Of a DNA stretch of 64,000 nucleotides, positions 1 through 64,000 are shown piece after piece; within the stretch, counting starts at the first letter, position 1, and every line of letters starts with the position of its first letter. The stretch spans positions 1 to 64,000 of the forward strand of contig BDIU01000472.1 of assembly GCA_002118135.1 (NCBI GenBank), written 5' to 3'. Origin of the DNA: Trebouxia sp. TZW2008. Its lineage: Eukaryota; Chlorophyta; Trebouxiophyceae; Trebouxiales; Trebouxiaceae. A program made the translations under genes and the position numbers. The notes under the pieces were generated by a model. The model was not told the DNA's origin and did not search any database. It was given only the letters and a program-made list of their open reading frames with translations.

Positions 1-290
1 TAGGAGGGGGAGGTGAGGGGGGTTTGGGAGGTGGGGAAGCAGGAGGTGGTGGAGGTGGTGAGTGAGGTGGGGGAGGAGGGGGCGAGCGTGGTGAAGGTGG
101 AGGTGGACTGGGAGGGGGTGGAGGAGGGGGAGAGTGGGGTGGTGGGGGAGAGGGTGGAGGAGGGGGTGGTGGAGGTGGCGATGCTCTTGGTGGTGGTGGA
201 GGTGGTGGAGGTGGAGGGGGTGATGAAGGTGGAGGTGATGATGGTGGAGGGGAGGGTGGTGATGGGGAAGGTGGGGGTGGTGGTGAAGGA
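1..290 (-). repeat. Polypurine GGAGGT/GGTGGA tract coding for poly-proline
   Basis: The + strand is almost entirely G and A/T in GGNGGN triplets. Read on the minus strand it codes for runs of Pro with Ser, Ala and Arg, in frame with the upstream exon of the glycoprotein. The G-runs on the non-coding strand could form G-quadruplexes (inference). Confidence 0.85.
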
Positions 291-3215
291 CACAAGCCAC
301 AAGTCTGCTTGCAGTTGGCCCTGCAAAGACAGAGCACGCATAAGTTCACAGCGCATAACATGGTACAGTATTTGCTTGTTTGCCTTTCAAAGGGCATAGT
401 GCTAAGTGCAGGCTGCCTCATATGCTGACACCAGACAGGATGCTGCTGGCTTCTTCAAACAATACGTGCTCAAAGGATGTTACAGCAAAATGCAAGACTC
501 CATTTGGCCCGCTGGATAGACTGCCACAAGAATGTGCTGAATTGATGTACAGATGTCTGACATATGCACACTGCAGCCTGCACAGACCAGAAGGGCAGCA
601 ATGCAATGATTACTGCAAGCACTCCAAAGTGTCAAATTTCAGTATCAGCATACCTCAGATAGTCACCAATGCCTCCTGGCAGGGTGCAGTCATTGTGGAC
701 ACTGGCGCAGATGCTGCCACAGTCTGAAGCCACATCAGCACATGCTCCAGCTGCAGGCAGAGGGCTTGGTGCAGCCGCTGTGCCAGATGAGCCTTGTTCT
801 CCAGGTGCCAATGGGACACTTGGGCTTGTGGAGCTTCCTGGCGCCGTGGTGCTAGGTGAGCTACCAGTGTTGGTGGATGTTGTGCTGCCAGGTGGTGTGC
901 CAGGAGAGGACTGCCCTCCAGGTGCTGAACCGGGTGCTGGTGATGTGCCAGGAGAGGATTGCCCTCCAGGTGCCGAACCAGTTGCTGGTGATGTGCCAGC
1001 AGGAGACTGCCTTCCAGGTGCCGAAGCAGTTGCTGGTGATGTGCCAGGAGGAGATTGCCCTCCAGGTGCTGAACCGGGTGCTTGTGATGTGCCAGGAGGA
1101 GACTGCCCTCCAGGTGCCGAACCAGCTGCTGGTGATGTCCCAGGAGGAGATTGCCCTCCAGGTGTGAAACCAGTTGCTGGTGGTGTGCCAGGAGATGACT
1201 GCCCTCCAGGCGCTGAACCACTTGTTGTGCTGGGAGAGTTTCCAGTGGGTGTTGCTGGGGAAGGTGGCTCGGGTTCAAATTGAGTGGCAGGCAGCTGGTC
1301 TGGTGATGCATTGGTGCCAGGAAAATCAGAAGCTGTGTTTGTAGGTGCAGGGGTGCCAGGACTTCCCACTGATGGCACAGGAGATGCATTTGGGGACTTG
1401 CTAATTGACCCACTTGATGGTGAGCCAGCTGAAGGTGACAAAGGTGATGGTAATTTTGGTGCTGAGCCTGTTGGCAGGGGTGTTGGAGATGGGCTGCTCT
1501 GACCACTGGTGGGTGAGGTAGTTGTTGGTGACTGTACAGGGCTGGCTGGAGGCCCAGATGCAGGTGGCGACGACACAGGCCCGGGGCTCCCTTGCCCTGG
1601 GGCAACAGTTGACCCTGGAGTTCCTGGTGTGCTGCTTGTCTGTGTGAAGGTTGTTGGGGCAGTGGTGGCAATGGGTGATGCTGAGATGTTGGGAATGCCT
1701 GGAGTTTGTGGAAGACCAGGACATCTGTTGCAAGTGATCTGACAGTAGCCATCAGGTGCTCCTGCTGCAGGCTTGGCTATTGAACTGCAGTTGCCAAGGT
1801 CCCTCTGCATGGCACTTTTGCACGGTCAGACTGATACAATGCTTGCAGGCACAGTAACAGAGTAGCAATGCAAGCCTATGCATGCATTGTGGTGTTGTTC
1901 ACACGCAGGTGTCGAGCAGGGAAGTGGATGTAGCAAGCGTGCTGGTTGCTCAAAGTTGCTTGTTTGCACTGTGCATCTAAGGCATTGCACAATGCTGCTG
2001 ACCAACTGAGCACAGGCTTACGACCATGGTGAAGCAAGATCCATGCAATCAAAAGTACGCAGCTTTGCATGGTCAGACTGATGCATTGACTGCAGACACA
2101 GTAACAAAGTAGCAACGCGAGCCTATACATGCAATGTGGTGTTGTTCAGATGCAGGTGTCAGAGCAGGTTAGTGATTGCAGCAAGTGTGCTAATTGCTTG
2201 CTTTGTGCACGTGAGGCATGGCTAATGCTGCTTACCAACTGAGCACAGGTGAAAGGCCCTGGTGGAGCAACATCCACGCATGCAAAAGTTCCTGGCGTTG
2301 AAGGTGTGGTGGCAGAAGCACTTGGGGATGGCGTCGCAAGAGGTGAGCTTGAAGGTGATGCTGCCGGAGGGCTCCCAGGTATGATGGCAGGTGCAACAGG
2401 GCTTTGGCCAGTGGGAACATTTGGTGTTGCTGGTGAGGTAGGGATAGAAGTGGGCGCAGGAGTGAGTGGCGGTGGCGTGGTAACAGGGGATAGGCGTGAG
2501 CCACTTGCAGAGCCAGGTGCTTCTCCTGTGGCTGGGCTGCCAGGCTGCACTGGAGAACGGCTAGGGCTTGAGCCAGAAGAGGGCACTGATGAGGGAGTTG
2601 ATGGGCTTGGAGACTGTGATGAGGTGCTGGGGGTTTGTGCAGGAGTGTTTGTGTGGGGACTGCCAGCTGCACTTGGGGACTGCACAGGTGGAACAGGCAC
2701 AGGAGAGCTTGTTCCTGCCCCAGACGGTACTGTTGGCCCAGGGATGTTTGGCGCAGCCGGTCCTGGTTTTGTTGCTGGTGGAAGCATACCAGGTGAGGGT
2801 GCAGGTGAGCTTGGTGTTGCAGTACTCAGGGTACCCACTGGAAAGCCAGTGCAGAAGCCGCAGTAGAGCTGGCAATATGCCCTGCAGACCAAGGCATTCT
2901 CAGTTTAAAACTGTTGATTCTGAAAGTAATTGCTTAGTCTGCTCTGATAGGCAATGCATCATGCTGGGAGCACAGGACAACAGCAATTTGCAAGATTGCA
3001 AGGACCTCACAGGAGATGTCTCACCTCAAGTATTGGCCTATTGGAGTGGAAGCAGAGCAGGTGTCTTCAACATTGCCAGGTTCTTGATCACACACTGCTG
3101 AGCAGTCAGGAGCGGTGTTGACACAAGAGGCGTTGCTGGGAGAGGGACCTAGCTGAGCAGACGACAGCACGGCCATGCACAGTAGGACGGTCACCAGACA
3201 AGCACGTTGCATCAT
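1..3215 (-). CDS. Secreted Pro/Ser-rich glycoprotein with ShKT-like Cys modules (3' end outside window)
   Basis: Exons 3025-3215, 2236-2881, 654-1804 and <1-320 splice in phase to at least 769 residues. Translation starts at ATG 3215; the codon further upstream is GTG. Residues 1-20 form a signal peptide (Met-Met-Gln-Arg, hydrophobic core, Ala-Gln), so the product is probably secreted or cell-wall bound. Three Cys modules are visible, each ending in a C-x3-C-x2-C signature (YCQLYCGFC, YCQITCNRC, NCKQTCGLC) like ShKT domains. Modules 1 and 3 are split by a phase-2 intron after Tyr-Leu-Arg, and module 2 by a phase-0 intron after CAQL. The modules are joined by long Pro/Ser/Thr/Gly linkers, and the last visible exon is nearly pure Pro/Ser. 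Such linkers are usually hydroxyproline-glycosylated, as in pherophorin or extensin-like algal wall proteins (family knowledge; glycosylation is inferred). No enzymatic domain is visible in this part; one could follow beyond position 1. Confidence 0.82.
890..1245 (-). repeat. 48-bp coding minisatellite, about seven units
   Basis: The string GCCCTCCAG (GCCTTCCAG in one unit) recurs every 48 bp at about 912, 960, 1008, 1056, 1104, 1152 and 1200. Each unit codes for 16 residues of the form GSAPGGQSPPGTSPAT with a few substitutions. The length is a multiple of three, so copy-number change would keep the frame. Confidence 0.9.
1811..2300 (-). repeat. Duplicated exon-2 donor end inside the glycoprotein intron
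   Basis: The block at 1811-2066 aligns along its length with 2067-2300. The right copy holds the real end of exon 2 (..CAQL then GTAAGC at 2235). The left copy keeps a similar reading (CMDLASPW..ACAQL) but has an in-frame TAA, so it is a decayed pseudo-exon within intron 2. Confidence 0.8.
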
Positions 3216-4428
3216 CCTGCAGGACACAGAGATCGCTCAGTGGCTGTGCAAAGCTTGAATGAAAGTATGGCTGCCGCACTGCACCAAGTCAGACGGAAGT
3301 TCGGAAGACACGCAGACTTACTTTGACGCTTCTGGCAGATCAGCTGCCACTTGATGTCGCGTCAAGGCAGCTGATAAAGCACTTGCAGAGGCCAACTCGC
3401 GAAGGCTGCAAGGCCACAGTGCACAGTTCGACTCGAGAATAGTAGGCAGTGCAGTGGCGGCAAACAATCAACACAGGCAAGCAAAGGCTAGCCAACACCC
3501 AAAGATAGCCGCAACTCTTACCTATGACAGACAGAAAGAGGATAGGCTCGTCGGCAGCGACGCTGACGACCTTGTCTGCGCTGCGCCCGGTAGCTGTGAG
3601 TTCAGCAAAAAGGCGGGGTTGCAGCCAGCTGCCCTGGGCGCAGCATTGCTGTCAGACTAACGCTGACTTGCTGTTTGTGTCAGTGTTCTCCACGCTTTGA
3701 GGCGGTGAAAGCGACGCAGTTGCAAGATCGCGCAAGTTTGTCTGCTCTTATAGCATCTCGGCCGAGATTTGAACTTTGCCTTAGAATCCCTTGTGCTGTC
3801 CTGTTGTGACGTAAGTGGCATCATGACACGGCATGGCATGCATTTCACGTCGTTGATTATTCTAACTCTCTTTGAACTTCAATTCTCTCTCGGCATGAAG
3901 CTCGACGAAGGTGCTTTGCGTGCCTTTGCAGCCGCACTGCGCAGCATGCCCTAGCGATGTTGATTCTTACCTCAACGACATGTCAACAGCCTAAGGGAAG
4001 CCCAGATTGAGCTTAAAGGCAACTGCTGCAGTCAAGCCTTGTCTAGGGAAAGCAAGTGGGGTGCAGACGCTACTCAGCAGCAGAGTTGAAGGCCGGCATA
4101 TGTGTTCAGATGAAGCAGCTTGCTACAGCACACGTACATTTGACCATGCATGTCACGTCCGTTGAGCATCTGAGCCAATCCTGTACACGTTCTGCCGAAG
4201 TCGCTATCATTGCCATACCACTTTGACATGTTTGCACCCCTACCAGGTGCTGTTCGTGAGGTGGCAGCAAGTCCATATGACTTCAAACTTCAGAAAAGCT
4301 ACAGCTCAAATTCCCACTTCTACACAGTGTACAAAAGAAATCGGTATAGCACATCTCAATCCCACTCAGCGTACAAAGCACGACACCAACACAAGAGCAA
4401 ACAAGTCATGACTAAGCATAAATCAGGT
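3216..4428. other. Intergenic: upstream region of the glycoprotein gene and 3' flank of bZIP 1
   Basis: About 1.2 kb separates two minus-strand genes. No ORF here has family-like sequence, and I see no tRNA or repeat. It should hold the glycoprotein promoter and the bZIP 3' UTR. Confidence 0.5.
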
Positions 4429-7400
4429 CTAGAGGCGGGGGCCCTCAGAAATCATTGACGCCATCAAAGGTATATTCATGGGACCCAGCAAGTCCTCTTC
4501 TTGCTTAGGGGCTACGAGCCAAGGGGCATTGTTTCCCTCCCCAGCATCAGCAGGTCCACCCAGACTTTCAAAAGCGGGCTGTTGTAACAAGGTCTCCGCA
4601 GCTGCAGCATGATCATCAGCTGCAATGGCGTTGGCTACAGCCAACATGTCTGGAAAGTACGGGTATGACTGGACAATGACATTGCCACGCTGGAAGAGCG
4701 TCATGACCTGCACAAAGCATGTCCTGAGCCTGACACATAAAAATGTCATGCAGGCTCTTACAGCAAACACTGAGGGTTGCAGGTGCTGTAGCAATTGTGA
4801 ACTACATAGACAAGACTCACAGCGTAAGCTACCGTCACAAATTACAATGCCAGAGCACTGCTATCAACAGCAACTGCGTGCAAGGCTTGACCGTTGCAGA
4901 TGATTCAACTGTGCGCATTCACCCACATCACGCAGCACAACAGCAGTCCAGGCACTTGCTGTATCTGTCACAGATGCTCACCCGCTTCCAGGTGGCATAC
5001 AGAAAACCGCACGTGAGCTGATGGTCCTCTTGAATGTTGGCCTGCAACTTCTCTACTACGCCAGCCACAGTCACGTAATCCAATGCCAGCGCATGCTGAG
5101 TTGTTTTTGTGCCATGCACACCCTGCCACAAGCAGCACGTGACAACATCAGCAGAGACAGACAGACAGACAAACATACAGCATGTCAGCAAAATCAGGAC
5201 AGACAGACATGCACAGACAGGCAGGCAGGTAGGCAGGCAAGCATACAGCAGATGCAGATAGCGCCCAGCATACAGATGATGCCAGTCAAACTAGCAAACA
5301 AGTCAATTTGGCGTTGCCTGTTCTGTGTGACCTCATGCAACGCTGACAAGCCTAGAAGACAAGGTCATGCTGCTGTATGCATGTGATGCACTCGTCAAGA
5401 AAGGTACAAAACGCAGGAACATACCTCAAGACTAGCTAGCAGGGCTTCCCTGGTCCTCAAAACCTCTCTGAGCTTAGAGAGGTAGTAGGCACGACCTGCC
5501 AGCAGCTCCTTCTTCTGCTGTGGACTCAGGTTGATGGACCTCTGCACAAACAGCAAAAGAGTGATCAGGCAGCAGCTCCAATGTGTCAAGACATGATGCA
5601 GCAAAAGCAAGGTATGCATCCTTGAAGGATACCACATAGCTGTATGCAGTGAGTCAGGCCTTACTGCCTCAGCATGGAACAAAGCAGATTTGAATAGAGT
5701 CAAGCGGGCTGAATGGCGCACTCCACCAATCCATTGTTGAAGCTCAACAGGCAGCAGTGTATGGTGAGCAACTCCACATTTGCTGGCTCTACATGCAGCA
5801 AGGCCCAACTACTGTTTTGCAGGACATGGCTTTGACCGCATGGGCCTGATATACAAAAGTTTGCAGATGCAACACGAGTTTACTTACCTCATTTCAAAGA
5901 TGCATGCTGCTCATATGCAAGCATCAGCCAAAACTTACAGATATTGAGAGCCATTTGCTTGCGCTAGGTCCCTGTTGCGTCATCAGCGCCCCATCAAAAT
6001 TTGAGCAGTGCAGTGTACGTATGGCAGCTGGATTACTCATGGCCAAAGAAGCGCAGATTGCGCTGCACTCATTGACCAGCTTGTCAATCTGTACTTGAAC
6101 AGCAGAGTGATCATTGCCCCTAGCCTCAAGCAACATGACCGCCAGCTTGTTCACATACTCCTGCAGCAGTGTGCATGCATTGCATCAGTAAGACATCTTG
6201 CACTTTAACATTTGTCACTAATGCTTATGACTTCTGCTGACAAGGTAGGTGTGGCAATGGTGCACACTGTATGCACTGCATATCGCAGTTGTCAGGTGTG
6301 CATTTCAGCAAGGTATGCATTCCTTCCCTGGCACAGCGCTGCGAAAATCATCGTACTGGTTCATGCATGTGATGACAACGCGGTGATTCATGCAACAAGG
6401 TGAGACTGCTCACCTTCCAGAGTTTTGTGAGTTCTGTGGCTGACATGTTCTTCAAAGCGTCACAAGTGATCCTGGCGTTGTTTCGTACAGAGATTGTCAA
6501 GTACGCATTTGATCTATAGCCATCTTGTAGCGTGAAAGGCGTCTGTTGCTGTTGCTGACCACCCTGTACAAACAATACAATTTCATGGAACCGACAATTC
6601 AGTGTCATGGAAATCTGTGCAGCAGTGCTTCCGATTACTATCATCGACAAGAACGTCATCGCATGAATGCACGAGTGGCAGAGTGTTGTAACCTCACAGG
6701 CACAGTGCAGCATGGCAAGACAAGTTACCACGTCTTTGCGGTTTTGTCACAAACCATGGCTAGTTATGGTGAGAAGCTCCTCCACGCAACACTGGAGAGA
6801 ACGCATTCCAGATGCACACTTGCATGGCAATAGCAGACAGTGCAATACCTGCGGATGTGTGTGATCATCTGCTTTGTACTTTGTGATTTCCTGATCCCTC
6901 ATCACAAGCACCTTCTCAAGGATGTTGTTGCGATTTTCTAGCGCTGACTTTTCAATCGTCAAATGTTCTAGCTTTGCTGCTAGCTCTGCCAGCTTCTTCT
7001 CACTGTCAGTCAACTTGGCCTGCAGAAGCATCAACTTAAGTGCTGCAGGTATGCATGCAGCATGCATGGCCATCAGAGCTAACACAGCCAGACAGGGCAC
7101 AATGTATGCAGCGCTGATGCTGTTGCAACATGGCCTTAAATGCTTACTTTCTGCCTGTCACGCCATCGCTTCTGTGCTGTTTTGTTCTTTTCCCTCATCC
7201 TAGCAGTCCTTTCAGCTTTTGTGAGTTTCCTGTTGTCCTCAAAGTCGCTGCCACTGTGTTCCCCTGAGTGCTGCAAATTAGAGTGGCCAATACCCAGCTC
7301 GTCTGCATCTCCAGAGTGTCCTCCAGAGTGACCAGCCGGCTCGTCTATTCGCTTATGTTTGTGTCCCGCGTTGTCACCCAAACCGTGAGAGGGCCCAACT

Positions 7401-7720
7401 TGTGCAGCTGTGACTTGCACGGGTTCAGGCTCTGAAACGCCTGGCGTGGGGACCCAGCTGAACGTATGCTGCTGCGACATGAACGGGCCATCATTGTAAG
7501 CGACGTTCTGCTGCTGAACTCCTACTGCGCTGTCAACATAGGGAAGGTCGAAAGGGCTTTGCTGCTGAGGTGCCGGAGGAGCTGATGGAAGCTGAACATT
7601 ATCCGCAAGAAGAAAGTCTAGAAACCCTTTGTCAATGTACTCGCCAGAGCGTCTGCTAGCTTTCGCTACCGGTGGCCCATACTGCAGGTCCGCACCGACT
7701 TGATCCCAGTTTTGGTGCAT
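4429..7720 (-). CDS. bZIP transcription factor 1
   Basis: Seven exons (7148-7720, 6849-7019, 6414-6563, 5939-6160, 5425-5541, 4982-5122, 4429-4707), all joined in phase 0, give 550 residues from ATG 7720. Exon 1 codes for a Gln/Ser-rich N-terminus and ends in the basic region: REKNKTAQKRWRDRQK has the N-x7-R signature of bZIP DNA contacts. Exon 2 carries the leucine zipper (heptads from AKLTDSEKKL). The remaining exons make a helical C-terminal half that includes LSPQQKKELLAGRAYYLSKL and VQSYPYFPDMLAVANAIA, segments I associate with chlorophyte bZIPs and loosely with the TGA/DOG1 region of plants (inference). It should be a nuclear sequence-specific regulator; its targets cannot be read from the sequence. 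It lies head to head with a paralogue at 8283. Confidence 0.88.
5151..5245. repeat. (GACA)n/(GGCA)n microsatellite in a bZIP 1 intron
   Basis: This is an imperfect tract of GACA, then GGCA/GGTA tetranucleotides, lying upstream of exon 6 on the minus strand. It sits in the intron and has no coding role. Confidence 0.75.
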
Positions 7721-8282
7721 GACATAGCTCCTGCCGCCTGAGCGGCGGCAGCGACCTTATACACAACAAGCCAGGCTACTTGAGCGCACAGCGATCCCGG
7801 TACTGTTTCGACGCCGGCACCTTTAGGTCACACAAGCTTAGATCCGGCAAAAGCTCTCATGCCCTCTTGCCACTAGGATGCCACTTGGATGTCCACGAGG
7901 GCCGATATAGCTTCTTATGCCTGTTCTGTGACAATGCAATGAAAGCCGGTTTGGAGGTTTGCGGTGAGCTGCGGCAAGGTGAATCCGCCAGTTTTTCTTC
8001 GGAATTTAGTCAGGGAAGCAACGGGCAGTCGTTGTAATCTTCAGCAGCGATGCAAGCTGCGAAGAGCCTGCGTCTGACAAAAGCAGACTTGGGTTCGCGA
8101 ATACTTTGTAAGACAAGCTGAAGATGGTGCACGGTCTGTGAAGTTGCGTCAGCACCGGCAGCGTTTGAACGTCGGTCCGATACCTGACATGCTTGTTTCG
8201 GTGTCAGGCCGAGTCTTGTGTACTGCACGGCCGTGAGAAGTAGCTATCGCTGTACAAATAAGAGCGCCCTCTCTTCATTGGA
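7721..8282. promoter_or_regulatory. Shared upstream region of the divergent bZIP pair
   Basis: These 562 bp lie between the two start codons of opposite-strand bZIP paralogues, so both promoters must fall here or overlap the 5' UTRs. I see no convincing TATA box. An ORF through 7780-8037 has no family likeness. Confidence 0.55.
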
Positions 8283-11200
8283 ATGACCCTGCACGCTCTG
8301 AGCATGGACATGATGCCACTGTCAGAGATCCTCGAGGGGCATCACCTTGGCTTTGAGGCTAGTGTGCTCGAGATGGAGCGGGCATGGGATGATCAGCATG
8401 AATTCAGCGCAACAACAGAGCCAGACAGTCCAAAGCGGGCTTGCACGCCCCCAACATATGGGTCGGAAGGCTCACAAAGCTATCAGGATGACTCTTTGGG
8501 GACAGTACTTCCTGCAAACTGGGGTGTCCACATCCTGACATTGCTCAGCAAAAGCCGTGTTGTTCCGGTGCCAGACACCTCCGCAGCTTCTGCAACCCGT
8601 CAAGATGCACAGCCAGCCAGCTCAGCGCAAGCTCAATCTCAGATCACACTGCAAGAGCCAGACAAGGCAAGCAAACAGCGTGAAAAGAATAAGCGGGCTC
8701 AGAAACGCCACCGTGACAGACAAAAGGTCAGTATCATCTATGCAGACTTTCACTGCCAATCAGTACCTTGCGCTTCAGTACCTGTTTGGTGTACTTGTAT
8801 TGGTCATGCTTAGCAAATGCTGCCAAGCTTCAAAACATGTCTAGCTGCTGTCATGCTGCAATCTCAGCTACTGCAATGTGACTACAACGGTGCAGGCAAA
8901 AGAAGAAGGCACAAGTCAACAGTTAGCTATGCTGGCAGCAGAGGTTAAGAGGCTGAAATGGGAGAAGACCATGGTTGAGCAGCAGGCAGATACTTTGAAG
9001 ACAGCTCTTGCTGCCAGACCAAATGGTTCGGCAGAGGTGGCTAACTTGCTCAGTCTTATGTTTCCGATTGCAAACATATGGTTCTATGTTGCATTACCAT
9101 GGCAATGCAGCTTGAGTCTCATGCACCTGGTCCATGAAATACTTTTACAATCTTGCAATGTGACTTTTCTTGAGGCCAGCTTACTCTTCCCTGAAGGGTT
9201 GCGATCTGCTCTTCCTGATGCACCATTGCTGATGTGTGTACTGTACCTGCGTGCATGTGATACATGCACCAACGTGCTCTTCCTTATGCATGATTACTGT
9301 TGTGTGTACTATATCTGCATGCATGCAAGACATGCACCAGTAGTGCAGTGCCGTTGCCAGTGCGAAAGACACTATACGCCATGTGCATTCCATCAGGCAG
9401 TAGCATAACTTGTGCATGCCAGGCACATCTCTTGAGCAAAGTCTCAATGCTATGCCCATGCAGTCTATCATGGTCTGGGTCATGCATGGTCCAAGAGAAA
9501 GAGAAAGGGAGTAGTTTTACATGCTTTGTCCAGCGAACAGGGCTGATCATATGTGGGACATGTCCCACATAGTGGCAATGACTATATGTTCATGAGGCTC
9601 AGGCAGTCTATGACAAAGTGACTCACACCCGAATAAGCATGCTGTGCAAAAAAAGCATGCCTGTTATGACCGCAGCCTTCAAACACAGGAGCACTTATGA
9701 AGACAGCCCTTACATGATGCATTCGGCCTGCCACCTCCTTGTCGAATGTGCTGAAACATCACATGTGTTCCCGTGCACTCAGATTCAGAGCGCTCACATA
9801 CTTTAGCTATTATGCAGGGAGCCTTGGTACCAGTACAGCCCAATACCAACTACGAGTACTGGCCATCTTCAGGATGGATTCCTCAGGCTGTCATGAGGAC
9901 CACTCTGCACTCAGGCTCGCCTGAGCTCATGACAGCTGAGCAAATCAAAGAGATGACTGTTTCAGATCACCAGTGTCTGTGGCGGGTGCGTGACTTTATG
10001 ACTTGTGACCCTGTAACCTCACGGGCATGTGACTCTGTGACCTTTCATGGGCTGTGTGACCTGTGATGTCGTGACTTCACACTTGCGCGACTTTGTGATG
10101 TCATCGGTGTATGGCTTTGTGACGTATGGCCCTGTGTCCTGCTCTGTGTGACAAAGCTTGCATACAGAGGCATGTTGCCATCATTCTGCGTATGCAAACA
10201 CGTATGATGCGATTTTTGTGGCTGCGTTCTTGGGCAAAACAGTCACAGCTTGAAGCATGCAATTGCCCGCTTGCTGTTGTGTTGTTGGGTGTCAGCCACA
10301 TTTGCAAACAGCAATAGGTGTACTGCAATAGATTGTTAGCCTAGGAAAGGCGCCCTATGACATTTAGCCCAGATAGCTTTGATAACTTTCACCATCATTG
10401 TGCTTTGGTCCCAATTACAAGCTGGGCGTATGTTGCAGAGGTTGGTGTTTAAGCTAGCCAGCTTACTACCGGCGATACAAGGTGGACTGGACAGTCCAGC
10501 AGGAGTCAGAATGCAGGTACAGATTTGCTGTTTTACGTCTTCTTGCATGCACTATAGCTCAGCTTGCCAACTTGCTGCTGACAATACAAGGTGGACTGAA
10601 TTGCCCAGCACAACTTACCACGCAGGTACAATTTTGCTTCGTTACTTCTGTTGCGATGCACAATCAAGTATGTGACACACTCAAACGACAGCCTGTTTAG
10701 GGCAACCATTGAGATGCCTGATGTTGAATCGTGCTCTTGTCTTTCTGTCCCAGGCTGCTTGTATTCTCTTGATGCAATGCGTAATGCCAGAAGGTTTTTG
10801 TGTCTGTGTTAGTTAATCTTTTGGCAAACCCTGGACATGCATCAAGGTCAAAATGCCGTTGCAGGAGCTGGTTGTAGAGCATGGCATGCGGGTTGCCTGC
10901 TTTGCTGCCTTCGACTTTGATGGCATGCATCAGCTAGCCACCAGCAACATGGAGACCGGCATGCCAGCAGGGCCCACATCACCAGACAGGTGGAGGGCTG
11001 TGGCGGTGAGCCCCTGGCCACCAGTGAATGCCCTTTGCTTCGCGTATGCTGGTTTTGCTTGCTCCATCAATTTCTCTTCTATGGGGCTGTGTTGCAGCTG
11101 CTGTCAGGATGCAGTCATGCCTGCTGTAGCTTGTGCTGTAGCTCCTTTGGATGCTTGGGAGTTCCCGTTGCAAAAGCATTGATGCTGTCTGCTGTGCAAA

Positions 11201-13326
11201 TTTCGCTGCAAGAAAGGTTCAGGCCTGTATTTGATCCGGTCTCAGCATTCTGCTCCTGCTTTCAATTGACATTGCCTACAGCATGACTTGTCACCCTACC
11301 ACTGAGTGTCCCACCAACACTTGTGGTGTCTGCAACAGCAGAATACACAAACAATATATTCTCTGAGCATCCAATCAGAACTAAACAAAAGGCGTAAGTG
11401 ATCTGACTCAAGTAATGATGGTCATCTGCATATGCAGGCTGCAGCTGCCTTCACTGATGCACAACAACGGCAGATCTTCAAGGTGCGGCGGCAGTACTAC
11501 CGCCAGGCTGGGGCTATTGCATCAGCTAGGAGCAAGCTGGCACCCTGGCTCCAGGTTGGTGCCCTGCCCTGCCTCATTTTGCCCTGCCCTCCCTCATTTT
11601 GCCCTGCCCTCCCTCATTTTGTCCTGCCATGCCCTGTCTTATGTGCCCTGCCCTGTCTTATGTGCCCTGCCCTGCCCTTCCCAGGCCTGCACTACCCTGC
11701 CATGCCATGTCTCATGTGCACAGATGCCCTGCCCTGCGAAGCCCCATGTGCACCACTGCCCCGCCCTGCCCCATATGCAGATTTGCCCTGCCCTACCTTG
11801 ACCTTTCCCGCCCTGCCCAGACCTGCCCTGCCCTGCCCCATATGCAGATTTGCCCTGCCCTACCTTGACCTTTCCCGCCCTGCCCAGACCTGCCCTGCCC
11901 TGCCATGCCATGTCTCATGGGCACAAATAGCTTGCCCTGCCATGGTTAATGTGCACAGCTGCCCTGCCCCGCCCCATACAAATTGCCCCGCCCCACCTTG
12001 ACCTGGCCCACCCTGCCCTGCCCTGCCCTGCCCTATCTTCAGTGCACAACTGCCCTGCCCTGCCCAGCCTTGTGTACACAACTGCCTCGTCCTGCTTCAT
12101 ATGCAAAAATGCCCTGCCCTTCCTTGACCTGGCCGGGCCTGCCGAGCTCTGCCCTGCCCTGTCCCTTATGCACAGTTGCCCTGACTATCAGAGACTATAT
12201 CTGCATTGCAGCTGTATGCAAGCAAGTGTTCTGCCCTGTCTTGGTGCTTTTATGACCTGTCACCCATGGCATGATGCCCAGACTAAGCCCATCTTGCCAG
12301 TCAAAGTCTGGTGCCTGACACATTTAGCAATATGCAGAATGAAAACCCCATCATGCATGAAAAAAGAGAAGCCTCAAGTGCCTCAGCATGTTGTGTCACA
12401 CCGTGTGCAGGCGCAAGGGCTGCAACAAGGCAGCTACTACGGCTTGGCAAACCAGTTTGTGACCAGCCATACAGCTGCGCAGCAACTGCAGGAGAACCTG
12501 GTGCAGGAGCAAAACCTGTTCATCTCCCTGCTAGGCTCTATCTGGCGCAGGGTATGCATGACTCTTCTTTTGCCAGCCATTGGCACCAAGACATGTTTGG
12601 TTGTCAAGTGTTTGCATGTGTGCTGCAATACAGTTGGCTGGCTGGAGCATTGCTTGTGCTCAAAGCAAGATTTTGGTGCTTGTGTCTGATATGGCCTTGT
12701 CAAGCAGTATGCTGCGCTGGAAACTGCAAATGGCTCAGACACTGCAGGTTTATGGCATATGCATTGAATGTCACAGGACAGACTGCCTTATCAGTGTATG
12801 TTTAGGCACGCAGGCCAAGGGTTAACCCAAAGATACTTGGCAGTCAACTGTGTACAAGGACCTCTCCGCCCTTCATGTCCAATTTAATTGGTTGAGTTTC
12901 GAACTGATTGCAGACAGTTGATTGCTTCTGTACGTACCTAGTTGGGCCTGCTGAGCCTGCCTAGCCCACTTTCATAACTATTAAATGAAAAATGAATGAA
13001 TTGCCAAGACAATCTCTGCTGTAGATGCATATTGCTTATCAGAGCAGCTGCATTATCAGCCTTGTGAGAAAGATTGTTTGCTGCAGACATGTACACAGAT
13101 GCAGACAGCCGTCATGTTGGTCCAGTCATATCCCTTGGCAGTGGACGTAGTTTCAATGATGAACTGTATGGCGGAGGACGCTGGTGAACCCTCACTAGGG
13201 GATCTTCTCTCAGGATACGCACACAATAACATGATTCTGGAAAGGGAAGCGTTGCGAGTACCCAGCCCCGATCTGCTACTTGAGGTGGCGCACTGGAATA
13301 TAGATTATCCAAAACACAGTGTATAG
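8283..13326 (+). CDS. bZIP transcription factor 2 (paralogue of bZIP 1)
   Basis: Exons 8283-8726, 8896-9036, 9818-9985, 10439-10516, 10865-11005, 11438-11554, 12411-12551 and 13087-13326 join in phase 0 to 489 residues. The basic region REKNKRAQKRHRDRQK ends exon 1 at exactly the same codon as in bZIP 1. Exons of 117 and 141 nt match their counterparts in bZIP 1 in length and position, including a VQSYP motif in the last exon. The 78 + 141 nt pair replaces one 222-nt exon of bZIP 1, so an intron was gained or lost. The donor at 9037 (GTGGCT) is weak and that exon end is approximate. The product is a nuclear DNA-binding protein; its binding site is probably similar to that of bZIP 1 (inference). 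Confidence 0.85.
9550..9571. repeat. 22-bp perfect palindrome in bZIP 2 intron 2
   Basis: TATGTGGGACA is followed directly by its exact reverse complement. It could bind a dimeric factor or be chance. No gene feature overlaps it. Confidence 0.8.
9986..10150. repeat. TGTGAC-rich degenerate repeat at the start of bZIP 2 intron 3
   Basis: Directly after exon 3, the motif (T)GTGAC(C/T) recurs about every 10-20 bp for roughly 160 bp, with no stable unit length. It is intronic low-complexity sequence. Confidence 0.6.
10425..10650 (+). repeat. Tandem copy of the 78-nt bZIP 2 exon with its donor
   Basis: Two blocks of about 110 bp align. The first is the exon used in the model (RLVFKLASLLPAIQGGLDSP.., donor GTACAG). 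The second, at 10541-10640, keeps the donor (CAG|GTACAA) and a similar reading (QLANLLLTIQGGLNCP) but its acceptor has changed from TTGCAG to TTGCAT. It is a decayed or alternative exon. Confidence 0.75.
11555..12190 (+). repeat. CCTGC-rich minisatellite filling bZIP 2 intron 6
   Basis: About 630 bp of the intron between exons 11438-11554 and 12411-12551 are built from CCCTGCCCTGC-type pentamers, interspersed with units like ATATGCAGATTTG and a longer duplicated unit at 11771-11900. The opposite strand has dense GGGCA runs. Long ORFs cross it in several frames, but they are products of the repeat. Confidence 0.85.
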
Positions 13327-13627
13327 GGCCTTCTGAAAATGGAATAACATGCAAATGTGCAGCTTTTCAGTATGCTTTGTTTTGGGTGTCTTTTCTTCTT
13401 TTTCTGTTGTTGAGGGCCCACCAGAGGCTTGCCAATGTTCTAGCTAGTTGCAGAACAGGCAAAATGTACGATTTCAAGGCCAGGGCGTCAAGGAAAGAAA
13501 TCGTAGCCTCTGCTTGTGTCAAGCGGCTTTTTTATTCAGCCTCCATTCCTTTTTTGTTTTGGCTCAATATTATGGACCAGCCTTACATCTTTACAGGCCA
13601 TTGGTCAGCGTTAACACAGTCAGTCAG

Positions 13628-13850
13628 TATGGGATGGTGTGTGGTACTGTTACAAAGCGGGTGTGGGAAAAGCGGCATGCCTATCTAGATGGCAAGGTGC
13701 TATTTTCTTGCACATGTAGTACTTTTACAGCGTGCGCAAGGGAAAACAAGGCATTGCTAGATGGCAAGGTGCTGTATGGGGTGGTGTGTGGGACTGTTAC
13801 AGCGCATGTATGGGATAGAAGGCGTTGCTAGCTAGATGGCAAGGTGCTTT
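13628..13850. repeat. Degenerate direct repeats downstream of bZIP 2
   Basis: TAGATGGCAAGGTGCT occurs three times about 75 bp apart (near 13685, 13759, 13833), with GGTGTGTGGKACTGTTAC elements between them. No coding role is visible. Confidence 0.65.
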
Positions 13851-14460
13851 TCACTTGTGTCCCTACATAAGTGTTGCAGGGCTTTTTGCATAGCCTTAGT
13901 CCAAGCATCTCCTTCCACAGCTATTTCCTCGCACTGCTACAGGTATTGAATTGGCTGCTTGACAACAGCATGACCATGGCCGCCTTTCTGATTTATGCAG
14001 GTGGCGCTCAGACTCTTGATGTGTTTGTTGAAAATTGAGGATTGCACAATTCCGTGTCTGGTGTTGCTGGTCAGTCCTGCAGAAGTTTGTAGCGAATCCT
14101 GACCGTCAGGCATTTTCTGCGTGTCCCTCAGCGTTTCTCAGGCACAGTCTGAAGCCAACTCTTACTTTACTCAATCATAACATGTAAAATAAAGAAAATG
14201 ATGAGGTGCATGGTCAGTGAGCAGGTGTTGCACTGAGCAAGGTATTGGTTAACGAGCAACAAAGTCCACTTTTCCCCCAGAGAATACATGATAAGCATGC
14301 CATATGGCATGCGACAATTCTGTGGAAATGACGGGTTGTCGTTTACAGTGCCTCAAAGCATGCACAGTCCGGGGGCTGACCTTGCGCATGGGTTCAGTAA
14401 CTGTAGAGCACATTGCAGTGAGCATTTGATAATTTCATCATCAAGGTGAAACACCCCTGT

Positions 14461-14608
14461 CATCTGGCAGTACACAGTTTCCTTTTATCAAGCTGAGTGA
14501 AGAGACACTGCAGCAGCATTCACACGCTCTATACCCCATCTCATGTTGAATGCTGCTGCGTTGTCACTTCACTCAGCTTGATCAAAGGAAACTGTGTACT
14601 GCCAGATG
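14461..14608. repeat. Long inverted repeat (62-bp arms, about 24-nt loop)
   Basis: The left arm at 14461-14523 (starting CATCTGGCAGTACACAG) is the reverse complement of 14546-14608 with about four mismatches. The RNA from either strand would fold into one long hairpin, like an algal miRNA/hpRNA precursor or a small foldback element. Which of these it is cannot be decided here. Confidence 0.85.
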
Positions 14609-14814
14609 TCCTTTTGCTTCAGAAAATGCTGGCCATGGCATCAAAGTACGAAACACATCCTTCTGGCATCCTGCTGGTCACAAAAATGAACAAAGAAAGA
14701 AAAGACAAACTACACCGCTAGGCGTCATGACGGGGCCATCTGTCTACAGAGACAGCCCGAGCTGATCACATAATACTAGATTGTGGGCTTTGCAGCGAAG
14801 TGCTTATTACAGTG

Positions 14815-17800
14815 TCACAGCCAAGGCATCCACCAGATATACATCTGCCCCAAATTGTTCTTGTCAACAGCCTCTTCAATCAGCCTGTGGGCTTGTCCCT
14901 CTGTGGAAAGCGGCAAGGAAGGCATTGAGCTTACCCCCAGCAATGTTCCAGTCAGCCGACCTGCAAGTATGCACCGCAGCATGGATCTACAATGCAGTAT
15001 TCAGATGGTCAACAAGACTGCCTTACACCCTGGCAAGGGAGCCTGACATTACAAAAGCATCTGAGTATGCGCAGCAGCAAGTATGATATGTCAACAAATC
15101 TGTTTGCTGACGGCAAAGATTGAGTGCTTCAGAAGACAAAACTCAGCACGCCTTGAGTATATACAAAGCAGCAGCTCTGTGCGCTGGTCCAAGACAGTTG
15201 CAACAGTACCACCGTGACAATCATTTTGACTAGTATGGCAATGTCAACACGTGTGGTTCACAAGACGCAACTCCTCACATGTGACAAGTATTGCAAGTAT
15301 CAATGCACTGGCGAGACACAGTTTGCAGCATATTGTGGCAGCATGAGTGCCGACTCAAGACTGCCCAATCACGCATTCTCATGGCAACATCAAGATACAG
15401 CTCAATGGTAACCCTAGAATACATATGCTCACTACCAGAGTGTGCAACATCTCACCTTCAATGGTGGCCATGGCATCTCGTGCCATTGCGTTCTCTTGCT
15501 CTTCAGCCCCACTCTTGGCATTTTTGGGTACCCACTCCACCAGGGGATCATGCACCAGGGTCTCTAGCACACTCAGTAAAGTATCTCGATGAGTCCTCAA
15601 CACCTGACACATAAGGAGACAGTGAATCTTACATTTCACTTAACATACTTCTAACATTGTCATTGGCGTACTTGGGTTCCTAACAGGGGGTCATGCACCA
15701 GGGTCTATAGCACACTCAGTAAGGTGTCTTGGTGAGTTCTCAAGACCTGAGCCAGAGAGAGCGTGTCATCCTTCTTGATTTCACAGTTAGCAATGTTTGC
15801 ACGCCACAAAGAGGTCGTGCACTAGAGCCTCTAGCATACTCAAGTCGTCCCGGTGCGTCCTCCACGCCTCATGGCAACATGTAAATTATGGCTCATGATC
15901 CAGCCATCACAGGTTTCTGCACCATATGCAGGAAGAACCTCCCAACACTGTTGATGCAAATGCTTGCATGTACCTCTGTTCAGCAAGCCCTTAGCAGCAC
16001 TAGTTACACAAAAGCTTGCATGCATGATGTTGAGCTAACAATCGGCAACAGGGACTACATACAGCTATGTTCAGCAAGGACTTTGCAGCATGGACTCTGG
16101 AAATGCTTGCATGCGTAAAATCTAGCAAGGACACAGCAGTGATGGTCCTACAAACGCTCACATGCACCGTGGTTGGCAAGTCAGAATACCTGCAGGGTGA
16201 CCTCACAGGCTCTGCGGTAGGCTCCCTCAAAGCCAGACACACCAAAAGCATCCACTAGATTCTGGGTCAGTCTGAAGGGCACCATCTCAGGGATTGCCAA
16301 TGTCAGGCCCTGCAAGCGACATGAGACAAAATTTCCAGAGTACGTGAGCGTGCTTCACACCTAGACAGTCTTTCTTGGCCAGTCCAACTCGTAGCAGTTC
16401 AGGGTTGACCAGCCAGTGTAATCAAAACATGGCAATGTTGCAACATTGCATGATCATTGCCCGCCCATTAATGCTGCTTGTTTGCGAGTCAAAGGGGCAT
16501 CAAGTGTTGCTGATGTCAGCCTCTGCATGCAAGGCACGGTGGTTCCTCAAGATTGCATGATTATGAGATCATACACAGGTCATACAAAGGGAAAGAGGCC
16601 TTGGCCAGAGAAAGGAGATTATCTCAGGACCTGCCAGTTTGATGTACAGCAAAAGTAAATGTGATGCTCACCCTATCAAACAGGAAAGCAAAGTCCACAT
16701 GCACAGCGTCCCCAGTCGTGGCATCCAGCAGAATGTTCTCGCCATGCCGATCGCCCAGACCCACAATGTGGCCCACCATAGACCACGCAGCGGTGCTCCT
16801 TGTGAAGGCAAGCCGGGCAGTGTGCCAAGTTGCTGGCTCTGGAAAACGAGCTAGGAACCAACGATGCAGCACTGGCGGGTACATGGCCAGCAACTTGTCC
16901 AGCAGCTCACTCTTGCGCTTGCCCTGAAGTTAGCAGCATGCAGTGATTATTCTGTTGTGCGCACCTCACAAAGTCAATGCCCTTGAGATGTTGTACAAGC
17001 TGTCTGAGTGACATCAAAAGTATGCCAGCAGTGCAGCACTGGCGGGGACATGGCCAACAGCTTGTCAAGCAGCTCATTCTTGTGCTTGCCCTGAGTCACA
17101 TGTGACTGCTTTTGTTGTACAAGTCATGTACGCCTGCTGGCTGGTTCTGGAGAATGTGCCAGGGACAAGCGATGCAACACTGGCATGCACATGGCCAGCA
17201 GCTTGTCCAGCAGCTCACTCTAGCGCTTGCCCTGTTCTCAGCAGCATGCAGTGACCGTCTGTTGCGTACAGGTCATGGAGTGCAAGTTTGCTGACATGAA
17301 GAGGCATGCTGGTGCAGCGCTGGTGGGCACATGGCTCACTGCTTATGCAGCAACTCACTTTTGTGCTCATCTTGCACTCAATGCCATGCAGTGCTGCTGT
17401 GTAAAAGTCGTAGGATGCCAGGTAGCAAACTCTGGGAAACCTGCCAGACGTCAGTGGCACAGCGATGCCACATGTATGACCAGTAGTGCGCACTTGATAC
17501 TGTGTTCATTCTTGCTTCTGACACTTCAGACTGCCTGATTGTGCATGCATGCATTTGTGTGCTGTGAGGTTTGCAATACCTGAAAGCCGTCGTAGATCTT
17601 CTTGACGGTCAAATTGACAGTGCGCTTATCGTAGGTGCCATCAGCGATGTAGATGTCTTGGCAGCAGTGTCTCAGACCATGGGTCTGTGGCACCCACTCA
17701 ATGATGCCCGTCTCCTCTGTCAATGGAATCACTGCAAATCTGAACAAGCAAACAGCATGTTAGCAGCATGCTTGTTGCAGTGTGCTTGTTGTAAGTTCTG

Positions 17801-20800
17801 TCAGCAATATAGATGTCTTGACAGCAGTGTCTCAGACCATGGGCGTGTGGCACCCACTCAATGATGCCCGTCTCCTCTGTCAGCGGAATGACTGCGAACC
17901 TGCACAAGCACCCAGCAGCAGCTTGCATGGCCATTGTTCACACTGAGCAGTCTAAAGGGTAGATGTCATGCCAGATAGCATGCTGCCGTCATGGTTTCTG
18001 GCATGACATCTACTGCACATACTGCTTGACATGTTGTAGACCACAAGGCAAGTCAAACAGCAGGTTCTGTTTATTCATCTGCTCACTCAGCTGAACAAAC
18101 TCAAAGCAATGCTGCAGTCACTAACACAGGAGCGTGCAAGAGGCAGGCACCAGTGCTGGCTTGCCTGCGTATGAGGAGCTTCCAGCAGAAATAGGCAGGT
18201 CATGTTGCAGAAAGCGGATTCAGATGGCAATGATGGTTCACGCACCTACTCTCAGCATGCGATATGAAGCAGAACAACAGTGTACTCATCACAACAAAAG
18301 GTTTACAACTGGCAGAAACAAAGAAGGGTGCTTGCCTGCGTATGAGGAGATTTCGGCGGCGTGAGGCAGGGTCCTTGGCAAACAGGCGGTTCAGTACGCT
18401 GGCAACCTCCATCATGCGATTGTCCTTGCGCAAATCATCTTTGGGTTTGGCCAGAAAGCGATACACCTTCCCATCACTCCCTATCAGGTCCACCTGCACC
18501 ATTTGGTGAGTTGGCATCAGTTCTTCCTCATGATAGTACTGAAAGACTTTCATCAACGGGATATTTGCCTTTTCTTTGAGGCAAACACTGATCAGCTGCC
18601 TTTGGTTGCCAGACACATTCACCTGTGCTTCACCAGGAAGTCCGATGAGTCACACCTGGCTCCCTACCCCGGACTGTAAATTCTATTGATTGAAAGACGA
18701 GGACACAAGGGCAAGTCAGCGTTGTTGATTGCGCTCAACTTGCGCTGAGACTAAACACCTGTCTGAAGGCATGAAACACTGGCGTAATGAAAAGCTCGGG
18801 TGCCTGCCTGCCCTTGTGGATGCAAATGTCAGCAAAAAGAAGAATAAGGCTGGAAAAATCACCTTTTTGGGCTTCTGTAATGACGGCAGCAGCTCAACCT
18901 CATCCTTGATGTCAGCTATAGTGACAACTTCAGCAAAAGGCTGATGCTGTCTTTCAGTGTGGCCACTAGTGGGCAGTGTGAGAGTGAGCCCTGTGTTGAC
19001 TGGCATCATCACGTCCAGTGGCAGTGAGCGGACCAAGGATGCGAAGTCCTTCTTGGCTGAAAAGGACCTGCATGACAGTCAACACATTAGACAGTGACAA
19101 GAAGAAGAAAAGGAAATGGCCAGGTGTCACAGTGTCTGTCTCTGCAAGCAGGACAGACCGGAGTCGCAACTCCTAGGGCAGTCAGCAGCAAGTCTGAGAG
19201 AAGCTTACATTGAGGTACTTGCACAAATGTCTCTGGCCACATGTTAACTGTTTTGATGGCAAGTACAGAGCGCAAGCAGACACAGCGTTTGTAAAGAGCT
19301 TCTGCCAGCATCAGGCATTAAGAAGCAAACACACATTTGTAGTCTGAATTGCAAGTTTCAGGCTGACCCTGGCTGTCTCACATGCAGATGCACTCACTTG
19401 GCTTTTGGGGGTGGCTGGTGGTTGCAGAGGCGGATGAGCTGATCGCACAGGCTGGGGAACTGGTCATACAGCTTCTTGTTGTATGGCTTGCTGCAGTGCT
19501 TCTTCAAGGTGTTCATAATTGCGGCAGCTGCCTGTTTGCGTCCCATCACCAAACTCTTCTGCACTGCTGCCAAAGCCCACAAGGCCTGCATCACAGTTCA
19601 AGAGAGGGTTCAAGGGGGCCCCAAGTAGGGGTCACTTGGCTTTTATAAATTGCAAAGGCGGATGAGCTGATCACACAAGCTGGGGGACTGGTCGTACAGC
19701 TTCTTGTTGTAGGGCTTGCTGCAGTGCTTCTTCAGGGTGTTCATGATTGCGGCAGCTGCCTGTTTGCGTCCCATCACCAGGCTCTTCTGCACTGCCGCCA
19801 AAGCCCACAAGGCCTGCATCAGTGTCACTTTACAGAAGCAATGTGCAAGGGGCACGCCCTCTGATGACTCATAGCCACATTCACAACTGTATTCAGGGAG
19901 GAGAGAGGGACACAGCTGACGTCCCATCACAAGGCACTTCTGCATTGCTACCGACGCCCACAAGGCCTGCATCAATGAGGGTCGCAAGTGCAAGGCACTA
20001 GGGGGATCAACTAGGGGTAGCTAAACTGCTGACACCTGTTGGTAGCACTGCATTGTGCCATCATGGCAACCCAAAAGACTGGTCGTGTGACACAGTAAGT
20101 GAGGGTCAAGCGCTAGCAAAGCTGATGCAGCACTGCACAAACCAAAGCAGCTCGGATGAAGACGGCATGAACTGCTTCATTCACCAGCTGAGGTATACCA
20201 TTGCAAGTGCATATGTCCAAGGACACAGACAAACCCATTTTCAGACTCTGTAACTGCACAGGGTGAAGTCAAAGTTGTTTTGAGCGCCCTGACCATTTGT
20301 TGTACCTGTTGAGATAATGCTTCAGCCACATGGGGATGATGTGATTGGCCACAATGTTGACTTCAGCACAGGCTGCAGCACAAGCTATGTTGAGCGCAAC
20401 AAACATGTGCAGCACCTGTTGAGGATGTGCCTAAACACAACAGTATGAGATGGTCAGTCAGGGTGTGTTTGAGGGCATAACACATATGTTGATACCTGTT
20501 GAGGATATGCTTCAGCCACATGGGTGATGATGTGGTTGGTCACAGTGTTGACTTCAGGGTTGGAGTGGCAGATGCGGGAGATGAGCTGGGGCAGGGCTGT
20601 TAGCCAGGCATAGCTGGGAAGGGCTTTTGCCATGGTCGCCATGATGTTGGCCACTGCTGTGCTGACTTGACGATTCTGCAAAGGCATAGCATTTGCGCCA
20701 AACAGCTTGACCACTGAAGGCATTCATTGCCTTGATGCAGCTGACATTGCTGCTGTAGCTGCAAACACAGGCAGGAACGTGCTGTGGCATGCAATTTGTA

Positions 20801-23800
20801 TACGGCAATGGGGTGATCCGTGCATGAACGAATGGGCTTGCTGATGTGCTGACTTGGCGGTTCTGTCTGTGCATAGCATCACCAACAGCACGACTGCCAC
20901 CATCATTTGAATTTGTGACGCAGCTAGGTGCATACAGGAGCAACACAATGCCTCAAACTAATCCTATCCAATCCTGCCCTGTTCACCACTGCTGTGCTGG
21001 CTTAGCAGTTCTGCACAGGCACAAGTCAAAGCACATCATGCTGATCATCAGCAGTCATCCTTTGCATGATCTACATGCTTACTAATGAGGACCCTGCTAG
21101 GTGCATCAGCCATTTTACAGCAGGCCTTTGTTGCCATGACTACAGTTTAGTCATGCTGGCATTGCCACATGACTGAGAGGTATGCCGACAGCTATAGCTC
21201 TGTTGTACAGCGCTCGGCACGCCACCCTTATGCAGCAGTGACAGCACGACTGAACTGAGAACATGGCATGATAGCTCAGCAGACTTGTGAGTGCAGTCAA
21301 ATGCATGCTGCAGGCAGCTCAACTAGTGAAAGTTTTCAGGACTGATTGGACCTTCTGAGTTCATGTGATGCTTTTGACGTGGGACCAAAAAGCAAGCCAC
21401 AGCGTCAGCAAGCATGGCAAGCACTGGAAGATGTGACGGTGAAACAGCCAGCATTGCTGGAAGCAGCCTGCTACAGGATGTATGGTCAGACTCAGCTGCA
21501 TCTTGCAGACAACTTGCCGTCGGAACCTGTTTGAATAGTGGGTATGCCTACCTTCTGAGTGACTGTGATGCTTTTGATTTGGGATCCAAAGTCAAACCAC
21601 AGCGTCAGCAAGCATGGCAAGCATTGGGAGATGTGGCGGTGAAACAGCCAGCATTGCTGGAAGCAGCCTGCTACAGGATGTACGGTCAGACTCAGCTGCA
21701 TCCTGCAGACAACTTGCCTTTGGAGGCTCTTGAGAATTGGACAAGCCTACCTTCTGAGTGACTGTGATGCTCTTGATGTGGGACCCAAAGTCAAACCACA
21801 GTGTCAGCAGTCGAGGTAAGGATTGGAAGATGTGCCTGTGGCCATACTGCACAGCTAGACCATAGTTGCGGATGACCTCAGGTAAAATCTCTAGATGCGG
21901 CTGATCCTCTCCCATTGGTATCCTGCAGCGCAAAAGGAGCCTGAAATATGCTCTCTTTTGTCTCTTTTTCACTGCATCTTGCACTGCAATTGTCTGTCAA
22001 AGTACCCCCTGTGACTGAATTGTACCCTAGTGACATCAGGCAGTCTATGGCAGACTCAGCATCCATACTTATAAATGATGCAGACAAGAGGTATGTGCTT
22101 CAGTTCAGGCTTCAGCACAGACACAGCATTCCAGCTAGCTCGCTAACCCCATAGCATTGAGCATCAGCAATCAGCACAAGATGTGTCATGGATAGTTGTG
22201 ATACCTTGAGCGGCCTCCAAGTCTGTCCATTGGCTTTGCTGATCCTCTGGAGACAGCAGTGAGTGCTGTTTGGCGCTGCCTTGCATCCCTCATCAGCTGA
22301 TCCAGGTACACTGCATAGCTGAAGTAGCCCTTCTCCCAGGACTTGTCCAGGCTGATGGCACTCTCAAACAGCCCTACAAGGTGTACAAACGTTCAGTTCC
22401 TGTAGAGCAATGCTTCTTCCAGGGTCTGTCAATTTGCATGCATTTGCACTCATGAGCCGAGCGACCCTCGTCAACAGCCCTAACAAAGCAGGCAAGCAAT
22501 CAAAGCCTGTACAGTTGACACACAGGCTACGCACGTATGCAACTGCATCCCGCATCAGCTGGTCCAGGTACACTGCGTAGCTAAAGTTGCCCTTCTCGCA
22601 AGACTTGTCCAGGCTGATGGCCCTCTCAAACAGCCCTGTCACAGCATGTGCAAGCAATTGATTGCTGAAGAGTCAAAGCAAAACCCAGGGTTTAGATGCA
22701 TGAATGCGGTGCAACTTTGACGGGTCGATTAGCACTGTTGCCCAAATACCCAAAAGTCTGCTTTTGAGCAGATACTGCCTGCGAAGCATATGCTGTTTGT
22801 GGTGCAAATTGACAACGCTGCTTGACTTGACTTCCACCCATGTTCTGCTGATGTGCCTGACTGAGGGTCTGTCTGAGCAAATTGATCAGTGCACATCAGG
22901 GGTTTCACCTGTGATGTCAGACTTGGCACCCTGGCCAGTGGTTGCCATCCAGGTGGCCAGCTGCAGCACCAGCTTTGCTTCTGTCCTTTTCTGCTGAGCG
23001 CCCTGCCCGCCACTGCTGCTGGAAGCGTTGTTCCCCACATGCTCAGCCTGCTGCAAGATCTGCACGACATGCGCAGAAAAGACGTGACGCTGCAGTGATT
23101 TTGTCAGGGTGCTTTCAGGCTGTTTGCCTGTATTGCCGCTGCTGCTGGAACTGGATGTGCCCATTTGCTCAGCCTGCTGCAAGATCTGCACGCACACGTG
23201 AAATCCTGTAGAGTGCGCTATATGTTGCAAATATTTAGACTGTGTCCTCTCTTGTTTGACGCACTGCCCGCCCTTGTTTATGGAAGTAAAGATGCCCACA
23301 TGCTCAGCCTGCTGCAAGATGTGCACGGTACAGCACATAGATTGGTTGCTAAACCAAGGTCCAGGCAAACACACTGCAGAGGATGCTCACAGGTTGCTCC
23401 TGTCTATGCCTGGTTTGAAAGGTTTGTAGCAACAGAACAACAATTCAGTGCTGACCTCTTGCAGGCTGACAATAGCCCTGTGGGGTTTGTCCATATCCCA
23501 CAGCAGTTTGGCCCTTTCCAGCCCTGCCCCAGCCACTTGCCTCACCACAGCCTCAAGGCTAGCTGTTGTGGCCGCCTCAAAGTGCCCGCTCACCCTGCAT
23601 AGCTTGGCCTGTTGCAGCCAGCATTGACCTGCCTCTGCCTCTGCCCCACCAACCAATGCTAGCTGCCGCCTCAAAGCAAGGATGGGTTCCTGTACAGGTC
23701 ATGATGAGGTCGAAGATTATGCTGCCCATGAGGTTGGGTCAATGTGCACAATTTGCCCTGCTTCTGCCTCTGCTCTGTCAACCAGTGCTAGCTGCTATCT

Positions 23801-26800
23801 CAGAGCCAAGGATGGCTCGCATGAAGGTACACACTGTTTGCACTTTGGCCCTGCCAACAGAAGGCCTTGGTGAACATCAAGCAAGCCAAAGCTTGGCAAT
23901 CCTTACTCAAAGCAAGGGCACTAGCAGGTCTGGACATCAACTCAGGGACTCGAGCAACAAATAGCTTGGCAGTGCTTACTTGAGTGGGTAAGGATGACTG
24001 TGTGACTTGCAGGCGCTCTGTCCAGCGCAAGCGGCGTTGCCTGTCAAGGGGCCCCACTAAACTGCCCTCTGCCATGATTCCAGCAGCATCACTCAGTTCC
24101 TGCACACGCATTTATGCTTTTCATTTGCAGCATGTGAGCTCGGCTATGCTGAAGTCACCTCTGCTTACTTTCATCTGAACTTCAAGAAAGCACATGTGGT
24201 CAATGCTTGCGCATGTTCTGAGCATGTTGAGAGGCAATGCAGGTGTGAGCGGTAGTCAATGCAGGTGACCTTGTCTGTGTCACATCGACAGCTGCATTGT
24301 CTTGCCCACCTCAAGGCTCAAGACATTCAAGAAGCTTTGCAAACAACTATGCCATGTACCTGCAGATGCAGGCTGCTAGGTGTTTTCAGCTTGCTCTTCT
24401 CGACAACAGAACCATCTGCAAGATGTGGAACGGGCAATATACCTGAAGCATGTGAAGCTTGACCAGGTAAGGGTAGGCTCGGGTGTAGGACTCCATACTG
24501 GCAGCAGCCAAGGGAGCCATGATCTCACTGCGAGCCTCTGCTAGTTCTGCCTTTACCACATCTGCCTGCCTGCATAGCATCACCACATTTCGAATGCATC
24601 ATTTGGGCTAGGACCGTGACTCTGAGATGCTCTTACGACTTAGCAAGATGAGGAACAGATGCAGCCACTGGAGCCATGATCTCACTGCGTGCCTCTGCCA
24701 GTTCTGCCTTCACTGCATCTGCTTGCCTGCATTGCATAAGCGCCACAACTTGTGCATACTCATCCTCCTGTATGCAGGACTTTGTTTACCACGTCTGCTT
24801 CCCTGCATAGCTTCATCATCTTTGATGCAGAGTGCATGCAGACTGGAGGGTTGGCTGTGATTCGGGCGAAGGTCTCACAACCTGTCATCAGCAGCTTGGC
24901 AAGCTCTGACTCCACCAAATGCAAAGACTCGCACGGCATCAACACCTCTTGAATGCAGAGTGCCTAGGCTGTGACCTGGGCTCTAATACGCTTGCACAAT
25001 CTCAAGTCAGCAGACTGCAGAGATCTGATGCAGAGATGCAGGTGAAGCTCTCACAACAGCAATGTGAGAGAACAGTCATAAACATGGGCAAGCTCTCAAT
25101 GAAATTGGCCAACCTGGAGTGTACTGCTGAAAGCATCTTGCCAAGGCGCACTTCCCAGCGTTCATCACCCTCAAGCAGGTCAAGGTGGCTTGGGACCATG
25201 CCCCGCAGCACCTCCCATTGCCCAAGACGCCATGCAGCAGCCATGCGAGAAGCTGCTAGCTGCTCCTGGGCAGCATCTGCATGTGATACACCATGCTCAA
25301 GGTATGGCACGGCAGCAAGCAGGGACTGCGTGCTCATTTCTTTCAGGCTTTGGATCGTGAGCAGAATCAGAGTTTCACTTTAAGCAGCATCCCTATCATA
25401 CAAATCACTGTATCAGACTGATCACGGCAGCAGGTCAAGGTGGCTGGGAGCCATGCCGAGCAGGACCTTCCATTGCCCAAAACGCCATGCATCAGCCATG
25501 CGAGAGGCCGCTAGCTGCTCCTGGGCAGCATCTGAATACCAACAACCACCATTGATTTGGGTTGTAGTGGTTGTTCTAAAAGTTTGCAGCATAATCAAGT
25601 GGTTTATTTGGTATCTTTTGCTTGATGTCGGTGTGGCCTTGCGACCAACAGGGACAGTGTCATCATCAAATGTGCTGTGAGCAACTCACTGCGTATTGCG
25701 ACCAGAATCAATAGATTGCACTGCAAGCGTTTGTTTTGTGTGCAAGATCTTGTTGCAGGGCTCTACAGCATTTTGTCTTTCTAATGACTGCTTACTGGTA
25801 CCAAGGAAATTGTCCTCATACCAACTTGTCCCCACCTGGAGATACCACTGCAGCCAGAATGCAGAAGTGGATTCCCAATTGCCTTGTCCTTAAATTGAGG
25901 ATGTCGTGATAAAGAAAATTTACTGTACTTACATTGTTCACGCATCATGGCTCAGGTGTTTGAGCACTCAGCAAAGTCACCTGAGCTGTGAGACGCCCAA
26001 CCGTCAACCTGGGTCAGCATCCCCTGCAGGTGTCCCATGTGCAGCAGGCATCTGAGATAACCCCGCTGACCCCCCGTGAGACCCCCCTGCCCCAAACCCT
26101 GGCCCCCCTGCTGCCTGCCAGGCTGAGGGTTTGCATGCTGCAGGGCTGTTTCATGCAGGGCAAGGGCTTCTGACCAGCTGCCAGCTTTCTCAGCCGCTAG
26201 AAGCTGGTCCTGAAGCCGCGGAGGCCCTTGGCGTAGGCGCAATAGCCCTGCTAGCCCATCAGGTTCCTCCAGCTTCCCATACACCTCCTGGATGGCACAA
26301 TGAAAATCAATAAGCACAACAAGAAGCAGAACCCACATAAACAGCTGTTAGCTTTCTCAGCAGCCAGAAGCTGGTCCTGAAGCCCTGGGGGCCCTTGGCG
26401 AAGGCGCAGCAGCCCTGCTAGCCCATCAGGCTCTTCTAATTTCCCATACACCTCCTGGACAGCACAAGCAAATCCACTTGAAGGCAAGCATGAGAATGAG
26501 AGACAAAAGCGGCTTGCGAAGCCGCAAGGCCCTTGGCGCAGGCGCAACAGCCTTGCTAGCCCATGAGGGTCTTTCAGCTTCCCACACACTTCTTGAAAAG
26601 CACAGACAAGTCACTTGAAGGCAAGGATGCAAACGGCAGTGAGAAGCTGGTTCTGAAGCTGCAGGGGCCTTTCGCGCAGACGCAACAGCCCTGCTAGCCC
26701 ACCAAGCTATTCTACCTTCACGTACACGGTATTCTATAGAGACTGAGTGGAGGAGTCTCTTTGGTTACCTTGCACTCAAAGTGTTGGAGACACCCGTGGA

Positions 26801-29800
26801 CGTTGCCAAAAACACTAGGGCATAGCCAAATTGCTGCTCACCTGAAAGAATGAAACCTCGTCCTCACTGTAGTAGATGTTCCTGTGCGCCACAGGGTTGA
26901 GACCTCCTCCATACTTGGACCTCAGAAAGGTCTCATAGTGCAACAGCGCTCTGGCATGTGCTCCACATTGCGCTGCAGCTTGAGCCAGCAGATCTTGTGG
27001 GATGCTGGCTAACAGCTGATGCACGTGCTGCGCTGTGCTAGTTGACCCATCAGTACTCGCCTGCCTGCTAGCAGCACCTGCAACATCACAGCAATCCTGG
27101 TGTTTTGCATAAGCATCGCAGCCTGTGCCACTCTAGTCCTCTAAGATGCTGAGTAACAGCTGGTGCACATGCTGCGCTATGCTGGTTGACTCATCAGCGC
27201 CGGCCTGCCTGCCATTAGCTCCTGCATCACAGTAGCAGTGCAGGCTTGTAGAAATAATGCTGCAGATTTTGCAAGCAGTGCTTTTGTCAGATGTTGCCCA
27301 CAAACTGGTACACAAGATGGGCTGTGCTTTTGCGGACATTGCTGTCCGCCTGCCTGCTGGCAATGCCTGTGCAGCAGCGTCCTGACAGATCCTTCTGCAA
27401 GCTTGACTCACAAGAGCCTGCCTGCACGAGGTTTGATTTGCCAGCTCAGACAATTCACCAGAGTTAGGCAGCCAAAAGAGACCGCACCTGGTGCAGACAA
27501 GACAGTGGTGCCCTTGTTGTCTTCTGCCCACTTCTTGAGGATGTCCAAGAGCAGAAAGATGGCTTGCACGCACAGCTCCCCTTCCTTGTTGGCGCCGGCG
27601 CCTCTCAGCACAGCCACTATCTCATCCTTCACCCCTGCTCAAACAGTCAGGTCACAAAGCAACGCAGGAAGGAAGTTTGACTGTCAAACCACCCTCCACG
27701 CCCTCTCCTCAGTCAACAGGATCAAAGGACAATGCAAGACCGAAACAACAACATGTTGCTGTTTGCTTCTGCTCAACAGTCAACAGGATATGTAACAAGG
27801 CAGAACTGAATGGTTGAAGCTCACTTCATCCCTGATCAACAGTCAACACAGAGGAAAGTAATGTCAGGCCAAGACATTAGGTGCACTACCTCAAAAGGAA
27901 GAATGCAATGCAACTTTGGGTAGATAACAGTGAAAATCCAGCTTGGCAGGAGCTTTTAAGGTTGGCAAGGCCACATACTTGCTTGCATCTGTTGCTGGTA
28001 ATGCTTGCGTGCTGTTGTAGCCACATTACGACAGACCCTGTGACTAGTGGAAGCATCAGGAACCACGGAAGACGCAGGCCATGCACAGAGAGAGAGAGGA
28101 TTTTACAAGTTTTGGCCAGCCTAATTAGGCTGATCACTTGTGCTGAAGTAAACACAGGCTGCCTCACCTTGGCGGCCTTCAGACAAGGCAGCAGAGATGA
28201 CGTTGTGCAGCAGGTAGGGCATCAGGAAGCGAGCCACTTGGACATCGCATTTGATGACGGGCATGCAGCCCTTGAACAATGGTAGCAGCTCCCCTGCAGT
28301 AGCAGTGCCACTCCACGTCACTGAACTTTCAGCAAAGACTGTGCAGCAGAATTTCTAAAACACAATGGTAGAAGCTTGCCTGCACCATCAATGCCACTGT
28401 TGATAACTGGCATGCAGTCCTTAAACAACGGTAGCAGCTCCCCTGCAGTAGCAGTGCCAAGCAATGTCATGGTACTCTTGGCAATTGGCATGCAGCACAA
28501 GCGACATTGTGAAGCAGGTAGGGCATCAGGAAGCAAGTGATCTGAACATTGCTCTTGATGACTGGCATGCAGCCCTTGAACAATGGCAGCAGCTCCCCTG
28601 CAGCAGCAACCTCAGCTGATGTTGAGACCTTGTTGGCACTGATAGTACATCGAGAGACTTTCAAAAATGTATTTTTTGAGGGACATATTGTATACAGGCT
28701 CATTGCATGCTCTGTGTATGTAGTGATTGAGGCTGGATGTCACAACTAATGACTGGCATGCAGCACTTGAAAAGTCGCAGCAGCTCCCTGGTGGCAGCAA
28801 TACGATGCAATGTCAAACTGTTCTCGGCAGCTGCCATGCTGTAGACTTTCCAGATACAAATTTTGCGGACATACTGCTTGCAAGTGTTTGCACATGATGC
28901 TTATTGGTGCTTGAGCTGCATATGCAAGGGCTATTTGCATTGCGCTTGTTTGGTGAAGAATGCTGCATGTCTGCACATTTTCAAGCGCAGGCAGGTGTAC
29001 AAAGCTAATGCAATGAATATAATGGTACATTTCCAAGCTTTCAGGCGTTTTGCTGGCATTCCAGGCGAGAGCTATACGGCATTTTGCATTCTACAGCCAG
29101 TGTCAGTGTACCATAGAAAGGCAAGCAAACCTGATGCGTGGATTTCAATGAGTTGGCGCATCCAAGAAGCCACCTACTGCCTTGAAGATCACCCCTGTTG
29201 CTTGCATAGGCAGCAATGCAGGTTGACTAAATCCAAGCCGATGCATAAAGATGACTGCAAGCACCTGGCCGGACTATACGCTATTAGGCTGCTGAAGCAT
29301 AGGAAGGCAAGCATACCTGATGCATGGTTCTCAATGAGCTGGCGCATCCAAGAAGCCAGCCATCGCCTGAAAGACATGTCAGGCTTGAAGATCACCCCTG
29401 TTGCTCGCAGGGGCAGTGTCTGGAGCTGGAACTTGGAGTCAAGGTATGGCCTGACGACGCTTTGGATGTCATATGGCAGCTCTAGGAAAAGTGTGTTGGT
29501 TTCTGTAGGCGTGCTCTCTCTGCTGCCTCTGGACCTGTGGGACTTTGGTTCTTCTGATGCACCATAGTGGCGTAAGAGCTCCTACATGACAGCGTTGCAC
29601 TCTTGATGCTGACACCCCAGTACAGTCGCATTGAGCGAACCTCGTACTCTTCTTGTTGAAGTGCTTTGTGAAGCATTGACTGCTGTATGCGGGTGATGCA
29701 TTCTGCGCACCTGTATGATCAGTAGTGCAGCTTTGACCATGGCATATGCAAGTAGACAATCTCCTTGCCAAGATGCCCCATGAAGCCTTGCCTGCTGCAC

Positions 29801-32800
29801 AACAGAGCTGCACTTTGCATACCTGGGCTATCAATGAGGCAACATTAGCCACACAACCCACATTACAGCAGTCCTACTCATTGAAGCAGGGTTCAGCAGA
29901 ACGCGCAGCAAGGGACAAGTACTAAGTATGACAGTGTACCTGTATGGCCAGTGAAGTGGCATCTAACACAAAGATGTGGGAAGCCACTCTCAGCAGCCTG
30001 ACCAGGTGCCGGGTGATGAGGATGACTAACAGCTCCTGAATGGAGCGGCACAGGGCCTCAGGGGGGTCAAGGGTGACAGCCACCCTAGCTGGGTCAACAG
30101 CACCCAACAGTCCAAGGCACTCCGCACACAACTGCTGTGCCTTGTAACTAGTTGGTGTGTGCACCTGCAAGCAGCATCTAGCACTGATACAAGGCAAGAA
30201 GAAGATGGGCTCACGCGGGATTGAGAGCGGACCAATGGGGGGTCCAAGGGTGACGGCTACCCTGGCGGGGTCAACAGCCCCTAGCAGCCCAAGGCACTCT
30301 GCACACAACTTTTGCGCCTTGTAGCTAGTGGGTGTATGCACCTGCAAGCAGCCACCACCATTGATCAGGAACAGACAGCAGCTTGCTGTTTGCTGGAGCT
30401 GTAAGCATTGCCATTTGCAGATGTGGCCAACGGCAGCAGCCCACTGAGGTGTACCTCTAATAAGACTTCCATGCAACAAAGCTCAGAACTTGCTTCAGAA
30501 TCATAGCACTTGAGCAGCACTCCGATCAAGCAGGAAAGCAGCCTGGTGTGGAGACCGTCATTCACAATTGCCTGCAATGCTGTTGATTGGCAGGAAAACG
30601 CTGAATTACAGCACTGGCGCCAGGCTAATGCAAACAAGCTAAAAAGCTGCAACAGGGTCAAACGATCAGGCACGATAGCAGCTTGGCGTGCTGACTGTCT
30701 TCAACAGTGCCATCTGAAATGCTGTTTACTGGCAGCAAACCATCGAGACAAACCAGCAATGACAGTACCTGTGCATTGCAACTCTGACCTTACCTCAGGA
30801 TTGAAGCACTCGAGCAGAGCGCCTATCAAGCAGGACAGCAGCCTGGTGTGGTGACTATTACTGACAGTGCCATCTGCAGTGCTGCTGACTGACAGCAGTC
30901 CACTGAGTAAAATTGCTAGTGACATTGGCGATGTGGTATCGTTCTCTTATTGGAAGTGTTGCAATTGCAGTCAAACTGCAATCTTACCTCAGGATCGCAG
31001 CACTTCAGCAGAGCTCCTATCAAGCGGGACAGCAGCCTGGTGTGGTGACTGTCGCTGACAGTGCCATCTGCAGTGCTGGTGACTGGCAGCAGACCGCTGA
31101 GCCAAGCCCTGTGCTGGTGAAGGATGTTGCGTATGTCCTGAAGGGCTGTTTTGCGCACTGATAGGGAGGGGTCTTCCAAAGCTTGTAGGGGGATGAGGAT
31201 GGATTCCTCAATTGTGAGGCTGCCACGCACCTCAGCTATCACTGCATTGATGGGTCCTGCAAAAGCAAGAGGAAGACAGTCACTGCGTTAAAGGGTGTGT
31301 AGATCCAACCTTATGTTCCATATTTGGTTGTCTTGCGATCCATGACGATGAAGCAGGCATCGGCATGTGCTACAGCTTTTCTCAGCTGCAGCATGTGTCT
31401 CATACTGCATGCCCCTCTCTTGCGAGCACTTGCAGCTGGCCATTCCAGCTGTAAAAGAAGAGAGGCAAAGGTAATTGGACGGGACCTTGGCCTGCTCATG
31501 CATAGTGACAGCAGCACAAACAGCAGAATTAGCAGCACCAAGACCTCACCTAGTCCCTGAACTGCTTGCGGCAATGGAGGAAGAGCCTTGATGCGGTCTG
31601 CCAGCAGGTGCTTGGAGTGCACAACCAACTGCTCGAGCACAGTCACAGCAGCCGCTGCTACAGGTCCTCCTTCTTGCAAGGGATCCAGCAGAGTCACTAC
31701 CACCTGTTACACCATATATACGTTTGTGTTGCCATTTCTATTTCCAGTTGTCATTGTTGTGGCAACATCATCTGCGCTGTATCAGGACCTTACAAAACTG
31801 TTTGATCTTGCTTTGCTCCGTTGCAGCAAACCCATTGAGCATGTACAAGTCGTGCCCTTGCAGCTGCTCAGCTGGAGTTGGCAGGAAGTGAAAGCCATCA
31901 TGTGCAACCAGTACGGATATGACAGACCTGGTTGGCCATCCCGGCAAGATGATTGGGTGAATATTTGGCGAGGGCCTTTAAAAGCACCAGCCAGCCCTCC
32001 AAGGCCTGCAGCTTGCCTGCAGTAGGGCTGTCCCGCACAGCCTTGCTCAGCAGCACCATCATCTGCACATAGCATATTTGGATGAGTTGAAAGCAATTGA
32101 TGGCCTGGTGTAGGGAACCAGACAGGACATCCTGGCACGGAGGTATATGCTCAGTGTGAGGGTATGTGAACAACAAACCACAGGAAGCAATGTACACTTG
32201 AATGCTTGTCTTCATACCCAGATGCTTCTTCCACCTGCCTAGCATGTGCATACAATTTGCTGCTTGCAACAACGACATGTGACATTTCAGTCCATTCCGC
32301 TCTGTGTTTGGGTCATTGCTCATCACCAAAAAAGCGGCTTGTCTGCAAAGAGCCTGGGGATTAGCCTCAAATTTGAGCTGCTGTTCATTGTAAGCCAGCA
32401 GAACACCCATGTGTGGTATGAGTAGATCACCTGAGGGAGGAATCTGGCCACATACTGGCCAGTCAGTCGCACAAGCAGCAGAACACAGCGCAGGTAGGTC
32501 TCTTGGCTGCTGATGTCAGCTTGGCCAAGGGCAGAGCCTTGCTGGGTGTCAAAGCCCTCCAGAGCATCACCGTACGCCTTTAGGATCCTTGTCACATGAT
32601 CACCCTCTGCATGGTGTCATGTTGGCAGCTTGAGATTTGTAGGTCAAACACAAAGCACCTCAGTCAGATCCATGCATATTGGGTGAGTACACAATACGCT
32701 TGTAAACAGTGCAAAAGGGCTGTATGCTTCCTGAGCATGAAAGGATGCAAGATTAGTGTCACATGCCATCACACCTCGGGGCTCGTAGCCAGTGCTGCAA

Positions 32801-35800
32801 GGGAAAGATTTTCAGTTTGCTGCAAGGCAAACAGCTGCTGGTAGAAGCCTTATCAACATCCTGAAGCCACACACAGTACCCAAGTACAGTAGCGTCTCTT
32901 CACAAGGACAATCATTATAAGGACATTCTCCAAGTAAGCGGAGGACAATCAGGAACCAATCACTGCAATCTGACTGCCATGCTGCCCCAATGTAAGGGCA
33001 TTTTCTTGGTAACGAATGCACTCATTACAAAGATAAGTTACTGCATATGTCGACTGTACCTGCCAGAAAGGCTGCTACATCCCCTTCAATCTGATCACTC
33101 TGCGTGCTGCCAAAATTCTGGATGTTGTGGATGTTGCTGAGTGTGAGCAACATCTGATGGGCTCTGCTGTGCACTGACTCGGGAAGCTGGCAACTCTGCC
33201 AGTCTGTCAGTGAAGCTGCTAGGAAGATGGTCTCCATGATGATACGCCACATGTTGCTGCCCACATAGCGAATGAAATGCATCCCTATCAGGCTCTCCAT
33301 GAAGGTCATGATGGCCTCAAATTTGGCAAAATCTGCACACAACAGGTAATTGCATGTCAGTCTGTTGCACCTGTGTCAAATGATCTGCCACATGTTGCTG
33401 CCCACATAGCAAATGAATTGCATCCCTATCAGGCTCTCAATGAATGTCATGATAGCCTCAAACTTGGCAAAATCTGCACACACAGGTGACTTCAGTGCTG
33501 TTGTCCTGTGATGCAGTCCATCATTGCTCTGTCATGATGGTACGCCACATGTTGCTGCCCACATAGCAGATGTAAGTGCATGCCTATCAGGCTCTCCATG
33601 AATATCACGACAGCCTCAAGTTTGGCAACATCTGCGCACAACAGGTATTTTCATGTTAGTCTGTTGCGCCTGTGTCAAATGATCTGCCTCATGTTGCTGC
33701 CCACATAGCAATGCATTCCTATTCAGCTCTTCATGGATGTCATGATAGCCTCAAACTTGCCAAAATCTGCACATACAGGTGATGTGTACTGCTCTTGTCC
33801 TGTGAATGAGTCCAATATTGCTCTGTCATGTTATGCGCCACATGTTGCTGCCCACATAGCAAATGAAGTGCATGCCTATCAGGCTATGAAAGCTAAATGT
33901 CATGATAGCCTTAAGCTTGACAAAATCTGTGCATGTTGGAGCGCACTACGTCAGCAACAAAAGACGAGCTTGCCATACTTGCATTGAGTTCAAAATTGAA
34001 GGGGATTATACACAAGCTTGAATCTTGACTGCAGGCGTCTTGTGCTGCAATGGAGCAGTGCTTTCTCATGATGGCATGGCACATAAGGCTGCCCGCATAG
34101 TGGTTGCAATGCATGCTGACTCAGCTCTCAAATTGCCTCAAGCTTGCGAGGCGGACCTGATGCATTACTATAGAAACAAACGTGACCAGAATAATGCTGT
34201 TCGTTCAACTGCCTGCAGCATGCACAGCCTGAGAATGAAACACCTGCATGTGAGTGTTGCAACATCACCTCCATATAGATACTTGGCGACGACATGTTGG
34301 CCATAGTCAATCATCATCTGCTGCAGGTTGTATCCCACAGAGTGTGCCAAGGCCTCCAGGGCTGTTGTAGCGCGGTCCTCAGTCAACTTGGGTAGGGCTG
34401 CTGGTATCAGTTTCAGTGCCAGGTCAGGTACTGCCATGTCCAACAGATCTGCTAACTCCCCTGTAGCAGCAGCCGTACTGTTGAGCCACTGCATTTGGCT
34501 CAAAGTCTGTGGGGCTGTTGTGGCTTGAACTTCAGTCAGTTTGGACAGGGCTGGCGGTATCAAATTCAGTGCCAGGTCCGGTACAGCCATGTCCAGAAGG
34601 TCTGCCAACTCCCCTGCAACTGCAAAACGCTGTATCGCGGCATGAAGATGGAATAAATGGGTGGCTGAGATGATGCTCATACACCCTGCTGATATGAGCT
34701 TTGGTGCGGGATCAGGTACTGGCATGTCAAACAGATCTGCTAGCTCCCTTGCATCAGCAGCACAGAATGCCGCATCACAGCATGAAAACCTGTGGGGCTG
34801 TTAAGTCACGGTCTTTAGTCAGCCTTGGCAATGCTGCCATTGTCAGTTTGAGTGCCAAATCAGGTACAGCGGTGTTTAGCAGATCTGCCAGCTCTCCTGA
34901 AACAGCAGGACAGTGTGCTACACTTGTTAAGGCTGGAAGGGAGAATGCGTGGTCTGTCAGCTTGCTGGTATGTGCTGCAGTGCCAGGTCAGGTCTTGCCA
35001 TGTTCAGCAAATCTGCCAGCTCACCTGCAGCAGCAACACACAGTGTCATATCACAGCAAAAGATTGGAAGGCAAGACAGTATGCCCTGCCATCTTGAGTG
35101 CTAATCAGGACACATAGTCAAGCCTCGCATGAGATCAATTGCACTGCACACAGAAGCAGTGCAGCAGTGAACACTGCTACCGACTCTATGTGGAGGTCAT
35201 TTCAAGGGTGTCTGGATGCACCACAGTAGAAACATTGAATCTGCATTGCCGCTGTCAGGCTGACAAGCAATGGTCACATGTACTGAGAAACTGCAGGAGC
35301 GTGATGCTAGCTTACCAAGCAGGTTGGGTTTGGCCAGCAGGTTTCTGCCAACATACTCCTTCAGGCGCGGCACTGACAACACCATCTCTTGCAGGTCACA
35401 CCCCTTCACCGATGCATAGCCTGCATGTCAGCACACCACAATTCACTGTTTAAGACTGCTGTGGCAAAGGGCATGATTGCTATGATTGCATACTGCATCT
35501 AGCACACATGTGAAGCTAGACTGAAATGACAGGTCACCCAGCTCAGCATGAGTGTCAGTAACAAGTCGGGACAGCTTGCTCATGTTGAGTAGAACTCTTG
35601 TGACATCATGACTGACAGTCTGGAAAGTTTGGGTGGCATGTTTATGATCATTTGTTGCAGCAAATGATCTGACATGTTGCATATGGCTCTGTGACTGGCA
35701 AATGGACAGATGCTTGTGCCAAGGGGTGCACCTATGAGAACCCGGGCAGCACAGAGCCTTGTCGTGACTGTCAGTCTGGACAGGCGTTGCCCCGTTATGC

Positions 35801-38800
35801 TCTTGCTGTGAAGCATTTGCTTGAGTAGCTGAGCAGCACAAGGGCAGGCACGCAGGCCCATGATTATAAGCAGCTGATCAGCAAATGATCTGATGCCTGG
35901 GTCCAGGTCATCATAAATCAAGATGTGGTCTTGACAAACTTGTCAAGAAGTGCAACTAGCTAGCCAGCACAGGATCTCATCACGACCGTCAGGCTGAGGG
36001 GCATACTTATCAGCAGCTGGGCAGCAAATGATCTGATGCCTGGGTCCAGGTCATCAAGGCGTCCCACCAGCACTGCCAGCACCAGCAGCTGCCCACTGGG
36101 GCTGTTGCAGTGCAGCCCCTGCATGGCAATGGTCTGCAGCAGACTCTCCTTCACCTCTACTGGCTGCTGGCCTTGCTCCAACAACTGCTTCGTCTCCTGC
36201 CAGGCAGCATAGCACTGTGGATGCATGAGTATGGTCTGCAGCAGGCTCCCTTCACCTTGAATGATTGCTGCCCTTGCTCCAGCACTTGCTTGGTTCCTTG
36301 TAGATTATGAAAGCACTGTAGATGTTGATTACTTGGTGTCCTTGCTCCAGCAGTTACTTCATGTCTTGCAGTCCAGTGGAGATATACTGTGCAGCACTGA
36401 CAGTGCGGAGGGTTGGTTCACTGTGGGCGCTGATGCAGCATGTTGGACACACAAGTAGGCTGTCCTGAAGTGCTTGATTGAGCCCAAGATTACACGCAAT
36501 TATCAGGGAGAAGCCAGTCCTGGAGAAAACTATCTGTGGTGACGTGCTATCTTCATAACATGATTGAGCAGATGCATGGGCCATTGCAAGACACAGTCGC
36601 CTCACCTGTAGCAGCTTGGCCTCACAGCTGGCAATCTCCACTTGCTCAGTAGTCCCAGAAGCACCTTGCGCGTACACAGCCCTCAACAGGATAGGCTGAG
36701 CGAAAGCATGGGCGTCTTGGGCAAATGCTGCTCTGACTTGCGTGCTGGAATCTGTGCTGAGATCCAGGCATGAATGAAGCAGCTCCTGAACAGTCTCTGG
36801 ATGGCTGACTGCCGCCTTTTCAGACCATGTCAGAAGAGCTTGCAGCATGATCTCCTGTAACTCACAAAGAGGTCTGTCACATCACAGCAGATCAAAGTTG
36901 TACTGATATGCAATACTGATGTTGGTCTGCCTCAAGCCGTGCACTGTCCTGCACCGTACAACACTGCATGACACATTTCATACAAGTACTTTTGCATTGA
37001 TCTTGTGGCGTTTAAGAGTTGGCACTGCCTACCTTTGTGCAGCCTGAGAGTCTGGAGCTCGGAGGTAATGTCAAATAACAGTGCGTGGCAAAGCTGCACT
37101 GCCTACCTTTTGAGAGCCTGAGGATTCATTTGAGAGCAATCCAGATTGCTCTGACGTATGGCCAAACAACAGCACATCCACAAAGGGCTTGAAGCTCTTG
37201 AAGGGCACAGCCGCCGGCCCTTGCGCACTTGTTGGCAGGCTGTGTAGGCTGCACCTTCCAATGGGCCAACAATCCAGTGCACATATGCTGTCTTCAGCAC
37301 TCAGTGGACTGCTGCCATTGCTGGTGATGGTGCTGGGCCCATTATTGTTGTTGACGGTGCTGCGGATTGCTACTGCCCTCAACCACTGTGCGGCCTTGAA
37401 GAGGGCTGACGTTCTATGCTCAACAATAGTCTGTATGCTGACCATGTCACTGACTGCAAGGGCAATGGCAGTCTGACCAATAGCCGTCTTGGTAACGTCC
37501 ACCTTTGGCAGCAGCCCTGAAAGGCAATCTAGGCCCTTTTGCAGCAGTCTGCTGCCCACTGTGGGTTGCCCTTTGCCAGCCCCTTTAGCAGCCTCTGCAG
37601 TGTTGGCAATGACCACAGGCAACAGCAGGGCTGCAGCTGACTGCACTGAGCTATCACTGTCCTGCAGAGCCTGGTGAAATAACCCATGACTGCCTTGTTT
37701 GCTGCTGAAGTCAGCAGGTGCAAGATCTGACAAACCCAACACAGTGCTTGATGCCTGTATGAGCAGTGCCCAGATCTTAGCCTGGGTCGCTGTGTGGGTC
37801 AATGGCTGCTGTGCATGCTGGGCCTGCTGGGCATGCTGTGCTGCTGCTGTGGGTTGTGATGCTGATGGGTGGCTGCGCCAAGCCATGCACAATAGAGTTT
37901 GTAGCTGTTGGCTGGAAACGCCATTGGTGGCAAACAGGTCTGTTGCTTTGCTGGCAGCCTGTGATAGGCTCTGTGGCGTTGCAGACTTGGCTTGTGTAAG
38001 ACACATGCCACAAAAGGCAGCAACCACTGCTGCAGCCAACATGTACTGTGTGTGAGCTGTGACCGGTCACAGATGATTGCATGTGTAGAACGTTGATGTG
38101 CCGTTCACAGATGATTGCATGTGTCATCAAATCTTACAGACATGCTCCAAAAGGCAAGAAACAGTCTTGCAGCTACAAGTGCTTACAGTTCACTTGTAAA
38201 GCCTGCAAGCCAGGCTAGCCTGTTCACAGACACTCTAGCTGTGTCAGAAGTGTGATGCAAGTGTTCCTGCGGCAGTGACTTACGCATGCCGCAGTGCTCT
38301 TGCAGATCATGAAAAATACATGAAGCACAGTAAGTCCCCAGGCCTCTCATGCCTGCTCAAAAGCAGAGCTATGCAGCACCAACAAGATGCAAGCTTATCA
38401 CCTAGGGTCATTTCCAGTACGTCAGGTTCAGCTGGCTCCGCATCTGGCAGCACGGCATACTGAATCCATTTCCCTGTAACAACGCCCAAAGCTGATGCTA
38501 AGCCTGAGCTTGGCACCTTTGCTGCTGCCACTAGCAGGTTCAGAAGCGCAGATAGTTGTTTTGCTGGGCCCTGGTCTGGCTCAGACTGGCTAGAATCTGC
38601 ACAACAGGAAAGGGAGGCTCCGTCTTCAAGCATCATGACAAATCCTTTGGAAGGACACGGTTGTCAATTGTGATGTGAAGGAGGCCTCATCCCAGGGAGG
38701 GATCATGAAATGATGAGACCTTATGCATGATGAGAAGATGAGGCTTCACAAGGAGGTAGTCATGATGGGAAAGAGGCCTCACAGTGCAGCAGCAGCAGCA

Positions 38801-41026
38801 GCAGCAAAGCATTGCATCCCTTCATCTGCAGTGAGAGCCCACACACGGTTGTTTGAGCCCTGGGTGCCTCCGACTTGCTCTGTACCTGTATATTTTTAAC
38901 TGTAAGGGCTAGGCGCTGCATTCAAGATTTAAGCCTGTGCATGTCGCTGTGAGGCTTGCTGCTCCATTCAGCCTGTCCGTGTAAGACTGTGAGCTTACCT
39001 GTGGGGCTGAGATGTGTCACAAGGCGCCTGACTGCAGCAAGGGACTCTTGCCACTGGTGTGAAAGAGGAGGTGGGCGACTTGACTTTTCTGAAGGGGAAG
39101 ATTGTGTCCTCCGCCGCTTCTGGACATGCTGTTCTCCTTGCGACTGAGTTTTCTGACGCTGCAAGGCATTGTTCTGCAGGCCACGTTTGCTTTTTCAGGA
39201 CATCGATTTGCGGCTATGACCCCCAACAAATGCTGTCCAAAGCCATCATTGCTTCTATGTGCACCTAGCTGAGTCATAGAACCTTACTAGAATGCATGTA
39301 GATGATGATGACTATTAGCTGCGGCAGCAGAACATGAGTTGCAAGCTGTACATGGGCTTAAAGTATGGGAAGGATCAGTCAGTTAAGCAGCATGACATGC
39401 TTTCAGGCAGCCGCAAGTCAGGAATTGTCATAGCAATAAAGTGCCAATGAAGTGACCTGATTAGCAGCAAAGGCAGCATCCAGATGTGCCGGTCCCAACT
39501 GCTGCAGCAGCAATCGCAGAGCCATGCTGACAGCACCCCCAGTCTGTGCAGAGTCCGACAGCAGCGGCATCAGCCCGACCACGTGATGCCTGAGTTGTGG
39601 GTGTTGCCTCGCAACATGCACCACCAGCTGACAGATCTGGGCCTGAAAACCTTTGAGGGTGGCTGGTATGCTGCATGCAACTCTGGGCAGGGTGGCAAGC
39701 ATGCTCTCTGCTGCTCCTGCCTCACTGTTTGACCCATCCATGACTCCAGCTAATAGGTTCAGGCAAGTGTTCATGTGCCTCTGCCAGGGATGAGCTGCTG
39801 GATGATCCACTGAGATGGTTCCGGAGCTGACGCATGCGTCCAGAGCAGTCAGGAGCGCAGCGCACACAGCGTGCACTGGAATGAGTTCAAATTCAAGCTC
39901 TGGGAGCAGGGCAGCCAGAGTGCTGAGAGCTGCAGCTTGCACAGTGAATCCAGCATGAAGGATGCAATCAGTCACATACGGTAGAGTCTCTGGTGAAATC
40001 CAAGGGAGTACAGCGTGTGGCATGGTCTTGAGGCAGTGTGCTAGCAGCTCCAGCACCATAGAGCACAAGAGCTGGCAAGACTGTAGGTTGTCCAGCTGGA
40101 CTGTGCATAGAGCCTGATTGACATCTGCTCTGTCTGTAATGAGATCTTGATTGCTGGTGGCCAAATCTGCAGTGCTGTTTGACTCTGTCTCAGCTTTTGC
40201 AATGGCCTCAGCACCGTGGAGACAGCTGACTGTAACTGCAGGCTGTGCTGCTGCCAAGCTTGATGCTTCCAGTACCCTCAAAGCTCCATATGCATCTGTA
40301 TGAGCACATAAAGATGCATGTGGAGTTGTTATAAGTTGACACCGTCTATATGACCCCCTGTTGGGTCCCTATGACGCCGTACATATTCAGTAGCAGGGTA
40401 GTATGAGTTTTGCCACTGTTGCGTATAGTGCAGTCCTACCTTCAGCCAACTCTACCACACCTCGGCAGACAGCTTTCACGACAGCTGCTGATCCCTCCGG
40501 CAGCAGCTTGATGATTGAGAACATGGTGCTCAAAAGCGCTGCCTGAACGTGTCTGTAAGTGCACCCGGATGTTGTTTGCAAGAGAAAATGTCAGGAAAAG
40601 ACCTCAACGTTTGGGTTTTCTGCTTTGCCTCACCTGAACTTTTCCTGAGCAGACATGGGGATCAGCTTCTGCAGCATAGCCAGGGCTGCAGAGCATCCAT
40701 CGTCGCATATCATCGATGGGTACCTTTGAACCGCCAGTGTTACCAGCTTCAGCACCGTAGTGAGCTCCCTTTCCTTGCCTGCAAGAGCTGCGTTATTAGT
40801 GTCTGAGCGTGATCAGCTGTGATGCTGGCAGATCCTGACCTATCCTGAAGTCGACGCATTCGCCCAACAAGGCCAGAAGCACGGTGCGCATTCTCGGCGC
40901 GACTGCGGCCGAGTTTGAGTGCGGCGTGGTGGACGCCGAATCCTCGTTCTGTGCTTGCAGGAAATCGCTGAGTTCATGCAGCAAAGTCGAAAGGGAGGTG
41001 CCATCCTGCCGGCTCGCACCCTCCAT
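14815..41026 (-). CDS. ATR: ATR checkpoint kinase (PIKK family), complete, 38 exons
   Basis: Nuclear Ser/Thr kinase that senses RPA-coated single-stranded DNA with ATRIP and signals replication stress. Exons, 5' to 3': 41026-40840, 40778-40634, 40552-40440, 40295-39457, 39158-38999, 38596-38402, 38056-37107, 36854-36606, 36214-36007, 35420-35316, 34460-34269, 33332-33060, 32606-32431, 32062-31928, 31703-31550, 31256-30988, 30164-29940, 29581-29317, 28293-28168, 27634-27488, 27077-26842, 26287-25981, 25276-25114, 24569-24443, 24099-23980, 23689-23456, 23059-22909, 22373-22205, 21922-21751, 20675-20496, 19585-19398, 19067-18863, 18493-18336, 17739-17580, 16923-16672, 16309-16190, 15603-15456, 14960-14815. 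All phases close, giving 2782 residues (plant and animal ATR are about 2650-2700). HEAT-like helices fill about residues 1-1700 (CAECLGLLGAVDPARV near 1460). FAT covers about 1700-2400. The kinase has FLAKPKDDLRKDNRMME near 2465, GLGDRHGEN (catalytic Asp about 2619) and HVDF (about 2638). The FATC tail ends QMYIWWMPWL. HVDF, not HIDF, fits ATR better than ATM, TOR or DNA-PK. Confidence 0.95.
15673..15875 (-). repeat. Two decayed copies of ATR exon 37 5' end
   Basis: On the 5' side of the real exon (15456-15603), two blocks repeat its acceptor and the reading around LRTHRDTLLSVLETLVHDPL, with broken frames. Confidence 0.75.
17020..17500 (-). repeat. Three to four decayed copies of ATR exon 35 acceptor end
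   Basis: Units of roughly 110-140 bp repeat the region coding GKRKSELLDKLLAMYPP plus upstream intron. They lie on the 5' side of the real exon (16672-16923). Similarity falls with distance from the exon. Confidence 0.75.
17785..17905 (-). repeat. Decayed copy of ATR exon 34 acceptor end
   Basis: About 120 bp repeat the exon start (FAVIPLTEETGIIEWVP..HGLRHCCQDIYIAD) nearly unchanged, then lose the frame. The complete exon is at 17580-17739. Both copies have an acceptor compatible with the upstream exon phase. Confidence 0.85.
17959..18013. repeat. 17-bp perfect stem-loop in the ATR GC-AG intron
   Basis: GTAGATGTCATGCCAGA at 17959-17975 is exactly complementary to 17997-18013, with a 21-nt loop. 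It sits in the intron that starts with GC (donor at 18335). Confidence 0.8.
19632..19975 (-). repeat. Two copies of ATR exon 31 acceptor end
   Basis: 19632-19817 repeats almost the whole exon (ALWALAAVQKSLVMGRKQ.. to LCDQLIRLCN) but loses the donor context. A shorter copy lies near 19915-19975. The exon used is 19398-19585. Confidence 0.8.
20300..21010 (-). repeat. Junction copies on both sides of ATR exon 30
   Basis: The real exon is 20496-20675. On its 3' side (20300-20440) a block repeats the donor end (EVN..NHII.., CAG|GT). On its 5' side (20840-21010) there are traces of the acceptor end (AG before NRQVST). Confidence 0.65.
21330..21745 (-). repeat. Two tandem copies of ATR exon 29 donor end
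   Basis: Two units of about 200 bp on the 3' side of exon 29 (21751-21922) repeat its end, LLTLWFDFG..IKSITVTQK, and its GTAGGC donor. Upstream parts of the copies do not match the conserved ATR sequence. Confidence 0.8.
22430..22650 (-). repeat. Copy of ATR exon 28 acceptor end
   Basis: 22540-22640 repeats the exon start (GLFE.AISLDKS.EKG.FSYAVYLDQLMRDA) with its own acceptor. The real exon (22205-22373) keeps WEKGYF and continues in frame, whereas the copy has Cys-Glu at the Trp-Glu position and then diverges. Confidence 0.8.
23105..23345 (-). repeat. Two copies of ATR exon 27 acceptor end
   Basis: Blocks at about 23120-23200 and 23255-23335 repeat AG|ATCTTGCAGCAGGCTGAGCA and the following Ser/Gly-rich reading. 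Both are on the 5' side of the real exon (22909-23059). Confidence 0.8.
23700..23830 (-). repeat. Copy of ATR exon 26 acceptor end
   Basis: About 100 bp repeat the exon start (PILALR..LALVG.AEAEAGQ) on the 5' side of the exon at 23456-23689, with an altered frame. Confidence 0.65.
24640..24815 (-). repeat. Copies of ATR exon 24 acceptor end
   Basis: One block near 24665-24735 repeats QADVVKAELAEARSEIMAP almost exactly. A shorter remnant lies at 24785-24815. The real exon is 24443-24569. Confidence 0.75.
25425..25545 (-). repeat. Copy of ATR exon 23 acceptor end
   Basis: The block repeats DAAQEQLAASRMA.AWR.GQW and the following codons, and is cut before the conserved second half. The real exon is 25114-25276. 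Confidence 0.75.
26338..26735 (-). repeat. Three copies of ATR exon 22 acceptor end
   Basis: Units at about 26338-26460, 26515-26600 and 26640-26735 repeat EVYGKLEEPDGLAGLLRLRQ with growing divergence away from the real exon (25981-26287). Each keeps an AG before the GAG codon or its remnant. Confidence 0.85.
27120..27235 (-). repeat. Copy of ATR exon 21 acceptor end
   Basis: The block repeats G(A/N)..RQA..D.STS.AQHVHQLL.SI.(Q/E)D on the 5' side of the real exon (26842-27077) and ends in a stop. Confidence 0.75.
28375..28800 (-). repeat. Three copies of ATR exon 19 acceptor end
   Basis: Three blocks repeat AG|GGGAGCTGCTGCCATTG and the reading GELLPLFKGCMPVI. The middle block (28510-28610) also keeps FLMPYLLHNV. 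The real exon, with LLHNVISAALSEG, is 28168-28293. Confidence 0.85.
29117..29225 (-). repeat. Copy of ATR exon 18 donor end
   Basis: The block repeats the end of exon 18 (W.RQLIE.HASG and its donor) on the 3' side of the real exon (29317-29581). Confidence 0.8.
30225..30350 (-). repeat. Copy of ATR exon 17 acceptor end
   Basis: The block repeats VHTPTSYKAQ.LCAECLGLLG and on to AVTL, then diverges. The real exon is 29940-30164. Confidence 0.85.
30440..30910 (-). repeat. Two to three copies of ATR exon 16 donor end
   Basis: Blocks at about 30795-30910 and 30465-30600 repeat HHTRLLS.LIGALL and neighbours with a donor-like GTAAGG or remnant. They lie on the 3' side of the real exon (30988-31256). 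Confidence 0.85.
33345..33945 (-). repeat. Four-copy array of ATR exon 12 acceptor end
   Basis: Units spaced by about 150-160 bp (near 33365-33480, 33530-33640, 33675-33775, 33830-33930) repeat DFAKFEAIMTFMESLIGM and the following codons with many changes. The intact exon is 33060-33332. Confidence 0.85.
34480..35035 (-). repeat. Four-copy array of ATR exon 11 acceptor end
   Basis: Units near 34490-34625, 34690-34760, 34780-34910 and 34960-35035 repeat AG|G.GAGCTGGCAGAT.TG and the reading ELADLLDMAVPDLALKLIP. Only the exon at 34269-34460 continues into the long in-phase sequence and a donor. Confidence 0.9.
35820..36370 (-). repeat. Junction copies on both sides of ATR exon 9
   Basis: Around the real exon (36007-36214), 35820-35945 repeats its donor half (DDLDPGIRSFA.QLLI.M), and 36220-36370 repeats its acceptor half (AW.ETKQLLEQGQQ..) twice. 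Each side carries only the junction nearest to it. Confidence 0.8.
38786..38805. repeat. (CAG)n microsatellite in ATR intron 5
   Basis: Six to seven uninterrupted CAG units, within the intron between 38999 and 38596. Confidence 0.9.
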
Positions 41027-41256
41027 CTGGAGCACGGCAGCGCTGCCAGCGCCTGCAAGGGCCGAAGCCTGCGCTGTATACCTGACAGTATGGAGCTGCC
41101 TACGGCATTGCGAGCAAAGCACGCTGCTGCGCCTGCTGCGGTATGCTGATAGGCCTTGACTTTGCCTCTTCGTTTTCCGGCATACACTGCATTGACCGGA
41201 GCGTTGAACGCTACAGAGGTGCAGCATCACGATCTGTTTGTCGATCAGGTGGTCAG
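41027..41256. promoter_or_regulatory. Bidirectional ATR / TyrRS upstream region
   Basis: Only 230 bp separate the ATR start (41026, -) from the TyrRS start (41257, +), so the 5' UTRs and promoters of both genes must share it. I see no clear TATA box. Confidence 0.6.
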
Positions 41257-44200
41257 ATGGCGAGCAACGCAGCTGAAGCTGCAGAGGCCGCCGCAGACGT
41301 GGTTGACGAAGTTGCAGACCGATTGCAGAACATAGACACCAGCACAAGCGGCAGCGAGTACGGCTGGCGAAAAACCCTTGCTTGATCAAGTTGTACCAAC
41401 AGTATTGGTCAAACCTCTCACACATGCAGGTTGACGCTTGACGAGAAGTACGAGCTATGTCGCAGCATAGGAGCGGAATGTATACAAGACGACGAGCTGC
41501 GAAACCTGTTGGAGAAGAAACCAAATCCAGTTGCATATGATGGGTTCGAGCCATCGGGCCGAATGCATATAGCGCAGGTTGCCTTCTACAGAGCATGAAA
41601 TAACTCCATCGCCAGCTTACACTGCAAGCCACACACAGACTCATCGCAGCTTTCACATGCAGGGTGTACTCAAGGCTTTGAATGTCAACAAGCTTACCAG
41701 GAGTGGTGTAACGTTCAAATTCTGGTGCGTTCTCACTCCTGAGCTGCCATTGGGTAAAATGGCAAAATGCTGAAACAGCATGCTGCATGAGCAAACTCAC
41801 GAGTAAAATGCTGAAAAAACATGGCAAATGCAAAAGTGCACACATGCAGGGTAGCTGACTGGTTTGCACAGCTCAACAATAAGATGGGTGGGGACTTGAA
41901 CAAGATTCAGACAGTAGGCAAGGTGAGTTTTAAGCAGTCAGGGTAATGATGATGCCTACACTGTTCAGCACATGTGCTAGGCGTGCGAGGCACAAGCCTT
42001 GTCTTGCCAGGCCAAAGGTGAAACGCATGTCGTATTTGCCTTTCAATCCAATCCAGGTCTGCACTGTTTGATGGCTTCAGCTCATAAAAGTAACAATCAT
42101 TACACTCTCCAGCATACATTGCTAGGCGTGTGTGGCACAACTCTCATCTCGCCAGGCAGACTCAAGCGTCATAAAGCGGACGTCTGATCACTCTGACATC
42201 TTGACAGCTCTTGACATTTGATGTGTTGACTCGATGCAGTACATGATTGAGATCTGGAAAGCAGCAGGCATGGACATGACCAGGGTTCAATTCCTGAATG
42301 CTTCTGAGGAGATCAACAAAAAGCCAAATGAGTACTGGACACTGGTGATGGATATTGCGCGACAAAACACGTTGGCTAGAATCACCAAATGCTGCCAGAT
42401 CATGGGTCGCTCAGAGTCTGACAACCTATCAGCCTCCCAGATCTTCTATCCATGTATGCAGTGTGCAGACATCTTCTTCTTGAAGGTAATGTTTGCATTT
42501 ATGGTCAGCATGTTGTGTCTCATGCCAGGCAGATGTTGCCAAGCTTTGCAACAAGGCACATATGCTCTGCTTTGCCACCAGAAGGTGTCCAACACAGCGA
42601 CAACTGGCAGCCAACACATAAGCTTGCAACACAAGTCTCACAGCTGCTGTTGCTGGCATATGTGATGGTCATGCTTCGTGGTACACTATGTGACATTGGA
42701 CTGTCATATCCTGCATTTCACAGCTGCAAAAGTCTATGCTTTTGTGATAGCCTGACGCCTCCGTGAAGTCACCGTAGTGATGGAATCTGTAGGCAGACAT
42801 TTGCCAGCTGGGTCTAGACCAGAGGAAGGTCAACGTGTTGGCAAGGGAATACTGTGACCAGTGCAAACCCAAGCGGAAACTAAAGCCAGTCATCTTGTCA
42901 CATGAGATGATGCCAGGCTTGCTACAGGTGAACAGCAATTCAAATGCGTCTGTCATCTCAGCAGCGGCTATTTGCTACCCTAGCTTTGCAGCTAAAAAGC
43001 ATTTGCATTGTGCTGTCAATGCCTCATGCTTGCCAAGAGAGTGCATATTTATCAATGAGCTATGCCTGCTGAACCTGTTCTGAGAAGTCATATGGTGAGT
43101 CTGCTGAAAGATCAAATGCACATCAACGCTGCAACAGCTGATGTGTTCTGGTTCTTGCTCAATGGTGACAAAGCAACCCCTGTCATGTACAGGGCTGACT
43201 CCCCTTACGAAAGCAATTACTGGTTTCAGAACGGCAATACCGTATGTGCAGGGCCAAGAAAAGATGTCAAAGAGTGATCCCAACAGCGCTATCTTCATGG
43301 AGGACAGTGCAGCAGAAGTCAAGACCAAAATCAAGAAGGCCTTCTGCCCGCCGGAGCAGGTGTTTGTCGTCCCTTGCTGCGCTGCACAAGCAGCTGAGTT
43401 GTGTATTGTTGGCTAACTCATTGACTTTTGTTGACCATACGCCCCTCATCATCATTGGTCAGCTCTTGACTGCGCAGTTGCTGGCAGGGATGCATGTAGG
43501 GACCCGCTTCAAGTTCAGCTGCATGAGTTGGTGCACCTCAAGTAGCCAGCAATGGCAGCTTGCAAAGTCAAGCTGAAGCTGCATTGAACTTGGGATTGCG
43601 CAGCGCAGCTCAGCCTAGCACAGCACAGCTCTTGAGCATGTGAGCATTCGAGCTTTCAATTTGCTATGCAGGTAGAAGGGAACCCCTGCCTGGCATACAT
43701 CAGGCTGATCATCTTGCCGTGGTTCAAGAGCTTTGAAGTGCAGAGGAAAGATGCGCAAGGCGGAAACAAGTGAGCTTGCATGAGAAGCCTGCCAGTGACG
43801 CATTGTTGCATACAGCATATCATGACGTCTGCAGCTGCGTTGCATTAAAATTGGCTCTTCCGAACGATGGTTCCATGGGGCTCATTGTCTATATGCCATG
43901 TGCAAGTCTAGCACTGGATGATGTTGCTCTGTGATCTGTCACTCCAGGCTACAATCATCCATCATGTGTATTGTTACAGTTGAAGCATGAAAGCAAGCTC
44001 CCCACAATGATACAAACATGTCAGAAACAAACAATTGGGCACAGCAGATACACTTAGTATGGTCACCTGTGCAGGGTGTTCAGCAGCATGGCAGAGATAG
44101 AGCAAGACTACAGTAGTGGCGCACTCCACCCAGGTATTGCATCCATGCAGCTGTTGTTGTGACCGCCCCTCACAATCTCCTGACTGTCATATGTGTCGAT

Positions 44201-44971
44201 AGTGTCACTGACGTGCAGCCAGAGACATGCTCAGCGTGCAAACACAAATTCAAAAGGCCTGGGCTGCATGTTGCCAGCAACAGTGACAGCTCATGCTTTG
44301 TTACCATCAGTGCCCTGTAAGGTCAAAGCAGGCTATGAAGTTGCAACAACTGATCACGTCACAAAATCAACATGAGCAGCATCAACAGCTTCTGGCGTTA
44401 AACTGATTTTGCTGTGCAGGTGACCTCAAGGATGCTCTGACAATTGCTTTGAACCGGATCTTGCAGCCAGTGAGGGATCACTTTGAGCAGAATTCAGGGG
44501 CTGCAGCCCTCCTCAAGAAGGTCAAGGTAACTCACTATGGCAATGCTGTGATAGGAATAACCCAGCAGCAGAAGCAGTGCTCACAGTGGCATTGAAAGAG
44601 CCTCCTGCTCAAGATAACATTCATCATGCATTGTCAGAGGCCTGGTTGTGGCACGCCCTTTGACAGCAATGGCATGACAGCAGAATTTGTGCTCAAGGCG
44701 GCATGAGAAGCTCTGTCCTCAGGGCCAGCACACACTGTGTGTACACAGCAGCCTGCTTCAATTTGTGGACGAGGCAGCCTGCAAAAGACTGCCTTGACAC
44801 CGAGGCTTTCTGCTGGTCTAGGCAAACATGTCTTGACTCAAGATAACGGGGAGTAGTACGCTCATCAGAACAGTGTATGCAGCTGTCAAGACAGAACAGC
44901 CCATTTCGAATTGTACAGCAGGCATGACTGACATCTGTCTGTGCCTGCAGTCCTACAAGGTGACTAAGTGA
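41257..44971 (+). CDS. Tyrosyl-tRNA synthetase, cytosolic eukaryotic/archaeal type
   Basis: Attaches tyrosine to tRNA-Tyr in the cytosol. Eleven exons (41257-41357, 41430-41577, 41663-41724, 41850-41922, 42240-42485, 42793-42927, 43252-43359, 43672-43769, 44075-44133, 44420-44526, 44951-44971) close in frame to 385 residues, close to the plant enzyme's length as I know it. The class I signature appears as HIAQ (about 80-83) after YDGFEPSGRM. KMSKSD is at about 259-264. Other family segments are ADWFAQLNNKMGGDL, CCQIMGRSE and YPCMQCADIFFLK. The last exon codes for only SYKVTK and the stop, as in plant TyrRS. No plastid or mitochondrial targeting extension is seen: the N-terminus is Ala/Glu/Asp-rich. 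There is no EMAP-like C-terminal extension, in contrast to the animal enzyme. Confidence 0.95.
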
Positions 44972-45572
44972 AGGCATGGCAAGGTTGACATGGTCGACAG
45001 CGTGATGATGGTGGACAGCTTGCTTGTTGCTGACCTGAAGCTATGTACACACAATATCAAGTACTGTTGAAGTAATCGGTGAGCCTTGCACGTATTCTAT
45101 AAGATCCAGCGCAATGCTCAAGGCGCAAAGAGCAACTGCAGATAGGCTTGCTGTTTCAGCTCAGGCAGTGATACCTGAGCATCTTGTTGGATGCCAGCGT
45201 GGCATGCGTGACGCCTGTCTAAGTAAGAACTCTTGAGTTTGGGAGCACCGATTAGCAGCATGTCCTCGGCATTACATTGCTGACATGGAATAAGGCTGAA
45301 GAGGAAGTGCTGAGTGGTTCAACAAGGCTTTTTGGCAGCAACGGCTGAAACGTGCTGGCTGTCTTCAATGCACCACCTGCATCTTCATCCATAAGTTCGA
45401 CACAGACCATCTTGCCTCCAAGGTTGAGCAACTTGCCAACATGCAAGGCTGATTTAGATTCTGGGAAATGAGAAGCAACAGACTTTCAGAGCAGACGTTG
45501 ACGGCAAAGCCTACTTTGATTGACAAGGCTTACCGACCTAACGCTGAGCTTCTCGTTTTGTGAAGTCCTTCA
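44972..45572. other. Intergenic/5' region of the RNA methyltransferase
   Basis: About 600 bp. It should contain the TyrRS 3' UTR and the missing first exon or 5' UTR of the next gene. An ATG at 45468 opens a 31-codon frame but does not join the next exon cleanly. Confidence 0.4.
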
Positions 45573-48433
45573 GTGCTGGAGTCCTTCATTGAAGCTAGGC
45601 TGTATCAAGCACCTTGCAAAGTTGCGACTCACCTCGTCCAGAAGCCATCCTTTGCGCCACGGGTTGCCGGTCGCCCCCGTGCGTTGAGCAGCTTGCAGGC
45701 TGCGTGCTCGCAAGTGCAGGTCGGCGATGTGCTGCAGTTAGAGTGCTCGAAACTAGCGCTCGGAGGCAAGGTACACCTGAAACTTCTGCTGATACATGTT
45801 CACAAGGCACTTGTCCCACCAGTGTCTCACTAAACTTCTTGTCCCAGGGAGTTTGCAAGCATGAGTCCGGACTATTGGTCTTCACTGACGCTCTAATTGG
45901 TGAACACCTGACAGCGAGCGTCACTGAGGTCAAAAAAGGTGATGCCACACAGACCCCCGCTACATCTTGCAGCACGGTGTCGTCATGCAGGGCATCAGAA
46001 TGTACGCAGCACACTGTCTGTTGCACGCTATGCTGTGCATCCCCTGACAAGCACACTTTGCAGGTTATGCCAAGGCTGCAAAGCTTGCTGTTCTCAGAGG
46101 CCCAGACAACCCAGCAACGCCGCCTTGTCCACATTTTGGAACCTGTGGAGGCTGCACCTATCAGAACTTACAGTATGGTGCTCAGCTGGAAGCCAAGCAA
46201 CAGCAAGTTGCTGAGACCCTGGAGCGAATTGGACGCATCAGCAACTGTGCAGATGTGCTTTTACCCATTGTCCCTTGTCAGCAGCCGTATCACTACCGCA
46301 ATAACATGCAGTTCACCTTCAGCAGAGCAGACATTACCTCTGGTCAACATACAAGCAGCAAGCAGCTGATTCTTGGACTGCACAAGCTCAACGGCCCTGC
46401 AGAAATCACCCCCATACAAGCTTGTTTTCTGCAGCATGACAGTGCTAACAAGCTCCTGCAAGCCGTCAACACAGTCTTGAATGCTCAAGACGCAAGCTCA
46501 ACAAAGCTGTCAGCCTTGAATCCTACCACCAATCAGGGTTTCCTGCGCCAGCTGATGCTCAGAAGAAACTCCTGCAACGAATTCATGGTTGTCATTTCCA
46601 CTTCCAGCCATCAACCACAGCTTCTGAAACCACTGGTTACAGCACTATGTGATTGCAATGTACCACTCCTCAGCATTGTGAATACTGTCATTCCGATACC
46701 ACCAATTGCCAGTTCACGCAGCAGACGTATACCGCAAAGGCGCAAAGCACAGCAGGTCATGAAGCAGCAGCAGCAGGAGCGCTCATATGTACTTAATGGG
46801 TCACCAGCAATCACAGAGCAGATGTGTGGCCTGACATTTCACATATCCCCTGAGTCCTTTTTCCAAGTCAATTCAGCACAAGCTGAAGTGCTGTACAAAC
46901 TTGTGCGGGATGCAGCTGGTAAGCTCTGCCCTATCCTTGTGCCCTGCCCTTGCCCTAATCCCTTGCTTTGTCTGGGACCCTGTCAGAGAGAAGAATTTTT
47001 GCTAATTTTAGCAATTGTGTGTCTTGTCGATTGTCTTGCATGCATGATGCATTTGTCAATGAAGCATCTTGCAAGGAGGGCAACGACATGTGAATGCAGC
47101 ACTTGCAATCAATGCTGTCAGGCATAGCGAAAAATGCAGTGAGTTCAATCTTTTTGCAGTGCCCTTCTCAAACCAAGAGCTAGTGAACTTCTGCAACTAC
47201 TCCTGTGTCGCCTGACCTGATGCTGCAGCTCTTGCAACAGATTGGTCATGTTGGTTCTTTAGCCACAACCGTCAATGACTGCGTCTTGTATGAGGTTCTG
47301 AGACTGTATTTCAATTATTGAGGCGTTTGGTGCCATGCAGGGTTGCGTGACAATGACATTGTGATGGACCTGTTCTGCGGAACTGGCTCCATTGGGATGA
47401 GCCTAGCACAGCATTGCAAGCATGTGTACGGCTTTGAGGCTTCTGCTACAGCAGTGGCTGATGCAAGACAGAGCATGGCCATGAACAACATCAGCAATGT
47501 GACTCTCGTACATGGCGACTTGGCCAAAGTTGCAGCGACCATGGGGAAGAATTATCCCAAGCCAGATGTCATTGTGACAGGTCTGATGCTGTCAACGCTG
47601 TCTCTGCTTTGCTGGTGTGCGGGGCACGCTTTGCTGGAATGCTATGCACGCTTTGCTCATGTGCATGCTTTGCTTGTGCGCTGTGCATGATTTGCTCATA
47701 AGCTGCCCCTGATTTGCTGTGTTGCTGTGCATGTTCTGCCAATGTGCTGCATCTGCTTTGATGCTCACCTTGTTTTCGCGCTGCCTGGCTGAACAGTTCC
47801 TGAGTACAGGCACAGTGCTCATGTCAGGCATGTTGTATGTATATCCCTGCAGCTGTGCACTGGACATTTTTTGCCTGATCGCTGCCAGTCAAGTGTTTCT
47901 GTGATGCTGTGAGCTGTTGTTGAAGAAGCACTATCTGTTTCATGGTCAACATATCTCTGCCTTTGCCAAAACATTGCCAAGTCGTGCTGTGTCAGCATTA
48001 CATTGTTTGCTGTGTGATTTGCAAATCCAGCTCATGCTGGTATGCCACCTAAGCTGAGGGCATACTTGCAGCAATCTGGGACACGCACCATTCTGTACGT
48101 CACTTGTGACCCTGCCACACAAGCTGCATTTGTTGCTGAAAGGCTGTCCAAATGTGGTTTGGCGCTTGATTGTTTGTTGTGTGATTTGTAGATCCAGCAC
48201 GAGCTGGAATGCCACCTGAGCTGAGGGCATATTTGCAGCAATCTGGGGCCCGCACCATTGTGTATGTCAGTTGCGACCCTGCCACACAAGCTAGAGACAT
48301 TGCTCAGCTCTGCACGACTCCTGGAGCTCAATACAGTCTGACACAAATCCAGCCGTGTGACATGTTCCCAAACACACCTCACATTGAATGTGTTGCAGTT
48401 CTAGAGCATATTGCACGTGCAGCTGCAGGATGA
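45573..48433 (+). CDS. TrmA/RlmD-type RNA (uracil-5-)-methyltransferase with TRAM domain; 5' end unresolved
   Basis: SAM-dependent m5U methyltransferase of tRNA or rRNA. Exons <45573-45770, 45848-45938, 46064-46918, 47341-47580 and 48192-48433 join in phase to at least 541 residues. Exons 1-2 make a TRAM-like RNA-binding domain (GDVLQLECSKLALGGKGV, LIGEHLTASVTEV). CPHFGTCGGC looks like the Fe-S cluster Cys set. The SAM motif is DLFCGTGSIG, the DPPRxG motif appears as DPARAG, and SCDPATQARD holds the catalytic Cys. The first conserved exon contains no in-frame ATG, so the initiator lies in an unrecognised upstream exon (candidate ATG 45468) or is non-AUG. Compartment cannot be told without the N-terminus; plant homologues include organellar proteins. 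Family is certain, but the RNA target is not. Confidence 0.88.
48020..48165 (+). repeat. Copy of the last methyltransferase exon (acceptor end)
   Basis: The block repeats the exon start (PPKLRAYLQQSGTRTILYVTCDPATQA) just upstream of the real exon (48192-48433). Its AG acceptor is mutated (GTAG to GCAA) and it diverges after Ala. Confidence 0.85.
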
Positions 48434-49213
48434 CACGAACAGCATGCAAGCATTGCATTTGAATGACTGTTGTGAGCCGGACAGGTGCATGGCGACAGAG
48501 AGTTTGAGTTGGATATTGTATGCAAAAAGCCTGGTGCATTCTGAGCAACACAGCATGTGATACTGTGTTGACATTTGCCATCAAATGTATACCCCCGCAG
48601 AGATGACATCACGTTGTCCTTTATGCTATTCGCAATCTGCATGTGGTCTGTTGATGATCAAGGCTTGAAGCATTCGGCATTGGCTCGATGCAAAGCACCG
48701 TACTGTTGACAGGATGCAAAGTATCGTACTGTTGACTCGATGCAAAGTATCGTACTGTTGACGGCTGAAAGAAGCCGTAGTAAGAAGCCGTGGTACGCTT
48801 AACAAATGATCTGTATGCATATAACAAACTTTACATCACACTCAACAGACTCGGCTGCTACACAGGCAGCAGTCCTTGACTCTCTTTGCTCACATGTACT
48901 GACATTTGCGGGGCATCATGTGAGGTGACAGAGACTATGCACCATGCATGAATTTGTTCCAGAGCAGCTTTCACTCACAGAGGTTCCTGTTATCACAACA
49001 GGGACAGATTCCTGTTATCGTAACACAACAATGACACCTAGCGGCAGAGAGTTTGCTTTGCTTTCTTTATTTTCATTGCACTTCCAGCTTTGTAGATTCA
49101 ACCCATACGACTTTCAACTGTTCATGCTGCTCTGGTTGCAGCACTCCTGGGCTGATGATCCTCATACAAGCTCCTGTCATAAGGTGTACTGGTGTAGACT
49201 GCTTGCTTGCGGT
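48434..49213. other. Convergent intergenic region
   Basis: 3' flanks of the methyltransferase (+) and the carrier (-). Apart from the 26-bp triplicate at 48685-48762 I see no feature. Confidence 0.55.
48685..48762. repeat. Three 26-bp direct repeats
   Basis: GATGCAAAGTATCGTACTG-type units occur three times head to tail with exact 26-bp spacing and few changes. They are followed by a short inverted pair (AAGCCGTAG / AAGCCGTGG). Confidence 0.85.
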
Positions 49214-52200
49214 TTAACGCTGCACGTTGACACCACCCTGTTCCTCAACAGCCTTCCTTTCAAAGTAGCCTGTGATCTGGTCACTGACAGCCCATACAAT
49301 AGCTTGACCAGGAGGAATCCGCATCAGTCTAGGCAGCAAACCCTTCCACAGTGCACGCAAACCCTCTTCCCTAGGAATGGTTTGTAGGGCATGCCACAGG
49401 CCGCGGTATTTGGCAGGACCCTCTGACCTCTCTTGCGCCATAAGCCGGGTCTGCAGTGTGTATCAAGGAGCGGTGTTGAGAACATCAAGAACGTGCTGCC
49501 TTGCAGCCAAATGTATTCATTGAGATAATAACAACCAGCAAGCCTTACAGCAAAACGGGGCGTTGTGTCTATCACACCACTGCAAAGAAGCGCTCACCAT
49601 GAGCTGCCAGAGGCACATGTTGCTGTAAGAGAATTACACAAGCACTCAACAGAGTACATGCAAGTCTGCCACAGACACCAAAACACACAAGTGTACCAGG
49701 CATTGCCAGACTGCTCCAATCGTTTAGGCAGATTGGTTTGCATGCTGTGTTTTGGTGCCAACAGAAACCCTCGTGATCACTGGCCTAGCAATTCAGCCAC
49801 AAGCATGCCAGATGGACTGAAAGACAACATGTTGATGTGTCTACCCTGATGACATCAAAGGTGCCAGTACAGCAATGTCCTAAGCTGATGTCACGGACTG
49901 CAGCGGGTCAGTTGCCACCCATCGCCTTCATGCTTGCAGCTGTAATCAATCTAAATAGCAACCAACAGTCTTGCTGATAGGCTCAAGATAGCCAGCCGCG
50001 CCCAGATATGTAGTGCTTACCTTGATGACATCAAAGGGACCAGTACAGCAGGGCCCCAAGCAGGCAGCTGAAAAGCCTGATGCCATGGACTGCAGTGGCG
50101 TCAGTTGCCGCCCATCCCCCTCATGCTTGCCCCAAAGTATGCTGCAGCAGCCATACAACATTGCTAAATGTATGTTTGCAACACTTCATAGTAAGCATCA
50201 CTAAATCATGCATGCCTGTAGCCACTGAAAAGCCTGATGCCGTGGACTACAGCGGCGGCAGTTGCCGCCCGTCACCATCCTGCTTGCCCCAAAGTATGCT
50301 GCAGCAGTCACATCGCATTGTTGAGTGCTCGTCCTTCATATATACCAAGTAAATCTGCATATGCTCAGGCGTGGTACCGTTTATGGTAGAATATGCATCA
50401 TGAGAGACATCACACATAACTGTGACTCAACAGCTGTGCAGCCCCTCATCCAGGGTTGACTACTTGTGGCAGCTCTTGATGTTTTGACAGCGGGCATGCC
50501 ACTCTTTAATCTTGTAGCTAGCGAAACTACTTCCTGATTCAAAGACCATGACAAGCAGTTATTTGTTTGCTGCTTTACACAAACGTCCAACTTGGCATAT
50601 TGAGAAAGGCGTCAGGACCAGTGCACACAGTACTGTTTTCAACTTCATAGCTTACCCATCAAAGTTATTCTTGGCCCAGAAGAGACACATCTGGTTGGTG
50701 CCATTGCGCATGACAGTAGGAGCTGCACCAGCCCATAGCCCCAACAGCCCTTCCTCCCTTGCAACTGTCATTGCACAGTGCACTGGGCCCTGCAGTGGTA
50801 TCAAGGTATATGGTCAACATCTATGTACAAGGCAAATCTGAATTCAATGTCTCCCTAGTAGCCACATCTGATAGGAGCCACTGCGCATGATAGTTGGGGC
50901 TGCACCAGCCCACAGCCACAACAGCCCCTCCTGCCTGGCCACTGTCATGGCACAGTGCACTGGACCCTGCAGTATCAGCCAGCTGCCATAAACAACTAGG
51001 TACAAGTGTACTGGTCCCTGCAGTCATTGTGATACAATTAGCATCTACACGCACCAGCGCTGTGCTGCCAAAGTTACCCTACAGGCTGTGCGCTGCATGT
51101 TCAGAGCGACTGATCATGCAAATAAGCCAGACACTCGAGTGGGTTGTAGCCAGCCCAAGCAGCCACCCAAAAGGTGCATAAGCCAAGTCATGTTCCAAAC
51201 AAGCAAGCTACAATCACTATGGGTGATGATACAAGCTTGCCTTGTACCGCAGGAGCTCCTTACTGGTGCCCTTCTGCTGCTGCAGCTTGATCTTGACTAC
51301 CTCAAAGGGTGTGACTATGACCAGCGCTTCTGTGATGCCGGCTGCAAAGCCCGCTGCCAGACGCCTTGCACTTGACAGGTCGCCATTCTGCAATCAGGGA
51401 ACAGAGTCTGAGTATAGCCTTAGTATAGTCTTAGTGACGCCATCAGTAACATGCTCCCCAATAGCTGGCAGAAGAATTTGCACAGCACTTGACTATTGAA
51501 ACTGTTGTTGTGCATTGAATGGACATCCAGACTCTAGGTGCAGTGATGCCGCAAACATCACATGCTGTGTCAGTCAAACGTGCTCATGTGCAGAATGCCT
51601 GCAATTTCTGCAATCCGCTGTGAACGCAGGAAGCGCTATGCAGTGAGCTGCCTTTCCGCTTGGCCTGCCTGACTTTAACTCCTCACAGGGCAGGAAGCAT
51701 CTTCAGTAAAGCATGCTTAGTAATGATTTTTGTTATTTGCTCTAAAATCTCACCTCATCACGCAGCAGACTCTGATATAAGGCATTTGTGCCCATACGCA
51801 GTGCATACTTGAGGGTGAGGTGCACAGCAAATGGAGTTAGACCTTTCCATAATGCCCTCACACCCTCTTCCTTGATGACTGTTTCGCCACAGTGCCAGAT
51901 GCCTGTGCAGTCATCACGGTCAGCAACCTTGCTGTACTTACCCAGCCTGTTTCAAGGTAGAGGTGCAGAGATGTCAAGGCAGTGCTAACAAGCTTACCTT
52001 TGTACTTGCCCACATGATCAAGCTGTAGTCTAGTTTTAATAACATCTATCGGCTGGAGACAGCATGCTTCAGCAGCACCTCCAATAGAGCCTACGTCAGC
52101 GCGACACAATGATTTTGAGGGTAATGCTCGCTCATGTGCATCGTGTTGAGCCGCGCATCCCGTACCAGCTATGCTTTTGACGGCAGGATGCGCAGGTTTC

Positions 52201-52229
52201 AGTGGCTTATGATCACTGTCACCGACCAT
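49214..52229 (-). CDS. Mitochondrial succinate/fumarate carrier
   Basis: Inner-membrane antiporter of the MCF (SLC25) family. It closely follows the SFC1 type, which exchanges cytosolic succinate for mitochondrial fumarate and links the glyoxylate cycle to the TCA cycle. Exons 52166-52229, 51998-52090, 51754-51902, 51241-51387, 50656-50789, 50021-50141 and 49214-49450 close in phase to 314 residues (typical length). All three carrier repeats show the Px[DE]xx[KR] signature: QPIDVIKTRLQ, TPFEVVKIKLQ and GPFDVIKTRLM. Family segments include EACCLQPID, ALWKGLTPF, LWGKHEGDG and LPRLMRIPPGQAI. The fourth intron begins AAG|GCAAGC, a GC-AG intron. Substrate is inferred from sequence similarity only. 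Confidence 0.92.
49850..49940 (-). repeat. Copy of carrier exon 6 donor end
   Basis: On the 3' side of exon 6 (50021-50141) a block repeats the end of that exon (GATGACATCAAAGG on the + strand, with GCAGTCC..GG) in degraded form. Confidence 0.6.
50215..50315 (-). repeat. Copy of carrier exon 6 acceptor end
   Basis: On the 5' side of exon 6 the sequence CTGCAG|CATACTTTGGGGCAAGCA is repeated with the following codons, then broken by a stop. Confidence 0.8.
50860..50975 (-). repeat. Copy of carrier exon 5 acceptor end
   Basis: The block repeats GPVHCAMTVAR(Q)EGLL.LWAGAAPT(I)MR but has Ser-Gly-Ser-Tyr where the family has Asn-Gly-Thr-Asn. The real exon is 50656-50789. Confidence 0.85.
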
Positions 52230-53408
52230 CCTGCCCCTGACGTATTGAACGGGGTGACCTTTGTGCCTCGCTCAACACGCCACCGCACTTGGCTAGCGCC
52301 GCAATGACAATTTGAAAAGGCCCGGCCTCGCGCACTGTCAGCAACGGCCAAGATTCGAACCTTTCGGTGCTTCGCGTCACAGCGTCGCGGTCGTAGCGAG
52401 CCGCCACCGCCTGACCGACTCCAGCAGCTAACAACGAGCTGCCGCGCGCAGTAGCGCACGACCTCCGCTGCGTGCTACACAAATGCGCCCGCAGACCTAA
52501 TCTTGTTTGTCAAGCTTTGACCGGTGTTTGCTCGGCCCCTAGATGTTGACTGAGGGGTGACTCATGGCATGCTTGCAAGACTTGCTTGACCTGCAGTATT
52601 TGAATGTGGAGCATTGGCTGGGGTGCGGGCCAAGTACCCTGGTTTGTTTGAGAGCTGCGGTTATAACATGCGCGTTTTTTTTGCGCAACATGATCATTTG
52701 GGGGTGTTTCACTATGTCATAGACTGCCTTAATTTGATGGACATGTAGTCATTGCCACAGTGTGGCACATGTGATCAGCCTTGTTGGCTGGCTAAAGCAT
52801 GTGAAATTATTCTCTCTTTCTCTTTGCAACTGCTCATTTCGCTTTTTACAGGGCCCTGGCAGAGCCCAAACAACTTACGGCAGCCTGCATGTTGTCGGCA
52901 TCGCTCTTCAGCAAACACAAATATGGCATGCACTGCAATAGCGCAGGGCTGGTCAGCAAATTTACAAAGCTTAAACAGCAAAATCCAAGGACTCTGTATG
53001 GTCTATAGTAACATGCGTTAAAAGCTGTGAAGGGCCTCGTCAGAGCATTACACTTCTGCATGCAAACCATCACGCTATACAAGCTGCAAAGGGGGAAATA
53101 CTCCAATCACACCAAAACTGACAAAACCTTTATTGCACTGTGTGTGCTCCAAAATTGTCTGACCAAGCATACAGAGCCTGCTGACATGTGCAGACTTGGG
53201 CATGACGTGACTTCAAACAAGCCCCCACATTATCGCCCTACACACTACGGATGCTATCTCATGCATCAGCTGCCATGCTCTTTCTGCTGTTGGCAGTCTT
53301 TCCAGTGCATAGCTGGAGTCTTCTCGTGAACTGCATCTGTCTTGCGCTGCATCTGACTGAACTGCAGTCTACATCTGGCTGAAACTGCAGTATGCATCTG
53401 ACCAACCC
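52230..53408. other. Intergenic: carrier promoter and oxygenase 3' flank
   Basis: 52230-52500 is clearly GC-richer than its surroundings and is probably the carrier promoter/5' UTR. Long minus-strand frames there begin with non-ATG codons. The rest shows nothing but a short CTGCATCTG-type repeat near 53330-53400. Confidence 0.5.
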
Positions 53409-56329
53409 TTACTCAGCCTCAAGTGGGACAGTAGGCTTGTAACCAGCAACTTTGATACCTCCACGGTTTCCAACCTCTACACTGCCACCATAGATTTCCA
53501 GATAAGCATCTGGTAGAGGCCGCTCGACAGGTGGCGCAATCCACAATCGCAGCAGATGTCGCCTCTCGTCAAAGTCCTGCGCAGACAGCGTCATCGTCAG
53601 ACTGATTCGTCTTCATCATGTACATGCTTGCTAGTGATACGCTATGACCCTGCCAGGTGCATACAGAAACAGAGCTCAAGGGCAGAACTGACAAAGTCAG
53701 GCCTTGACATTGAGGTGGCAAACATGTCTCGCAGCTTGCAGTCACATCACTGTCAGCAAAGGGTGCAAATGATGCACTGGGATGGGTAATACACATCAAG
53801 GTTTGGAGGTTGACAAGGCAAACAAAACCCTCAATAGCTTGAAGGAGACTCACTGGGAAGTCCTCAAACTCAGCTCGGGTGTGTAGCTGAGTGTGATTGT
53901 TCAGCAGCTGCACATCGCCAGGCTGTAGCATGGAGTCCATGCGCAGAGCATCGCTGCTTGCGATCTCATTGAACAGTGCCATGGCCTCATAGTGCTGCTG
54001 CGTCAGCCTTGGCACATCAGAATGCCTCTGTGACAGATGGTAGTAGTTGTCTGAGTAGTTGACGCTCAAGCCACCCTGCAGTCATGGCAATACTGCTGTG
54101 AGTCTGATGAAAACAACAGCAGCTCTGTCGGCACAAGATCAATTGAGGCTTCAACTGTGAGCTGCATGCGCACTGCTTGTGCACTCCATTGTGACAGATA
54201 CTGCTGGTCTGAGACAGGGACACCTCTGTGGATGTGTTGGGCATAAGGCAGGTGCTCAAGAGTGTATGCAGACACTGTGCATCAATATGCTGTCAGACAA
54301 TGTGCCCACCTTGAAGTAGTTGAAGATGGGGATCTGGAAGTAGGGCTGTTTGCCTTCAGGCACTTCACCCTTCCTGTCCATGTACCAAGGGGCAGCCATG
54401 ACAGGAGCCAGGTCAGGCCTACGCTTCAAGATCTCATTGTGCACTGTCATGGAGCTGCTCCAACTGCTCAAGCCTCCTGACTTGGCGTTCTTCAAGCACA
54501 GCAATGCTGCAAGCACACCTCAGTTTTCAGCAGCGAAACAGCATGTCAGTCATGCATGAATCCAGGTGTTTAGGCAGTCCAAACACAGCATCAATGCAGG
54601 CATATGACAAAGTCAGAACAGACGCACCATGTCAAACCATCTTACACTCGTTGGACATAAGACATTGCAAGACTACTTGACGATTGCACAGCACGGAGTC
54701 AACAGCAATTGAGGGCACTCACACCAGGCATGCAAGCCGAGCCCACTTCACACAGGAGCAAGCGCATGCTGTTTCATCGAGTCAAACCAGGCATGGCAAT
54801 TGTGTTGCAAGCAAGCTTGGGCAACAGACATTTCCATTTGCTGAAAGCAAATGAGATGACAACAGAGAGCTAGCCAACTAGATGCAGGGCAGTGCTGATG
54901 CTCACCAACAATGTCTGAAGCGTCATTGTGGTACGGCTGAGCCGCGTGTGTGGCATACAGGCGGGTGTTTGGATCACTGGGGTCATGGTTCAGATCCTGC
55001 ATTCAGCAAAGAGCAGTGTGAGCAAAGCATCATCTGTCAGCACAAATCGATTGTGACAACATGCTGCACTGAATCAGAGAATTAATGCTTGCTGCAGCAG
55101 CACCACCACAGCTCAAGGCTGTCACCAAATCAGCCCAAAATTAAACCCTGTGTTTTGTAAAAGGAACATACAATGGCATGTGTACCTTGATGTGACCAAT
55201 CAAGTGCCCTTTCTTGTTCTGTGAAACAGCCTTGCCCCAGTACAGGCCAAAGCCCCAGTAGGCAGCAATGGTCTCCTTCCTGCTGTATCTGTCAACTGGG
55301 ACGCCCCTGCACTCATGAAGGCCCATCAGGGACTGCGGCTCACATAGCCAACACATACTGTGGTTGCACTCATGACAAAGGCCTATAAGAAGTTGCAGCT
55401 CACACAGGCATGAAGTGCAAAGACTACTCAGGACTGCAACTAGCATAGCCAAACAACACAGACCCTGATTGCACTCCTGACAACGGCCTGTGATGGGTTG
55501 CAGCTTACACAGGCTTGAATTACAGACTTGGGTCTGTTTGCTCTGGACCATTGGTGAGCCCGAGAGCATGTTGCTGACAGTCACATGCTTTGCAGCTCAA
55601 CTGCTGTGCTCAATGATCACCAATGATGAACAGCATATCTGATGTGACAAGCATGGCAGTCATTATGGCAGTCTTACAACAATATACAGCACTATGAAAT
55701 GCATGCATATAGGCTGACCTGATGATTTGGAAGCCCCTGCCGCTGCGCACTTCTTCTCTGAATCCAGTCAGCCTTGGCCCAAGGCCAGGCAAGGGGAAGT
55801 CTTGCTTGGTGACATCCTGCACAGAAACTTGAGAGCTTGAAGCCATTGTCAGCAGAGGAGGTGCTGTGTATCCTGTTTGATAAGGTTGCAGTGAAGCACA
55901 GGGTCTGTGCAGTTGAGCACCTCATCTCTACCTGTATGTCCTTTCCGGACTTGACAACAGCAGACACAGCTGTGTCCAGCTCTGCTATGTCTTGCTCTGT
56001 CAGATCATAGATGTGTTCTGTGTTGTGCTTGTACTGGTCAGCATACCAAGCTGACGGTCCAGTGACTGGAGTGAAAGGATGGACAGTTGGTGCACTGCAG
56101 CAGAATGAAAGCGAAGTTGAATGTCACTTCTGGAAGGGTGAGTGCATGTCTACATTGAACAGCAAGAGATCCAGCCTGCAGCTCAAGCTGAAAAGCAGTT
56201 AAGGCTGAAAGCATCAGGGACTGACCTAGCAGATCCAGACGCAGAGCGGGCATACGCTGGTCTGTTGGGGATAGCGGATTGCTGGTGTGTGCTGCTGTCT
56301 GTGACCTGTGCTGTGGCTGCTGGAGCCAT
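53409..56329 (-). CDS. TauD/TfdA-type Fe(II)/2-oxoglutarate oxygenase
   Basis: Non-haem iron oxygenase that would hydroxylate a small substrate with 2-oxoglutarate and O2. Exons 56226-56329, 55932-56094, 55719-55816, 55186-55306, 54906-54996, 54310-54506, 53854-54075 and 53409-53576 close in phase to 387 residues. The start is ATG 56329. Seen: GRGFQIIRG(V)PV (about 115-125), the metal-binding HxD pair in QPYHND (about H185/D187), SGGLSSWSSS, the distal His in NNHTQLHTR (about 323), and RRHLLRLW with the co-substrate Arg. It resembles the fungal/plant branch of the family with an N-terminal extension, not bacterial TauD (taurine). Substrate is unknown. No targeting peptide is obvious. It lies divergent to a short-chain reductase, so joint action on one compound is possible but not shown. 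Confidence 0.9.
55310..55560 (-). repeat. Three copies of oxygenase exon 4 upstream junction
   Basis: TGCACTCATGA(CAA)AGGCC..GGGTTGCAGCTCACA-type units repeat about every 80 bp just upstream (5' side) of exon 4 (55186-55306). They are mostly intron sequence with the acceptor. Confidence 0.7.
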
Positions 56330-57026
56330 GATAGGCGTCTAAACGAAGCTGCTAAAGACGAGCAGGCCGGTCCGGGCTTATCAGAGCTTGAACTTGTTGC
56401 GCAGGGTTTGCTGACAGGTCTGTCGATACGAGCCGGTATGAAGTGCTACGAAGAGATCAATTGATCAGCGCTTGCTTAATCGCTTACGTCTGTATCACTC
56501 AGCTAGTCCGAGCTCGATAAACAAGATACGTTGATTGCAGGAAAGACTACGACGCCAATAGCAGGTGAGGTGTCGCAACAAATGCGTTCCGAAAGCTTCA
56601 AGAAGAGCTAGCACACCAGTATCGCAAGATCTTCAGCCAATGCGTTTGCAGATGATGCCGAACGTGGCGCCTGGTCGAGAAGCTTGCATTACATATCCGC
56701 GGGCTTGGCCGCGCTGCACGTGCCAGACAAAATTTCAAGCTAAAATGCCAAGTAATCACATTTCAGCAGTACTTTGCAGTGGTACTTGCAATATTGTCAC
56801 TCAGAAATCTCATGCCTGCACGTGCCGGCAAAGGCGCAGTACTGGATTAGCTGAAGTGAAACGCCCTTGGCGCTGCATTTCGCCCTGCCCCACTGCAAGC
56901 CCCAGCGACTGCTGCATTGGCTTTGCATGCATTTACTGCCGGCATATACTTGTCCATGTGCGACAGTTTGATCAGGAAGGGCATCGCATTCAGGCAAGCT
57001 TGACGAGTGTTAGTGCTTTGCCGAAC
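56330..57026. promoter_or_regulatory. Divergent upstream region of oxygenase and reductase
   Basis: 697 bp between two opposite start codons. It includes a plus-strand frame running into the reductase (56565 on), which I read as 5' UTR because the conserved protein starts at ATG 57027. Confidence 0.45.
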
Positions 57027-60000
57027 ATGGCGAGCACAGTTCTTGTCACTGGCGCCACCGGGTATCTTGGATCTGAACTTGTCAAGCAGTTGCTGGAGAA
57101 GGGGTATACCGTGCACGCTACAGTGCGGGCGCCCAATGACACAAAGACCGTGCAGCATTTGCAGAATCTTAGCGAGGCTCTCCCTGGCCAGCTGAAACTA
57201 TTTCAGGCTGATCTACTGCAGAGACAGGCATTCGATAAAGCTATTGAGGGATGTCAGTACGTGTTTCACACAGCGTAAGTCATCTTAACTAGGTCAGTCT
57301 GAAGCACGGCTCTGTCAGCAATGCATGGACACGCAAATTCAACCTGTGACCGCAGATCACCGTTCTTCATAGAGGTTGAGGATCCACAGAGAGACTTGAT
57401 TGATCCAGCAGTTCAGGGCACTTTGAACGTGCTCAGCTCTGTCATCAAAAGCAAAGACACTGTCAAAAGAACGATTGTGACATCGTCAGTTGCAGGTGAG
57501 CAAATCTCTTGCCCGCTGAATCTCCTCTTAGTGTCCGTCTGGTGTTTGCCTTCTCTAGTGAAATCGTCATGGTGTCCTGTGTCATTGCAGCTGTGCTGGG
57601 AAACGAAAGTGCTGCACCACCCAAGAATGGCTCTCTGTACACTGAGGATGACTGGAACGATACGTCCAGCATTAAGAACAATGAGGCCTACTGGCTAAGT
57701 AAGGTGCGCAGCGGACAAGAGCACAAGTAGCATCCATCATGATGCTCTACAGTTGACACTTTGCCACGATAGGCCTGAGCAGCCAGCAAAGCATGCCTTG
57801 CTTAGTACAGTAATTACTCTTTGTAACAACTGTTTTGGTTACCAATAAACTTGTCCTCACATCGAAGTGTCCTCGCTCAGAGGAACTACTGCAGTCAGAA
57901 TGCAGTGATTGCCTACCAATGGCTTTGTCCTCGCATCGAGATTGTCCTTATATTGAGTGTCCTTACAAAAATAGCTTACTGTACCTGCATAACTTGTCAG
58001 CTGCGCTTTGAGCCAATCCTGTAAGCATAGCATTGCTCAACATAGCACAGCATAGTGAATCAGCTGGTGCTTGCCGCTTGTGCAGTCTCTGGCTGAAAAG
58101 GAAGCGTGGAAAGCTGCCAAGGAACACGGCCTGGATCTTGTGACAGTTCTGCCTAACTTCAACCTTGGTCCTGCCCTCTCCCGCCAAGAAACTAAGGGTC
58201 TCAGTGTAGGTTTCATGAAGGTGAGCGCAGCTGACTCATCCAAGTTTCTGTTGTGTTCCACACTGCGTTAGCTGCACAAGCTGTTTGGCAACCCTTCCTG
58301 GGAATGTTGCCACTCAACCTGTGTGCACATCACCGTGAGCTTCAGACTCATCAATTACAAAGATGACATTGCGTGTACAAGTGCAGGTTTTGCATTAGCT
58401 TTAGTGTGATTCATACAAGCGATGCTGCTATGCCTGCAGCACCATTGAGTCTCAACCTATGTAAATGATCACAATTGTGCACTGCAACCACTTACACTGT
58501 TTGCAAAGTCACTCTTTCAGTTGACTTGAGACACAGCTCCAGACTGCAACAGGGAAGGCACCGACAGTGAAGCATGCCATGTTTGTAAACACCTGTTCAA
58601 CATGTCATCACTCCTCTGAATATGGAGTTGCTCAGGGGCGCAAGATTTGTTGTTTGTGGTGAACAAGTATATACTCGAGCAGCTATTGCAATCTGCTGAT
58701 ATGCTATGCAGTAGGCCTGCTTAGAGAATGACATCATTGCTGGAACGCCAGTGGTTGTGGATGTCTGAGACATGTGACTTTGGCAGAAAGCACATTGGCA
58801 TTGACTCATCATCTGTCTGTGCATGCTTACCCAAGATGCTGTCTTGCCTCAAAGTATGTCATGACTCAGAAGTACAAGATTCAGAAATATAAGACTTGTT
58901 GTATGCGCAAAGCAGGCATATAGCTGGTCAGCTTTTGCAACTTGCCAATGTGCTATGCAGTAGGCTTGTTTAGAGAGCGACACCATTGCGGGGACGCCAG
59001 TGATCATTGATGTACGAGATGTAGCAAGGGCGCACATCTTGGCAGCAACAATACCTGAGGCCAAGGGTCGATACATCATCAGTCACAGGAAGCCAATCAC
59101 CCCAAAGCTGGTGTCAGATACTCTGCAGGTAGCATTTGACTTCCCTGAATGCTTCTGCTTGTGAGTAGACATTGGCCCTGTGTAATGCCTGATGGGGCAG
59201 CATCAAATGGTCTCTGGCCCACATAGCAGTATTTGCATGACACTGCGGTTCTCCCCAAATTTGCTTTTGGTATCTTCCATCGCAAATGGCTGCGTGCCTG
59301 GAGCCTACCTGCACAACAGTGCAAAGCGCAAGTGGACATTACAGCTCAGCAAGTGACCAAAGCAGCTGTGTATGGCTGCCATGTGCTGTGACATGATGCG
59401 GCAAACAGGGCAGATGTACACATGATGCTGAGCGTGTCTGAAAGGCTCATGGAACATGGCAATTCTAGCATTGTTGCTGCTGTCTCATTGCAGCTGGATA
59501 GGTTGTGCCTACAGGCAACGCTCAATGACTTTGAGAGCCACAATGTCTCACATCGATTTATGCTGCACAGGCTCGCTTCTTGGACTTTCAGATTCCTGAT
59601 GGGGAGCAAGCAGAGTCGCCTGAGAAGATTGACAACTCCAAGGTATGCTGCATCTGCAAGAGAGAGCAAAATTTACTCCAGTATACATGTCATTCCTACA
59701 CTTGCATCTGTATACATGCATGGTCAAAGTCACTCAAGGATGTGTTATGCAGTCTTGCTGTAGCAACATCAATGTTGTGCCATGCATCTGACTGCCTTCA
59801 TGCAAAACTGCTGTGCTATTGGTACAGCAGTCGATCAGCAAACTAGACACTGTAGTATAGCATTGCTGCAACCTGTGCATCTTGCGTAGCTCTTGCAGGA
59901 ATGCTGTAATGTGCTGCTAGTGCATCTTTCATTGTGCTAAGTTTTGATCTCAGGCTGCTAATTCTCACAGAGGCTACCATCATGATGCCTAGCGGCATGA

Positions 60001-60302
60001 AGTTTTGTTTTTCTTGTCCAATACATTCTGAGAGCTTTACTGTTTCACGCAGGCAGCTAAGGAGTTAGGCCTGCAGGTGAGGCCAGTGAAGGAAATTCTG
60101 GTAGATATGGCAGTAAAGCCTAGCGGCGTAGACTTTTCCTTTTGCTTTTCTGACAGATTCTGAGAGCTCTGCTGTTTGCATGCAGGCGGCCAAGGAGTTA
60201 GGCCTGCAACCTCGGCCAGTGAAGGAAACCCTGATTGATATGGCAGTAACGCTCATACAGCTGGGAGTTGCAAAGCCCAGACCAAAGCACAGCAGTCAAT
60301 GA
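57027..60302 (+). CDS. Extended SDR, dihydroflavonol-4-reductase / cinnamoyl-CoA-reductase-like
   Basis: NAD(P)H-dependent reductase of the extended short-chain family. Exons 57027-57274, 57356-57495, 57591-57703, 58086-58220, 58976-59128, 59571-59642 and 60186-60302 join in phase to 325 residues. The dinucleotide fold starts at residue 4 with TVLVTGATGYLG (G9xxG12xxG15). Arg-Ala-Pro in TVRAPNDTK suggests NADP. TSSVA holds the family Ser region, and Tyr163-x3-Lys167 is the catalytic pair. DVRDVARAHILAA is the usual DFR/CCR segment. In green algae the substrate of such enzymes is mostly unknown, so a flavonoid or lignin role should not be assumed. The acceptor of exon 5 (58976) was chosen for phase; a 2-nt shift would break it. 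TGTAA at 60333 may be the algal polyadenylation signal, 30 nt after the stop. Confidence 0.88.
58680..58765 (+). repeat. Copy of reductase exon 5 acceptor end
   Basis: GTAGGCCTGCTTAGAGA.. and the codons for D.IAGTPV..DV are repeated about 250 bp upstream of the real exon (58976). The frame then hits TGA. Confidence 0.8.
60050..60140 (+). repeat. Copy of reductase exon 7 acceptor end
   Basis: AG|GCAGCTAAGGAGTTAGGCC and the following codons (AAKELGLQVRPVKEILVDMAV) repeat the last exon 130 bp upstream of it. The copy then diverges (KPSG). Confidence 0.9.
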
Positions 60303-62116
60303 CATGGAGTTGCTGTCATGACTTGAAGTCACTGTAATCAGCAATGAACAGAAATTCAACAGCTGGCATGGGTTGCACCGGATATATGAGTGCATGCAAT
60401 ACTGGTACATCGTAGGTGTTTGGAATGTCTGCCGTAATCTGCAGCAACTGCATTGAGCAATCAGCAGAAATGCAAGCTCGGCTGGCATCATCTTTGGCAT
60501 TGTTTGCACAAGACTCATGAGTGCTTGCCACACTGGCATCGAATTGGTTCTCATCTTCTTGTTGGCCATGCAAGCTTGCTGTCAGCATTGGCAGAGACAT
60601 CTCATCACTTTTGCTTATCATCACATGTTGCTTGACCCCTATGCATGTATCAAACAGAGATGTGTTGTGTTGAGAAGTCTCTTGCAGAGAGTGTCAGAAA
60701 CATACCATGCACGCTGAAGACTGTCAACAATTGTAGTACACCGGAGTAAGTCCGTCTGGCTTCGCACATGGCAGTGCACAATGTTCCTGAGCAACCGTTT
60801 CAAGCTTGCACCTGAGCACAGTCAATCAAAATTGCAGACACTGCGCCATTATGTTCAGCAGTTGCCACTCATGCAGCCATTTCATTAACGGCCGAGAGTG
60901 ACTTTGATTAGCATCAGTCTGCGCGGCATAAACACCGCGCACAATTGCTTGCAAGTGCAGATGCCTGCTCGAATGTTACATGTTTCTGGCCAAGATGCGG
61001 ATAGTATTACATGTAAGTCAGAAGAGCCAATTTTCAACAATTGCTCCAAAAGCTTGAGTCACATGCAGTCCATTGAGTGCACCGCCTTCTGATTGCAAGA
61101 CAGCGTCATTCAAGAGCCTGTCACTCCTCAAGGCTCAACAGGTCATGATCATGAGGACTTGATCACAAGGATAACATGCATCCGCTCCCCCACTGACATG
61201 CAACTTGCATCACGATGGCTGAGGTCCACCTGAGTGGCGTACGATCACCTTTTGGGCTCAGTGCATGCAGTCACACGCGTCAATGTTGCGCTTAATGCAT
61301 GCAATGAGCAATGGCGTAATGGCTCAAGGCCAAATGCGCGGGGGACACGACGACGGGAAGCATTACCACACATTTAGTATTGATCCATGATCTGAGTTGA
61401 GTGAGCTCTCTCTGCCGCTGATTGATAACGTCTCCTGCAAGTTCTCCAACGGACACACTTGCAGCTCGCGAGCCTGACGCGCAGCATCTTTCTCTAGAGT
61501 GCGCATCACTTGCTCCAACACCAAACGAACACAGCTGCCGCGTCGAATTGCAAGTATCGAGAGCAATAGCAGCAGCTGCCATAGACCTGCGAGCTGTACG
61601 TGAAGTGTCACACAGCTGTCAGGAATAGCCAGCAAGCCGGCAGAAGCGTCTTCACTGCTTGTGTATTGCAGGCAAGTCTGATCGCAAGGAGACGTTGCTT
61701 GTGTATGCTCTGGAAAGCAGGTCATATTTTGTACAACTTTGTTCAGGCTTCCGTTGACTTGCAGGAACGCAGAGAAGCGTTGACTCGCAGGCGTGTTCTG
61801 CCTGCAGTGCTTCTCTGCCGAAAAGTCCCACACGCGTGGTCGTGAACCCTTGCACAGCTGTCTCATAGCTTTTTGGTAGGCTTCACCGCTTGTCTACCCG
61901 CCAGCATGTTCACATGGCCCCATCGACTGATTGGTCACGTATCTCGTTTCCACAGTACTCGTTCCTACGGTGCACTGTAACATTGTGCATTGCTGCTCTC
62001 ATCAAGACATGTGTCGCTTGCTGTGTTACCAGTCACTGAAGGCGTTCGATTGTGAAACAAGCAGCTGTTTCGAAACGCCTGGTCTGTTTGCAGAGCTTGA
62101 GTACGTCTGCGGCTTT
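60303..62116. other. Intergenic region, mostly featureless
   Basis: 60303-61200 shows no coding, repeat or RNA feature I can support. 61200-61870 is GC-richer and has overlapping minus-strand frames (see the hypothetical ORF). The PA14 gene promoter should lie near 61900-62116. Confidence 0.45.
61363..61866 (-). CDS. Possible small ORF or first exon, unknown function
   Basis: An open frame of up to 167 codons has a hydrophobic stretch (LAGLWQLLLLLSILAI) followed by a helical segment (LEQVMRTLEKDAARQARELQ). A second frame overlaps it. A donor-like TG|GTAATG lies near its end. I recognise no family, and the start codon is uncertain. It may be chance in GC-rich promoter DNA. Confidence 0.2.
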   Translation of the reverse strand: MRQLCKGSRPRVWDFSAEKHCRQNTPASQRFSAFLQVNGSLNKVVQNMTCFPEHTQATSPCDQTCLQYTSSEDASAGLLAIPDSCVTLHVQLAGLWQLLLLLSILAIRRGSCVRLVLEQVMRTLEKDAARQARELQVCPLENLQETLSISGRESSLNSDHGSILNVW

Positions 62117-63890
62117 ATGCGCACGACTTGGGGCACAACGATGCTGTCCATTGTCACGGTGTTTGGCGTCTTGCTAGCAGCTTCGTACTGTCAAGCAGCT
62201 GCGATAAACCAGACAGGTAGATCTACTGATCCAGCCAGCGTTTGCTCAGTATGGTGCAAAACCTGTACTGAAACTTTCTTGCTGCTGCAGGAGTGACCAG
62301 CAGCGAACTAGATGTCATTGCATCACAGCCAAAGCAAGTCAGCTGTGGTGCACCAGCTCCACTTAGCAAATATGACAGTTATTGTGAAGGTCTTCAGGCA
62401 GACTATTTCCTGCTAGCAAAGCAGAGAAAAGCACCTAGCCTTACAGGCCTCACGCCAAATGTGTCAACATTTGTGACATCTTTGAATGACACAGTAAGTA
62501 TAAGTACATTTGCTCCTGCTGACCTCAACATTTCTTCACATGTCAGAGAAGTCACGCTGATCTCTTTTGGCTGCTGCTTTTGCAGGCTGCAAGTTTTGCT
62601 CTGCAGAGCATACACAAGCAGATATCGACCAAGCTGTACAGCTTTGCAGTCAGATACAGCGGTGTCTTCTTCATTGACACTGCTGGCGAGTACCAATTCC
62701 AGATCAACTCCCCTCCTGGAACTCGCCTCACTGTCAATGGCAACACTGTCACATTCAACCAGGGATCTAACTCAAGGTGAGTTTTACATGCTTGATCTTT
62801 TCAGCTCGAACCCTGTTCTTGTGGTTGTAGCCTTTTTTGGCACACATGGTGTGCGACAGCATGGTTGAAAGTGCTGTTGTTCAGATACCCTTTGAAGCTG
62901 TTGCCAAGTAGCAGCCAGGTTGTCAACTTTTGCTGTGTTTACTCCATTCTGCAGAGTTTGGCAGGTTGATATTTGCTTTGGTCATTCTTGCTGATTGTGC
63001 TTTTTTCTGCCTGCAGCACCCCCACTACAGGGTACAACTTCGCCCAAGCTGGTTTCATTCCTGTGGAGTTGGTGTTCTTCAATGAGAACAGCATCCCATC
63101 ATTGGCAGTTTCAAGGCAAGGACCTGGCAGCTCTGAATTCTCGGTAAGCAACAACAGACATTTATACAAGATCATATCTTGATGCCTGTATATAATGAAG
63201 ATGCTGACGCATACATGCTGTGTCAATTGCTTGCTCTCTGGAGGTTAAGGCATAGCACCACAGTATGATATAAACACATGCAAATGCCCCATAATGCCTT
63301 TGTCTGGAGCCAGAACATGACAATCAACTGTGATTTGAGAGCTGAGTAATACAGGGGTTGCACTAACGCTGGGTTTTTCTCTCAGGTGATTGAGGGCCCT
63401 GCTATCATGTTCAACTGCAGCAGCCTGCAGAACAGCACAGGCAGCAAGCCAGTGACCACCTCCACACAGTGCTCTGGTCTGTCCGCAGTTTACTACACCA
63501 ACTGGCAGGTACACAAATGACACAATAAAGTTCATATAAGGAAGCGACTGTTCTGACAACAATGCCCTTGTGATGTGCTGTTTGGCAGCTGCTGAGTGTC
63601 TGCCAGGCGTGTTGCATCATGTTATATTTCTGCGTAAGGTCACCGCATGTTGTGTTCGTGCCAGTCAAGGTATGTGATTTGGGCACTTCTGCGTGATGGA
63701 GTCAGCAACCAAAATTGCCTCAAGTGATTTGCTAATTGTGTGTTGTTTTGATGCAGAATGCCAGCTACGCCACTGCTACTGGTCAGGCCACATTCGCTGT
63801 GTATGAGCAAGGGCTGAACCACTGGTCTACCACAACTGCCCCCAGCTGGTCAGGCCTGCCCACCACCCTCAAGACTGATTTTGCTGCCAG
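62117..63890 (+). CDS. Secreted protein with tandem PA14-like domains (3' end outside window)
   Basis: Exons 62117-62216, 62291-62493, 62586-62776, 63017-63143, 63386-63508 and 63757-63890 join in phase to 292 residues and continue beyond 64000. The start is ATG 62117 or 62141, both giving a signal peptide (LSIVTVFGVLLAASYCQAA). The first domain shows the PA14 beta-barrel pattern: SGVFFIDTAGEYQFQI, then PGTRLTVNG, then FIPVELVFFNE. A second appears to begin at GLSAVYYTNW and runs to FAARC-terminal of this window. Many Asn-x-Ser/Thr sites (NQT, NVS, NDT, NSS, NCS, NST, NAS) fit a glycosylated extracellular protein. PA14 domains often bind sugars; binding here is inferred. Full domain make-up cannot be seen. 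Confidence 0.8.
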
Positions 63891-64000
63891 GTGTTTTCTC
63901 CTTCTACTTGCCCCATCTTTGTCCCACTTTGCTCCTTCACTCTTGGCTTGTCACAAGATACGGTCATAGCTTTCGACTGTGCTGTTGATGTTTTGGGGTT
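63891..64000. other. Intron at the right edge
   Basis: Follows the donor AG|GTGTTT of the PA14 gene. The acceptor is outside the window. Confidence 0.6.

Follow-up and report, generated by a model that had tools for sequence, protein, structure and literature searches.

Intron lengthening is mostly attributed to transposons. In plants, paired nicks or patch-mediated repair give rise to short local tandem duplications, sometimes with filler sequence, and we know of no link of these events to splice sites. NAGNAG-type tandem alternative splice sites lie a few nucleotides apart and both are used. Gao and Lynch reportedly described in 2009 how introns can be created by tandem duplication of coding sequence. 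In the part of PMC2891723 that deals with this route, a coding sequence with a proto-splice site is duplicated and the duplicated unit turns into an intron. Repair-mediated proximal duplications of vertebrates, as characterized in the relevant part of PMC2671141, have a mean of 162 bp and a median of 147 bp, with 824 events in one genome, and few of them touch exons; two copied exons showed no coding constraint and one exon copy was reversed. Among the top matches in the open-licence literature we found no description of exon-edge copying at the density reported below. Moreover, word searches in the main texts did not find it in the Coccomyxa genome paper (PMC3446292) or in Trebouxia and lichen-alga genome papers (PMC12712428, PMC11523091, PMC11126685).

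We analyzed a window of 64,000 nucleotides from Trebouxia sp. TZW2008 (GCA_002118135.1, contig BDIU01000472.1, positions 1 to 64,000, forward strand). Its closest protein matches are from Trebouxia. The main carrier of exon-edge copies in the window is the gene for the checkpoint kinase ATR. For its exon model we made a spliced alignment to the ATR protein predicted for Trebouxia sp. C0006 (P0002, 2505 aa). The model initially had 41 exons; 39 were left after two had been merged into one open reading frame and one copy-derived exon had been removed.

14818..41026, minus strand: ATR (PI3K-like checkpoint kinase), about 39 coding exons; spliced alignment to C0006 P0002, Pfam FAT, PI3_PI4_kinase and HEAT_ATR, PDB ATR match (E 1.7e-38)
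15456..15603, minus strand: ATR exon; acceptor-half copy 15684-15750, offset 143
16672..16923, minus strand: ATR kinase exon; acceptor-half copies 17032-17094 and 17140-17254
17580..17739, minus strand: ATR exon; acceptor-half copy 17778-17917, offset 160
19398..19585, minus strand: ATR exon; near-complete copy 19650-19821 (94% identity), another copy 19920-19977
20496..20675, minus strand: ATR exon; donor-half copy 20294-20366, weak acceptor-half copy upstream
21751..21922, minus strand: ATR exon; donor-side tandem array including intron, copies at about 21550-21641 and 21350-21441
22205..22373, minus strand: ATR exon; acceptor-half copy 22544-22637 (91%)
25114..25276, minus strand: ATR exon; acceptor-half copy 25429-25537 (89%), homology ending 6 nt outside the exon
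25981..26287, minus strand: ATR exon; array on the acceptor side, with copies as far as about 26727
30988..31256, minus strand: ATR exon; donor-half copies 30789-30907, 30665-30754 and 30489-30604
33060..33332, minus strand: ATR exon; acceptor-side tandem array 33380-33933, intron sequence included
34269..34460, minus strand: ATR exon; acceptor-side array 34512-35058
36007..36196, minus strand: ATR exon; donor-half copy 35864-35913, acceptor-half copy 36222-36298

At the kinase exon 16672..16923, the predicted C0006 protein contains GKRKSELLDKLLDMYPP plus GKRKSELLDKLLAMYPP.

The window was complemented by 20 further 10-kb loci picked around kinase matches, i.e., 21 sequences in total. Compared with ATR, the ab initio gene finder reached in its last round a nucleotide sensitivity of 0.97, a specificity of 0.79 and 26 of 41 exact exons. 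It called copies exons and missed some true exons, and we therefore based the main junction test on homology-fixed exons, i.e., on the 59 introns of ATR, GCN2 and KIN10. Pairs with homology touching two exons, or with a copy overlapping an exon, were left out of the counts, and from several copies on one exon side the best-scoring one alone was counted. The minimum exonic length per pair was 25 bp in the three-gene set and 30 bp in the wider 70-pair set.

With the three genes pooled, a splice junction lay inside 36 of 42 repeat families, compared with 22.4 ± 2.75 at random (0 of 2000 shifts, P < 0.0005), and five families were intron-only, compared with 13.5 expected. ATR had a junction in 24 of 25 families and a single intron-only family (null about 14.7, standard deviation 2.0–2.2); 24 was reached in none of 2000 independent shifts and in a fraction of 0.0005 of 2000 joint shifts. 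Gene by gene, the excess was found for ATR (0/2000) and GCN2 (P = 0.009), and KIN10 taken singly showed no junction excess (P = 0.35). Ab initio exons in all 21 sequences gave 98 junction families of 140 (null 78 ± 5), a smaller excess than with homology exons, and no deficit of intron-only families (36 vs 39 expected). Copies 5′ of an exon carried its acceptor half and copies 3′ of it its donor half on all 36 exon sides of the three-gene set and on 67 of 70 in the wider set with its mostly ab initio exons. A copy was present on 23 exon sides in ATR. The exon-edge copy pattern is hence real, dense and not due to chance. A first-pass annotation of the window had described dense splice-junction copies in introns and the rule of sides. 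Junction copies were present in 29 of the 59 introns and were commoner at junctions than at random positions, and both observations held.

How do these copies compare with the described systems? As at NAGNAG-type sites, several look-alike sites occur at one junction. Unlike there, the Trebouxia sites are mostly 99–262 bp apart (65 of 72 nearest junction-to-junction offsets; full range 78–496 bp, at least 99 bp in 71 of 72), and exon sequence is copied too. With the plant duplications by paired nicks or patch-mediated repair they share that they are short and local. They also resemble repair-mediated proximal duplications, as far as the respective part of PMC2671141 describes them, in size (median repeat offset 162 bp, 10–90% range 99–341, in a search limited to 700 bp), in nearness to the source (less than 5 kb) and in that copied exons there showed no coding constraint. 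They differ from these in their occurrence in half of the introns counted, in their link to junctions and in being almost only direct. The partial duplication of exons adjoining splice sites recalls proto-splice-site intron creation as given in the corresponding part of PMC2891723; in contrast to it, the Trebouxia copies lie inside larger introns and their inner ends have no excess of splice sites.

The orientation of the copies was assessed in a self-comparison of the window, a check that the first-pass annotation had proposed. It gave 73 direct and four inverted repeat pairs, and 72 direct and no inverted ones within 1 kb. The 20 kinase-centred loci held 181 direct pairs at 60–1000 bp and seven inverted pairs within 1 kb; Markov-resampled sequence as control for these loci gave no direct pairs. 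In ATR, GCN2 and KIN10, local repeats, i.e., exon-edge copies and arrays, made up 28% of intron bases. We also considered mobile elements as copy source. A genome search with the 751-bp region around exon 25114-25276, in which very common words were skipped, matched only the region itself and its local copy. When spacers and flanks were compared with the fetched loci, one spacer (L005) and two flanks (L011, L017) matched other loci over at least 50 bp. Some spacers and flanks thus hold dispersed repeats, and there was no sign of a mobile source for the one region searched genome-wide.

The outer end of homology lay 0–25 nt outside the exon on 27 of the 36 exon sides of the three-gene set. In the wider set this applied to 29 of 41 copies of the acceptor type and 19 of 29 of the donor type, with chance extension medians of 5 and 2 nt, respectively. 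Inner ends showed no enrichment of donor or acceptor dinucleotides (GT/AG) in 35 and 24 copies, and 59 of 70 pairs shared at most 75% of the exon. The remaining 11 shared more, e.g., at window positions 19650-19821 and in locus L015 (reverse strand 508-623). Outer ends at the splice site and unshared flanks were both unforeseen results. A branch-point limit as cause of the outer end was dismissed, as 361 introns contained no clear branch motif and donor-type copies were limited similarly.

We then compared the intron flanks. The global flank test covered pairs with an offset of no more than 260 bp and a spacer of at least 25 bp. Comparison of spacer and outer flank in 47 pairs with a spacer gave a mean z of 0.40, compared with 0.34 for a control stretch, and z > 2 in 5 of 47 vs 1 of 46; in simulations, flanks diverged by 45% still gave z values of 2–3. 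A local test found the intron flank common to 18 of 60 pairs (acceptor-type 11/35, donor-type 7/25; 5% expected), and match frequencies stayed slightly above the null farther into the intron. Homology over the whole period, as in plain tandem duplication, was present in a minority, i.e., in these 18 pairs with arrays among them, and absent from most pairs. Because most intron flanks share nothing, most copies are not plain tandem duplications, which fit a minority of pairs.

Ordinary head-to-tail tandem duplication of 100–260 bp units across junctions might still have produced the pattern if fast intron turnover left only the exon part and the constrained splice signals recognizable. Strict direct orientation and the rule of sides agree with this, as do the locally shared flanks and the clear head-to-tail cases, i.e., a reductase-like exon (see below) and the arrays at ATR exons 33060, 34269, 25981 and 21751. 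Moreover, when two light-harvesting paralogues were compared (about 0.20 mismatch at third positions, five exons, frames set by eye), blastn aligned exon stretches only, although these genes may be old and codon-biased. Against fast turnover, intron and exon parts diverged to a similar degree (intron mismatch 0.18 over 2827 bp, alignable stretches only). Fourteen pairs with an exon mismatch of at most 11.5% mostly lacked flank homology (mean tandem-partner z about 0.7, two above 2). Also, 15 copy-copy pairs, with neither side an exon and both unconstrained, tended to end near the junction (outer ends −17 to 51, median 17; 7 of 15 within 0–25 nt). We regard tandem duplication with turnover as a possible, tentative account. 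The light-harvesting paralogues did not serve as an intron clock owing to possible codon bias, and reductase paralogues were too distant (best 59%).

The first-pass annotation had also noted a tendency of divergence to rise with distance, and this was borne out: a farther copy exceeded the nearest one in divergence in 16 comparisons and fell below it in three (P = 0.004, 21 sequences), with a weak correlation over all 94 copies (rho 0.18, P = 0.08). By codon position, mismatch in copies was 0.12, 0.099 and 0.229, and in 25 copy-copy pairs position 3 reached 0.328 vs 0.236 and 0.216. Positions 1 and 2 of copies change at about 0.11, below the estimated silent-site rate of the exon of about 0.17, and a phase of coding constraint is therefore possible. 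The third-position ratio was alike in 38 copies with intact reading frame (2.0) and in 32 broken ones (2.2), and there was no overdispersion in 61 pairs (P = 0.14); we hence rejected the idea that the excess at third positions reflects translation of the copies. Forty-six of 52 gaps were not multiples of three, 11 stop codons occurred, and AG (30/39) and GT (21/28) were retained about as the mismatch rate predicts. Copies decay like non-coding DNA.

Could the copies be functional alternative, mutually exclusive or poison exons? The ab initio model called about six ATR copies extra exons, the predicted C0006 protein contains a copy-derived stretch of 17 residues, and some copies differ mainly at third positions, e.g., 2, 0 and 13 mismatches for exon 29940-30164; the 11 copies covering more than 75% of their exon would fit as well. 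Duplicated alternative exons are complete, with both splice sites and coding constraint, but here inner ends lack splice-site enrichment, most copies are partial, the frame is lost and copies with intact frames show no extra constraint. BLAST self-comparison of the relatives' ATR proteins listed no internal repeats, but this comparison also overlooked the 17-residue repeat actually present there. We consider functional exons very unlikely. The earlier proposal that the choice among sites leaves the protein unchanged was not supported: use of the nearest copy's site would insert 78–496 nt, with gaps and stops as given above. Offsets in multiples of three, strong with raw offsets, faded with junction offsets (18/39 and 4/28; P = 0.09 and 0.04) and were discarded.

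Recent pairs were few, with at least 95% identity in 2 of 247, so that duplication may be slower now than before, or new copies may soon disappear. The same number bears on gene conversion, in which the exon would re-write old tandem copies and homology would survive only where the exon is constrained. This would account for homology that ends where the constrained splice signals end, but it should give many near-identical pairs, and we find it highly improbable.

We propose, with a probability of roughly one half, serial local duplication of exon edges into the adjoining introns that is tolerated by splicing and followed by neutral decay. One exon edge with 0–25 nt of adjoining intron would be duplicated in direct orientation into the neighbouring intron by a replication or repair process, usually at a distance of 100–260 bp, and this would often happen repeatedly, with the newest copy probably nearest to the exon. 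The duplication may be tolerated because the spliceosome would take the complete exon (exon definition). Having no more than one splice site, the copy would be skipped and decay as non-coding DNA, and introns would lengthen by serial edge duplication. We are aware of no process acting on DNA under which the copied unit would be expected to stop at the splice site; plain tandem duplication would have carried the intron flank along as well. Such a limit would need a mechanism without known description. An unlikely possibility is that the duplication is coupled to transcription or splicing: the pieces covered by the splicing machinery (edge plus 0–25 nt) would be rewritten beside the gene, perhaps with pre-mRNA as repair template, and each intron would grow out of the edges of its own exons.

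Serial edge duplication agrees with intron length. Copy-bearing introns were longer than the others (mean 666 vs 353 bp, P = 6e-7), and with repeat-covered bases removed the difference was no longer significant (copy-bearing mean 394 bp, P = 0.08). These results suggest an unusual, splice-site-linked mode of intron growth. From the claim that introns grow by repeated short tandem duplication across splice sites, growth and repeated local duplication at exon edges can be kept; the tandem form is not supported as a general rule, as most pairs lack a shared flank. If strain comparison and RNA bear this out, intron growth could be read and dated directly in this alga, which would also show how the spliceosome ignores near decoys 100–260 bp away.

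Besides ATR, three genes of the window show the pattern.

48169..48292, plus strand: tRNA-U5-methyltransferase gene, exon region; copy 48002-48125
50021..50141, minus strand: probable mitochondrial-carrier gene, predicted (ab initio) exon; copies 50225-50310 (acceptor half) and 49842-49937 (donor half), Mito_carr match nearby on the same strand
59987..60252, plus strand: reductase-like gene (named by eye), last exon; upstream copy, head-to-tail unit of 131 bp

In the frame that starts at 42002, the Pfam tRNA_U5-meth_tr match covers residues 2060-2135, which corresponds to about 48179-48406; the ab initio model missed this exon. One of the 36 ab initio intron-only families (window 48002-48292) is thus a missed exon, since this match sits on it.

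In the window, the genome of this green alga (527 contigs, 68.5 Mb) contains the following genes.

14818–41026, minus strand: ATR gene, 26 kb, assigned by homology
Within the window: tRNA-synthetase, tRNA-U5-methyltransferase and mitochondrial-carrier homologues, assigned by homology
Within the window: reductase-like gene and bZIP-like proteins, named by eye

Among 120 matches listed, those closest by identity to the ATR kinase exon were predicted proteins of Trebouxia sp. C0006 (95%), C0005 (95%) and C0009 (90%); whole-protein identities were 78%, 79% and 83%, respectively. Two long proline/serine-rich reading frames lie at the window start, one of which (632–1810, minus strand) contains a 48-bp tandem repeat (891–1224). 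An array rich in CTGCCC with periods of 20, 32 and 67 bp occupies 11560–12190.

Self-comparison of the window yielded 72 direct and no inverted repeat pairs at most 1 kb apart, bearing out the dense local copies proposed in the first-pass annotation. Twenty 10-kb loci of the same genome, a non-random sample picked around kinase matches, held 181 direct and seven inverted pairs, and Markov-resampled control sequence gave no direct pairs. Pair spacing was mostly 100–200 bp (median 162, 10–90% range 99–341). Identities peaked at 75–85% and reached at least 95% in 2/247 pairs. Among the few recent local duplicates is a head-to-tail pair in locus L021 (5911–6206; 148 bp, 98% identity).

ATR exons were defined with a purpose-written spliced aligner against the C0006 protein, which likewise supplied those of GCN2 (locus L015; reference protein P0121) and KIN10 (locus L009; reference P0251, except that one exon follows P0299). 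In ATR, 24 of 25 repeat families had a splice junction inside and one was intron-only. Pooled over the three genes, 36 of 42 families contained a junction, five were intron-only and one touched an inner exon, compared with 22.4, 13.5 and 4.9 expected under rigid random shifts; the claimed concentration at junctions hence holds for homology-based exons. For KIN10 by itself, the junction excess was not significant (P = 0.35). Ab initio exons over all 264 kb gave a smaller excess (98/140 junction families, 78 expected), with intron-only families at expectation (36 versus 39), i.e., without deficit. This weaker signal arises in part because the ab initio finder misses exons; one of its 36 "intron-only" families falls under a Pfam match. 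The same finder placed arrays wholly within introns in L009, L010, L012 and L017.

Copies, i.e., decayed pieces of a neighbouring exon's edge inside an intron, were present at 26/59 acceptors and 10/59 donors. As had been proposed, copies 5' of an exon carried its acceptor half and copies 3' of it the donor half, on all 36 copy-bearing exon sides, and over all 21 sequences divergence was greater in the farther copy than in the nearest one in 16/19 comparisons. The 29/59 introns holding a copy averaged 666 bp versus 353 bp for those without (P = 6e-7); after subtraction of repeat-covered bases their mean was 394 bp and the difference was not significant (P = 0.08).

The outer limit of the copied unit is a point absent from the first-pass annotation. 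Homology stopped 0–25 nt beyond the exon on 27/36 exon sides of the three genes and in 48/70 pairs of a wider set. Ungapped match frequency fell from about 0.65–0.77 in the exon beside the junction to 0.25–0.39 past about 12–25 nt of intron; with a null of 0.23–0.28, a small residue is left deeper in the intron. Most of these facts are fitted by serial, local duplication of exon edges, which splicing would tolerate and whose copies would then decay neutrally.

The main rival is plain tandem duplication followed by fast intron turnover. A local flank test found intron common to both members in 18/60 pairs (5% expected), as plain tandem duplication would have it, and true tandem arrays are among these 18. 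Head-to-tail duplication would also make the spacer between exon and copy homologous to the outer flank, yet the mean z over 47 spacer-containing pairs was 0.40 (control stretch, 0.34), with z > 2 in 5/47 (control, 1/46). In power simulations, flanks at 35% divergence gave z of 3.8–5.2 and at 45% of 2.0–3.0; the 14 pairs of low exon divergence scored −1.0 to 2.5 (mean about 0.7). Fast turnover would agree with the introns of light-harvesting paralogues, which blastn left unaligned, but in the repeat pairs those intron parts that do align (0.18 mismatch) have not diverged faster than the exon parts. Also against the rival stand comparisons between two intronic copies: the median outer end was 17 nt, with a span from −17 to 51 nt, and 7/15 fell within 0–25 nt.

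Mismatch by codon position in 70 exon–copy pairs was 0.12, 0.099 and 0.229, with similar third-position ratios whether the copy was ORF-intact (38 copies) or broken (32). Gaps were multiples of three in 6/52 cases. AG was retained in 30/39 and GT in 21/28 copies, by our estimate about the level predicted from the copies' own mismatch rate, and inner ends showed no splice-site excess. These results suggest that copies are mostly non-exonic and that use of their sites would alter the protein, contrary to the proposal that site choice is neutral for it.

The predicted C0006 ATR (P0002, residues ~2267–2300) contains a 17-residue tandem peptide matching a copy-derived exon and belonging to the same kinase exon that has copies in TZW2008. 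It may be an annotation artefact. As the two ATR proteins are 78% identical, either an old duplication has been preserved alike in both or it arose twice.

In 361 predicted introns of the window and 20 loci we found no clear branch-point motif, just a T-rich tract between −15 and −5 relative to the acceptor. In a 55-bp array of L007 (plus strand, 1820–1985), a predicted exon's donor GT lies, by eye, 3 bp from a unit boundary, so that later units would be intronic. A short sequence in the L005 spacer by a predicted exon (reverse-strand 6897–7059) recurs at 78–87% identity in L023, L017, L041, L019 and the window and is thus a dispersed repeat.
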